From NCBI GenBank assembly GCA_037783545.1, contig JBBELK010000488.1, forward strand, positions 62,001 through 126,000: a stretch of DNA of 64,000 bases. The letters are read 5' to 3'. The position numbers and the translations under genes are program-made. This DNA is from Henricia sp. BOLD:AAB3569 (lineage: Eukaryota; Echinodermata; Asteroidea; Spinulosida; Echinasteridae). Shown here one piece after another: positions 1-64,000 of the stretch (position 1 is the first letter of the stretch; the number at the start of each line of letters is the position of its first letter). The notes beneath the pieces are model-generated. The model saw nothing but the letters and a program-made list of their open reading frames with translations, was not told the DNA's origin and did not search any database.

Positions 1-64
1 TGTCGTTGGGACGGGATTTTGGTCAAAGTGTGGTTCAAAAGTCGGCAAATTTGGAGGTCGAAAA

Positions 65-345
65 ATGTTCCGACGAACTTCAAATTTTGCATGCTCCAAA
101 GACTCTATATTGCGCACTTGTCCTAAAAAATTGACAGACTTTCGCCGGGAAATGGCAGAGAAATTTCAGAGTTTAGAAAAAAAAGGGGTTGGCGCTTCCT
201 GGATGCTCCCGCAACCTGTGGCTGTCTGTACACACCTCTTTGGTGTACTCCTGACTCGTGCGCATGTTCAGTCCTTCGGACTGTCGTTGGGACGGGATTT
301 TGGTCAAAGTGTGGTCCAAACGTCGGCAAATTTGGAGGTCGAAAA
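65..345 (+). repeat. Short 281-bp monomer variant with 15-bp deletion
   Basis: Near 283-297 the sequence reads TCGTTGGGACGGG, where the normal monomer has TCGTTG, then 15 bp, then GGACGGG. The missing 15 bp lies between two TTG triplets, as expected for slippage or deletion between short direct repeats. The partial monomer at the very start of the window (1-15) carries the same deletion, and no later monomer was seen with it. This suggests that a sub-array of short monomers continues to the left of the window. Confidence 0.85.
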
Positions 346-549
346 ATGTTCCGACGAACTTCAAATTGTGCATGCTCCAAAGACTCTATATTGCGCACTT
401 GTCCTAAAAAATTGACTGACTTTCGCCGGAAAATGGCAGAGAAATTTCAGAGTTTAGAAATAAAAGGGGTTGGCGCTTCCTGGATGCTCCCGCAACCTGT
501 GGCTGTCTGTACACACCTCTTTGGTGTACTCCTGACTCGTGCGCATGCT

Positions 550-564
550 CAGTCCTTCGGACTG
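550..564 (+). other. Conserved hairpin in satellite monomer (example copy)
   Basis: The stretch CAGTCCTTCGGACTG is a perfect 6-bp stem with a TTC loop, and it is present in almost every monomer; this is one example. A second dyad in the same monomer, GTACAC...GTGTAC with a 9-nt loop, lies at 509-529. Both would fold in RNA or extruded DNA. Variants mostly affect a single pair, for example AAGTCC or AGTCATTCG. No function can be assigned from the sequence. Confidence 0.6.
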
Positions 565-3500
565 TCGTTGACACGGCCCAGTTTGGGACGGGATTTTGGT
601 CAAAGTGTGGTCCAAACGTCGGCAAATTTGGAGGTCGAAAAATGTTCCGACGAACTTCAAATTTTGCATGCTCCAAAGACTCAATATTGCGCACTTGTCC
701 TAAAAAATTGACAGACTTTCGCCGGGAAATGGCAGAGAAATTTCAGAGTCTAGAAAAAAAAGGGGTTGGCGCTTCCTGGATGCTCCCGCAACCTGTGGCT
801 GTCTGTACACACCTCTTTGGTGTACTCATGACTCGTGCGCATGCTCAGTCCTTCGGACTGTCGTTGACACGGCCCAGTTTGGGACGGGATTTTGGTCAAA
901 GTGTGGTCCAAACGTCGGCAAATTTGGAGGTCGAAAAATGTTCCGACGAACTTCAAATTTTGCATGCTCCAAAGACTCTATATTGCGCACTTGTCCTAAA
1001 AAATTGACAGACTTTCGCCGGGAAATGGCAGAGAAATTTCAGAGTTTAGAAAAAAAAGGGGTTGGCGCTTTCTGGATGCTCCCGCAACCTGTGGCTGTCT
1101 GTACACACCTCTTTGGTGTACTCCTGACTCGTGCGCATGCTCAGTCCTTCGGACTGTCGTTGACACGGCCCAGTTTGGGACGGGATTTTGGTCAAAGTGT
1201 GGTCCAAACGTCGGCAAATTTGGAGGTCGAAAAATGTTCCGACGAACTTCAAATTTTGCATGCTCCAAAGACTCTATATTGCGCACGTGTCCTAAAAAAT
1301 TGACAGACTTTCGCCGGGAAATGGCAGAGAAATTTCAGAGTTTAGAAAAAAAAGGGGTTGGCGCTTCCTGGTTGCTCCCGCAACCTGTGGCTGTCGGTAC
1401 ACACCTCTTTGGTGTACTCCTGACTCGTGCGCATGCTCAGTCCTTCGGACTGTCGTTGACACGGCCCAGTTTGGGACGGGATTTTGGTCAAAGTGTGGTC
1501 CAAACGTCGGCAAATTTGGAGGTCGAAAAATGTTCCGACGAACTTCAAATTTTGCATGCTCCAAAGACTCTATATTGCGCACTTGTCCTAAAAAATTGAC
1601 AGACTTTCGCTGGGAAATGGCAGAGAAATTTCAGAGTTTAGAAAAAAAGGGGTTGGCGCTTCCTGGTTGCTCCCGCAACCTGTGGCTGTCTGTACACACC
1701 TCTTTGGTGTACTCCTGACTCGTGCGCATGCTCAGTCCTTCGGACTGTCGTTGACACGGCCCAGTTTGGGACGGGATTTTGGTCAAAGTGTGGTCCAAAC
1801 GTCGGCAAATTTGGAGGTGGAAAAATGTTCCGACGAACTTCAAATTTTGCATGCTCCAAAGACTCTATATTGCGCACTTGTCCTAACAAATTGACAGACT
1901 TTCGCCGGGAAATGGCAGAGAAATTTCAGAGTTTAGAAAAAAAAAGGGGGTTGGCGCTTCCTGGATGCTCCCGCAACCTGTGGCTGTCTGTACACACCTC
2001 TTTGGTGTACTCCTGACTCGTGCGCATGCTCAGTCCTTCGGACTGTCGTTGACACGGCCCAGTTTGGGACGGGATTTTGGTCAAAGTGTGGTCCAAACGT
2101 CGGCAAATTTGGAGGTCGAAAAATGTTCCGACGAACTTCAAATTTTGCATGCTCCAAAGACTCTATATTGCGCACTTGTCCTAAAAAATTGACAGACTTT
2201 CGCCGGGAAATGGCAGAGAAATTTCAGAGTTTAGAAAAAAAAGGGGTTGGCGCTTCCTGGATGCTCCCGCAACCTGTGGCTGTCTGTACACACCTCTTTG
2301 GTGTACTCCTGACTCGTGCGCATGCTCAGTCCTTCGGACTGTCGTTGACACGGCCCAGTTTGGGACGGGATTTTGGTCAAAGTGTGGTCCAAACGTCGGC
2401 AAATTTGGAGGTCGAAAAATGTTCCGACGAACTTCAAATTTTGCATGCTCCAAAGACTCTATATTGCGCACTTGTCCTAAAAAATTGACAGACTTTCGCC
2501 GGGAAATGGCAGAGAAATTTCAGAGTTTAGAAAAAAAAGGGGTTGGCGCTTCCTGGTTGCTCCCGCAACCTGTGGCTGTCGGTACACACCTCTTTGGTGT
2601 ACTCCTGACTCGTGCGCATGCTCAGTCCTTCGGACTGTCGTTGACACGGCCCAGTTTGGGACGGGATTTTGGTCAAAGTGTGGTCCAAACGTCGGCAAAT
2701 TTGGAGGTCGAAAAATGTTCCGACGAACTTCAAATTTTGCATGCTCCAAAGACTCTATATTGCGCACTTGTCCTACAAAATTGACAGACTTTCGCCGGGA
2801 AATGGCAGAGAAATTTCAGAGTTTTAAAAAAAAGGGGTTGGCGCTTCCTGGTTGCTCCCGCAACCTGTGGCTGTCTGTACACACCTCTTTGGTGTACTCC
2901 TGACTCGTGCGCATGCTCAGTCCTTCGGACTGTCGTTGACACGGCCCAGTTTGGGACGGGATTTTGGTCAAAGTGTGGTCCAAACGTCGGCAAATTTGGA
3001 GGTGGAAAAATGTTCCGACGAACTTCAAATTTTGCATGCTCCAAAGACTCTATATTGCGCACTTGTCCTAAAAAATTGACAGACTTTCGCAGGGAAATGG
3101 CAGAGAAATTTCAGAGTTTAGAAAAAAAAAGGGGTTGGCGCTTCCTGGATGCTCCCGCAACCTGTGGTTGTCTGTACACACCTCTTTGGTGTACTCCTGA
3201 CTCGTGCGCATGCTCAGTCCTTCGGACTGTCGTTGACACGGCCCAGTTTGGGACGGGATTTTGGTCAAAGTGTGGTCCAAACGTCGGCAAATTTGGAGGT
3301 CGAAAAATGTTCCGACGAACTTCAAATTTTGCATGCTCCAAAGACTCTATATTGCGCACTTGTCCTAAAAAATTGACAGACTTTCGCCGGGAAATGGCAG
3401 AGAAATTTCAGAGTTTAGAAAAAAAAGGGGTTGGCGCTTCCTGGATGCTTCCGCAACCTGTGGCTGTCTGTACACACCTCTTTGGTGTACTCCTGACTCG

Positions 3501-5810
3501 TGCGCATGCTCAGTCCTTCGGACTGTCGTTGACACGGCCCAGTTTGGGACGGGATTTTGGTCAAAGTGTGGTCCAAACGTCGGCAAATTTGGAGGTCGAA
3601 AAATGTTCCGACGAACTTCAAATTTTGCATGCTCCAAAGACTCTATATTGCGCACTTGTCCTAACAAATTGACAGACTTTCGCCGGGAAATGGCAGAGAA
3701 ATTTCAGAGTTTAGAAAAAAAAGGGGTTGGCGCTTCCTGGTTGCTCCCGCAACCTGTGGCTGTCTGTACACACCTCTTTGGTGTACTTCTGACTCGTGCG
3801 CATGCTCAGTCCTTCGGACTGTCGTTGACACGGCCCAGTTTGGGACGGGATTTTGGTCAAAGTGTGGTCCAAACGTCGGTAAATTTGGAGGTCGAAAAAT
3901 GTTCCGACGAACTTCAAATTTTGCATGCTCCAAAGACTCTATATTGCGCACTTGTCCTAAAAAATTGACAGACTTTCGCCGGGAAATGGCAGAGAAATTT
4001 CAGAGTTTAGAAAAAAAGGGGTTGGCGCTTCCTGGATGCTCCCGCAACCTGTGGCTGTCTGTACACACCTCTTTGGTGTACTCCTGACTCGTGCGCATGC
4101 TCAGTCCTTCGGACTGTCGTTGACACGGCCCAGTTTGGGACGGGATTTTGGTCAAAGTGTGGTCCAAACGTCGGCAAATTTGGAGGTCGAAAAATGTTCC
4201 GACGAACTTCAAATTTTGCATGCTCCAAAGACTCTATATTGCGCACTTGTCCTAAACAATTGACAGACTTTCGCCGGGAAATGGCAGATAAATTTCAGAG
4301 TTTAGAAAAAAAGGGGTTGGCGCTTCCTGGATATTCCCGCAACCTGTGGCTGTCTGTACACACCTCTTTGGTGTACTCCTGACTCGTGCGCATGCTCAGT
4401 CCTTCGGACTGTCGTTGACACGGCTCAGTTTGGGACGGGATTTTGGTCAAAGTGTGGTCCAAACGTCGGCAAATTTTGAGGTCGAAAAATGTTCCGACGA
4501 ACTTCAAATTTTGCATGCTCCAAAGACTCTATATTGCGCACTTGTCCTAAAAAATTGACAGACTTTCGCCGGGAAATGGCAGAGAAATTTCAGAGTTTAG
4601 AAAAAAAGGGGTTGGCGCTTCCTGGATGCTCCCGCAACCTGTGGCTGTCTGTACACACCTCTTTGGTGTACTCCTGACTCGTGCGCATGCTCAGTCCTTC
4701 GGACTGTCGTTGACACGGCCCAGTTTGGGACGGGATTTTGGTCAAAGTGTGGTCCAAACGTCGGCAAATTTGGAGGTCGAAAAATGTTCCGACGAACTTC
4801 AAATTTTGCATGCTCCAAAGACTCTATATTGCGCACTTGTCCTAAAAAATTGACAGACTTTCGCCGGGAAATGGCAGAGAAATTTCAGAGTTTAGAAAAA
4901 AAAGGGGTTGGCGCTTCCTGGATGCTCCCGCAACCTGTGGCTGTCTGTACACACCTCTTTGGTGTACTCCTGACTCGTGCGCATGCTCAGTCCTTCGGAC
5001 TGTCGTTGACACGGCCCAGTTTGGGACGGGATTTTGGTCAAAGTGTGGTCCAAACGTCGGCAAATTTGGAGGTCGAAAAATGTTCCGACGAACTTCAAAT
5101 TTTGCATGCTCCAAAGACTCTATATTGCGCACTTGTCCTAACAAATTGACAGACTTTGGCCGGGAAATGGCAGAGAAATTTCAGAGTTTAGAAAAAAAAG
5201 GGGTTGGCGCTTCCTGGTTGCTCCCGCAACCTGTGGCTGTATGTACACACCTCTTTGGTGTACTCCTGACTCGTGCGCATGCTCAGTCCTTCGGACTGTC
5301 GTTGACACGGCCCAGTTTGGGACGGGATTTTGGTCAAAGTGTGGTCCAAACGTCGGTAAATTTGGAGGTCGAAAAATGTTCCGACGAACTTCAAATTTTG
5401 CATGCTCCAAAGACTCTATATTGCGCACTTGTCCTAAAAAATTGACAGACTTTCGCCGGGAAATGGCAGAGAAATTTCAGAGTTTAGAAAAAAAAGGGGT
5501 TGGCGCTTCCTGGATGCTCCCGCAACCTGTGGCTGTCTGTAAACACCTCTTTGGTGTACTCCTGACTCGTGCGCATGCTCAGTCCTTCGGACTGTCGTTG
5601 ACACGGCCCAGTTTGGGACGGGATTTTGGTCAAAGTGTGGTCCAAACGTCGGCAAATTTGGAGGTCGAAAAATGTTCCGACGAACTTCAAATTTTGCATG
5701 CTCCAAAGACTCTATATTGCGCACTTGTCCTAACAAATTGACAGACTTTCGCCGGGAAATGGCAGAGAAATTTCAGAGTTTAGAAAACAAAAGGGGTTGG
5801 CGCTTCCTGG

Positions 5811-8800
5811 TTGCTCCCGCAACCTGTGGCTGTCTGTACACACCTCTTTGGTGTACTCCTGACTCGTGCGCATGCTCAGTCCTTCGGACTGTCGTTGACA
5901 CGGCCCAGTTTGGGACGGGATTTTGGTCAAAGTGTGGTCCAAACGTCGGCAAATTTGGAGGTCGAAAAATGTTCCGACGAACTTCAAATTTTGCTTGTGA
6001 GGGGAAAACAACAATTTTTCCATCGGAAATTTCTAAAAGCACCAATTCCTTATTATTCAAACTCGTCTGCTACTTTCCGCGTGGAGATTTTGGTATCCGG
6101 TGACATTGACCCAAATCCTGGCCCTGAATCAACTAATACTTCTGACTACCACACTACCACCACTGAGTTGAAGTCATACTCTCGCAGCAAGCTCCTTGAT
6201 CTGCGTACTTCTCCATTTTCGAATGCCACATCTCTGTCACAATCAGTACTGACCCTGCTAAGAAACCTTAGAATTAGTGCTACATGTACTCCAACCTGCA
6301 TATACCAGCCTACACATCGAGGCAAGAAGGCTGGTCGCCGTCGGGCAGTTGGAAAACCTCCATCTGCTAGAGATTTACCCCAGTATGTCTCATCATCATC
6401 ACCTACATGTAAAAACACAAGTCTTAGTTTTTGTGTTTTGAATGCGCAGTCTATCTGCAACAAGACGAATGAATTTGTCGACTTGGTACTTCAAAATAAT
6501 CATGATTTAGTTGCTGTATCAGAGACGTGGCTCAAACCAGACGACGACTTGATAGCTCGCGAGTGCACCCCAGATGGTTACCTTTTTCATCATATACCCA
6601 GACCCCACAAGACAGGTGGAGGTGTTGCTCTACTTTACAGATCTACGTTGGGTGTCTGCATGAAAAATGATAACGCGAACTATGCAACTTTTGAATCTCT
6701 CCATGTGGAGATAACTGGTAATTCCAATTCTGTTCGCATGGTAGTCATCTATCGTCCGGAAAGAGACATCCATGGACAACATGTGTGTTTTTCCACTTTT
6801 TTGCATGAATTTGAGAACTTGATCACACAATATCTCCTCCACCCATCCGAAGTCATATTCGCTGGCGACTTCAACATCCATGTTGACGATATGTCCAACA
6901 CCAATGCAAAACAGTTTCAGTATTTGCTCTCATCGTACGGTCTCGTCCAACACATTCATGAGCCAACTCATCGACTTGGACATTGTCTCGATTTGGTGAT
7001 AACGCGTGAGAATGTCACACCTATAATCTCAAATATTAAAATCCACCCTGGACTTTCGGACCACTATGCGATCATGGGCTACGTTGGCTTTAAGAAGCCA
7101 CCCCTCCCAACTATGACTTTGAAAACTCGGCGATGGCGTAATATCAATATCACTGCCTTCTGTCATGATATTGAAACATCTCTATCGAACATCGACCTCG
7201 GCACTGATGACCTTGAAGCTTGTGTTGAAGAGTATGAATGCATGGTACGTGAAAATGTGGACAAACATGCTCCACAGGTAACACGATCCATCAAGATTCG
7301 ACCGGGACCACGTTGGTTTGATGATGACATCCGAGCAGCACGGAAAATTCGCCGTCAGCTTGAACGGAGGTGGCGTGCCAATGGCAAGCAAGAGGCTGAT
7401 CGGCAGAGCTTTCGCCAGCAATGTAATGTTGTGAACGTCATGATCAACCAAGCGAAAGTGAGTCACTATTCAACACAGGTGCAACAAAGCTCTGGTGACC
7501 AGAAAAAGCTGTTCAGGGTAATCGACAAGCTGTTGCACAAGCCTAAGTCCCCGGTCCTTCCATCCTCACAATCTGACCAGGACCTTGCAAATGCATTTTC
7601 AAATTATTTTGTCAACAAGATTACGAACATCCGATCCTCATTGATGCCAGTGTCCAACTCCGTCCCACTAGTTCAGCCACATGCGGATCCCAACTGCAGA
7701 CTCTCTAATTTTGAGCCAACCAATGTTAACGAAATTAAGCGTGTCATCATGAACTCGCCATCAAAATCCTGCGAACTTGACCCTATTCCAACTATGATGA
7801 TAAAGCAACACATTGATGTGTTTGCTCCTTTTATTACCGAGGTGGTCAACACATCGTTGGACTCGGGTTGCTTCCCAGACAACCTAAAAGTCTCCTACAT
7901 TCGGCCACTTCTGAAGAAGCCCAGCCTGGACAAGGAGATTCTGAAAAACTACAGACCCGTCTCAAACCTGAAGTACCTGGGGAAAATCATCGAGCGTATT
8001 GTCTCATCCCGCATCTCTGACCACATTCAAGACCATGAGCTTTCGGACGTTTTCCAGTCTGCATATAAGCCATTCCACGGGACGGAAGTTGCGCTTGTTC
8101 GGGTCAGTAATGATATCCTGTCCGCAATGGATAATGGTGATATCACTGCGCTAGTTATGCTTGATTTGAGTGCAGCATTCGATACCGTTGATCATGGCAT
8201 CCTCGTATCTCGACTTAAGAACTATCTCGGTATACACGGCACGGCTCTCGAATGGTGCAGGTCCTATCTATCAAATAGAACCCAGCATGTCCGCATTGGC
8301 AATGCAATATCAGATCCTGTTGTTTTAGAGTACTCTGTACCACAAGGGTCTGTGCTAGGCCCACAGTGGTTTACTCTTTATACCTTGCCAATTCGTGATA
8401 TCATCTTGAAACATCATCTGAACTACCACGTCTATGCAGATGATACTCAACTCTACATAACCTTCAAGTCTTCGCAGGAGCCTGCCGATTCTTCTATTGC
8501 AAGACTGGAACAATGCATCTCCGAGATCCGATGCTGGATGAAAAACAACTTTCTAAAGCTAAATGAGGAAAAAACGGAGTTTCTCTTGTTTGGATCACGC
8601 CAACAATTAACAAAGGTGTCTGTGCCATTTATTACAATTGGTGATGCACAGATAGCCCCATCGTTGCAGGCCCGGAACTTGGGGGTTATATTTGATTCAG
8701 CAATGACATTTACACCTCACGTCGCTAACACTGTCCGTTCGGCATCATTCCAAATTAGAAACATTGGTCGTATACGCAAGTATTTGAATAGAAGTGCCAC

Positions 8801-9284
8801 CGAGCAAATCATCCATGCATTTGTGACTTCACGACTAGACAACGGCAATTCACTACTCTACGGACTCCCTCAGAATCAAATATACCGTCTTCAACGTCTT
8901 CAGAATACCGCTGCCCGCATCATCACCTTATCCAGGAGGAACTGTCACATCACCCCCATTTTGAAGGAACTACACTGGCTTCCTGTCTCCCAAAGGATTA
9001 TTTTCAAACTCATGCTTCTGGTCCACAAAGCTCTCAACAACAAGGCTCCCTACTACATTAAGGAACTACTACATGAATATTCTCCAGCAAGAACTCTTAG
9101 ATCAAGTAACCAGCAACTTCTGAAGGAACCAAATTCTAAGCGAACATGGGGCGCCAGATCTTTTTCTGTTGCAGCTCCTCGACTTTGGAATTCATTGCCA
9201 CTTGACCTCAGATCATGCCACTGTACAACTAGGTTCAAATCACTTCTAAAAACTTACTTGATGTCGCAAATTTTCGAGAATTAA
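5811..9284 (+). CDS. LINE copy 1 ORF: 2A-like leader, APE endonuclease, reverse transcriptase
   Basis: An open frame of 1,157 codons; the last ~1,095 belong to the LINE and the first ~61 to the satellite. It encodes the element's endonuclease/reverse transcriptase, which nicks target DNA and copies the element RNA there. Visible motifs (residues counted from 5811): 2A-like DIDPNPGP at 98-105; endonuclease N211 (NAQS), E238 (SETW), D353/N355 (GDFN) and D417/H418 (SDH); RT D785/D791 (LDLSAAFD), PQGSVLGP, and YADD at 875-878; then the HWLPV region and a C-terminal tail ending at TAA 9282-9284. No RNase H domain is seen. There is no in-frame ATG between the upstream stop (TAG 5781-5783) and the ATG at 6660 inside the endonuclease, so this copy has no conventional start. 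The frame offset relative to copies 2, 4 and 5 comes from the satellite A-run near 5784-5792. All catalytic residues are intact. Confidence 0.85.
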   Translation: MLPQPVAVCTHLFGVLLTRAHAQSFGLSLTRPSLGRDFGQSVVQTSANLEVEKCSDELQILLVRGKQQFFHRKFLKAPIPYYSNSSATFRVEILVSGDIDPNPGPESTNTSDYHTTTTELKSYSRSKLLDLRTSPFSNATSLSQSVLTLLRNLRISATCTPTCIYQPTHRGKKAGRRRAVGKPPSARDLPQYVSSSSPTCKNTSLSFCVLNAQSICNKTNEFVDLVLQNNHDLVAVSETWLKPDDDLIARECTPDGYLFHHIPRPHKTGGGVALLYRSTLGVCMKNDNANYATFESLHVEITGNSNSVRMVVIYRPERDIHGQHVCFSTFLHEFENLITQYLLHPSEVIFAGDFNIHVDDMSNTNAKQFQYLLSSYGLVQHIHEPTHRLGHCLDLVITRENVTPIISNIKIHPGLSDHYAIMGYVGFKKPPLPTMTLKTRRWRNINITAFCHDIETSLSNIDLGTDDLEACVEEYECMVRENVDKHAPQVTRSIKIRPGPRWFDDDIRAARKIRRQLERRWRANGKQEADRQSFRQQCNVVNVMINQAKVSHYSTQVQQSSGDQKKLFRVIDKLLHKPKSPVLPSSQSDQDLANAFSNYFVNKITNIRSSLMPVSNSVPLVQPHADPNCRLSNFEPTNVNEIKRVIMNSPSKSCELDPIPTMMIKQHIDVFAPFITEVVNTSLDSGCFPDNLKVSYIRPLLKKPSLDKEILKNYRPVSNLKYLGKIIERIVSSRISDHIQDHELSDVFQSAYKPFHGTEVALVRVSNDILSAMDNGDITALVMLDLSAAFDTVDHGILVSRLKNYLGIHGTALEWCRSYLSNRTQHVRIGNAISDPVVLEYSVPQGSVLGPQWFTLYTLPIRDIILKHHLNYHVYADDTQLYITFKSSQEPADSSIARLEQCISEIRCWMKNNFLKLNEEKTEFLLFGSRQQLTKVSVPFITIGDAQIAPSLQARNLGVIFDSAMTFTPHVANTVRSASFQIRNIGRIRKYLNRSATEQIIHAFVTSRLDNGNSLLYGLPQNQIYRLQRLQNTAARIITLSRRNCHITPILKELHWLPVSQRIIFKLMLLVHKALNNKAPYYIKELLHEYSPARTLRSSNQQLLKEPNSKRTWGARSFSVAAPRLWNSLPLDLRSCHCTTRFKSLLKTYLMSQIFEN
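6072..6125 (+). other. 2A-like ribosome-skipping motif, LINE copy 1
   Basis: The last residues are GDIDPNPGP (GDIDPNPG|P would be the separation point), preceded by a hydrophobic, helix-prone stretch (FRVEILVS). The family consensus is DxExNPGP; here the E is a D. 2A-like peptides are established near the N-terminus of ORFs of some APE-type non-LTR retrotransposons of invertebrates and trypanosomes. Activity with this D substitution is not known from the sequence. Confidence 0.7.
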
Positions 9285-9302
9285 TTACTTGTTGTTGTTA
9301 AC

Positions 9303-9374
9303 AGCGCCTTGAGCACCCTGCAGGGTGGATATGTGCGCTTTACAAATCTCATTATTATTATTATTATTATTATT
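9303..9374 (+). other. LINE copy 1 3' end: hairpin and (ATT)8 tail
   Basis: After the stop at 9284 comes a ~65-bp 3' UTR. AGCGC (9303-9307) can pair with GCGCT (9335-9339), enclosing the perfect palindrome CACCCTGCAGGGTG (9314-9327). The (ATT)8 tail is 9351-9374. In CR1/L2-type elements the 3' hairpin and short tandem tail are where the reverse transcriptase recognises the RNA and primes; here that role is inferred. Confidence 0.7.
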
Positions 9375-9967
9375 ATGCTCCAAAGACTCTATATTGCGCA
9401 CTTGTCCTAAAAAATTGACAGACTTTCGCCGGGAAATGGCAGAGAAATTTCAGAGTTTAGAAAAAAAAGGGGTTGGCGCTTCCTGGATGCTCCCGCAACC
9501 TGTGGCTGTCTGTACACACCTCTTTGGTGTACTCCTGAATCGTGCGCATGCTCAGTCCTTCGGACTGTCGTTGACACGGCCCAGTTTGGGACGGGATTTT
9601 GGTCAAAGTGTGGTCCAAACGTCGGTAAATTTGGAGGTCGAAAAATGTTCCGACGAACTTCAAATTTTGCATGCTCCAAAGACTCTATATTGCGCACTTG
9701 TCCTAAAACATTGACAGACTTTCGCCCGGGAAATGGCAGAGAAATTTCAGAGTTTAGAAAAAAAAGGGGTTGGCGCTTCCTGGATGCTCCCGCAACCTGT
9801 GGCTGTCTGTACACACCTCTTTGGTGTACTCCTGACTCGTGCGCATGCTCAGTCCTTCGGACTGTCGTTGACACGGCCCAGTTTGGGACGGGATTTTGGT
9901 CAAAGTGTGGTCCAAACGTCGGCAAATTTGGAGGTCGAAAAATGTTCCGACGAACTTCAAATTTTGC
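9375..9967 (+). repeat. Two satellite monomers between LINE 1 and LINE 2 (593 bp)
   Basis: It starts mid-monomer at ATGCTCC and ends mid-monomer at TTTTGC, so it is exactly two monomer lengths in phase (296 + 297). It has diagnostic variants: CCTGAATCGTG, GTCGGTAAAT, CCTAAAACATTG and an extra C giving CGCCCGGGAAATGG. The first two marks recur at 13348-13940, and most of the set recurs at 24843-25435. It holds the ATG at 9733 that opens the fused frame of LINE copy 2. Confidence 0.95.
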
Positions 9968-12900
9968 TTGTGAGGGGAAAACAACAATTTTTCCATCGGA
10001 AATTTCTAAAAGCACCAATTCCTTATTATTCAAACTCGTCTGCTACTTTCCGCGTGGAGATTTTGGTATCCGGTGACATTGACCCAAATCCTGGCCCTGA
10101 ATCAACTAATACTTCTGACTACCACACTACCACCACTGAGTTGAAGTCATACTCTCGCAGCAAGCTCCTTGATCTGCGTACTTCTCCATTTTCGAATGCC
10201 ACATCTCTGTCACAATCAGTACTGACCCTGCTAAGAAACCTTAGAATTAGTGCTACATGTACTCCAACCTGCATATACCAGCCTACACATCGAGGCAAGA
10301 AGGCTGGTCGCCGTCGGGCAGTTGGAAAACCTCCATCTGCTAGAGATTTACCCCAGTATGTCTCATCATCATCACCTACATGTAAAAACACAAGTCTTAG
10401 TTTTTGTGTTTTGAATGCGCAGTCTATCTGCAACAAGACGAATGAATTTGTCGACTTGGTACTTCAAAATAATCATGATTTAGTTGCTGTATCAGAGACG
10501 TGGCTCAAACCAGACGACGACTTGATAGCTCGCGAGTGCACCCCAGATGGTTACCTTTTTCATCATATACCCAGACCCCACAAGACAGGTGGAGGTGTTG
10601 CTCTACTTTACAGATCTACGTTGGGTGTCTGCATGAAAAATGATAACGCGAACTATGCAACTTTTGAATCTCTCCATGTGGAGATAACTGGTAATTCCAA
10701 TTCTGTTCGCATGGTAGTCATCTATCGTCCGGAAAGAGACATCCATGGACAACATGTGTGTTTTTCCACTTTTTTGCATGAATTTGAGAACTTGATCACA
10801 CAATATCTCCTCCACCCATCCGAAGTCATATTCGCTGGCGACTTCAACATCCATGTTGACGATATGTCCAACACCAATGCAAAACAGTTTCAGTATTTGC
10901 TCTCATCGTACGGTCTCGTCCAACACATTCATGAGCCAACTCATCGACTTGGACATTGTCTCGATTTGGTGATAACGCGTGAGAATGTCACACCTATAAT
11001 CTCAAATATTAAAATCCACCCTGGACTTTCGGACCACTATGCGATCATGGGCTACGTTGGCTTTAAGAAGCCACCCCTCCCAACTATGACTTTGAAAACT
11101 CGGCGATGGCGTAATATCAATATCACTGCCTTCTGTCATGATATTGAAACATCTCTATCGAACATCGACCTCGGCACTGATGACCTTGAAGCTTGTGTTG
11201 AAGAGTATGAATGCATGGTACGTGAAAATGTGGACAAACATGCTCCACAGGTAACACTATCCATCAAGATTCGACCGGGACCACGTTGGTTTGATGATGA
11301 CATCCGAGCAGCACGGAAAATTCGCCGTCAGCTTGAACGGAGGTGGCGTGCCAATGGCAAGCAAGAGGCTGATCGGCAGAGCTTTCGCCAGCAATGTAAT
11401 GTTGTGAACGTCATGATCAACCAAGCGAAAGTGAGTCACTATTCAACACAGGTGCAACAAAGCTCTGGTGACCAGAAAAAGCTGTTCAGGGTAATCGACA
11501 AGCTGTTGCACAAGCCTAAGTCCCCGGTCCTTCCATCCTCACAATCTGACCAGGACCTTGCAAATGCATTTTCAAATTATTTTGTCAACAAGATTACGAA
11601 CATCCGATCCTCATTGATGCCAGTGTCCAACTCCGTCCCACTAGTTCAGCCACATGCGGATCCCAACTGCAGACTCTCTAATTTTGAGCCAACCAATGTT
11701 AACGAAATTAAGCGTGTCATCATAAACTCGCCATCAAAATCCTGCGAACTTGACCCTATTCCAACTATGATGATAAAGCAACACATTGATGTGTTTGCTC
11801 CTTTTATTACCGAGGTGGTCAACACATCGTTGGACTCGGGTTGCTTCCCAGACAACCTAAAAGTCTCCTACATTCGGCCACTTCTGAAGAAGCCCAGCCT
11901 GGACAAGGAGATTCTGAAAAACTACAGACCCGTCTCAAACCTGAAGTACCTGGGGAAAATCATCGAGCGTATTGTCTCATCCCGCATCTCTGACCACATT
12001 CAAGACCATGAGCTTTCGGACGTTTTCCAGTCTGCATATAAGCCATTCCACGGGACGGAAGTTGCGCTTGTTCGGGTCAGTAATGATATCCTGTCCGCAA
12101 TGGATAATGGTGATATCACAGCGCTAGTTATGCTTGATTTGAGTGCAGCATTCGATACCGTTGATCATGGCATCCTCGTATCTCGACTTAAGAACTATCT
12201 CGGTATACACGGCACGGCTCTCGAATGGTGCAGGTCCTATCTATCAAATAGAACCCAGCATGTCCGCATTGGCAATGCAATATCAGATCCTGTTGTTTTA
12301 GAGTACTCTGTACCACAAGGGTCTGTGCTAGGCCCACAGTGGTTTACTCTTTATACCTTGCCAATTCGTGATATCATCTTGAAACATCATCTGAACTACC
12401 ACGTATATGCAGATGATACTCAACTCTACATAACCTTCAAGTCTTCGCAGGAGCCTGCCGATTCTTCTATTGCAAGACTGGAACAATGCATCTCCGAGAT
12501 CCGATGCTGGATGAAAAACAACTTTCTAAAGCTAAATGAGGAAAAAACGGAGTTTCTCTTGTTTGGATCACGCCAACAATTAACAAAGGTGTCTGTGCCA
12601 TTTATTACAATTGGTGATGCACAGATAGCCCCATCGTTGCAGGCCCGGAACTTGGGGGTTATATTTGATTCAGCAATGACATTTACACCTCACGTCGCTA
12701 ACACTGTCCGTTCGGCATCATTCCAAATTAGAAACATTGGTCGTAAACGCAAGTATTTGAATAGAAGTGCCACCGAGCAAATCATCCATGCATTTGTGAC
12801 TTCACGACTAGACAACGGCAATTCACTACTCTACGGACTCCCTCAGAATCAAATATACCGTCTTCAACGTCTTCAGAATACCGCTGCCCGCATCATCACC

Positions 12901-13257
12901 TTATCCAGGAGGAACTGTCACATCACCCCCATTTTGAAGGAACTACACTGGCTTCCTGTCTCCCAAAGGATTATTTTCAAACTCATGCTTCTGGTCCACA
13001 AAGCTCTCAACAACAAGGCTCCCTACTACATTAAGGAACTACTACATGAATATTCTCCAGCAAGAACTCTTAGATCAAGTAACCAGCAACTTCTGAAGGA
13101 ACCAAATTCTAAGCGAACATGGGGCGCCAGATCTTTTTCTGTTGCAGCTCCTCGACTTTGGAATTCATTGCCACTTGACCTCAGATCATGCCACTGTACA
13201 ACTAGGTTCAAATCACTTCTAAAAACTTACTTGATGTCGCAAATTTTCGAGAATTAA
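9733..13257 (+). CDS. LINE copy 2 ORF fused to satellite start: 2A-like, endonuclease, reverse transcriptase (1,174 aa)
   Basis: The frame starts at a genuine ATG (ATGGCAGAG) in the satellite monomer, runs 78 codons through satellite and continues without a break into the LINE frame. The 2A-like motif ends at 10098, after residue 122. If it worked, it would release a ~121-residue leader from the ~1,052-residue endonuclease/RT. Endonuclease motifs (NAQS, SETW, GDFN, SDH) and RT motifs (LDLSAAFD, PQGSVLGP, YADD at 892-895) are intact. Private changes are R to L at 11258, M to I at 11724 and I to K at 12746, none in a catalytic residue. Whether the satellite ATG is used, or any promoter exists, is not shown by the sequence. 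Confidence 0.85.
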   Translation: MAEKFQSLEKKGVGASWMLPQPVAVCTHLFGVLLTRAHAQSFGLSLTRPSLGRDFGQSVVQTSANLEVEKCSDELQILLVRGKQQFFHRKFLKAPIPYYSNSSATFRVEILVSGDIDPNPGPESTNTSDYHTTTTELKSYSRSKLLDLRTSPFSNATSLSQSVLTLLRNLRISATCTPTCIYQPTHRGKKAGRRRAVGKPPSARDLPQYVSSSSPTCKNTSLSFCVLNAQSICNKTNEFVDLVLQNNHDLVAVSETWLKPDDDLIARECTPDGYLFHHIPRPHKTGGGVALLYRSTLGVCMKNDNANYATFESLHVEITGNSNSVRMVVIYRPERDIHGQHVCFSTFLHEFENLITQYLLHPSEVIFAGDFNIHVDDMSNTNAKQFQYLLSSYGLVQHIHEPTHRLGHCLDLVITRENVTPIISNIKIHPGLSDHYAIMGYVGFKKPPLPTMTLKTRRWRNINITAFCHDIETSLSNIDLGTDDLEACVEEYECMVRENVDKHAPQVTLSIKIRPGPRWFDDDIRAARKIRRQLERRWRANGKQEADRQSFRQQCNVVNVMINQAKVSHYSTQVQQSSGDQKKLFRVIDKLLHKPKSPVLPSSQSDQDLANAFSNYFVNKITNIRSSLMPVSNSVPLVQPHADPNCRLSNFEPTNVNEIKRVIINSPSKSCELDPIPTMMIKQHIDVFAPFITEVVNTSLDSGCFPDNLKVSYIRPLLKKPSLDKEILKNYRPVSNLKYLGKIIERIVSSRISDHIQDHELSDVFQSAYKPFHGTEVALVRVSNDILSAMDNGDITALVMLDLSAAFDTVDHGILVSRLKNYLGIHGTALEWCRSYLSNRTQHVRIGNAISDPVVLEYSVPQGSVLGPQWFTLYTLPIRDIILKHHLNYHVYADDTQLYITFKSSQEPADSSIARLEQCISEIRCWMKNNFLKLNEEKTEFLLFGSRQQLTKVSVPFITIGDAQIAPSLQARNLGVIFDSAMTFTPHVANTVRSASFQIRNIGRKRKYLNRSATEQIIHAFVTSRLDNGNSLLYGLPQNQIYRLQRLQNTAARIITLSRRNCHITPILKELHWLPVSQRIIFKLMLLVHKALNNKAPYYIKELLHEYSPARTLRSSNQQLLKEPNSKRTWGARSFSVAAPRLWNSLPLDLRSCHCTTRFKSLLKTYLMSQIFEN
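10045..10098 (+). other. 2A-like ribosome-skipping motif, LINE copy 2
   Basis: Same DIDPNPGP motif and upstream hydrophobic stretch as copy 1. Here it lies between a satellite-encoded leader that starts at an ATG and the endonuclease. Confidence 0.7.
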
Positions 13258-13275
13258 TTACTTGTTGTTGTTAAC

Positions 13276-13347
13276 AGCGCCTTGAGCACCCTGCAGGGTG
13301 GATATGTGCGCTTTACAAATCTCATTATTATTATTATTATTATTATT
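13276..13347 (+). other. LINE copy 2 3' end: hairpin and (ATT)8 tail
   Basis: AGCGC/GCGCT outer stem around the CACCCTGCAGGGTG palindrome, followed by eight ATT units ending at 13347. The sequence and tail length equal those of copy 1. Confidence 0.7.
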
Positions 13348-13940
13348 ATGCTCCAAAGACTCTATATTGCGCACTTGTCCTAAAAAATTGACAGACTTTC
13401 GCCGGGAAATGGCAGAGAAATTTCAGAGTTTAGAAAAAAAAGGGGTTGGCGCTTCCTGGATGCTCCCGCAACCTGTGGCTGTCTGTACACACCTCTTTGG
13501 TGTACTCCTGAATCGTGCGCATGCTCAGTCCTTCGGACTGTCGTTGACACGGCCCAGTTTGGGACGGGATTTTGGTCAAAGTGTGGTCCAAACGTCGGTA
13601 AATTTGGAGGTCGAAAAATGTTCCGACGAACTTCAAATTTTGCATGCTCCAAAGACTCTATATTGCGCACTTGTCCTAAAACATTGACAGACTTTCGCCC
13701 GGGAAATGGCAGAGAAATTTCAGAGTTTAGAAAAAAAAGGGGTTGGCGCTTCCTGGATGCTCCCGCAACCTGTGGCTGTCTGTACACACCTCTTTGGTGT
13801 ACTCCTGACTCGTGCGCATGCTCAGTCCTTCGGACTGTCGTTGACACGGCCCAGTTTGGGACGGGATTTTGGTCAAAGTGTGGTCCAAACGTCGGCAAAT
13901 TTGGAGGTCGAAAAATGTTCCGACGAACTTCAAATTTTGC
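13348..13940 (+). repeat. Two satellite monomers between LINE 2 and LINE 3 (593 bp)
   Basis: The same two-monomer spacer as 9375-9967, including CCTGAATCGTG, GTCGGTAAAT, CCTAAAACATTG and CGCCCGGG. It contains the ATG at 13706 that would open the copy 3 frame. Confidence 0.95.
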
Positions 13941-16900
13941 TTGTGAGGGGAAAACAACAATTTTTCCATCGGAAATTTCTAAAAGCACCAATTCCTTATT
14001 ATTCAAACTCGTCTGCTACTTTCCGCGTGGAGATTTTGGTATCCGGTGACATTGACCCAAATCCTGGCCCTTAATCAACTAATACTTCTGACTACCACAC
14101 TACCACCACTGAGTTGAAGTCATACTCTCGCAGCAAGCTCCTTGATCTGCGTACTTCTCCATTTTCGAATGCCACATCTCTGTCACAATCAGTACTGACC
14201 CTGCTAAGAAACCTTAGAATTAGTGCTACATGTACTCCAACCTGCATATACCAGCCTACACATCGAGGCAAGAAGGCTGGTCGCCGTCGGGCAGTTGGAA
14301 AACCTCCATCTGCTAGAGATTTACCTCAGTATGTCTCATCATCATCACCTACATGTAAAAACACAAGTCTTAGTTGTTGTGTTTTGAATGCGCAGTCTAT
14401 CTGCAACAAGACGGATGAATTTGTCGACTTGGTACTTCAAAATAATCATGATTTAGTTGCTGTATCAGAGACGTGGCTCAAACCAGACGACGACTTGATA
14501 GCTCGCGAGTGCACCCCAGATGGTTACCTTTTTCATCATATACCCAGACCCCACAAGACAGGTGGAGGTGTTGCTCTACTTTACAGATCTACGTTGGGTG
14601 TCTGCATGAAAAATGATAACGCGAACTATGCAACTTTTGAATCTCTCCATGTGGAGATAACTGGTAATTCCAATTCTGTTCGCATGGTAGTCATCTATCG
14701 TCCGGAAAGAGACATCCATGGACAACATGTGTGTTTTTCCACTTTTTTGCATGAATTTGAGAACTTGATCACACAATATCTCCTCCACCCATCCGAAGTC
14801 ATATTCGCTGGCGACTTCAACATCCATGTTGACGATATGTCCAACACCAATGCAAAACAGTTTCAGTATTTGCTCTCATCGTACGGTCTCGTCCAACACA
14901 TTCATGAGCCAACTCATCGACTTGGACATTGTCTCGACTTGGTGATAACGCGTGAGAATGTCACACCTATAATCTCAAATATTAAAATCCACCCTGGACT
15001 TTCGGACCACTATGCGATCATGGGCTACGTTGGCTTTAAGAAGCCACCCCTCCCAACTATGACTTTGAAAACTCGGCGATGGCGTAATATCAATATCACT
15101 GCCTTCTGTCATGATATTGAAACATCTCTATCGAACATCGACCTCGGCACTGATGACCTTGAAGCTTGTGTTGAAGAGTATGAATGCATGGTACGTGAAA
15201 ATGTGGACAAACATGCTCCACAGGTAACACGATCCATCAAGATTCGACCGGGACCACGTTGGTTTGATGATGACATCCGAGCAGCACGGAAAATTCGCCG
15301 TCCGCTTGAACGGAGGTGGCGTGCCAATGGCAAGCAAGAGGCTGATCGGCAGAGCTTTCGCCAGCAATGTAATGTTGTGAACGTCATGATCAACCAAGCG
15401 AAAGTGAGTCACTATTCAACACAGGTGCAACAAAGCTCTGGTGACCAGAAAAAGCTGTTCAGGGTAATCGACAAGCTGTTGCACAAGCCTAAGTCCCCGG
15501 TCCTTCCATCCTCACAATCTGACCAGGACCTTGCAAATGCATTTTCAAATTATTTTGTCAACAAGATTACGAACATCCGATCCTCATTGATGCCAGTGTC
15601 CAACTCCGTCCCACTAGTTCAGCCACATGCGGATCCCAACTGCAGACTCTCTAATTTTGAGCCAACCAATGTTAACGAAATTAAGCGTGTCATCATGAAC
15701 TCGCCATCAAAATCCTGCGAACTTGACCCTATTCCAACTATGATGATAAAGCAACACATTGATGTGTTTGCTCCTTTTATTACCGAGGTGGTCAACACAT
15801 CGTTGGACTCGGGTTGCTTCCCAGACAACCTAAAAGTCTCCTACATTCGGCCACTTCTGAAGAAGCCCAGCCTGGACAAGGAGATTCTGAAAAACTACAG
15901 ACCCGTCTCAAACCTGAAGTACCTGGGGAAAATCATCGAGCGTATTGTCTCATCCCGCATCTCTGACCACATTCAAGACCATGAGCTTTCGGACGTTTTC
16001 CAGTCTGCATATAAGCCATTCCACGGGACGGAAGTTGCGCTTGTTCGGGTCAGTAATGATATCCTGTCCGCAATGGATAATGGTGATATCACTGCGCTAG
16101 TTATGCTTGATTTGAGTGCAGCATTCGATACCGTTGATCATGGCATCCTCGTATCTCGACTTAAGAACTATCTCGGTATACACGGCACGGCTCTCGAATG
16201 GTGCAGGTCCTATCTATCAAATATAACCCAGCATGTCCGCATTGGCAATGCAATATCAGATCCTGTTGTTTTAGAGTACTCTTTACCACAAGGGTCTGTG
16301 CTAGGCCCACAGTGGTTTACTCTTTATACCTTGCCAATTCGTGATATCATCTTGAAACATCATCTGAACTACCACGTCTATGCAGATGATACTCAACTCT
16401 ACATAACCTTCAAGTCTTCGCAGGAGCCTGCCGATTCTTCTATTGCAAGACTGGAACAATGCATCTCCGAGATCCGATGCTGGATGAAAAACAACTTTCT
16501 AAAGCTAAATGAGGAAAAAACGGAGTTTCTCTTGTTTGGATCACGCCAACAATTAACAAAGGTGTCTGTGCCATTTATTACAATTGGTGATGCACAGATA
16601 GCCCCATCGTTGCAGGCCCGGAACTTGGGGGTTATATTTGATTCAGCAATGACATTTACACCTCACGTCGCTAACACTGTCCGTTCGGCATCATTCCAAA
16701 TTAGAAACATTGGTCGTATACGCAAGTATTTGAATAGAAGTGCCACCGAGCAAATCATCCATGCATTTGTGACTTCACGACTAGACAACGGCAATTCACT
16801 ACTCTACGGACTCCCTCAGAATCAAATATACCGTCTTCAACGTCTTCAGAATACCGCTGCCCGCATCATCACCTTATCCAGGAGGAACTGTCACATCACC

Positions 16901-17230
16901 CCCATTTTGAAGGAACTACACTGGCTTCCTGTCTCCCAAAGGATTATTTTCAAACTCATGCTTCTGGTCCACAAAGCTCTCAACAACAAGGCTCCCTACT
17001 ACATTAAGGAACTACTACATGAATATTCTCCAGCAAGAACTCTTAGATCAAGTAACCAGCAACTTCTGAAGGAACCAAATTCTAAGCGAACATGGGGCGC
17101 CAGATCTTTTTATGTTGCAGCTCCTCGACTTTGGAATTCATTGCCACTTGACCTCAGATCATGCCACTGTACAACTAGGTTCAAATCACTTCTAAAAACT
17201 TACTTGATGTCGCAAATTTTCGAGAATTAA
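13706..17230 (+). pseudogene. LINE copy 3 ORF, broken by a stop just after the 2A-like motif
   Basis: The fused frame opens at the satellite ATG 13706 and runs 122 codons to the final P of the 2A-like motif, where GAA has become TAA (14072-14074). Downstream the frame stays open to the normal stop at 17230, with intact endonuclease and RT catalytic motifs (NAQS, SETW, GDFN, SDH, YADD at 16379-16390). The next in-frame ATG lies inside the endonuclease, so no complete enzyme could start normally. Sister copy 5 has GAA at this site, so the stop arose after the two copies separated. Other substitutions are F to C (14376), Q to P (15303) and S to Y (17112). Confidence 0.88.
14018..14071 (+). other. 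2A-like motif, LINE copy 3 (followed directly by stop)
   Basis: Same DIDPNPGP motif. The codon after the last P is TAA, so this copy encodes only the leader up to the motif. Confidence 0.65.
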
Positions 17231-17248
17231 TTACTTGTTGTTGTTAAC

Positions 17249-17320
17249 AGCGCCTTGAGCACCCTGCAGGGTGGATATGTGCGCTTTACAAATCTCATTA
17301 TTATTATTATTATTATTATT
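17249..17320 (+). other. LINE copy 3 3' end: hairpin and (ATT)8 tail
   Basis: Same outer stem, CACCCTGCAGGGTG palindrome and eight ATT units as in the other copies. Confidence 0.7.
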
Positions 17321-18476
17321 ATGCTCCAAAGACTCTATATTGCGCACTTGTCCTAAAAAATTGACAGACTTTCGCCGGGAAATGGCAGAGAAATTTCAGA
17401 GTTTAGAAAAAAAAGGGGTTGGCGCTTCCTGGATGCTCCCGCAACCTGTGGCTGTCTGTACACACCTCTTTGGTGTACTCCTGACTCGTGCGCATGCTCA
17501 GTCCTTCGGACTGTCGTTGACACGGCTCAGTTTGGGACGGGATTTTGGTCAAAGTGTGGTCCAAACGTCGGCAAATTTGGAGGTCGAAAAATGTTCCGAC
17601 GAACTTCAAATTTTGCATGCTCCAAAGACTCTATATTGCGCACTTGTCCTAACAAATTGACAGACTTTCGCCGGCAAATGGCAGAAAAATTTCAGAGTTT
17701 AGAAAAAAAAGGGGTTGGCGCTTCCTGGATGCTCCCGCAACCTGTGGCTGTCTGTACACACCTCTTTGGTGTACTCCTGACTCGTGCGCATGCTCAGTCC
17801 TTCGGACTGTCGTTGACACGGCCCAGTTTGGGACGGGATTTTGGTCAAAGTGTGGTCCAAACGTCGGCAAATTTGGAGGTCGAAAAATGTTCCGACGAAC
17901 TTCAAATTTTGCATGCTCCAAAGACTCTATATTGCGCACTTGTCCTAAAAAATTGACAGACTTTCGCCGGGAAATGGCAGAGAAATTTCAGAGTTTAGAA
18001 AAAAGGGGTTTGCGCTTCCTGGATGCTCCCGCAACCTGTGGCTGTCTGTACACACCTCTTTGGTGTACTCCTGACTCGTGCGCATGCTCAGTCATTCGGA
18101 CTGTCGTTGACACGGCCCAGTTTGGGACGGGATTTTGGTCAAAGTGTGGTCCAAACGTCGGCAAATTTGGAGGTCGAAAAATTTTCCGACGATCTTCAAA
18201 TTTTGCATGCTCCAAAGACTCTATATTGCGCACTTGTCCTAAAAAATTGACAGACTTTCGCCGGGAAATGGCAGAGAAATTTCAGAGTTTAGAAAAAAAG
18301 GGGGTTGGCGCTTCCTCGATGCTCCCGCAACCTGTGGCTGTCTGTACACACCTCTTTGGTGTACTCCTGACTCGTGCGCATGCTCAGTCCTTCGGACTGT
18401 CGTTGACACGGCCCAGTTTGGGACGGGATTTTGGTCAAAGTGTAGTCCAAACGTCGGCAAATTTGGAGGTCGAAAA

Positions 18477-19364
18477 ATGTTCCGACGAACTTCAAATTTT
18501 GCATGCTCCAAAGACTCTATATTGCGCACTTGTCCTAAAAAATTGACAGACTTTCGCCTGGAAATGGCAGAGAAATTTCAGAGTTTAGAAAAAAAGGGGG
18601 TTGGCGCTTCCTGGATGCTCCCGCAACCTGTGGCTGTCTGTACACACCTCTTTGGTGTACTCCTGACTCGTGCGCATGCTAAGTCCTTCGGACTGTCGTT
18701 GACACGGCCCAGTTTGGGACGGGATTTTGGTGAAAGTGTGGTCCAAACGTCGGCAAATTTGGAGGTCGAAAAATTTTCCGACGAACTTCAAATTTTGCAT
18801 GCTCCAAAGACTCTATATTGCGCACTTGTCCTAAAAAAATGACAGACTTTCGCCGGGAAATGGCAGAGAAATTTCAGAGTTTAGAAAAAAAAGGGGTTGG
18901 CGCTTCCTGGATGCTCCCGCAACCTGTGGCTGTCTGTACACACCTCATTGGTGTACTCCTGACTCGTGCGCATGCTCAGTCCTTCGGACTGTCGTTGACA
19001 CGGCCCAGTTTGGGACGGGATTTTGGTCAAAGTGTGGTCCAAACGTCGGCAAATTTGGAGGTCGAAAAATGTTCCGACGAACTTCAAATTGTGCATGCTC
19101 CAAAGACTCTATATTGCGCACTTGTCCTAAAAAATTGACAGACTTTCGCCGGGAAATGGCAGAGAAAGTTCAGAGTTTAGAAAAAAAAAGGGGTTGGCGC
19201 TTCCTGGATGCTCTCGCAACCTGTGGCTGTCTGTACACACCTCTTTGGTGTACTCCTGACTCGTGCGCATGCTCAGTCCTTCGGACTGTCGTTGACACGG
19301 CCCAGTTTGGGACGGGATTTTGGTCAAAGTGTGGTCCAAACGTCGGCAAATTTGGAGGTCGAAA
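18477..19364 (+). repeat. 3-monomer higher-order unit, type B (about 888 bp)
   Basis: Three consecutive monomers carry ordered marks: GCTAAGTCC with CGCCTGGAAATGG; then AAAAAAATGACAG with CACCTCATTGG; then GAGAAAGTTCAG. The same ordered trio recurs at 29973-30860 and, in related form, at 33229-34116 and 34117-35004. Confidence 0.75.
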
Positions 19365-19505
19365 AATGTTCCGACGAACTTCAAATTTTGCATGCTCCAA
19401 AGACTCTATATTGCGCACTTGTCATAAAAAATTGACAGACTTTCGCCGGGAAATGGCAGAGAAATTTCAGAGTTTAGAAAAAAAAGGGGTTGGCGCTTCC
19501 TCGAT

Positions 19506-19724
19506 GCTCCCGCAACCTGTGGCTGTCTGTACACACCTCTTTGGTGTACTCCTGACTCGTGCGCATGCTCAGTCCTTCGGACTGTCGTTGACACGGCCCA
19601 GTTTGGGACGGGATTTTAGTCAAAGTGTGGTCCAAACGTCGGCAAATTTGGAGGTCGAAAAATGTTCCGACGAACTTCAAATTTTGCATGCTCCAAAGAC
19701 TCTATATTGCGCACTTGTCCTAAA
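19506..19724 (+). other. Recombination junction between two long duplicated blocks
   Basis: The last mark shared with the block after LINE 5 is CCTCGATGC near 19,500 (partner near 30,996). The first mark shared with the block before LINE 1 is CCTAAACAATTG near 19,720 (partner near 4,253). The interval between is too uniform to place the exchange more exactly. This is what an unequal crossover between monomers in register would leave. Confidence 0.75.
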
Positions 19725-21140
19725 CAATTGACAGACTTTCGCCGGGAAATGGCAGATAAATTTCAGAGTTTAGAAAAAAAGGGGTTGGCGCTTCCTGGAT
19801 ATTCCCGCAACCTGTGGCTGTCTGTACACACCTATTTGGTGTACTCCTGACTCGTGCGCATGCTCAGTCCTTCGGACTGTCGTTGACACGGCTCAGTTTG
19901 GGACGGGATTTTGGTCAAAGTGTGGTCCAAACGTCGGCAAATTTTGAGGTCGAAAAATGTTCCGACGAACTTCAAATTTTGCATGCTCCAAAGACTCTAT
20001 ATTGCGCACTTGTCCTAAAAAATTGACAGACTTTCGCCGGGAAATGGCAGAGAAATTTCAGAGTTTAGAAAAAAAAGGGGTTGGCGCTTCCTGGATGCTC
20101 CCGCAACCTGTGGCTGTCTGTACACACCTCTTTGGTGTACTCCTGACTCGTGCGCATGCTCAGTCCTTCGGACTGTCGTTGACACGGCCCAGTTTGGGAC
20201 GGGATTTTGGTCAAAGTGTGGTCCAAACGTCGGCAAATTTGGAGGTCGAAAAATGTTCCGACGAACTTCAAATTTTGCATGCTCCAAAGACTCTATATTG
20301 CGCACTTGTCCTAAAAAATTGACAGACTTTCGCCGGGAAATGGCAGAGAAATTTTAGAGTTTAGAAAAAAAAGGGGTTGGCGCTTCCTGGATGCTCCCGC
20401 CACCTGTGGCTGTCTGTACACACCTCTTTGGTGTACTCCTGACTCGTGCGCATGCTCAGTCCTTCGGACTGTCGTTGACACGGCCCAGTTTGGGACGGGA
20501 TTTTGGTCAAAGTGTGGTCCAAACGTCGGCAAATTTGGAGGTCGAAAAATGTTCCGACGAACTTCAAATTTTGCATGCTCCAAAGACTCTATATTGCGCA
20601 CTTGTCCTAACAAATTGACAGACTTTCGCCGGGAAATGGCAGAGAAATTTCAGAGTTTAGAAAAAAAAGGGGTTGGCGCTTCCTGGTTGCTCCCGCAACC
20701 TGTGGCTGTATGTACACACCTCTTTGGTGTACTCCTGACTCGTGCGCATACTCAGTCCTTCGGACTGTCGTTGACACGGCCCAGTTTGGGACGGGATTTT
20801 GGTCAAAGTGTGGTCCAAACGTCGGTAAATTTGGAGGTTGAAAAATGTTCCGACGAACTTCAAATTTTGCATGCTCCAAAGACTCTATATTGCGCACTTG
20901 TCCTAAAAAATTGACAGACTTTCGCCGGGAAATGGCAGAGAAATTTCAGAGTTTAGAAAAAAAAGGGGTTGGCGCTTCCTGGATGCTCCCGCAACCTGTG
21001 GCTGTCTGTACACACCTCTTTGGTGTACTCCTGACTCGTGCGCATGCTCAGTCCTTCGGACTGTCGTTGACACGGCCCAGTTTGGGACGGGATTTTGGTC
21101 AAAGTGTGGTCCAAACGTCGGCAAATTTGGAGGTCGAAAA

Positions 21141-24100
21141 ATGTTCCGACGAACTTCAAATTTTGCATGCTCCAAAGACTCTATATTGCGCACTTGTCCT
21201 AACAAATTGACAGACTTTCGCCGGGAAATGGCAGAGAAATTTCAGAGTTTAGAAAAAAAAGGGGTTGGCGCTTCCTGGTTGCTCCCGCAACCTGTGGCTG
21301 TCTGTACACACCTCTTTGGTGTACTCCTGACTCGTGCGCATGCTCAGTCCTTCGGACTGTCGTTGACACGGCCCAGTTTGGGACGGGATTTTGGTCAAAG
21401 TGTGGTCCAAACGTCGGCAAATTTGGAGGTCGAAAAATGTTCCGACGAACTTCAAATTTTGCTTGTGAGGGGAAAACAACAATTTTTCCATCGGAAATTT
21501 CTAAAAGCACCAATTCCTTATTATTCAAACTCGTCTGCTACTTTCCGCGTGGAGATTTTGGTATCCGGTGACATTGACCCAAATCCTGGCCCTGAATCAA
21601 CTAATACTTCTGACTACCACACTACCACCACTGAGTTGAAGTCATACTCTCGCAGCAAGCTCCTTGATCTGCGTACTTCTCCATTTTCGAATGCCACATC
21701 TCTGTCACAATCAGTACTGACCCTGCTAAGAAACCTTAGAATTAGTGCTACATGTACTCCAACCTGCATATACCAGCCTACACATCGAGGCAAGAAGGCT
21801 GGTCGCCGTCGGGCAGTTGGAAAACCTCCATCTGCTAGAGATTTACCCCAGTATGTCTCATCATCATCACCTACATGTAAAAACACAAGTCTTAGTTTTT
21901 GTGTTTTGAATGCGCAGTCTATCTGCAACAAGACGAATGAATTTGTCGACTTGGTACTTCAAAATAATCATGATTTAGTTGCTGTATCAGAGACGTGGCT
22001 CAAACCAGACGACGACTTGATAGCTCGCGAGTGCACCCCAGATGGTTACCTTTTTCATCATATACCCAGACCCCACAAGACAGGTGGAGGTGTTGCTCTA
22101 CTTTACAGATCTACGTTGGGTGTCTGCATGAAAAATGATAACGCGAACTATGCAACTTTTGAATCTCTCCATGTGGAGATAACTGGTAATTCCAATTCTG
22201 TTCGCATGGTAGTCATCTATCGTCCGGAAAGAGACATCCATGGACAACATGTGTGTTTTTCCACTTTTTTGCATGAATTTGAGAACTTGATCACACAATA
22301 TCTCCTCCACCCATCCGAAGTCATATTCGCTGGCGACTTCAACATCCATGTTGACGATATGTCCAACACCAATGCAAAACAGTTTCAGTATTTGCTCTCA
22401 TCGTACGGTCTCGTCCAACACATTCATGAGCCAACTCATCGACTTGGACATTGTCTCGATTTGGTGATAACGCGTGAGAATGTCACACCTATAATCTCAA
22501 ATATTAAAATCCACCCTGGACTTTCGGACCACTATGCGATCATGGGCTACGTTGGCTTTAAGAAGCCACCCCTCCCAACTATGACTTTGAAAACTCGGCG
22601 ATGGCGTAATATCAATATCACTGCCTTCTGTCATGATATTGAAACATCTCTATCGAACATCGACCTCGGCACTGATGACCTTGAAGCTTGTGTTGAAGAG
22701 TATGAATGCATGGTACGTGAAAATGTGGACAAACATGCTCCACAGGTAACACGATCCATCAAGATTCGACCGGGACCACGTTGGTTTGATGATGACATCC
22801 GAGCAGCACGGAAAATTCGCCGTCAGCTTGAACGGAGGTGGCGTGCCAATGGCAAGCAAGAGGCTGATCGGCAGAGCTTTCGCCAGCAATGTAATGTTGT
22901 GAACGTCATGATCAACCAAGCGAAAGTGAGTCACTATTCAACACAGGTGCAACAAAGCTCTGGTGACCAGAAAAAGCTGTTCAGGGTAATCGACAAGCTG
23001 TTGCACAAGCCTAAGTCCCCGGTCCTTCCATCCTCACAATCTGACCAGGACCTTGCAAATGCATTTTCAAATTATTTTGTCAACAAGATTACGAACATCC
23101 GATCCTCATTGATGCCAGTGTCCAACTCCGTCCCACTAGTTCAGCCACATGCGGATCCCAACTGCAGACTCTCTAATTTTGAGCCAACCAATGTTAACGA
23201 AATTAAGCGTGTCATCATGAACTCGCCATCAAAATCCTGCGAACTTGACCCTATTCCAACTATGATGATAAAGCAACACATTGATGTGTTTGCTCCTTTT
23301 ATTACCGAGGTGGTCAACACATCGTTGGACTCGGGTTGCTTCCCAGACAACCTAAAAGTCTCCTACATTCGGCCACTTCTGAAGAAGCCCAGCCTGGACA
23401 AGGAGATTCTGAAAAACTACAGACCCGTCTCAAACCTGAAGTACCTGGGGAAAATCATCGAGCGTATTGTCTCATCCCGCATCTCTGACCACATTCAAGA
23501 CCATGAGCTTTCGGACGTTTTCCAGTCTGCATATAAGCCATTCCACGGGACGGAAGTTGCGCTTGTTCGGGTCAGTAATGATATCCTGTCCGCAATGGAT
23601 AATGGTGATATCACTGCGCTAGTTATGCTTGATTTGAGTGCAGCATTCGATACCGTTGATCATGGCATCCTCGTATCTCGACTTAAGAACTATCTCGGTA
23701 TACACGGCACGGCTCTCGAATGGTGCAGGTCCTATCTATCAAATAGAACCCAGCATGTCCGCATTGGCAATGCAATATCAGATCCTGTTGTTTTAGAGTA
23801 CTCTGTACCACAAGGGTCTGTGCTAGGCCCACAGTGGTTTACTCTTTATACCTTGCCAATTCGTGATATCATCTTGAAACATCATCTGAACTACCACGTC
23901 TATGCAGATGATACTCAACTCTACATAACCTTCAAGTTTTCGCAGGAGCCTGCCGATTCTTCTATTGCAAGACTGGAACAATGCATCTCCGAGATCCGAT
24001 GCTGGATGAAAAACAACTTTCTAAAGCTAAATGAGGAAAAAACGGAGTTTCTCTTGTTTGGATCACGCCAACAATTAACAAAGGTGTCTGTGCCATTTAT

Positions 24101-24752
24101 TACAATTGGTGATGCACAGATAGCCCCATCGTTGCAGGCCCGGAACTTGGGGGTTATATTTGATTCAGCAATGACATTTACACCTCACGTCGCTAACACT
24201 GTCCGTTCGGCATCATTCCAAATTAGAAACATTGGTCGTATACGCAAGTATTTGAATAGAAGTGCCACCGAGCAAATCATCCATGCATTTGTGACTTCAC
24301 GACTAGACAACGGCAATTCACTACTCTACGGACTCCCTCAGAATCAAATATACCGTCTTCAACGTCTTCAGAATACCGCTGCCCGCATCATCACCTTATC
24401 CAGGAGGAACTGTCACATCACCCCCATTTTGAAGGAACTACACTGGCTTCCTGTCTCCCAAAGGATTATTTTCAAACTCATGCTTCTGGTCCACAAAGCT
24501 CTCAACAACAAGGCTCCCTACTACATTAAGGAACTACTACATGAATATTCTCCAGCAAGAACTCTTAGATCAAGTAACCAGCAACTTCTGAAGGAACCAA
24601 ATTCTAAGCGAACATGGGGCGCCAGATCTTTTTCTGTTGCAGCTCCTCGACTTTGGAATTCATTGCCACTTGACCTCAGATCATGCCACTGTACAACTAG
24701 GTTCAAATCACTTCTAAAAACTTACTTGATGTCGCAAATTTTCGAGAATTAA
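21141..24752 (+). CDS. LINE copy 4 ORF fused to satellite start: 2A-like, endonuclease, reverse transcriptase (1,203 aa)
   Basis: The frame opens at a satellite ATG (21141); a second in-frame ATG at 21228 equals the start used for copies 2 and 5. About 107 satellite codons lead into the LINE frame. The 2A-like motif ends at 21593. Endonuclease motifs (NAQS, SETW, GDFN, SDH) and RT motifs (LDLSAAFD, PQGSVLGP, YADD at residues 921-924) are intact, and the C-terminus ends at the usual TAA (24750-24752). The only amino-acid difference noted from copy 1 is S to F at 23938, two positions before conserved QEP and not catalytic. On sequence alone this is the least altered of the copies with an ATG. 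Confidence 0.87.
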   Translation: MFRRTSNFACSKDSILRTCPNKLTDFRREMAEKFQSLEKKGVGASWLLPQPVAVCTHLFGVLLTRAHAQSFGLSLTRPSLGRDFGQSVVQTSANLEVEKCSDELQILLVRGKQQFFHRKFLKAPIPYYSNSSATFRVEILVSGDIDPNPGPESTNTSDYHTTTTELKSYSRSKLLDLRTSPFSNATSLSQSVLTLLRNLRISATCTPTCIYQPTHRGKKAGRRRAVGKPPSARDLPQYVSSSSPTCKNTSLSFCVLNAQSICNKTNEFVDLVLQNNHDLVAVSETWLKPDDDLIARECTPDGYLFHHIPRPHKTGGGVALLYRSTLGVCMKNDNANYATFESLHVEITGNSNSVRMVVIYRPERDIHGQHVCFSTFLHEFENLITQYLLHPSEVIFAGDFNIHVDDMSNTNAKQFQYLLSSYGLVQHIHEPTHRLGHCLDLVITRENVTPIISNIKIHPGLSDHYAIMGYVGFKKPPLPTMTLKTRRWRNINITAFCHDIETSLSNIDLGTDDLEACVEEYECMVRENVDKHAPQVTRSIKIRPGPRWFDDDIRAARKIRRQLERRWRANGKQEADRQSFRQQCNVVNVMINQAKVSHYSTQVQQSSGDQKKLFRVIDKLLHKPKSPVLPSSQSDQDLANAFSNYFVNKITNIRSSLMPVSNSVPLVQPHADPNCRLSNFEPTNVNEIKRVIMNSPSKSCELDPIPTMMIKQHIDVFAPFITEVVNTSLDSGCFPDNLKVSYIRPLLKKPSLDKEILKNYRPVSNLKYLGKIIERIVSSRISDHIQDHELSDVFQSAYKPFHGTEVALVRVSNDILSAMDNGDITALVMLDLSAAFDTVDHGILVSRLKNYLGIHGTALEWCRSYLSNRTQHVRIGNAISDPVVLEYSVPQGSVLGPQWFTLYTLPIRDIILKHHLNYHVYADDTQLYITFKFSQEPADSSIARLEQCISEIRCWMKNNFLKLNEEKTEFLLFGSRQQLTKVSVPFITIGDAQIAPSLQARNLGVIFDSAMTFTPHVANTVRSASFQIRNIGRIRKYLNRSATEQIIHAFVTSRLDNGNSLLYGLPQNQIYRLQRLQNTAARIITLSRRNCHITPILKELHWLPVSQRIIFKLMLLVHKALNNKAPYYIKELLHEYSPARTLRSSNQQLLKEPNSKRTWGARSFSVAAPRLWNSLPLDLRSCHCTTRFKSLLKTYLMSQIFEN
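21540..21593 (+). other. 2A-like ribosome-skipping motif, LINE copy 4
   Basis: Identical DIDPNPGP motif and upstream context to copy 1, in frame with an upstream satellite ATG. Confidence 0.7.
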
Positions 24753-24770
24753 TTACTTGTTGTTGTTAAC

Positions 24771-24842
24771 AGCGCCTTGAGCACCCTGCAGGGTGGATAT
24801 GTGCGCTTTACAAATCTCATTATTATTATTATTATTATTATT
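24771..24842 (+). other. LINE copy 4 3' end: hairpin and (ATT)8 tail
   Basis: Same paired AGCGC/GCGCT, central 14-bp palindrome and eight ATT units. Confidence 0.7.
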
Positions 24843-25435
24843 ATGCTCCAAAGACTCTATATTGCGCACTTGTCCTAAAAAATTGACAGACTTTCGCCGG
24901 GAAATGGCAGAGAAATTTCAGAGTTTAGAAAAAAAAGGGGTTGGCGCTTCCTGGATGCTCCCGCAACCTGTGGCTGTCTGTACACACCTCTTTGGTGTAC
25001 TCCTGACTCGTGCGCATGCTCAGTCCTTCGGACTGTCGTTGACACGGCCCAGTTTGGGACGGGATTTTGGTCAAAATGTGGTCCAAACGTCGGTAAATTT
25101 GGAGGTCGAAAAATGTTCCGACGAACTTCAAATTTTGCATGCTCCAAAGACTCTATATTGCGCACTTGTCCTAAAACATTGACAGACTTTCGCCCGGGAA
25201 ATGGCAGAGAAATTTCAGAGTTTAGAAAAAAAAGGGGTTGGCGCTTCCTGGATGCTCCCGCAACCTGTGGCTGTCTGTACACACCTCTTTGGTGTACTCC
25301 TGACTCGTGCGCATGCTCAGTCCTTCGGACTGTCGTTGACACGGCCCAGTTTGGGACGGGATTTTGGTCAAAGTGTGGTCCAAACGTCGGCAAATTTGGA
25401 GGTCGAAAAATGTTCCGACGAACTTCAAATTTTGC
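24843..25435 (+). repeat. Two satellite monomers between LINE 4 and LINE 5 (593 bp)
   Basis: Same spacer type as 9375-9967 (GTCGGTAAAT, CCTAAAACATTG, CGCCCGGG), but with the standard CCTGACTCGTG and a private CAAAATGTGG. The ATG at 25201 opens the copy 5 frame. Confidence 0.95.
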
Positions 25436-28400
25436 TTGTGAGGGGAAAACAACAATTTTTCCATCGGAAATTTCTAAAAGCACCAATTCCTTATTATTCA
25501 AACTCGTCTGCTACTTTCCGCGTGGAGATTTTGGTATCCGGTGACATTGACCCAAATCCTGGCCCTGAATCAACTAATACTTCTGACTACCACACTACCA
25601 CCACTGAGTTGAAGTCATACTCTCGCAGCAAGCTCCTTGATCTGCGTACTTCTCCATTTTCGAATGCCACATCTCTGTCACAATCAGTACTGACCCTGCT
25701 AAGAAACCTTAGAATTAGTGCTACATGTACTCCAACCTGCATATACCAGCCTACACATCGAGGCAAGAAGGCTGGTCGCCGTCGGGCAGTTGGAAAACCT
25801 CCATCTGCTAGAGATTTACCCCAGTATGTTTCATCATCATCACCTACATGTAAAAACACAAGTCTTAGTTTTTGTGTTTTGAATGCGCAGTCTATCTGCA
25901 ACAAGACGGATGAATTTGTCGACTTGGTACTTCAAAATAATCATGATTTAGTTGCTGTATCAGAGACGTGGCTCAAACCAGACGACGACTTGATAGCTCG
26001 CGAGTGCACCCCAGATGGTTACCTTTTTCATCATATACCCAGACCCCACAAGACAGGTGGAGGTGTTGCTCTACTTTACAGATCTACGTTGGGTGTCTGC
26101 ATGAAAAATGATAACGCGAACTATGCAACTTTTGAATCTCTCCATGTGGAGATAACTGGTAATTCCAATTCTGTTCGCATGGTAGTCATCTATCGTCCGG
26201 AAAGAGACATCCATGGACAACATGTGTGTTTTTCCACTTTTTTGCATGAATTTGAGAACTTGATCACACAATATCTCCTCCACCCATCCGAAGTCATATT
26301 CGCTGGCGACTTCAACATCCATGTTGACGATATGTCCAACACCAATGCAAAACAGTTTCAGTATTTGCTCTCATCGTACGGTCTCGTCCAACACATTCAT
26401 GAGCCAACTCATCGACTTGGACATTGTCTCGATTTGGTGATAACGCGTGAGAATGTCACACCTATAATCTCAAATATTAAAATCCACCCTGGACTTTCGG
26501 ACCACTATGCGATCATGGGCTACGTTGGCTTTAAGAAGCCACCCCTCCCAACTATGACTTTGAAAACTCGGCGATGGCGTAATATCAATATCACTGCCTT
26601 CTGTCATGATATTGAAACATCTCTATCGAACATCGACCTCGGCACTGATGACCTTGAAGCTTGTGTTGAAGAGTATGAATGCATGGTACGTGAAAATGTG
26701 GACAAACATGCTCCACAGGTAACACGATCCATCAAGATTCGACCGGGACCACGTTGGTTTGATGATGACATCCGAGCAGCACGGAAAATTCGCCGTCAGC
26801 TTGAACGGAGGTGGCGTGCCAATGGCAAGCAAGAGGCTGATCGGCAGAGCTTTCGCCAGCAATGTAATGTTGTGAACGTCATGATCAACCAAGCGAAAGT
26901 GAGTCACTATTCAACACAGGTGCAACAAAGCTCTGGTGACCAGAAAAAGCTGTTCAGGGTAATCGACAAGCTGTTGCACAAGCCTAAGTCCCCGGTCCTT
27001 CCATCCTCACAATCTGACCAGGACCTTGCAAATGCATTTTCAAATTATTTTGTCAACAACATTACGAACATCCGATCCTCATTGATGCCAGTGTCCAACT
27101 CCGTCCCACTAGTTCAGCCACATGCGGATCCCAACTGCAGACTCTCTAATTTTGAGCCAACCAATGTTAACGAAATTAAGCGTGTCATCATGAACTCGCC
27201 ATCAAAATCCTGCGAACTTGACCCTATTCCAACTATGATGATAAAGCAACACATTGATGTGTTTGCTCCTTTTATTACCGAGGTGGTCAACACATCGTTG
27301 GACTCGGGTTGCTTCCCAGACAACCTAAAAGTCTCCTACATTCGGCCACTTCTGAAGAAGCCCAGCCTGGACAAGGAGATTCTGAAAAACTACAGACCCG
27401 TCTCAAACCTGAAGTACCTGGGGAAAATCATCGAGCGTATTGTCTCATCCCGCATCTCTGACCACATTCAAGACCATGAGCTTTCGGACGTTTTCCAGTC
27501 TGCATATAAGCCATTCCACGGGACGGAAGTTGCGCTTGTTCGGGTCAGTAATGATATCCTGTCCGCAATGGATAATGGTGATATCACTGCGCTAGTTATG
27601 CTTGATTTGAGTGCAGCATTCGATACCGTTGATCATGGCATCCTCGTATCTCGACTTAAGAACTATCTCGGTATACACGGCACGGCTCTCGAATGGTGCA
27701 GGTCCTATCTATCAAATATAACCCAGCATGTCCGCATTGGCAATACAATATCAGATCCTGTTGTTTTAGAGTACTCTTTACCACAAGGGTCTGTGCTAGG
27801 CCCACAGTGGTTTACTCTTTATACCTTGCCAATTCGTGATATCATCTTGAAACATCATCTGAACTACCACGTCTATGCAGATGATACTCAACTCTACATA
27901 ACCTTCAAGTCTTCGCAGGAGCCTGCCGATTCTTCTATTGCAAGACTGGAACAATGCATCTCCGAGATCCGATGCTGGATGAAAAACAACTTTCTAAAGC
28001 TAAATGAGGAAAAAACGGAGTTTCTCTTGTTTGGATCACGCCAACAATTAACAAAGGTGTCTGTGCCATTTATTACAATTGGTGATGCACAGATAGCCCC
28101 ATCGTTGCAGGCCCGGAACTTGGGGGTTATATTTGATTCAGCAATGACATTTACACCTCACGTCGCTAACACTGTCCGTTCGGCATCATTCCAAATTAGA
28201 AACATTGGTCGTATACGCAAGTATTTGAATAGAAGTGCCACCGAGCAAATCATCCATGCATTTGTGACTTCACGACTAGACAACGGCAATTCACTACTCT
28301 ACGGACTCCCTCAGAATCAAATATACCGTCTTCAACGTCTTCAGAATACCGCTGCCCGCATCATCACCTTATCCAGGAGGAACTGTCACATCACCCCCAT

Positions 28401-28725
28401 TTTGAAGGAACTACACTGGCTTCCTGTCTCCCAAAGGATTATTTTCAAACTCATGCTTCTGGTCCACAAAGCTCTCAACAACAAGGCTCCCTACTACATT
28501 AAGGAACTACTACATGAATATTCTCCAGCAAGAACTCTTAGATCAAGTAACCAGCAACTTCTGAAGGAACCAAATTCTAAGCGAACATGGGGCGCCAGAT
28601 CTTTTTCTGTTGCAGCTCCTCGACTTTGGAATTCATTGCCACTTGACCTCAGATCATGCCACTGTACAACTAGGTTCAAATCACTTCTAAAAACTTACTT
28701 GATGTCGCAAATTTTCGAGAATTAA
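25201..28725 (+). CDS. LINE copy 5 ORF fused to satellite start: 2A-like, endonuclease, reverse transcriptase (1,174 aa)
   Basis: The ATG at 25201 (ATGGCAGAG, satellite) leads through 78 satellite codons into an uninterrupted LINE frame. The 2A-like motif ends at 25566. Endonuclease motifs (NAQS, SETW, GDFN, SDH) and RT YADD (892-895) are intact. It shares with copy 3 N to D after NKT, R to I before TQHV, and V to L just before PQGSVLGP in the RT core. The V to L change is conservative but lies beside a conserved motif, so its effect is uncertain. Private changes are K to N (27060) and A to T (27745). Copy 3's stop codon is absent here. Confidence 0.86.
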   Translation: MAEKFQSLEKKGVGASWMLPQPVAVCTHLFGVLLTRAHAQSFGLSLTRPSLGRDFGQSVVQTSANLEVEKCSDELQILLVRGKQQFFHRKFLKAPIPYYSNSSATFRVEILVSGDIDPNPGPESTNTSDYHTTTTELKSYSRSKLLDLRTSPFSNATSLSQSVLTLLRNLRISATCTPTCIYQPTHRGKKAGRRRAVGKPPSARDLPQYVSSSSPTCKNTSLSFCVLNAQSICNKTDEFVDLVLQNNHDLVAVSETWLKPDDDLIARECTPDGYLFHHIPRPHKTGGGVALLYRSTLGVCMKNDNANYATFESLHVEITGNSNSVRMVVIYRPERDIHGQHVCFSTFLHEFENLITQYLLHPSEVIFAGDFNIHVDDMSNTNAKQFQYLLSSYGLVQHIHEPTHRLGHCLDLVITRENVTPIISNIKIHPGLSDHYAIMGYVGFKKPPLPTMTLKTRRWRNINITAFCHDIETSLSNIDLGTDDLEACVEEYECMVRENVDKHAPQVTRSIKIRPGPRWFDDDIRAARKIRRQLERRWRANGKQEADRQSFRQQCNVVNVMINQAKVSHYSTQVQQSSGDQKKLFRVIDKLLHKPKSPVLPSSQSDQDLANAFSNYFVNNITNIRSSLMPVSNSVPLVQPHADPNCRLSNFEPTNVNEIKRVIMNSPSKSCELDPIPTMMIKQHIDVFAPFITEVVNTSLDSGCFPDNLKVSYIRPLLKKPSLDKEILKNYRPVSNLKYLGKIIERIVSSRISDHIQDHELSDVFQSAYKPFHGTEVALVRVSNDILSAMDNGDITALVMLDLSAAFDTVDHGILVSRLKNYLGIHGTALEWCRSYLSNITQHVRIGNTISDPVVLEYSLPQGSVLGPQWFTLYTLPIRDIILKHHLNYHVYADDTQLYITFKSSQEPADSSIARLEQCISEIRCWMKNNFLKLNEEKTEFLLFGSRQQLTKVSVPFITIGDAQIAPSLQARNLGVIFDSAMTFTPHVANTVRSASFQIRNIGRIRKYLNRSATEQIIHAFVTSRLDNGNSLLYGLPQNQIYRLQRLQNTAARIITLSRRNCHITPILKELHWLPVSQRIIFKLMLLVHKALNNKAPYYIKELLHEYSPARTLRSSNQQLLKEPNSKRTWGARSFSVAAPRLWNSLPLDLRSCHCTTRFKSLLKTYLMSQIFEN
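25513..25566 (+). other. 2A-like ribosome-skipping motif, LINE copy 5
   Basis: Same DIDPNPGP motif; the codon after it is GAA (25567), so the frame continues, unlike in sister copy 3. Confidence 0.7.
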
Positions 28726-28743
28726 TTACTTGTTGTTGTTAAC

Positions 28744-28815
28744 AGCGCCTTGAGCACCCTGCAGGGTGGATATGTGCGCTTTACAAATCTCATTATTATT
28801 ATTATTATTATTATT
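28744..28815 (+). other. LINE copy 5 3' end: hairpin and (ATT)8 tail
   Basis: Same hairpin sequence and eight ATT units as in copies 1-4. Confidence 0.7.
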
Positions 28816-31800
28816 ATGCTCCAAAGACTCTATATTGCGCACTTGTCCTAAAAAATTGACAGACTTTCGCCGGGAAATGGCAGAGAAATTTCAGAGTTTA
28901 GAAAAAAAAGGGGTTGGCGCTTCCTGGATGCTCCCGCAACCTGTGGCTGTCTGTACACACCTCTTTGGTGTACTCCTGACTCGTGCGCATGCTCAGTCCT
29001 TCGGACTGTCGTTGACACGGCTCAGTTTGGGACGGGATTTTGGTCAAAGTGTGGTCCAAACGTCGGCAAATTTGGAGGTCGAAAAATGTTCCGACGAACT
29101 TCAAATTTTGCATGCTCCAAAGACTCTATATTGCGCACTTGTCCTAACAAATTGACAGACTTTCGCCGGCAAATGGCAGAGAAATTTCAGAGTTTAGAAA
29201 AAAAAGGGGTTGGCGCTTCCTGGATGCTCCCGCAACCTGTGGCTGTCTGTACACACCTCTTTGGTGTACTCCTGACTCGTGCGCATGCTCAGTCCTTCGG
29301 ACTGTCGTTGACACGGCCCAGTTTGGGACGGGATTTTGGTCAAAGTGTGGTCCAAACGTCGGCAAATTTGGAGGTCGAAAAATGTTCCGACGAACTTCAA
29401 ATTTTGCATGCTCCAAAGACTCTATATTGCGCACTTGTCCTAAAAAATTGACAGACTTTCGCCGGGAAATGGCAGAGAAATTTCAGAGTTTAGAAAAAAA
29501 GGGGTTGGCGCTTCCTGGATGCTCCCGCAACCTGTGGCTGTCTGTACACACCTCTTTGGTGTACTCCTGACTCGTGCGCATGCTCAGTCATTCGGACTGT
29601 CGTTGACACGGCCCAGTTTGGGACGGGATTTTGGTCAAAGTGTGGTCCAAACGTCGGCAAATTTGGAGGTCGAAAAATGTTCCGACGATCTTCAAATTTT
29701 GCATGCTCCAAAGACTCTATATTGCGCACTTGTCCTAAAAAATTGACAGACTTTCGCCGGGAAATGGCAGAGAAATTTCAGAGTTTAGAAAAAAAGGGGG
29801 TTGGCGCTTCCTCGATGCTCCCGCAACCTGTGGCTGTCTGTACACACCTCTTTGGTGTACTCCTGACTCGTGCGCATGCTCAGTCCTTCGGACTGTCGTT
29901 GACACGGCCCAGTTTGGGACGGGATTTTGGTCAAAGTGTAGTCCAAACGTCGGCAAATTTGGAGGTCGAAAAATGTTCCGACGAACTTCAAATTTTGCAT
30001 GCTCCAAAGACTCTATATTGCGCACTTGTCCTAAAAAATTGACAGACTTTCGCCTGGAAATGGCAGAGAAATTTCAGAGTTTAGAAAAAAAAGGGGTTGG
30101 CGCTTCCTGGATGCTCCCGCAACCTGTGGCTGTCTGTACACACCTCTTTGGTGTACTCCTGACTCGTGCGCATGCTAAGTCCTTCGGACTGTCGTTGACA
30201 CGGCCCAGTTTGGGACGGGATTTTGGTGAAAGTGTGGTCCAAACGTCGGCAAATTTGGAGGTCGAAAAATGTTCTGACGAACTTCAAATTTTGCATGCTC
30301 CAAAGACTCTATATTGCGCACTTGTCCTAAAAAAATGACAGACTTTCGCCGGGAAATGGCAGAGAAATTTCAGAGTTTAGAAAAAAAAGGGGTTGGCGCT
30401 TCCTGGATGCTCCCGCAACCTGTGGCTGTCTGTACACACCTCATTGGTGTACTCCTGACTCGTGCGCATGCTCAGTCCTTCGGACTGTCGTTGACACGGC
30501 CCAGTTTGGGACGGGATTTTGGTCAAAGTGTGGTCCAAACGTCGGCAAATTTGGAGGTCGAAAAATGTTCCGACGAACTTCAAATTGTGCATGCTCCAAA
30601 GACTCTATATTGCGCACTTGTCCTAAAAAATTGACAGACTTTCGCCGGGAAATGGCAGAGAAAGTTCAGAGTTTAGAAAAAAAAGGGGATGGCGCTTCCT
30701 GGATGCTCTCGCAACCTGTGGCTGTCTGTACACACCTCTTTGGTGTACTCCTGACTCGTGCGCATGCTCAGTCCTTCGGACTGTCGTTGACACGGCCCAG
30801 TTTGGGACGGGATTTTGGTCAAAGTGTGGTCCAAACGTCGGCAAATTTGGAGGTCGAAAAATGTTCCGACGAACTTCAAATTTTGCATGCTCCAAAGACT
30901 CTATATTGCGCACTTGTCATAAAAAATTGACAGACTTTCGCCGGGAAATGGCAGAGAAATTTCAGAGTTTAGAAAAAAAAGGGGTTGGCGCTTCCTCGAT
31001 GCTCCCGCAACCTGTGGCTGTCTGTACACACCTCTTTGGTGTACTCCTGACTCGTGCGCATGCTCAGTCCTTCGGACTGTCGTTGACACGGCCCAGTTTG
31101 GGACGGGATTTTGGTCAAAGTGTGGTCCAAACGTCGGCAAATTTGGAGGTCGAAAAATGTTCCGACGAACTTCAAATTTTGCATGCTCCAAAGACTTTAT
31201 ATTGCGCACTTGTCCTAAAAAATTGACAGACTTTCGCCGGGAAATGGCAGAGAAATTTCAGAGTTTAGAAAAAAAAGGGGTTGGCGCTTCCTCGATGCTC
31301 CCGCAACCTGTGGCTGTCTGTACACACCTCTTTGGTGTACTCCTGACTCGTGCGCATGCTCAGTCCTTCGGACTGTCGTTGACACGGCCCAGTTTGGGAC
31401 GGGATTTTGGTCAAAGTGTGGTCCAAACGTCGGCAAATTTGGAGGTCGAAAAATGTTCCGACGAACTTCAAATTTTGCGTGCTCGAAAGACTCTATATTG
31501 CGCACTTGTCCTAAAAAATTGACAGACTTTCGCCGGGAAATGGCAGAGAAATTTCAGAGTTTAGAAAAAAAAAAAGGTTGGCGCTTCCTGGATGCTCCCG
31601 CAACCTGTGGCTGTCTGTACACACCTCTTTGGTGTACTCCTGACTCGTGCGCATGCTCAGTACTTCGGACTGTCGTTGACACGGCCCAGTTTGGGACGGG
31701 ATTTTGGTCAAAGTGTGGTCCAAACGTCGGCAAATTTGGAGGTCGAAAAATGTTCCGACGAACTTCAAATTTTGCATGCTCCAAAGACTCTATATTGCGC

Positions 31801-34800
31801 ACTTGTCCTAAAAAATTGACAGACTTTCGCCGGGAAATGGCAGAGAAATTTCAGAGTTTAGAAAAAAAAGGGGTTGGCGCTTCCTCGATGCTCCCGCAAC
31901 CTGTGGCTGTCTGTACACACCTCTTTGGTGTACTCCTGACTCGTGCGCATGCTCAGTCCTTCGGACTGTCGTTGACACGGCCCAGTTTGGGACGGGATTT
32001 TGGTCAAAGTGTGGTCCAAACGTCGGCAAATTTGGAGGTCGAAAAATGTTCCGACGAACTTCAAATTGTGCATGCTCCAAAGACTCTATATTGCGCACTT
32101 GTCCTAAAAAATTGACAGACTTTCGCCGGGAAATGGCAGAGAAATTTCAGAGTTTAGAAAAAAAGGGGTTGGCGCTTCCTGGATGCTCCCGCAACCTGTG
32201 GCTGTCTGTACACACCTCTTTGGTGTACTCCTGACTCGTGCGCATGCTCAGTCCTTCGGACTGTCGTTGACACGGCCCAGTTTGGGACGGGATTTTGGTC
32301 AAAGTGTGGTCCAAACGTCGGCAAATTTGGAGGTCGAAAAATGTTCCGACGAACTTCAAATTTTGCATGCTCCAAAGACTCTATATTGCGCACTTGTCCT
32401 AAAAAATTGACAGACTTTCGCCGGGAAATGGCAGAGAAATTTCAGAGTTTAGAAAAAAAAGGGGTTGGCGCTTCCTCGATGCTCCCGCAACCTGTGGCTG
32501 TCTGTACACACCTCTTTGGTGTACTCCTGACTCGTGCGCATGCTCAGTCCTTCGGACTGTCGTTGACACGGCCCAGTTTGGGACGGGATTTTGGTCAAAG
32601 TGTGGTCCAAACGTCGGCAAATTTGGAGGTCGAAAAATGTTCCGACGAACTTCAAATTTTGCATGCTCCAAAGACTCTATATTGCGCACTTGTCCTAAAA
32701 AATTGACAGACTTTCGCCGGGAAATGGCAGAGAAATTTCAGAGTTTAGAAAAAAAAGGGGTTGGCGCTTCCTGGATGCTCCCGCAACCTGTGGCTGTCTG
32801 TACACACCTCTTTGGTGTACTCCTGACTCGTGCGCATGCTCAGTCCTTTGGACTTTCGTTGACACGGCCCAGTTTGTGACGGGATTTTGGTCAAAGTGTG
32901 GTCCAAACGTCGGCAAATTTGGAGGTCGAAAAATGTTCCGACGAACTTCAAATTGTGCATGCTCCAAAGACTCTATATTGCGCACTTGTCCTAAAAAATT
33001 GACAGACTTTCGCCGGGAAATGGCAGAGAAATTTCAGAGTTTAGAAAAAAAAGGGGTTGGCGCTTCCTGGATGCTCCCGCAACCTGTGGCTGTCTGTACA
33101 CACCTCTTTGGTGTACTCCTGACTCGTGCGCATGCTCAGTCCTTCGGACTGTCGTTGACACGGCCCAGTTTGGGACGGGATTCTGGTCAAAGTGTGGTCC
33201 AAACGTCGGCAAATTTGGAGGTCGAAAAATGTTCCGACGAACTTCAAATTGTGCATGCTCCAAAGACTCTATATTGCGCACTTGTCCTAAAAAATTGACA
33301 GACTTTCGCCTGGAAATGGCAGAGAAATTTCAGAGTTTAGAAAAAAAAGGGGTTGGCGCTTCCTGGATGCTCCCGCAACCTGTGGCTGTCTGTACACACC
33401 TCTTTGGTGTACTCCTGACTCGTGCGCATGCTAAGTCCTTCGGACTGTCGTTGACACGGCCCAGTTTGGGACGGGATTTTGGTCAAAGTGTGGTCCAAAC
33501 GTCGGCAAATTTGGAGGTCGAAAAATGTTCCGACGAACTTCAAATTTTGCATGCTCCAAAGACTCTATATTGCGCACTTGTCCTAAACAAATGACAGACT
33601 TTCGCCGGGAAATGGCAGAGAAATTTCAGAGTTTAGAAACAAAAGGGGTTGGCGCTTCCTGGATGCTCCCGCAACCTGTGGCTGTCTGTACACACCTCAT
33701 TGGTGTACTCCTGACTCGTGCGCATGCTCAGTCCTTCGGACTGTCGTTGACACGGCCCAGTTTGGGACGGGATTTTGGTCAAAGTGTGGTCCAAACGTCG
33801 GCAAATTTGGAGGTCGAAAAATGTTCCGACGAACTTCAAATTGTGCATGCTCCAAAGACTCTATATTGCGCACTTGTCCTAAAAAATTGACAGACTTTCG
33901 CCGGGAAATGGCAGAGAAAGTTCAGAGTTTAGAAAAAAAAGGGGTTGGCGCTTCCTGGATGCTCCCGCAACCTGTGGCTGTCTGTACACACCTCTTTGGT
34001 GTACTCCTGACTCGTGCGCATGCTCAGTCCTTCGGACTGTCGTTGACACGGCCCAGTTTGGGACGGGATTCTGGTCAAAGTGTGGTCCAAACGTCGGCAA
34101 ATTTGGAGGTCGAAAAATGTTCCGACGAACTTCAAATTGTGCATGCTCCAAAGACTCTATATTGCGCACTTGTCCTAAAAAATTGACAGACTTTCGCCGG
34201 GAAATGGCAGAGAAATTTCAGAGTTTAGAAACAAAAGGGGTTGGCGCTTCCTGGATGCTCCCGCAACCTGTGGCTGTCTGTACACACCTCTTTGGTGTAC
34301 TCCTGACTCGTGCGCATGCTAAGTCCTTCGGACTGTCGTTGACACGGCCCAGTTTGGGACGGGATTTTGGTCAAAGTGTGGTCCAAACGTCGGCAAATTT
34401 GGAGGTCGAAAAATGTTCCGACGAACTTCAAATTGTGCATGCTCCAAAGACTCTATATTGCGCACTTGTCCTAAACAAATGACAGACTTTCGCCGGGAAA
34501 TGGCAGAGAAATTTCAGAGTTTAGAAACAAAAGGGGTTGGCGCTTCCTGGATGCTCCCGCAACCTGTGGCTGTCTGTACACACCTCATTGGTGTACTCCT
34601 GACTCGTGCGCATGCTCAGTCCTTCGGACTGTCGTTGACACGGCCCAGTTTGGGACGGGATTTTGGTCAAAGTGTGGTCCAAACGTCGGCAAATTTGGAG
34701 GTCGAAAAATGTTCCGACGAACTTCAAATTGTGCATGCTCCAAAGACTCTATATTGCGCACTTGTCCTAAAAAATTGACAGACTTTCGCCGGGAAATGGC

Positions 34801-35879
34801 AGAGAAAGTTCAGAGTTTAGAAAAAAAAGGGGTTGGCGCTTCCTGGATGCTCCCGCAACCTGTGGCTGTCTGTACACACCTCTTTGGTGTACTCCTGACT
34901 CGTGCGCATGCTCAGTCCTTCGGACTGTCGTTGACACGGCCCAGTTTGGGACGGGATTTTGGTCAAAGTGTGGTCCAAACGTCGGCAAATTTGGAGGTCG
35001 AAAAATGTTCCGACGAACTTCAAATTTTGCATGCTCCAAAGACTCTATATTGCGCACTTGTCCTAAAAAATTGACAGACTTTCGCCGGGAAATGGCAGAG
35101 AAATTTCAGAGTTTAGAAAAAAAAAGGGGTTGGCGCTTCCTGGATGCTCCCGCAACCTGTGGCTGTCTGTACACACCTCTTTGGTGTACTCCTGACTCGT
35201 GCGCATGCTCAGTCCTTCGGACTGTCGTTGACACGGCCCAGTTTGGGACGGGATTTTGGTCAAAGTGTGGTCCAAACGTCGGCAAATTTGGAGGTCGAAA
35301 AATGTTCCGACGAACTTCAAATTTTGCATGCTCCAAAGACTCTATATTGCGCACTTGTCCTAAAAAATTGACAGACTTTCGCCGGGAAATGGCAGAGAAA
35401 TTTCAGAGTTTAGAAAAACAAGGGGTTGGCGCTTCCTGGATGCTCCCGCAACCTGTGGCTGTCTGTACACACCTCTTTGGTGTACTCCTGACTCGTGCGC
35501 ATGCTCAGTCCTTCGGACTTTCGTTGACACGGCCCAGTTTGGGACGGGATTTTGGTCAAAGTGTGGTCCAAACGTCGGCAAATTTGGAGGTCGAAAAATG
35601 TTCCGACGAACTTCAAATTTTGCATGCTCCAAAGACTCTATATTGCGCACTTGTCCTAAAAAATTGACAGACTTTCGCCGGGAAATGGCAGAGAAATTTC
35701 AGAGTTTAGAAAAAAAAGGGGTTGGCGCTTCCTCGATGCTCCCGCAACCTGTGGCTGTCTGTACACACCTCTTTGGTGTACTCCTGACTCGTGCGCATGC
35801 TCAGTCCTTCGGACTGTCGTTGACACGGCCCAGTTTGGGACGGGATTTTGGTCAAAGTGTGGTCCAAACGTCGGCAAAT
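28816..35879 (+). repeat. Satellite array between LINE 5 and SINE 1 (about 24 monomers)
   Basis: 7,064 bp of monomers. The first ~2.3 kb duplicate 17321-19,6xx. Monomers with CCTCGATGC and with AAATTGTGCATG are frequent. One monomer near 31,560 has an A-run of about 12 and has lost part of the G-run; one near 32,878 has TTTGTGACGGG. The segment ends within a monomer at the SINE target site GTCGGCAAAT. Confidence 0.96.
33229..35004 (+). repeat. 3-monomer higher-order repeat, type B, two tandem units of 888 bp
   Basis: Ordered marks repeat at 888 bp: GCTAAGTCC monomers at 33229 and 34117; CCTAAACAAATGACAG with GAAACAAAAGG and CACCTCATTGG at 33525 and 34413; GAGAAAGTTCAG at 33821 and 34709. The type matches single units at 18477-19364 and 29973-30860. 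Confidence 0.8.
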
Positions 35880-36170
35880 GGGGCGGTCGGGTTGGCGTAC
35901 GGGTTCTTTCCTCGCCTTTCACCTCTGGGGTCCCGGGTTCGAATCCGGGACGTGTATGTGGATTGGGTTTGCAGTCCCTACTTGACCGCGTGGGTTTTCC
36001 CCTGGGGCATTTCTCTGGGGGTTTTCCTCCCACTTCTAAAACTGCAACTCCTTCTTCGTCATCTCAAGTTGATAATATAGTATAGTTAAAGCTAAAACCG
36101 TATAGTTGATGGCATAAAGGGCCTCAGTTGCCGAAGATGCCATAAAATATACAACAACAACAACAACAAC
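35880..36170 (+). mobile_element. tRNA-derived SINE copy 1 (291 bp)
   Basis: Non-satellite sequence begins GGGGCGGTCGGG and ends in a (CAA)n tail, flanked by a 13-bp direct repeat AACGTCGGCAAAT (35867-35879 and 36171-36183), as expected for target-primed insertion. The head has pol III A-box and B-box matches and a T-arm-like stem TCCCGG/CCGGGA around GTTCGAAT. A body with GGGTTTTCC and TTTTCCTCCCAC follows, then a terminal stem ATGGCAT (36109-36115)/ATGCCAT (36137-36143) before the tail. The tail differs from the (ATT)n of the LINE, so that LINE is unlikely to be its partner. No SINE family name can be given safely. This copy has CCTCAGTTGCC and one more CAA than copies 2 and 3. Confidence 0.88.
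35892..35946 (+). promoter_or_regulatory. Internal RNA polymerase III promoter, SINE 1 (A and B boxes)
   Basis: A-box-like TTGGCGTACGGG at 35892-35903 and perfect B-box GGTTCGAATCC at 35936-35946. Spacing is normal for a tRNA-type promoter. The A box is a weaker match than the B box. Confidence 0.7.
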
Positions 36171-36777
36171 AACGTCGGCAAATTTGGAGGTCGAAAAATG
36201 TTCCGACGAACTTCAAATTTTGCATGCTCCAAAGACTCTATATTGCGCACTTGTCCTAAACAAATGACAGACTTTCGCCGGGAAATGGCAGAGAAATTTC
36301 AGAGTTTAGAAAAAAAAGGGGGTTGGCGCTTCCTGGATGCTCCCGCAACCTGTGGCTGTCTGTACACACCTCTTTGGTGTACTCCTGACTCGTGCGCATG
36401 CTCAGTCCTTCGGACTGTCGTTGACACGGCCCAGTTTGGGACGGGATTTTGGTCAAAGTGTGGTCCAAACATCGGCAAATTTGGAGGTCGAAAAATGTTC
36501 CGACGAACTTCAAATTTTGCATGCTCCAAAGACTCTATATTGCGCACTTGTCCTAAAAAATTGACAGACTTTCGCCGGGAAATGGCAGAGAAATTTCAGA
36601 GTTTAGAAAAAAAAAGGGGTTGGCGCTTCCTGGATGCTTCCGCAACCTGTGGCTGTCTGTACACACCTCTTTGGTGTACTCCTGACTCGTGCGCATGCTC
36701 AGTCCTTCGGACTGTCGTTGACACGGCCCAGTTTGGGACGGGATTTTGGTCAAAGTGTGGTCCAAACGTCGGCAAAT
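36171..36777 (+). repeat. Two satellite monomers between SINE 1 and SINE 2
   Basis: 607 bp: the right-hand target duplication of SINE 1, two monomers, and the left-hand duplication of SINE 2 (36765-36777). It carries CCTAAACAAATGACAG, CAAACATCGGC and GGATGCTTCCG variants. Confidence 0.93.
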
Positions 36778-37065
36778 GGGGCGGTCGGGTTGGCGTACGG
36801 GTTCTTTCCTCGCCTTTCACCTCTGGGGTCCCGGGTTCGAATCCGGGACGTGTATGTGGATTGGGTTTGCAGTCCCTACTTGACCGCGTGGGTTTTCCCC
36901 TGGGGCATTTCTCTGGGGGTTTTCCTCCCACTTCTAAAACTGCAACTCCTTCTTCGTCATCTCAAGTTGATAATATAGTATAGTTAAAGCTAAAACCGTA
37001 TAGTTGATGGCATAAAGGGCCTTAGTTGCCGAAGATGCCATAAAATATACAACAACAACAACAAC
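36778..37065 (+). mobile_element. tRNA-derived SINE copy 2 (288 bp)
   Basis: Nearly identical to copy 1: one CAA unit shorter, CCTTAGTTGCC instead of CCTCAGTTGCC. The same AACGTCGGCAAAT flanks are at 36765-36777 and 37066-37078. The same position in the monomer argues for copying with the satellite rather than a second insertion. Confidence 0.88.
36790..36844 (+). promoter_or_regulatory. Internal RNA polymerase III promoter, SINE 2
   Basis: A-box-like TTGGCGTACGGG at 36790-36801 and B-box GGTTCGAATCC at 36834-36844. Confidence 0.7.
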
Positions 37066-38558
37066 AACGTCGGCAAATTTGGAGGTCGAAAAATGTTCCG
37101 ACGAACTTCAAATTTTGCATGCTCCAAAGACTCTATATTGCGCACTTGTCCTAAAAAATTGACAGACTTTCGCCGGGAAATGGCAGAGAAATTTCAGAGT
37201 TTAGAAAAAAAAAGGGGTTGGCGCTTCCTGGATGCTCCCGCAACCTGTGGCTGTCTGTACACACCTCTTTGGTGTACTCCTGACTCGTGCGCATGCTAAG
37301 TCCTTCGGACTGTCGTTGACACGGCCCAGTTTGGGACGGGATTTTGGTCAAAGTGTGGTCCAAACGTCGGCAAATTTGGAGGTCGAAAAATGTTCCGACG
37401 AACTTCAAATTGTGCATGCTCCAAAGACTCTATATTGCGCACTTGTCCTAAAAAATTGACAGACTTTCGCCGGGAAATGGCAGAGAAAGTTCAGAGTTTA
37501 GAAAAAAAAGGGGTTGGCGCTTCCTGGATGCTCCCGCAACCTGTGGCTGTCTGTACACACCTCTTTGGTGTACTCCTGACTCGTGCGCATGCTCAGTCCT
37601 TCGGACTGTCGTTGACACGGCCCAGTTTGGGACGGGATTTTGGTCAAAGTGTGGTCCAAACGTCGGCAAATTTGGAGGTCGAAAAATGTTCTGACGAACT
37701 TCAAATTTTGCATGCTCCAAAGACTCTATATTGCGCACTTGTCCTAAAAAATTGACAGACTTTCGCCGGGAAATGGCAGAGAAAGTTCAGAGTTTAGAAA
37801 AAAAGGGGTTGGCGCTTCCTGGATGCTCCCGCAACCTGTGGCTGTCTGTACACACCTCTTTGGTGTACTCCTGACTCGTGCGCATGCTCAGTCCTTCGGA
37901 CTGTCGTTGACACGGCCCAGTTTGGGACGGGATTTTGGTCAAAGTGTGGTCCAAACGTCGGCAAATTTGGAGGTCGAAAAATGTTCCGACGAACTTCAAA
38001 TTTTGCATGCTCCAAAGACTCTATATTGCGCACTTGTCCTAAAAAATTGACAGACTTTCGCCGGGAAATGGCAGAGAAATTTCAGAGTTTAGAAAAAAAA
38101 GGGGTTGGCGCTTCCTGGATGCTCCCGCAACCTGTGGCTGTCTGTACACACCTCTTTGGTGTACTCCTGACTCGTGCGCATGCTCAGTCCTTCGGACTGT
38201 CGTTGACACGGCCCAGTTTGGGACGGGATTTTGGTCAAAGTGTGGTCCAAACGTCGGCAAATTTGGAGGTCGAAAAATGTTCCGACGAACTTCAAATTTT
38301 GCATGCTCCAAAGACTCTATATTGCGCACTTGTCCTAAAAAATTGACAGACTTTCGCCGGGAAATGGCAGAGAAATTTCAGAGTTTAGAAAAAAAAGGGG
38401 TTGGCGCTTCCTCGATGCTCCCGCAACCTGTGGCTGTCTGTACACACCTCTTTGGTGTACTCCTGACTCGTGCGCATGCTCAGTCCTTCGGACTGTCGTT
38501 GACACGGCCCAGTTTGGGACGGGATTTTGGTCAAAGTGTGGTCCAAACGTCGGCAAAT
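37066..38558 (+). repeat. Five satellite monomers between SINE 2 and SINE 3
   Basis: 1,493 bp, five monomers plus the 13-bp target duplication. It includes a GCTAAGTCC monomer followed by GAGAAAGTTCAG monomers (type B marks). The last monomer has CCTCGATGC, like the one before SINE 1, so 35598-36170 and 38277-38846 form a shared unit. Confidence 0.94.
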
Positions 38559-38846
38559 GGGGCGGTCGGGTTGGCGTACGGGTTCTTTCCTCGCCTTTCA
38601 CCTCTGGGGTCCCGGGTTCGAATCCGGGACGTGTATGTGGATTGGGTTTGCAGTCCCTACTTGACCGCGTGGGTTTTCCCCTGGGGCATTTCTCTGGGGG
38701 TTTTCCTCCCACTTCTAAAACTGCAACTCCTTCTTCGTCATCTCAAGTTGATAATATAGTATAGTTAAAGCTAAAACCGTATAGTTGATGGCATAAAGGG
38801 CCTTAGTTGCCGAAGATGCCATAAAATATACAACAACAACAACAAC
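38559..38846 (+). mobile_element. tRNA-derived SINE copy 3 (288 bp)
   Basis: Same as copy 2 in length and in CCTTAGTTGCC; flanks AACGTCGGCAAAT at 38546-38558 and 38847-38859. Its left satellite neighbour matches that of copy 1, but its internal sequence and tail match copy 2, so sequence has been exchanged between copies. Confidence 0.88.
38571..38625 (+). promoter_or_regulatory. Internal RNA polymerase III promoter, SINE 3
   Basis: A-box-like TTGGCGTACGGG at 38571-38582 and B-box GGTTCGAATCC at 38615-38625. Confidence 0.7.
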
Positions 38847-41537
38847 AACGTCGGCAAATTTGGAGGTCGAAAAATGTTCCGACGAACTTCAAATTTTGCA
38901 TGCTCCAAAGACTCTATATTGCGCACTTGTCCTAAAAAATTGACAGACTTTCGCCGGGAAATGGCAGAGAAATTTCAGAGTTTAGACAAAAAAGGGGTTG
39001 GCGTTTCCTCGATGCTCCCGCAACCTGTGGCTGTCTGTACACACCTCTTTGGTGTACTCCTGACTCGTGCGCATGCTCAGTCCTTCGGACTGTCGTTGAC
39101 ACGGCCCAGTTTGGGACGGGATTTTGGTCAAAGTGTGGTCCAAACGTCGGCAAATTTGGAGGTCGATAAATGTTCCGACGAACTTCAAATTGTGCATGCT
39201 CCAAAGACTCTATATTGCGCACTTGTCCTAAAAAAATGACAGACTTTCGCCGGGAAATGGCAGAGAAATTTCAGAGTTTAGAAAAAAAAGGGGTTGGCGC
39301 TTCCTGGATGCTCCCGCAACCTGTGGCTGTCTGTACACACCTCTTTGGTGTACTCCTGACTCGTGCGCATGCTCAGTCCTTCGGACTGTCGTTGACACGG
39401 CCAGTTTGGGACGGGATTTTGGTCAAAGTGTGGTCCAAACGTCGGAAAATTTGGAGGTCGAAAAATGTTCCGACGAACTTCAAATTTTGCATGCTCCAAA
39501 GACTCTATATTGCGCACTTGTCCTAAAAAATTGACAGACTTTCGCCGAGAAATGGCAGAGAAATTTCAGAGTTTAGAAAAAAAAAGGGGTTGGCGCTTCC
39601 TGGTTGCTCCCGCAACCTGTGGCTGTCTGTACACACCTCTTTGGTGTACTCCTGACTCGTGCGCATGCTCAGTCCTTCGGACTGTCGTTGACACGGCCCA
39701 GTTTGGGACGGGATTTTGGTCAAAGTGTGGTCCAAACGTCGGCAAATTTGGAGGTCGAAAAATGTTCCGACGAACTTCAAATTGTGCATGCTCCAAAGAC
39801 TCTATATTGCGCACTTGTCCTAAAAAATTGACAGACTTTCGCCGGGAAATGGCAGAGAAATTTCAGAGTTTAGAAAAAAAAGGGGTTGGCGCTTCCTGGA
39901 TGCTCCCGCAACCTGTGGCTGTCTGTACACACCTCTTTGGTGTACTCCTGACTCGTGCGCATGCTCAGTCCTTCGGACTGTCGTTGACACGGCCCAGTTT
40001 GGGACGGGATTTTGGTCAAAGTGTGGTCCAAACGTCGGAAAATTTGGAGGTCGAAAAATGTTCCGACGAACTTCAAATTTTGCATGCTCCAAAGACTCTA
40101 TATTGCGCACTTGTCCTAAAAAATTGACAGACTTTCGCCGGGAAATGGCAGAGAAATTTCAGAGTTTAGAAAAAAAAGGGGTTGGCGCTTCCTGGATGCT
40201 CCCGCAACCTGTGGCTGTCTGTACACACCTCTTTGGTGTACTCCTGACTCGTGCGCATGCTCAGTCCTTCGGACTGTCGTTGACACGGCCCAGTTTGGGA
40301 CGGGATTTTGGTCAAAGTGTGGTCCAAACGTCGGCAAATTTGGAGGTCGAAAAATGTTCCGACGAACTTCAAATTTTGCATGCTCCAAAGACTCTATATT
40401 GCGCACTTGTCCTAAAAAATTGACAGACTTTCGCCGGGAAATGGCAGAGAAATTTCAGAGTTTAGAAACAAAAGGGGTTGGCGCTTCCTGGATGCTCCCG
40501 CAACCTGTGGCTGTCTGTACACACCTCTTTGTTGTACTCCTGACTCGTGCGCATGCTCAGTCCTTCGGACTGTCGTTGACACGGCCCAGTTTGGGACGGG
40601 ATTTTGGTCAAAGTGTGGTCCAAACGTCGGCAAATTCGGAGGTCGAAAAATGTTCCGACGAACTTCAAATTTTGTATGCTCCAAAGACTGTATATTGCGC
40701 ACTTGTCCTAAAAAATTGACAGACTTTCGCCGGGAAATGGCAGAGAAATTTCCGAGTTTAGAAAAAAAAGGGGTTGGCGCTTCCTGGATGCTCCCGCAAC
40801 CTGTGGCTGTCTGTACACACCTCTTTGGTGTACTGCTGACTCGTGCGCATGCTCAGTCCTTCGGACTGTCGTTGACACGGCCCAGTTTGGGACGGGATTT
40901 TGGTCAAAGTGTGGTCCAAACGTCGGAAAATTTGGAGGTCGAAAAATGTTCCGACGAACTTCAAATTTTGCATGCTCCAAAGACTCTATATTGCGCACTT
41001 GTCCTAAAAAATTGACAGACTTTCGCCGGGAAATGGCAGAGAAATTTCAGAGTTTAGAAAAAAAAGGGGTTGGCGCTTCCTGGTTGCTCCCGCAACCTGT
41101 GGCTGTCTGTACACACCTCTTTGGTGTACTCCTGACTCGTGCGCATGCTCAGTCCTTCGGACTGTCGTTGACACGGCCCAGTTTGGGACGGGATTTTGGT
41201 CAAAGTGTGGTCCAAACGTCGGCAAATTTGGAGGTCGAAAAATGTTCCGACGAACTTTAAATTTTGCATGCTCCAAAGACTCTATATTGCGCACTTGTCC
41301 TAAAAAATTGACAGACTTTCGCCGGGAAATGGCAGAGAAATTTCAGAGTTTAGAAAAAAAAGGGGTTGGCGCTTCCTGGATGCTCCCGCAACCTGTGGCT
41401 GTCTGTACACACCTCTTTGGTGTACTCCTGACTCGTGCGCATGCTCAGTCCTTCGGACTGTCGTTGACACGGCCCAGTTTGGGACGGGATTTTGGTCAAA
41501 GTGTGGTCCAAACGTTGGCAAATTTGGAGGTCGAAAA

Positions 41538-44500
41538 ATGTTCCGACGAACTTCAAATTTTGCATGCTCCAAAGACTCTATATTGCGCACTTGTCCTAAA
41601 AAATTGACAGACTTTCGCCGGGAAATGGCAGAGAAATTTCAGAGTTTAGAAAAAAAAGGGGGTTGGCGCTTCCTGGATGCTCCCGCAACCTGTGGCTGTC
41701 TGTACACACCTCTTTGGTGTACTCCTGACTCGTGCGCATGCTCAGTCCTTCGGACTGTCGTTGACACGGCCCAGTTTGGGACGGGATTTTGGTCAAAGTG
41801 TGGTCCAAACGTCGGCAAATTTGGAGGTCGAAAAATGTTCCGACGAACTTCAAATTTTGCATGCTCCAAAGACTCTATATTGCGCACTTGTCCTAAAAAA
41901 TTGACAGACTTTCGCCGGGAAATGGCAGAGAAATTTCAGAGTTTAGAAAAAAAGGGGTTGGCGCTTCCTGGTTGCTCCCGCAACCTGTGGCTGTCTGTAC
42001 AAACCTCTTTGGTGTACTCCTGACTCGTGCGCATGCTCAGTCCTTCGGACTGTCGTTAACACGGCCCAGTTTGGGATGGGATTTTGGTCAAAGTGTGGTC
42101 CAAACGTCGGCAAATTTGGAGATCGAAAAATGTTCCGACGAACTTCAAATTTTGCATGCTCCAAAGACTCTATATTGCGCACTTGTCCTAAAAAATTGAC
42201 AGACTTTCGCCGGGAAATGGCAGATACATTTCAGAGTTTAGAAAAAAAAGGGGTTGGCGCTTCCTGGATGCTCCCGCAACCTGTGGCTGTCTGTACACAC
42301 CTCTTTGGTGTACTCCTGACTCGTGCGCATGCTCAGTCCTTCGGACTGTCGTTGACACGGCCCAGTTTGGGACGGGATTTTGGTCAAAGTGTGGTCCAAA
42401 CGTTGGCAAATTTGGAGGTCGAAAAATGTTCCGACGAACTTCAAATTTTGCATGCTCCAAAGACTCTATATTGCGCACTTGTCCTAAAAAATTGACAGAC
42501 TTTCGCCGGGAAATGGCAGAGAAATTTCAGAGTTTAGAAAAAAAAGGGGGTTGGCGCTTCCTGGATGCTCCCGCAACCTGTGGCTGTCTGTACACACCTC
42601 TTTGGTGTACTCCTGACTCGTGCGCATGCTCAGTCCTTCGGACTGTCGTTGACACGGCCCAGTTTGGGACGGGATTTTGGTCAAAGTGTGGTCCAAACGT
42701 CGGCAAATTTGGAGGTCGAAAAATGTTCCGACGAACTTCAAATTTTGCATGCTCCAAAGACTCTATATTGCGCACTTGTCCTAAAAAATTGACAGACTTT
42801 CGCCGGGAAATGGCAGAGAAATTTCAGAGTTTAGAAAAAAAGGGGTTGGCGCTTCCTGGTTGCTCCCGCAACCTGTGGCTGTCTGTACAAACCTCTTTGG
42901 TGTACTCCTGACTCGTGCGCATGCTCAGTCCTTCGGACTGTCGTTAACACGGCCCAGTTTGGGATGGGATTTTGGTCAAAGTGTGGTCCAAACGTCGGCA
43001 AATTTGGAGATCGAAAAATGTTCCGACGAACTTCAAATTTTGCATGCTCCAAAGACTCTATATTGCGCACTTGTCCTAAAAAATTGACAGACTTTCGCCG
43101 GGAAATGGCAGATACATTTCAGAGTTTAGAAAAAAAAGGGGTTGGCGCTTCCTGGATGCTCCCGCAACCTGTGGCTGTCTGTACACACCTCTTTGGTGTA
43201 CTCCTGACTCGTGCGCATGCTCAGTCCTTCGGACTGTCGTTGACACGGCCCAGTTTGGGACGGGATTTTGGTCAAAGTGTGGTCCAAACGTCGGCAAATT
43301 TGGAGGTCGAAAAATGTTCCGACGAACTTCAAATTTTGCATGCTCCAAAGACTCTATATTGCGCACTTGTCCTAAAAAATTGACAGACTTTCGCCGGGAA
43401 ATGGCAGAGAAATTTCAGAGTTTAGAAAAAAAAGGGGTTGGCGCTTCCTGGTTGCTCCCGCAACCTGTGGCTGTCTGTACAAACCTCTTTGGTGTACTCC
43501 TGACTCGTGCGCATGCTCAGTCCTTCGGACTGTCGTTAACACGGCCCAGTTTGGGATGGGATTTTGGTCAAAGTGTGGTCCAAACGTCGGCAAATTTGGA
43601 GGTCGAAAAATGTTCCGACGAACTTCAAATTTTGCATGCTCCAAAGACTCTATATTGCGCACTTGTCCTAAAAAATTGACAGACTTTCGCCGGGAAATGG
43701 CAGATACATATCAGAGTTTAGAAAAAAAAGGGGTTGGCGCTTCCTGGATGCTCCCGCAACCTGTGGCTGTCTGTACACACCTCTTTGGTGTACTCCTGAC
43801 TCGTGCGCATGCTCAGTCCTTCGGACTGTCGTTGACACGGCCCAGTTTGGGACGGGATTTTGGTCAAAGTGTATTCCAAACGTCGGCAAATTTGGAGGTC
43901 GAAAAATGTTCCGACGAACTTCAAATTTTGCATGCTCCAAAGACTCTATATTGCGCACTTGTCCTAAAAAATTGACAGACTTTCGCCGGGAAATGGCAGA
44001 GAAATTTCAGAGTTTAGAAAAAAAGGGGTTGGCGCTTCCTGGATGCTCCCGCAACCTGTGGCTGTCTGTACACACCTCTTTGGTGTACTCCTGACTCGTA
44101 CGCATGCTCAGTCCTTCGGACTGTCGTTGACACGGCCCAGTTTGGGACGGGATTTTGGTGAAAGTGTGGTCCAAACGTCGGCAAATTTGGAGGTCGAAAA
44201 ATGTTCCGTCGAACTTCAAATTTTGCATGCTCTATATTGCGCACTTGTCCTAAAAAATTGACAGACTTTCGCCGGGAAATGGCAGAGAAATTTCAGAGTT
44301 TAGAAAAAAAAGGGGTTGGCGCTTCCTGGTTGCTCCCGCAACCTGTGGCTGTCTGTACAAACCTCTTTGGTGTACTCCTGACTCGTGCGCATGCTCAGTC
44401 CTTCGGACTGTCGTTAACACGGCCCAGTTTGGGATGGGATTTTGGTCAAAGTGTGGTCCAAACGTCGGCAAATTTGGAGGTCGAAAAATGTTCCGACGAA

Positions 44501-45731
44501 CTTCAAATTTTGCATGCTCCAAAGACTCTATATTGCGCACTTGTCCTAAAAAATTGACAGACTTTCGCCGGGAAATGGCAGATACATTTCAGAGTTTAGA
44601 AAAAAAAGGGGTTGGCGCTTCCTGGATGCTCCCGCAACCTGTGGCTGTCTGTACACACCTCTTTGGTGTACTCCTGACTCGTGCGCATGCTCAGTCCTTC
44701 GGACTGTCGTTGACACGGCCCAGTTTGGGACGGGATTTTGGTCAAAGTGTATTCCAAACGTCGGCAAATTTGGAGGTCGAAAAATGTTCCGACGAACTTC
44801 AAATTTTGCATGCTCCAAAGACTCTATATTGCGCACTTGTCCTAAAAAATTGACAGACTTTCGCCGGGAAATGGCAGAGAAATTTCAGAGTTTAGAAAAA
44901 AAGGGTTTGGCGCTTCCTGGATGCTCCCGCAACCTGTGGCTGTCTGTACACACCTCTTTGGTGTACTCCTGACTCGTGCGCATGCTCAGTCCTTCGGACT
45001 GTCGTTGACACGGCCCAGTTTGGGACGGGATTTTGGTGAAAGTGTGGTCCAAACGTCGGCAAATTTGGAGGTCGAAAAATGTTCCGTCGAACTTCAAATT
45101 TTGCATGCTCTATATTGCGCACTTGTCCTAAAAAATTGACAGACTTTCGCCGGGAAATGGCAGAGAAATTTCAGAGTTTAGAAAAAAAAGGGGTTGGCGC
45201 TTCCTGGTTGCTCCCGCAACCTGTGGCTGTCTGTACAAACCTCTTTGGTGTACTCCTGACTCGTGCGCATGCTCAGTCCTTCGGACTGTCGTTAACACGG
45301 CCCAGTTTGGGATGGGATTTTGGTCAAAGTGTGGTCCAAACGTCGGCAAATTTGGAGGTCGAAAAATGTTCCGACGAACTTCAAATTTTGCATGCTCCAA
45401 AGACTCTATATTGCGCACTTGTCCTAAAAAATTGACAGACTTTCGCCGGGAAATGGCAGATACATTTCAGAGTTTAGAAAAAAAAGGGGTTGGCGCTTCC
45501 TGGATGCTCCCGCAACCTGTGGCTGTCTGTACACACCTCTTTGGTGTACTCCTGACTCGTGCGCATGCTCAGTCCTTCGGACTGTCGTTGACACGGCCCA
45601 GTTTGGGACGGGATTTTGGTCAAAGTGTATTCCAAACGTCGGCAAATTTGGAGGTCGAAAAATGTTCCGACGAACTTCAAATTTTGCATGCTCCAAAGAC
45701 TCTATATTGCGCACTTGTCCTACAAAATTGA
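41538..45731 (+). repeat. 3-monomer higher-order repeat, type A (888 bp, later 878 bp)
   Basis: Marks recur every three monomers. GTACAAACC with GTTAACACGG and GGGATGGG appears near 42,000-42,080, 42,890-42,968, 43,480-43,560, 44,357-44,438 and 45,235-45,316. GGCAGATACAT appears at the following monomer. From about 43.5 kb the period is 878 because one monomer per unit carries the 9-bp deletion. The 42.0 to 42.9 kb step is exactly 888 bp and those units look nearly identical. Confidence 0.85.
44201..44487 (+). repeat. Satellite monomer with 9-bp deletion and CCGTCGAAC mark (example)
   Basis: Reads GCATGCTCTATATTG, lacking the CCAAAGACT present in the normal GCATGCTCCAAAGACTC. The same monomer has CCGTCGAAC in place of CCGACGAAC. 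The pair of changes recurs in monomers starting at 45079, 51283, 52457, 58369 and 61314, while monomers at 56885 and 59835 have the CCGTCGAAC change without the deletion. Confidence 0.85.
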
Positions 45732-48700
45732 CAGACTTTCGCCGGGAAATGGCAGAGAAATTTCAGAGTTTAGAAAAAAAAGGGGTTGGCGCTTCCTGGA
45801 TGCTCCCGCAACCTGTGGCTGTCTGTACACACCTCTTTGGTGTACTCCTGACTCGTGCGCATGATCAGTCATTCGGACTGTCGTTGACACGGCCCAGTTT
45901 GGGACGGGATTTTGGTCAAAGTGTGGTCCAAACGTCGGCAAATTTGGAGGTCGAAAAATGTTCCGACGAACTTCAAATTTTGCATGCTCCAAAGACTCTA
46001 TATTGCGCACTTGTCCTAAAAAATTGACAGACTTTCGCCGGGAAATGGCAGAGAAATTTCAGAGTTTAGAAAAAAAAGGGGTTGGCGCTTCCTGGATGCT
46101 CCCGCAACCTGTGGCTGTCTGTACACACCTCTTTGGTGTACTCCTGACTCGTGCGCATGCTCAGTCCTTCGGACTGTCGTTGACACGGCCCAGTTTGGGA
46201 CGGGATTTTGGTCAAAGTGTGGTCCAAACGTCGGCAAATTTGGAGGTCGAAAAATGTTCCGACGAACTTCAAATTTTGCATGCTCCAAAGACTCTATATT
46301 GCGCACTTGTCCTAAAAAATTGACAGACTTTCGCCGGGAAATGGCAGAGAAATTTCAGAGTTTAGAAAAAAAGGGGGTTGGCGCTTCCTGGATGCTCCCG
46401 CAACCTGTGGCTGTCTGTACACACCTCTTTGGTGTACTCCTGACTCGTGCGCATGCTCAGTCCTTCGGACTGTCGTTGACACGGCCCAGTTTGGGACGGG
46501 ATTTTGGTCAAAGTGTGGTCCAAACGTCGGCAAATTTGGAGGTCGAAAAATGTTCCGACGAACTTCAAATTTTGCATGCTCCAAAGACTCTATATTGCGC
46601 ACTTGTCCTAAAAAATTGACAGACTTTCGCCGGGAAATGGCAGAGAAATTTCAGAGTTTAGAAAAAAAAGGGGTTGGCGCTTCCTGGATGCTCCCGCAAC
46701 CTGTGGCTGTCTGTACACACCTCTTTGGTGTACTCCTGACTCGTGCGCATGCTCAGTCCTTCGGACTGTCGTTGACACGGCCCAGTTTGGGACGGGATTT
46801 TGGTCAAAGTGTGGTCCAAACGTCGGCAAATTTGGAGGTCGAAAAATGTTCCGACGAACTTCAAATTTTGCATGCACCAAAGACTCTATATTGCGCACTT
46901 GTCCTAAAAAATTGACAGACTTTCGTCGGGAAATGGCAGAGAAATTTTAGAGTTTAGAAAAAAAAGGGGTTGGCGCTTCCTGGATGCTCCCGCAACCTGT
47001 GGCTGTCTGTACACACCTCTTTGGTGTACTCCTCACTCGTGCGCATGCTCAGTCCTTCGGACTGTCGTTGACACGGCCCAGTTTGGGACGGGATTTTGGT
47101 CAAAGTGTGGTCCAAACGTCGGCAAATTTGGAGGTCGAAAAATGTTCCGACGAACTTCAAATTTTGCATGCTCCAAAGACTCTATATTGCGCACTTGTCC
47201 TAAAAAATTGACAGACTTTCGCCGGGAAATGGCAGATAAATTTAAGAGTTTAGAAAAAAAAGGGGTTGGCGCTTCCTGGATGCTCCCGCAACCTGTGGCT
47301 GTCTGTACACACCTATTTGGTGTACTCCTGACTCGTGCGCATGCTCAGTCCTTCGGACTGTCGTTGACACGGCCCAGTTTGGGACGGGATTTTGGTCAAA
47401 GTGTGGTCCAAACGTCGGCAAATTTGGAGGTCGAAAAATGTTCCGACGAACTTCAAATTTTGCATGCTCCAAAGACTCTATATTGCGCACTTGTCCTAAA
47501 AAATTGACAGACTTTCGCCGGGAAATGGCAGAGAAATTTCAGAGTTTAGAAAAAAAAGGGGTTGGCGCTTCCTGGATGCTCCCGCAACCTGTGGCTGTCT
47601 GTACACACCTCTTTGGTGTACTCCTGACTCGTGCGCATGCTCAGTCCTTCGGACTGTCGTTGACACGGCCCAGTTTGGGACGGGATTTTGGTCAAAGTGT
47701 GGTCCAAACGTCGGCAAATTTGGAGGTCGAAAAATGTTCCGACGAACTTCAAATTTTGCATGCTCCAAAGACTCTATATTGCGCACTTGTCCTAAAAAAT
47801 TGACAGACTTTCGCCGGGAAATGGCAGAGAAATTTCAGAGTTTAGAAAAAAAGGGGGTTTGGCGCTTCCTGGATGCTCCCGCAACCTGTGGCTGTCTGTA
47901 CACACCTCTTTGGTGTACTCCTGACTCGTGCGCATGCTCAGTCCTTCGGACTGTCGTTGACACGGCCCAGTTTGGGACGGGATTTTGGTCAAAGTGTGGT
48001 CCAAACGTCGGCAAATTTGGAGGTCGAAAAATGTTCCGACGAACTTCAAATTTTGCATGCTCCAAAGACTCTATATTGCGCACTTGTCCTAAAAAATTGA
48101 CAGACTTTCGCCGGGAAATGGCAGAGAAATTTCAGAGTTTAGAAAAAAAAGGGGTTGGCGCTTCCTGGATGCTCCCGCAACCTGTGGCTGTCTGTACACA
48201 CCTCTTTGGTGTACTCCTGACTCGTGCGCATGCTCAGTCCTTCGGACTGTCGTTGACACAGCCCAGTTTGGGACGGGATTTTGGTCAAAGTGTGGTCCAA
48301 ACGTCGGCAAATTTGGAGGTCGAAAAATGTTCCGACGAACTTCAAATTTTGCATGCTCCAAAGACTCTATATTGCGCACTTGTCCTAAAAAATTGACAGA
48401 CTTTCGCCGGGAAATGGCAGAGAAATTTCAGAGTTTAGAAAAAAAAGGGGTTGGCGCTTCCTGGATGCTCCCGCAACCTGTGGCTGTCTGTACACACCTC
48501 TTTGGTGTACTCCTGACTCGTGCGCATGCTCAGTCCTTCGGACTGTCGTTGACACGGCCCAGTTTGGGACGGGATTTTGGTCAAAGTGTGGTCCAAACGT
48601 CGGCAAATTTGGAGGTCGAAAAATGTTCCGACGAACTTCAAATTTTGCATGCTTCAAAGACTCTATATTGCGCACTTGTCCTAAAAAATTGACAGACTTT

Positions 48701-48917
48701 CGCCGGGAAATGGCAGAGAAATTTCAGAGTTTAGAAAAAAAGGGGTTGGCGCTTCCTGGATGCTCCCGCAACCTGTGGCTGTCTGTACACACCTCTTTGG
48801 TGTACTCCTGACTCGTGCGCATGCTCAGTCCTTCGGACTGTCGTTGACACGGCCCAGTTTGGGACGGGATTTTGGTCAAAGTGTGGTCCAAACGTCGGCA
48901 AATTTGGAGGTCGAAAA

Positions 48918-51176
48918 ATGTTCCGACGAACTTCAAATTTTGCATGCTCCAAAGACTCTATATTGCGCACTTGTCCTAACAAATTGACAGACTTTCGCCG
49001 GGAAATGGCAGAGAAATTTCAGAGTTTAGAAAAAAAAGGGGTTGGCGCTTCCTGGATGCTCCCGCAACCTGTGGCTGTCTGTACACACCTCTTTGGTGTA
49101 CTCCTGACTCGTGCGCATGCTCAGTCCTTCGGACTGTCGTTGACACGGCCCAGTTTGGGACGGGATTTTGGCAAAGTGTGGTCCAAACGTCGGCAAATTT
49201 GGAGGTCGAAAAATGTTCCGACGAACTTCAAATTTTGCATGCTCCAAAGACTCTATATTGCGCACTTGTCCTAAAAAATTGACAGACTTTCGCCGGGAAA
49301 TGGCAGAGAAATTTCAGAGTTTAGAAAAAAAAGGGGTTGGCGCTTCCTGGATGCTCCCGCAACCTGTGGCTGTCTGTACACACCTCTTTGGTGTACTCCT
49401 GACTCGTGCGCATGCTCAGTCCTTCGGACTGTCGTTGACACGGCCCAGTTTGGGACGGGATTTTGGTCAAAGTGTGGTCCAAACGTCGGCAAATTTGGAG
49501 GTCGAAAAATGTTCCGACGAACTTCAAATTTTGCATGCACCAAAGACTCTATATTGCGCACTTGTCCTAAAAAATTGACAGACTTTCGCCGGGAAATGGC
49601 AGAGAAATGTCAGAGTTTAGAAAAAAAAGGGGTTGGCGCTTCCTGGATGCTCCCGCAACCTGTGGCTGTCTGTACACACCTCTTTGGTGTACTCCTCACT
49701 CGTGCGCATGCTCAGTCCTTCGGACTGTCGTTGACACGGCCCAGTTTGGGACGGGATTTTGGTCAAAGTGTGGTCCAAACGTCGGCAAATTTGGAGGTCG
49801 AAAAATGTTCCGACGAACTTCAAATTTTGCATGCTCCAAAGACTCTATATTGCGCACTTGTCCTAAAAAATTGACAGACTTTCGCCGGGAAATGGCAGAT
49901 AAATTTCAGAGTTTAGAAAAAAAAGGGGTTGGCGCTTCCTGGATGCTCCCGCAACCTGTGGCTGTCTGTACACACCTATTTGGTGTACTCCTGACTCGTG
50001 CGCATGCTCAGTCCTTCGGACTGTCGTTGACACGGCCCAGTTTGGGACGGGATTTTGGTCAAAGTGTGGTCCAAACGTCGGCAAATTTGGAGGTCGAAAA
50101 ATGTTCCGACGAACTTCAAATTTTGCATGCTCCAAAGACTCTATATTGCGCACTTGTCCTAAAAAATTGACAGACTTTCGCCGGGAAATGGCAGAGAAAT
50201 TTCAGAGTTTAGAAAAAAAGGGGTTGGGGCTTCCTGGATGCTCCCGCAACCTGTGGCTGTCTGTACACACCTATTTGGTGTACTCCTGACCCGTGCGCAT
50301 GCTCAGTCCTTCGGACTGTCGTTGACACGGCCCAGTTTGGGACGGGATTTTGGTCAAAGTGTGGTCCAAACGTCGGCAAATTTGGAGGTCGAAAAATGTT
50401 CCGACGAACTTCAAATTTTGCATGCTCCAAAGACTCTATATTGCGCACTTGTCCTAAAAAATTGACAGACTTTCGCCGGGAAATGGCAGAGAAATTTCAG
50501 AGTTTAGAAAAAAAAGGGGTTGGCGCTTCCTGGATGCTCCCGCAACCTGTGGCTGTCTGTACACACCTCTTTGGTGTACTCCTCACTCGTGCGCATGCTC
50601 AGTCCTTCGGACTGTCGTTGACACGGCCCAGTTTGGGACGGGATTTTGGTCAAAGTGTGGTCCAAACGTCGGCAAATTTGGAGGTCGAAAAATGTTCCGA
50701 CGAACTTCAAATTTTGCATGCTCCAAAGACTCTATATTGCGCACTTGTCCTAAAAAATTGACAGACTTTCGCCGGGAAATGGCAGATAAATTTCAGAGTT
50801 TAGAAAAAAAAGGGGTTGGCGCTTCCTGGATGCTCCCGCAACCTGTGGCTGTCTGTACACACCTATTTGGTGTACTCCTGACTCGTGCGCATGCTCAGTC
50901 CTTCGGACTGTCGTTGACACGGCCCAGTTTGGGACGGGATTTTGGTCAAAGTGTGGTCCAAACGTCGGCAAATTTGGAGGTCGAAAAATGTTCCGACGAA
51001 CTTCAAATTTTGCATGCTCCAAAGACTCTATATTGCGCACTTGTCCTAAAAAATTGACAGACTTTCGCCGGGAAATGGCAGAGAAATTTCAGAGTTTAGA
51101 AAAAAAGGGGTTGGGGCTTCCTGGATGCTCCCGCAACCTGTGGCTGTCTGTACACACCTATTTGGTGTACTCCTGA
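48918..51176 (+). repeat. Left copy of a ~4.4-4.7 kb duplication in the satellite
   Basis: An ordered series of marks (GATTTTGGCAAAG 1-bp deletion near 49,170; GCATGCACC near 49,540; GAGAAATGTCAG near 49,610; CCTCACTCG; GGCAGATAAATTTC; GGTTGGGGC with GACCCGTG) recurs at 53,336-55,020. The offset is 4,418 bp at the first mark and 4,714 bp afterward, so the right copy has one extra monomer. Confidence 0.75.
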
Positions 51177-53335
51177 CCCGTGCGCATGCTCAGTCCTTCG
51201 GACTGTCGTTGACACGGCCCAGTTTGGGACGGGATTTTGGTCAAAGTGTGGTCCAAACGTCGGCAAATTTGGAGGTCGAAAAATGTTCCGTCGAACTTCA
51301 AATTTTGCATGCTCTATATTGCGCACTTGTCCTAAAAAATTGACAGACTTTCGCCGGGAAATGGCAGACAAATTTCAGAGTTTAGAAAAAAAAGGGGTTG
51401 GCGCTTCCTGGATGCTCCCGCAACCTGTGGCTGTCTGTACACACCTCTTTGGTGTACTCCTGACTCGTGCGCATGCTCAGTCCTTCGGACTGTCGTTGAC
51501 ACGGCCCAGTTTGGGACGGGATTTTGGTCAAAGTGTGGTCCAAACGTCGGCAAATTTGGAGGTCGAAAAATGTTCCGACGAACTTCAAATTTTGCATGCT
51601 CCAAAGACTCTATATTGCGCACTTGTCCTAAAAAATTGACAGACTTTCGCCGGGAAATGGCAGAGAAATTTCAGAGTTTAGAAAAAAAAGGGGTTGGCGC
51701 TTCCTGGATGCTCCCGCAACCTGTGGCTGTCTGTACACACCTCTTTGGTGTACTCCTGACTCGTGCGCATGCTCAGTCCTTCGGACTGTCGTTGACACGG
51801 CCCAGTTTGGGACGGGATTTTGGTCAAAGTGTGGTCCAAACGTCGGCAAATTTGGAGGTCGAAAAATGTTCCGACGAACTTCAAATTTTGCATGCTCCAA
51901 AGACTCTATATTGCGCACTTGTCCTAAAAAATTGACAGACTTTCGCCGGGAAATGGCAGAGAAATTTCAGAGTTTAGAAAAAAAAGGGGTTGGCGCTTCC
52001 TGGATGCTCCCGCAACCTGTGGCTGTCTGTACACACCTCATTGGTGTACTCCTGACTCGTGCGCATGCTCAGTCCTTCGGACTGTCGTTGACACGGCCCA
52101 GTTTGCGACGGGATTTTGGTCAAAGTGTGGTCCAAACGTCGGCAAATTTGGAGGTCGAAAAATGTTCCGACGAACTTCAAATTTTGCATGCTCCAAAGAC
52201 TCTATATTGCGCACTTGTCCTAAAAAATTGACAGACTTTCGCCGGGAAATGGCAGAGAAATTTCAGAGTTTAGAAAAAAAGGGGTTGGCGCTTCCTGGAT
52301 GCTCCCGCAACCTGTGGCTGTCTGTACACACCTCTTTGGTGTACTCCTGACTCGTGCGCATGCTCAGTCCTTCGGACTGTCGTTGACACGGCCCAGTTTG
52401 GGACGGGATTTTGGTCAAAGTGTGGTCCAAACGTCGGCAAATTTGGAGGTCGAAAAATGTTCCGTCGAACTTCAAATTTTGCATGCTCTATATTGCGCAC
52501 TTGTCCTAAAAAATTGACAGACTTTCGCCGGGAAATGGCAGACAAATTTCAGAGTTTAGAAAAAAAAGGGGTTGGCGCTTCCTGGATGCTCCCGCAACCT
52601 GTGGCTGTCTGTACACACCTCTTTGGTGTACTCCTGACTCGTGCGCATGCTCAGTCCTTCGGACTGTCGTTGACACGGCCCAGTTTGGGACGGGATTTTG
52701 GTCAAAGTGTGGTCCAAACGTCGGCAAATTTGGAGGTCGAAAAATGTTCCGACGAACTTCAAATTTTGCATGCTCCAAAGACTCTATATTGCGCACTTGT
52801 CCTAAAAAATTGACAGACTTTCGCCGGGAAATGGCAGAGAAATTTCAGAGTTTAGAAAAAAAAGGGGTTGGCGCTTCCTGGATGCTCCCGCAACCTGTGG
52901 CTGTCTGTACACACCTCTTTGGTGTACTCCTGACTCGTGCGCATGCTCAGTCCTTCGGACTGTTGTTGACACGGCCCAGTTTGGGACGGTATTTTGGTCA
53001 AAGTGTGGTCCAAACGTTGGCAAATTTGGAGGTCGAAAAATGTTCCGACGAACTTCAAATTTTGCATGCTCCAAAGACTCTATATTGCGCACTTGTCCTA
53101 AAAAATTGACAGACTTTCGCCGGGAAATGGCAGAGAAATTTCAGAGTTTAGAAAAAAAAGGGGTTGGCGCTTCCTGGATGCTCCCGCAACCTGTGGCTGT
53201 CTGTACACACCTCTTTGGTGTACTCCTGACTCGTGCGCATGCTCAGTCCTTCGGACTGTCGTTGACACGGCCCAGTTTGGGACGGGATTTTGGTCAAAGT
53301 GTGGTCCAAACGTCGGCAAATTTGGAGGTCGAAAA

Positions 53336-55020
53336 ATGTTCCGACGAACTTCAAATTTTGCATGCTCCAAAGACTCTATATTGCGCACTTGTCCTAAAAA
53401 ATTGACAGACTTTCGCCGGGAAATGGCAGAGAAATTTCAGAGTTTAGAAAAAAAAGGGGTTGGCGCTTCCTGGATGCTCCCGCAACCTGTGGCTGTCTGT
53501 ACACACCTCTTTGGTGTACTCCTGACTCGTGCGCATGCTCAGTCCTTCGGACTGTCGTTGACACGGCCCAGTTTGCGACGGGATTTTGGCAAAGTGTGGT
53601 CCAAACGTCGGCAAATTTGGAGGTCGAAAAATGTTCCGACGAACTTCAAATTTTGCATGCTCCAAAGACTCTATATTGCGCACTTGTCCTAAAAAATTGA
53701 CAGACTTTCGCCGGGAAATGGCAGAGAAATTTCAGAGTTTAGAAAAAAAAGGGGTTGGCGCTTCCTGGATGCTCCCGCAACCTGTGGCTGTCTGTACACA
53801 CCTCTTTGGTGTACTCCTGACTCGTGCGCATGCTCAGTCCTTCGGACTGTCGTTGACACGGCCCAGTTTGGGACGGGATTTTGGTCAAAGTGTGGTCCAA
53901 ACGTCGGCAAATTTGGAGGTCGAAAAATGTTCCGACGAACTTCAAATTTTGCATGCTCCAAAGACTCTATATTGCGCACTTGTCCTAAAAAATTGACAGA
54001 CTTTTGCCGGGAAATGGCAGAGAAATTTCAGAGTTTAGAAAAAAAAGGGGTTGGCGCTTCCTGGATGCTCCCGCAACCTGTGGCTGTCTGTACACACCTC
54101 TTTGGTGTACTCCTGACTCGTGCGCATGCTCAGTCCTTCGGACTGTCGTTGACACGGCCCAGTTTGGGACGGGATTTTGGTCAAAGTGTGGTCCAAACGT
54201 CGGCAAATTTGGAGGTCGAAAAATGTTCCGACGAACTTCAAATTTTGCATGCACCAAAGACTCTATATTGCGCACTTGTCCTAAAAAATTGACAGACTTT
54301 CGCCGGGAAATGGCAGAGAAATGTCAGAGTTTAGAAAAAAAAGGGGTTGGCGCTTCCTGGATGCTCCCGCAACCTGCGGCTGTCTGTACACACCTCTTTG
54401 GTGTACTCCTCACTCGTGCGCATGCTCAGTCCTTCGGACTGTCGTTGACACGGCCCAGTTTGGGACGGGATTTTGGTCAAAGTGTGGTCCAAACGTCGGC
54501 AAATTTGGAGGTCGAAAAATGTTCCGACGAACTTCAAATTTTGCATGCTCCAAAGACTCTATATTGCGCACTTGTCCTAAAAAATTGACAGACTTTCGCC
54601 GGGAAATGGCAGATAAATTTCAGAGTTTAGAAAAAAAAGGGGTTGGCGCTTCCTGGATGCTCCCGCAACCTGTGGCTGTCTGTACACACCTATTTGGTGT
54701 ACTCCTGACTCGTGCGCATGCTCAGTCCTTCGGACTGTCGTTGACACGGCCCAGTTTGGGACGGGATTTTGGTCAAAGTGTGGTCCAAACGTCGGCAAAT
54801 TTGGAGGTCGAAAAATGTTCCGACGAACTTCAAATTTTGCATGCTCCAAAGACTCTATATTGCGCACTTGTCCTAAAAAATTGACAGACTTTCGCCGGGA
54901 AATGGCAGAGAAATTTCAGAGTTTAGAAAAAAAGGGGTTGGGGCTTCCTGGATGCTCCCGCAACCTGTGGCTGTCTGTACACACCTATTTGGTGTACTCC
55001 TGACCCGTGCGCATGCTCAG
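53336..55020 (+). repeat. Right copy of the ~4.4-4.7 kb duplication
   Basis: Repeats in order the marks listed for 48,918-51,176: GATTTTGGCAAAG near 53,588, GCATGCACC near 54,250, GAGAAATGTCAG near 54,322, then CCTCACTCG, GGCAGATAAATTTC and the GGTTGGGGC/GACCCGTG monomer. One extra monomer lies between the first and second marks. Confidence 0.75.
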
Positions 55021-56588
55021 TCCTTCGGACTGTCGTTGACACGGCCCAGTTTGGGACGGGATTTTGGTCAAAGTGTGGTCCAAACGTCGGCAAATTTGGA
55101 GGTCGAAAAATGTTCCGACGAACTTCAAATTTTGCATGCTCCAAAGACTCTATATTGCGCACTTGTCCTAAAAAAATTGACAGACTTTCGCCGGGAAATG
55201 GCAGAGAAATTTCAGAGTTTAGAAAAAAAAGGGGTTGGCGCTTCCTGGATGCTCCCGCAACCTGTGGCTGTCTGTACACACCTCTTTGGTGTACTCCTGA
55301 CTCGTGCGCATGCTCAGTCCTTCGGACTGTCGTTGACACGGCCCAGTTTGGGACGGGATTTTGGTCAAAGTGTGGTCCAAACGTCGGCAAATTTGGAGGT
55401 CGAAAAATGTTCCGACGAACTTCAAATTTTGCATGCTCCAAAGACTCTATATTGCGCACTTGTCCTAAAAAATTGACAGACTTTCGCCGGGAAATGGCAG
55501 AGAAATTTCAGAGTTTAGAAAAAAAAGGGGTTGGCGCTTCCTGGATGCTCCCGCAACCTGTGGCTGTCTGTACACACCTCTTTGGTGTACTCCTGACTCG
55601 TGCGCATGCTCAGTCCTTCGGACTGTTGTTGACACGGCCCAGTTTGGGACGGGATTTTGGTCAAAGTGTGGTCCAAACGTTGGCAAATTTGGAGGTCGAA
55701 AAATGTTCCGACGAACTTCAAATTTTGCATGCTCCAAAGACTCTATATTGCGCACTTGTCCTAAAAAATTGACAGACTTTCGCCGGGAAATGGCAGACAA
55801 ATTTCAGAGTTTAGAAAAAAAAGGGGTTGGCGCTTCCTGGATGCTCCCGCAACCTGTGGCTGTCTGTACACACCTCTTTGGTGTACTCCTGACTCGTGCG
55901 CATGCTCAGTCCTTCGGACTGTCGTTGACACGGCCCAGTTTGGGACGGGATTTTGGTCAAAGTGTGGTCCAAACGTCGGCAAATTTGGAGGTCGAAAAAT
56001 GTTCCGACGAACTTCAAATTTTGCATGCTCCAAAGACTCTATATTGCGCACTTGTCCTAAAAAATTGACAGACTTTCGCCGGGAAATGGCAGAGAAATTT
56101 CAGAGTTTAGAAAAAAAGGGGTTGGGGCTTCCTGGATGCTCCCGCAACCTGTGGCTGTCTGTACACACCTATTTGGTGTACTCCTGACCCGTGCGCATGC
56201 TCAGTCCTTCGGACTGTCGTTGACACGGCCCAGTTTGGGACGGGATTTTGGTCAAAGTGTGGTCCAAACGTCGGCAAATTTGGAGGTCGAAAAATGTTCC
56301 GACGAACTTCAAATTTTGCATGCTCCAAAGACTCTATATTGCGCACTTGTCCTAAAAAATTGACAGACTTTCGCCGGGAAATGGCAGAGAAATTTCAGAG
56401 TTTAGAAAAAAAGGGGTTGGGGCTTCCTGGATGCTCCCGCAACCTGTGGCTGTCTGTACACACCTATTTGGTGTACTCCTGACCCGTGCGCATGCTCAGT
56501 CCTTCGGACTGTCGTTGACACGGCCCAGTTTGGGACGGGATTTTGGTCAAAGTGTGGTCCAAACGTCGGCAAATTTGGAGGTCGAAAA

Positions 56589-59500
56589 ATGTTCCGACGA
56601 ACTTCAAATTTTGCATGCTCCAAAGACTCTATATTGCGCACTTGTCCTAAAAAATTGACAGACTTTCGCCGGGAAATGGCAGAGAAATTTCAGAGTTTAG
56701 AAAAAAAAGGGGTTGGCGCTTCCTGGATGCTCCCGCAACCTGTGGCTGTCTGTACACACCTCTTTGGTGTACTCCTGACTCGTGCGCATGCTCAGTCCTT
56801 CGGACTGTCGTTGACACGGCCCAGTTTGGGACGGGATTTTGGTCAAAGTGTGGTCCAAACGTCGGCAAATTTGGAGGTCGAAAAATGTTCCGTCGAACTT
56901 CAAATTTTGCATGCTCCAAAGACTCTATATTGCGCACTTGTCCTAAAAAATTGACAGACTTTCGCCGGGAAATGGCAGAGAAATTTCAGAGTTTAGAAAA
57001 AAAAGGGGTTGGCGCTTCCTGGATGCTCCCGCAACCTGTGGCTGTCTGTACACACCTCTTTGGTGTACTCCTGACTCGTGCGCATGCTCAGTCCTTCGGA
57101 CTGTCGTTGACACGGCCCAGTTTGGGACGGGATTTTGGTCAAAGTGTGGTCCAAACGTCGGCAAATTTGGAGGTCGAAAAATGTTCCGACGAACTTCAAA
57201 TTTTGCATGCTCCAAAGACTCTATATTGCGCACTTGTCCTAAAAAATTGACAGACTTTCGCCGGGAAATGGCAGAGAAATTTCAGAGTTTAGAAAAAAAA
57301 GGGGTTGGCGCTTCCTGGATGCTCCCGCAACCTGTGGCTGTCTGTACACACCTCTTTGGTGTACTCCTGACTCGTGCGCATGCTCAGTCCTTCGGACTGT
57401 TGTTGACACGGCCCAGTTTGGGACGGGATTTTGGTCAAAGTGTGGTCCAAACGTTGGCAAATTTGGAGGTCGAAAAATGTTCCGACGAACTTCAAATTTT
57501 GCATGCTCCAAAGACTCTATATTGCGCACTTGTCCTAAAAAATTGACAGACTTTCGCCGGGAAATGGCAGAGAAATTTCAGAGTTTAGAAAAAAAAGGGG
57601 TTGGCGCTTCCTGGATGCTCCCGCAACCTGTGGCTGTCTGTACACACCTCTTTGGTGTACTCCTGACTCGTGCGCATGCTCAGTCCTTCGGACTGTCGTT
57701 GACACGGCCCAGTTTGGGACGGGATTTTGGTCAAAGTGTGGTCCAAACGTCGGCAAATTTGGAGGTCGAAAAATGTTCCGACGAACTTCAAATTTTGCAT
57801 GCTCCAAAGACTCTATATTGCGCACTTGTCCTAAAAAATTGACAGACTTTCGCCGGGAAATGGCAGAGAAATTTCAGAGTTTAGAAAAAAAAGGGGTTGG
57901 GGCTTCCTGGATGCTCCCGCAACCTGTGGCTGTCTGTACACACCTATTTGGTGTACTCCTGACCCGTGCGCATGCTCAGTCCTTCGGACTGTCGTTGACA
58001 CGGCCCAGTTTGGGACGGGATTTTGGTCAAAGTGTGGTCCAAACGTCGGCAAATTTGGAGGTCGAAAAATGTTCCGACGAACTTCAAATTTTGCATGCTC
58101 CAAAGACTCTATATTGCGCACTTGTCCTAAAAAATTGACAGACTTTCGCCGGGAAATGGCAGAGAAATTTCAGAGTTTAGAAAAAAAAGGGGTTGGCGCT
58201 TCTTGGATGCTCCCGCAACCTGTGGCTGTCTGTACACACCTCTTTGGTGTACTCCTGACTCGTGCGCATGCTCAGTCCTTCGGACTGTCGTTGACACGGC
58301 CCAGTTTGGGACGGGATTTTGGTCAAAGTGTGGTCCAAACGTCGGCAAATTTGGAGGTCGAAAAATGTTCCGTCGAACTTCAAATTTTGCATGCTCTATA
58401 TTGCGCACTTGTCCTAACAAATTGACAGACTTTCGCCGGGAAATGGCAGACAAATTTCAGAGTTTAGAAAAAAAAGGGGTTGGCGCTTCCTGGATGCTCC
58501 CGCAACCTGTGGCTGTCTGTACACACCTCTTTGGTGTACTCCTGACTCGTGCGCATGCTCAGTCCTTCGGACTGTCGTTGACACGGCCCAGTTTGGGACG
58601 GGATTTTGGTCAAAGTGTGGTCCAAACGTCGGCAAATTTGGAGGTCGAAAAATGTTCCGACGAACTTCAAATTTTGCATGCTCCAAAGACTCTATATTGC
58701 GCACTTGTCCTAAAAAATTGACAGACTTTCGCCGGGAAATGGCAGAGAAATTTCAGAGTTTAGAAAAAAAAGGGGTTGGCGCTTCCTGGATGCTCCCGCA
58801 ACCTGTGGCTGTCTGTACACACCTCTTTGGTGTACTCCTGACTCGTGCGCATGCTCAGTCCTTCGGACTGTCGTTGACACGGCCCAGTTTGGGACGGGAT
58901 TTTGGTCAAAGTGTGGTCCAAACGTCGGCAAATTTGGAGGTCGAAAAATGTTCCGACGAACTTCAAATTTTGCATGCTCCAAAGACTCTATATTGCGCAC
59001 TTGTCCTAAAAAATTGACAGACTTTCGCCGGGAAATGGCAGAGAAATTTCAGAGTTTAGAAAAAAAAGGGGTTGGCGCTTCCTGGATGCTCCCGCAACCT
59101 GTGGCTGTATGTACACACCTCTTTGGTGTACTCCTGACTCGTGCGCAAGCTCAGTCCTTCGGACTGTTGTTGACACGGCCCAGTTTGGGACGGGATTTTG
59201 GTCAAAGTGTGGTCCAAACGTTGGCAAATTTGGAGGTCGAAAAATGTTCCGACGAACTTCAAATTTTGCATGCTCCAAAGACTCTATATTGCGCACTTGT
59301 CCTAAAAAATTGACAGACTTTCGCCGGGAAATGGCAGAGAAATTTCAGAGTTTAGAAAAAAAGGGGTTGGGGCTTCCTGGATGCTCCCGCAACCTGTGGC
59401 TGTCTGTACACACCTATTTGGTGTACTCCTGACCCGTGCGCATGCTCAGTCCTTCGGACTGTCGTTGACACGGCCCAGTTTGGGACGGGATTTTGGTCAA

Positions 59501-61966
59501 AGTGTGGTCCAAACGTCGGCAAATTTGGAGGTCGAAAAATGTTCCGACGAACTTCAAATTTTGCATGCTCCAAAGACTCTATATTGCGCACTTGTCCTAA
59601 AAAATTGACAGACTTTCGCCGGGAAATGGCAGAGAAATTTCAGAGTTTAGAAAAAAAAGGGGTTGGCGCTTCCTGGATGCTCCCGCAACCTGTGGCTGTC
59701 TGTACACACCTCTTTGGTGTACTCCTGACTCGTGCGCATGCTCAGTCCTTCGGACTGTCGTTGACACGGCCCAGTTTGGGACGGGATTTTGGTCAAAGTG
59801 TGGTCCAAACGTCGGCAAATTTGGAGGTCGAAAAATGTTCCGTCGAACTTCAAATTTTGCATGCTCCAAAGACTCTATATTGCGCACTTGTCCTAAAAAA
59901 TTGACAGACTTTCGCCGGGAAATGGCAGAGAAATTTCAGAGTTTAGAAAAAAAAGGGGTTGGCGCTTCCTGGATGCTCCCGCAACCTGTGGCTGTCTGTA
60001 CACACCTCTTTGGTGTACTCCTGACTCGTGCGCATGCTCAGTCCTTCGGACTGTCGTTGACACGGCCCAGTTTGGGACGGGATTTTGGTCAAAGTGTGGT
60101 CCAAACGTCGGCAAATTTGGAGGTCGAAAAATGTTCCGACGAACTTCAAATTTTGCATGCTCCAAAGACTCTATATTGCGCACTTGTCCTAAAAAATTGA
60201 CAGACTTTCGCCGGGAAATGGCAGAGAAATTTCAGAGTTTAGAAAAAAAAGGGGTTGGCGCTTCCTGGATGCTCCCGCAACCTGTGGCTGTCTGTACACA
60301 CCTCTTTGGTGTACTCCTGACTCGTGCGCATGCTCAGTCCTTCGGACTGTTGTTGACACGGCCCAGTTTGGGACGGGATTTTGGTCAAAGTGTGGTCCAA
60401 ACGTTGGCAAATTTGGAGGTCGAAAAATGTTCCGACGAACTTCAAATTTTGCATGCTCCAAAGACTCTATATTGCGCACTTGTCCTAAAAAATTGACAGA
60501 CTTTCGCCGGGAAATGGCAGAGAAATTTCAGAGTTTAGAAAAAAAAGGGGTTGGCGCTTCCTGGATGCTCCCGCAACCTGTGGCTGTCTGTACACACCTC
60601 TTTGGTGTACTCCTGACTCGTGCGCATGCTCAGTCCTTCGGACTGTCGTTGACACGGCCCAGTTTGGGACGGGATTTTGGTCAAAGTGTGGTCCAAACGT
60701 CGGCAAATTTGGAGGTCGAAAAATGTTCCGACGAACTTCAAATTTTGCATGCTCCAAAGACTCTATATTGCGCACTTGTCCTAAAAAATTGACAGACTTT
60801 CGCCGGGAAATGGCAGAGAAATTTCAGAGTTTAGAAAAAAAGGGGTTGGGGCTTCCTGGATGCTCCCGCAACCTGTGGCTGTCTGTACACACCTATTTGG
60901 TGTACTCCTGACCCGTGCGCATGCTCAGTCCTTCGGACTGTCGTTGACACGGCCCAGTTTGGGACGGGATTTTGGTCAAAGTGTGGTCCAAACGTCGGCA
61001 AATTTGGAGGTCGAAAAATGTTCCGACGAACTTCAAATTTTGCATGCTCCAAAGACTCTATATTGCGCACTTGTCCTAAAAAATTGACAGACTTTCGCCG
61101 GGAAATGGCAGAGAAATTTCAGAGTTTAGAAAAAAAAGGGGTTGGCGCTTCCTGGATGCTCCCGCAACCTGTGGCTGTCTGTACACACCTCTTTGGTGTA
61201 CTCCTGACTCGTGCGCATGCTCAGTCCTTCGGACTGTCGTTGACACGGCCCAGTTTGGGACGGGATTTTGGTCAAAGTGTGGTCCAAACGTCGGCAAATT
61301 TGGAGGTCGAAAAATGTTCCGTCGAACTTCAAATTTTGCATGCTCTATATTGCGCACTTGTCCTAACAAATTGACAGACTTTCGCCGGGAAATGGCAGAC
61401 AAATTTCAGAGTTTAGAAAAAAAAGGGGTTGGCGCTTCCTGGATGCTCCCGCAACCTGTGGCTGTCTGTACACACCTCTTTGGTGTACTCCTGACTCGTG
61501 CGCATGCTCAGTCCTTCGGACTGTCGTTGACACGGCCCAGTTTGGGACGGGATTTTGGTCAAAGTGTGGTCCAAACGTCGGCAAATTTGGAGGTCGAAAA
61601 ATGTTCCGACGAACTTCAAATTTTGCATGCTCCAAAGACTCTATATTGCGCACTTGTCCTAAAAAATTGACAGACTTTCGCCGGGAAATGGCAGAGAAAT
61701 TTCAGAGTTTAGAAAAAAAAGGGGTTGGCGCTTCCTGGATGCTCCCGCAACCTGTGGCTGTATGTACACACCTCTTTGGTGTACTCCTGACTCGTGCGCA
61801 AGCTCAGTCCTTCGGACTGTTGTTGACACGGCCCAGTTTGGGACAGGATTTTGGTCAAAGTGTGGTCCAAACGTTGGCAAATTTGGAGGTCGAAAAATGT
61901 TCCGACGAACTTCAAATTTTGCATGCTCCAAAGACTCTATATTGCGCACTTGTCCTAAAAAATTGA
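56589..61966 (+). repeat. 10-monomer higher-order repeat of about 2.95 kb, nearly two units
   Basis: CCGTCGAAC monomers are reached at steps of 1,480, 1,470 and 1,479 bp (monomer starts 56589, 58069, 59539, 61018). The first and third lack the 9-bp deletion and the second and fourth have it, giving a true period of ~2,950 bp. GGACTGTTGTTGACACGG with AACGTTGGCAAA marks recur at 57181, 58948, 60131 and 61601, and the 58948 and 61601 monomers also share GTGCGCAAGC and GCTGTATGTAC. The second unit lacks one plain monomer before 61601. Confidence 0.8.
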
Positions 61967-64000
61967 CAGACTTTCGCCGGGAAATGGCAGAGAAATTTCA
62001 GAGTTTAGAAAAAAAGGGGTTGGCGCTTCCTGGATGCTCCCGCAACCTGTGGCTGTCTGTACACACCTCTTTGGTGTACTCCTGACTCGTGCGCATGCTC
62101 AGTCCTTCGGACTGTCGTTGACACGGCCCAGTTTGGGACGGGATTTTGGTCAAAGTGTGGTCCAAACGTCGGCAAATTTGGAGGTCGAAAAATGTTCCGA
62201 CGAACTTTAAATTTTGCATGCTCCAAAGACTCTATATTGCGCACTTGTCCTAAAAAAATGACAGACTTTCGCCGGGAAATGGCAGAGAAATTTCAGAGTT
62301 TAGAAAAAAAAGGGGTTGGCGCTTCCTGGATGCTCCCGCAACCTGTGGCTGTCTGTACACACCTCTTTGGTGTACTCCTGACTCGTGCGCATGCTCAGTC
62401 CTTCGGACTGTCGTTGACACGGCCCAGTTTGGGACGGGATTTTGGTCAAAGTGTGGTCCAAACGTCGGCAAATTTGGAGGTCGAAAAATGTTCCGACGAA
62501 CTTCAAATTTTGCATGCACCAAAGACTCTATATTGCGCACTTGTCCTAAAAAATTGACAGACTTTCGCAGGGAAATGGCAGAGAAATTTCAGAGTTTAGA
62601 AAAAAAAGGGGTTGGCGCTTCCTGGATGCTCCCGCAACCTGTGGCTGTCTGTACACACCTCTTTGGTGTACTCCTCACTCGTGCGCATGCTCAGTCCTTC
62701 GGACTGTCGTTGACACGGCCCAGTTTGGGACGGGATTTTGGTCAAAGTGTGGTCCAAACGTCGGCAAATTTGGAGGTCGAAAAATGTTCCGACGAACTTC
62801 AAATTTTGCATGCTCCAAAGACTCTATATTGCGCACTTGTCCTAAAAAATTTACCGACTTTCGCCGGGAAATGGCAGATAAATTTCAGAGTTTAGAAAAA
62901 AAAGGGGTTGGCGCTTCCTGGATGCTCCCGCAACCTGTGGCTGTCTGTACACACCTATTTGGTGTACTCCTGACTCGTGCGCATGCTCAGTCCTTCGGAC
63001 TGTCGTTGACACGGCCCAGTTTGGGACGGGATTTTGGTCAAAGTGTGGTCCAAACGTCGGCAAATTTGGAGGTCGAAAAATGTTCCGACGAACTTTAAAT
63101 TTTGCATGCTCCAAAGACTCTATATTGCGCACTTGTCCTAAAAAATTGACAGACTTTCGCCGGGAAATGGCAGAGAAATTTCAGAGTTTAGAAAAAAAGT
63201 GGTTGGGGCTTCCTGGATGCTCCCGCAACCTGTGGCTGTCTGTACACACCTATTTGGTGTACTCCTGACCCGTGCGCATGCTCAGTCCTTCGGACTGTCG
63301 TTGACACGGCCCAGTTTGGGACGGGATTTTGGTCAAAGTGTGGTCCAAACGTCGGCAAATTTGGAGGTCGAAAAATGTTCCGACGAACTTCAAATTTTGC
63401 ATGCTCCAAAGACTCTATATTGCGCACTTGTCCTAAAAAATTGACAGACTTTCGCTGGGAAATGGCAGAGAAATTTCAGAGTTTAGAAAAAAAAGGGGTT
63501 GGCGCTTCCTGGATGCTCCCGCAACCTGTGGCTGTCTGTACACACCTTTTTGGTGTACTCCTGACTCGTGCGCATGCTCAGTCCTTCGGACTGTCGTTGA
63601 CACGGCCCAGTTTGGGACGGGATTTTGGTCAAAGTGTGGTCCAAACGTCGGCAAATTTGGAGGTTGAAAAATGTTCCGACGAACTTCAAATTTTGCATGC
63701 TCCAAAGACTCTATATTGCGCACTTGTCCTAAAAAATTGACAGACTTTCGCCGGGAAATGGCAGAGAAATTTCAGAGTTTAGAAAAAAAGGGGTTGGGGC
63801 TTCCTGGATGCTCCCGCAACCTGTGGCTGTCTGTACACACCTCTTTGGTGTACTCCTGACTCGTGCGCATGCTCAGTCCTTCGGACTGTCGTTGACACGG
63901 CCCAGTTTGGGACGGGATTTTGGTCAAAGTGTGGTCCAAACGTTGGCAAATTTGGAGGTCGAAAAATGTTCCGACGAACTTCAAATTTTGCATGCTCCAA

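Follow-up and report, generated by a model that had tools for sequence, protein, structure and literature searches.

The five LINE copies that lie in a 296-bp satellite array in the window, i.e. the whole stretch of 64,000 nucleotides analysed here (C488:62001-126000 of an assembly of 740.7 Mb in 2,104 contigs), are best explained by one insertion of an APE-type LINE that was subsequently multiplied as cargo of the satellite by recombination between the monomers. We assign a probability of about 0.86 to this explanation, which is based on the assembled sequence; that the LINE was inserted once and then multiplied as DNA together with its satellite is strongly supported. The satellite array fills the window, with the five LINE copies and three copies of a SINE-like element as its interruptions. 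The LINE-bearing region and its surroundings are composed as follows.

1..5994 (+): left-hand part of the 296-bp satellite array, before the LINEs
4215..5994 (+): six monomers 5' of copy 1; in-register counterpart 5' of copy 4 at 19683-21462
5995..9374 (+): LINE copy 1, A type, 5'-truncated, 1095-codon frame, first Met at codon 222
9375..9967 (+): spacer between copies 1 and 2, two monomers, identical to the spacer between copies 2 and 3
9968..13347 (+): LINE copy 2, A type
13348..13940 (+): spacer between copies 2 and 3, two monomers
13941..17320 (+): LINE copy 3, B type, stop at codon 44
17321..21462 (+): 14-monomer spacer between copies 3 and 4; its first 8 monomers are similar, in register, to those following copy 5, its last 6 to those preceding copy 1
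21463..24842 (+): LINE copy 4, A type
24843..25435 (+): spacer between copies 4 and 5, two monomers
25436..28815 (+): LINE copy 5, B type
28816..31178 (+): eight monomers 3' of copy 5; in-register counterpart 3' of copy 3 at 17321-19682
28816..64000 (+): right-hand part of the 296-bp satellite array, beyond the LINEs, broken by the three SINE copies

As the initial annotation had claimed, all five copies share their length of 3,380 bp, their first and last bases, an (ATT)8 tail and the same target base, the insertion point in the 296-bp monomer being ...CAAATTTTGC / ATGCTCC... in every case. The claimed spacings were likewise recovered, with start-to-start distances of 3,973, 3,973, 7,522 (between copies 3 and 4) and 3,973 bp, which correspond to the LINE plus 2, 2, 14 and 2 monomers, respectively. 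The copies differ pairwise by 1-14 substitutions and thus do not represent a single sequence pasted five times. The exact 24-base target sequence occurs 122 times empty and five times LINE-filled in the window. No Rfam matches up to E = 1 were obtained for positions 1-12000, the part of the window that was searched. A 29-base word of the satellite had no exact counterpart in viral_contigs or genome_contigs, and the COX1 matches contain 11 internal TGA codons.

The frame of 1,095 codons contains an Exo_endo_phos (4.3e-16) and an RVT_1 domain (2.4e-29; values for copy 1), and copies 2, 4 and 5 gave similar results; the domain scan covered these four window copies, copy 3 being left out because of its stop codon. 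Four of the five matches in a comparison with PDB entries represent LINE-1 ORF2 (E values of 2e-9 to 3.7e-9). The element is an APE-type non-LTR retrotransposon, or LINE, with endonuclease and reverse transcriptase in one frame, and may be CR1/L2-like. A genome search, in which 40 of 854 first-look candidates were scored, 41 matches listed and 20 loci fetched, yielded 13 loci outside contigs C488 and C1415, which serve here as the other copies for comparison; a 33-base word from the 3' end of the LINE occurs 217 times in the genome with up to one mismatch. Two hallmarks of LINEs are present: the copies are truncated at different 5' positions, and they end in a tail of simple repeats, which consists of 2-10 ATT units in the 13 other copies. 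The LINE of the window array is a young element, and target bases were neither duplicated nor lost at its founder insertion. Near its start, the frame carries the motif GDIDPNPGP. APE-type non-LTR retrotransposons bearing 2A sequences have reportedly been described by Odon in 2013; like these, the LINE of the window has an EN-RT frame and, near the N-terminus, an NPGP motif, whereas the window copies have lost the leader and the start codon. N-terminal 2A signal sequences are described in PMC4981915, and GDIDPNPGP, as a putative 2A motif, fits the description given there.

Evidence for a single insertion comes from the 5' junction of the LINE. A 28-base pattern across this junction, allowing up to two mismatches, occurs at seven places in the genome, all of them free of mismatches, with five in C488 and two in C1415; use of the same site outside such arrays was not found with this pattern. 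In addition, the variants 1883A, 2276A and 3128G are present in all seven array copies and in none of the 13 others, and the tails comprise eight ATT units in all seven, while three of the other 13 also have eight units and two are interrupted. Note that these 13 rows represent only about nine insertions, since L015-L018 have a junction in common in C238, and L010 and L011 differ at one of 6,380 bases. The single insertion proposed in the initial annotation is therefore strongly supported, by the junction count, the common diagnostic substitutions, the tail length and the flanking monomers described below.

The seven copies fall into two types, as judged from diagnostic variants. With W1-W5 denoting window copies 1-5 and X1 and X2 the two copies of C1415, 474A defines the A type (W1, W2, W4 and X1), and 2284T together with 2343T the B type (W3, W5 and X2). 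The order of types along the runs is A-A-B, A-B and A-B, with B as the last copy of each run. Private substitutions occur in six of the seven copies, including the stop codon of copy 3, and the first copy of C1415 carries a 7-bp insertion. Units 1 and 2, each taken as LINE plus spacer, differ by five substitutions in 3,973 positions, as compared with a mean of 3.93 per 296 positions between random monomers. The monomers around the copies are also related in register: the six monomers upstream of copies 1 and 4 have 12 of 14 rare variants in common, and the eight monomers downstream of copies 3 and 5 share 18 of 24. These values were reached by none of 103 and none of 99 other runs of the window (the best ones sharing 2 and 6, respectively), whereas a mismatched control shared one of 14 rare variants, a value reached by 33 of 103 runs; this test was based on 141 of 151 pieces. 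With a rougher cut and 297 of 403 pieces taken from C488 and C1415, the shared variants numbered 9 of 11 and 13 of 25, each value being reached by none of 5,000 random runs, while the control value was reached by 749 of 5,000.

The composite unit had been regarded as a higher-order repeat that arose by unequal crossover. The former term is apt insofar as the units are more alike than the monomers, but the runs comprise only three, two and two copies, with no more than three 3,973-bp units in succession, and seven junctions in two contigs do not make the LINE unit a genome-wide composite satellite. Unequal crossover is retained as the presumed route of the later steps, but sits less well with the first doubling. 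Between the monomers of the spacer and those of the outer flanks, 3-5 substitutions are counted per 296 bp, hardly fewer than between random monomers with their mean of 3.93 (46% of random pairs show three or fewer differences). Since the spacer monomers are near-random relative to the outer flanks, although the deduced A and B founders differ at only three of 3,380 positions, a simple local sister exchange is disfavoured for this step; the data agree better with an exchange between arrays that had diverged before, or with gene conversion into a neighbouring monomer.

The following order of events would account for these features. The founder would have inserted between two bases of one 296-bp monomer, presumably through target-primed reverse transcription, which would have ended about 449 bp before the 5' end was reached. 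The second step would be the doubling to an A copy and a B copy separated by two monomers, probably through exchange between diverged arrays or ectopic gene conversion. This A-B pair may then have been duplicated together with about six monomers on one side and eight on the other, and have come to be present on C1415 as well, before a unit of one LINE plus two monomers was duplicated to give copies 1, 2 and 3; these later steps would be due to unequal exchange. All multiplication after the founder event would thus proceed by recombination between satellite monomers, without retrotransposition, and the LINE would be a passive cargo of the satellite.

Contig C1415 provides a second view of the same arrangement, since it carries an A-B pair with matching flanks and was assembled separately. 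The neighbours of its LINEs are those seen in C488 with small differences, including missing monomers. Words of 61 bases that are unique in both contigs form 26 shared runs, of which 13 are colinear and located either close to the LINEs or at a distance of 7-12 kb on the downstream side of copy 5, while the rest are scattered. The SINE-b series of C1415 had no match in C488. C1415 represents either the other allele or a duplicated array.

The identical target base in all seven copies might also be taken to indicate a LINE that targets this position of the satellite and inserted there several times. Such repeated insertion should hardly yield the same 5' truncation and the same tail in all seven copies. 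Moreover, a 38-base word of the satellite was counted 176,395 times in the genome, indicating a satellite content of no less than 52 Mb, or 7% of the assembly, assuming one such word per monomer, and only seven junctions are filled. The flanks of eight of the 13 other copies have no satellite match at all, and the remaining five, in C238 and C473, lie elsewhere in related satellites and in the opposite orientation relative to the 296-bp unit. A site-specific LINE was rejected on these grounds, i.e. the absence of independent insertions at one target and the use of other sites in C238 and C473, and retains hardly any probability.

Two further explanations concern the way in which the units came about. 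Rolling-circle copying of a small excised circle of LINE plus two monomers, followed by reinsertion as a tandem run, would readily produce copies 1 to 3, which are tandem 3,973-bp units with two identical spacers. However, it would not explain why the duplication of the larger block preserves different flanks on either side in register, why the longest run consists of three units, or why A and B copies with their separate private changes alternate, and we consider it unlikely. The repeated units might instead have been created by the assembler: the structure is taken from the assembly, and the near-identical stretch of L010 and L011 in two contigs may reflect redundancy. An assembler should not invent the private substitutions, the stop codon of copy 3 or the 7-bp insertion in C1415, nor should it place an A-B pair with matching flanks in a separately assembled contig; an artefact was accordingly rejected as the likeliest reading and appears very improbable. 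Multiplication of one inserted LINE by exchange between satellite monomers is therefore preferred.

The array copies lack about 449 bp of 5' LINE sequence. All 13 copies fetched from outside C488 and C1415 extend 5' of the first base of the window copies; compared with L012, this 5' stretch matches over 449-450 bp in nine of 12 copies and over 248, 113 and 68 bp in L008, L009 and L019, respectively. In 10 of the 13, it contains an in-frame ATG and a hydrophobic run (MDKHFLFI...), followed by the NPGP motif; this start is missing in the truncated L009 and L019 and altered in L014. None of the window copies contains the stretch with the start codon, and the first Met of their frame is codon 222. 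Not all of the other copies are intact either, as five of the 13 show at least one stop in a straight-through frame. The substitutions acquired in the array after the founder comprise 22 distinct changes, of which five are synonymous, 16 alter an amino acid and one creates a stop, as compared with a synonymous share of 23% expected without selection. Nine other copies, of which two belong to the arrays in C238 and C473, show 32 synonymous changes among 63 substitutions, a difference that is significant at p = 0.026 (Fisher test), albeit with small numbers. The substitutions of the array LINEs fit neutrality and a spread by means other than retrotransposition.

The description of the LINE as a coding-competent element had to be abandoned, because the stretch with the start codon is gone in every array copy, codon 44 of copy 3 is a stop and the substitutions fit neutrality; lacking the 5' ATG, the window copies in their present form are not competent for coding. 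A coding-competent element maintained by selection was rejected in view of the missing 5' stretch and a substitution pattern consistent with neutrality. The satellite sequence 5' of copies 2, 3, 4 and 5 contains an in-frame ATG with a stop-free passage into the LINE frame, which is absent at copy 1 and may well be due to chance. It is highly improbable that the satellite replaces the truncated part in such a way that its ATG would drive the LINE frame and the 2A motif would release a satellite-coded leader; if this were true, an N-terminal 2A sequence would allow such a LINE, once truncated at its 5' end, to tolerate foreign leaders. Read in this way, translation of copy 3 would end just after the motif, while copy 1 lacks an ATG of this kind.

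The same process is apparent elsewhere in the genome. In C238, the same LINE with its full 5' stretch is found in a related 258-bp satellite, with one junction present at five places, all within this contig, and about 14 target bases lost. Its spacings there are not whole numbers of 258-bp monomers, and the array includes other units, e.g. one of 419 bp. A third insertion, in a 279-bp satellite of C473, shows one junction at two places and a loss of about nine target bases. The SINE-like element of the window is represented by three copies.

35880..36172 (+): SINE-like element copy 1, CAA tail, tRNA-like B box (by eye), 11-13 bp target duplication
36778..37068 (+): second copy of this SINE insertion
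38559..38849 (+): third copy of this SINE insertion

ARAGORN detected no tRNA gene in this region (35500-39000). All three copies are located at one satellite base, and their junction occurs 225 times in the genome with up to two mismatches, the 100 places listed being distributed over 14 contigs. Of 78 spacings in eight contigs, taken from the places listed, 62 equal, to within a tenth of a monomer, the length of one SINE and a whole number of monomers, whereas 16 do not. As judged from the shared junction, these 225 occurrences would go back to one insertion, and the SINE unit is closer to a genome-wide composite satellite than the LINE unit (225 versus seven junctions). A second SINE insertion, four bases away, accounts for 16 junctions in C191, C1415 and C1443; the genome contains 1,994 occurrences of a 27-base SINE word in total.

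Single junctions present in 2, 5, 7, 16 and 225 copies in one genome may be regarded as stepwise fossils of a retroposon joining a satellite. The inserted element serves as a long, apparently neutral tag of satellite exchanges, which plain monomers show less well, and the copy number of retroposons inside satellites need not mirror transposition.

Some precedents for such composite structures exist. The bovine 1.711b satellite carries an insert. This insert is not mentioned in the part of PMC4763316 available to us, and a search of open-licence papers on retrotransposons amplified with satellites (including PMC8122249) revealed no closer case than the four that follow. Sobo of Solanum bulbocastanum is described in PMC8091179 as a compound, homogenised satellite with a 4.7-kb monomer; it likewise unites a retrotransposon fragment with a tandem repeat in one amplified unit, whereas the LINE unit reported here forms a small local run within a much larger ordinary array, and its steps can be ordered. 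For CUS-TR24 of Cuscuta europaea, whose arrays also contain LINEs (L1-CS), the authors of the same text favour repeated targeted insertion and consider a compound unit unlikely, which is the opposite of the multiplied single insertion proposed here. The human endogenous retroviruses K111 and K222 have been proposed to spread through (peri)centromeric repeats by recombination or gene conversion (PMC4425911), and in this proposed spread of an insertion in a repeat they resemble the present case. They are proviruses on many chromosomes, whereas the LINE considered here is 5'-truncated and multiplied in two contigs; in scale, the SINE with its 225 junctions is nearer to them than the LINE. On ape sex chromosomes, composite repeats that are annotated separately from the canonical ones are also tandem composite units, with an origin from one LINE in a satellite left unstated in the accessible part of PMC11168930. 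Since compound satellites such as Sobo and the spread of K111 and K222 have already been described, this kind of event is already known; the present example shows it with unusually clear steps and in several independent cases in one genome.

The 296-bp satellite appears, on the evidence of a shared junction and of the spacings between copies, to have taken up a SINE with an apparent tRNA-like B box and a CAA tail as a unit, and on a scale far above that of the LINE. The copies in the window are:

35880-36172, SINE copy in the satellite
36778-37068, SINE copy in the satellite
38559-38849, SINE copy in the satellite

Genome-wide, the SINE junction was found at 225 places in a search allowing up to 2 mismatches, and 62 of the 78 intervals examined, taken from the junction places listed, correspond to whole monomers; on another contig, C498, four intervals in succession measure 1,185-1,186 bp. 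A second SINE insertion lies 4 bases from the site of the first on contig C1415 (L021-L035) and occurs 16 times genome-wide, including eight copies in the following series:

C1415 13099-30294, copy series of the second SINE insertion

The same contig carries two inverted partial SINE copies (36639 and 39209), plus a single one at 77885. Within its array, 634 bp (109837-110470) are without a satellite match, the first 400 bases of which contain short internal repeats.

The LINE of the window is itself present as two more insertions, located in related satellites:

C238:286118-337730, related 258-bp satellite, one junction at 5 places
C473:72869-85231, related 279-bp satellite, one junction at 2 places

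In the window, the satellite also carries a reading frame with an ATG:

9712-9970, satellite frame; equivalents upstream of LINE copies 3, 4 and 5

This frame runs unbroken into the LINE frame in copies 2-5, and copy 3 has a stop immediately after the 2A-like NPGP motif.

Among the other contigs, L010 (C411) and L011 (C189) show one difference over 6,380 bases; the pair could be redundant haplotype contigs, or the stretch could have been duplicated recently. COX1 matches occur once in C2104 and three times in C955, there spaced exactly 16,221 bases apart; either the assembly has strung a mitochondrial genome into a concatemer, or the multimer is real.
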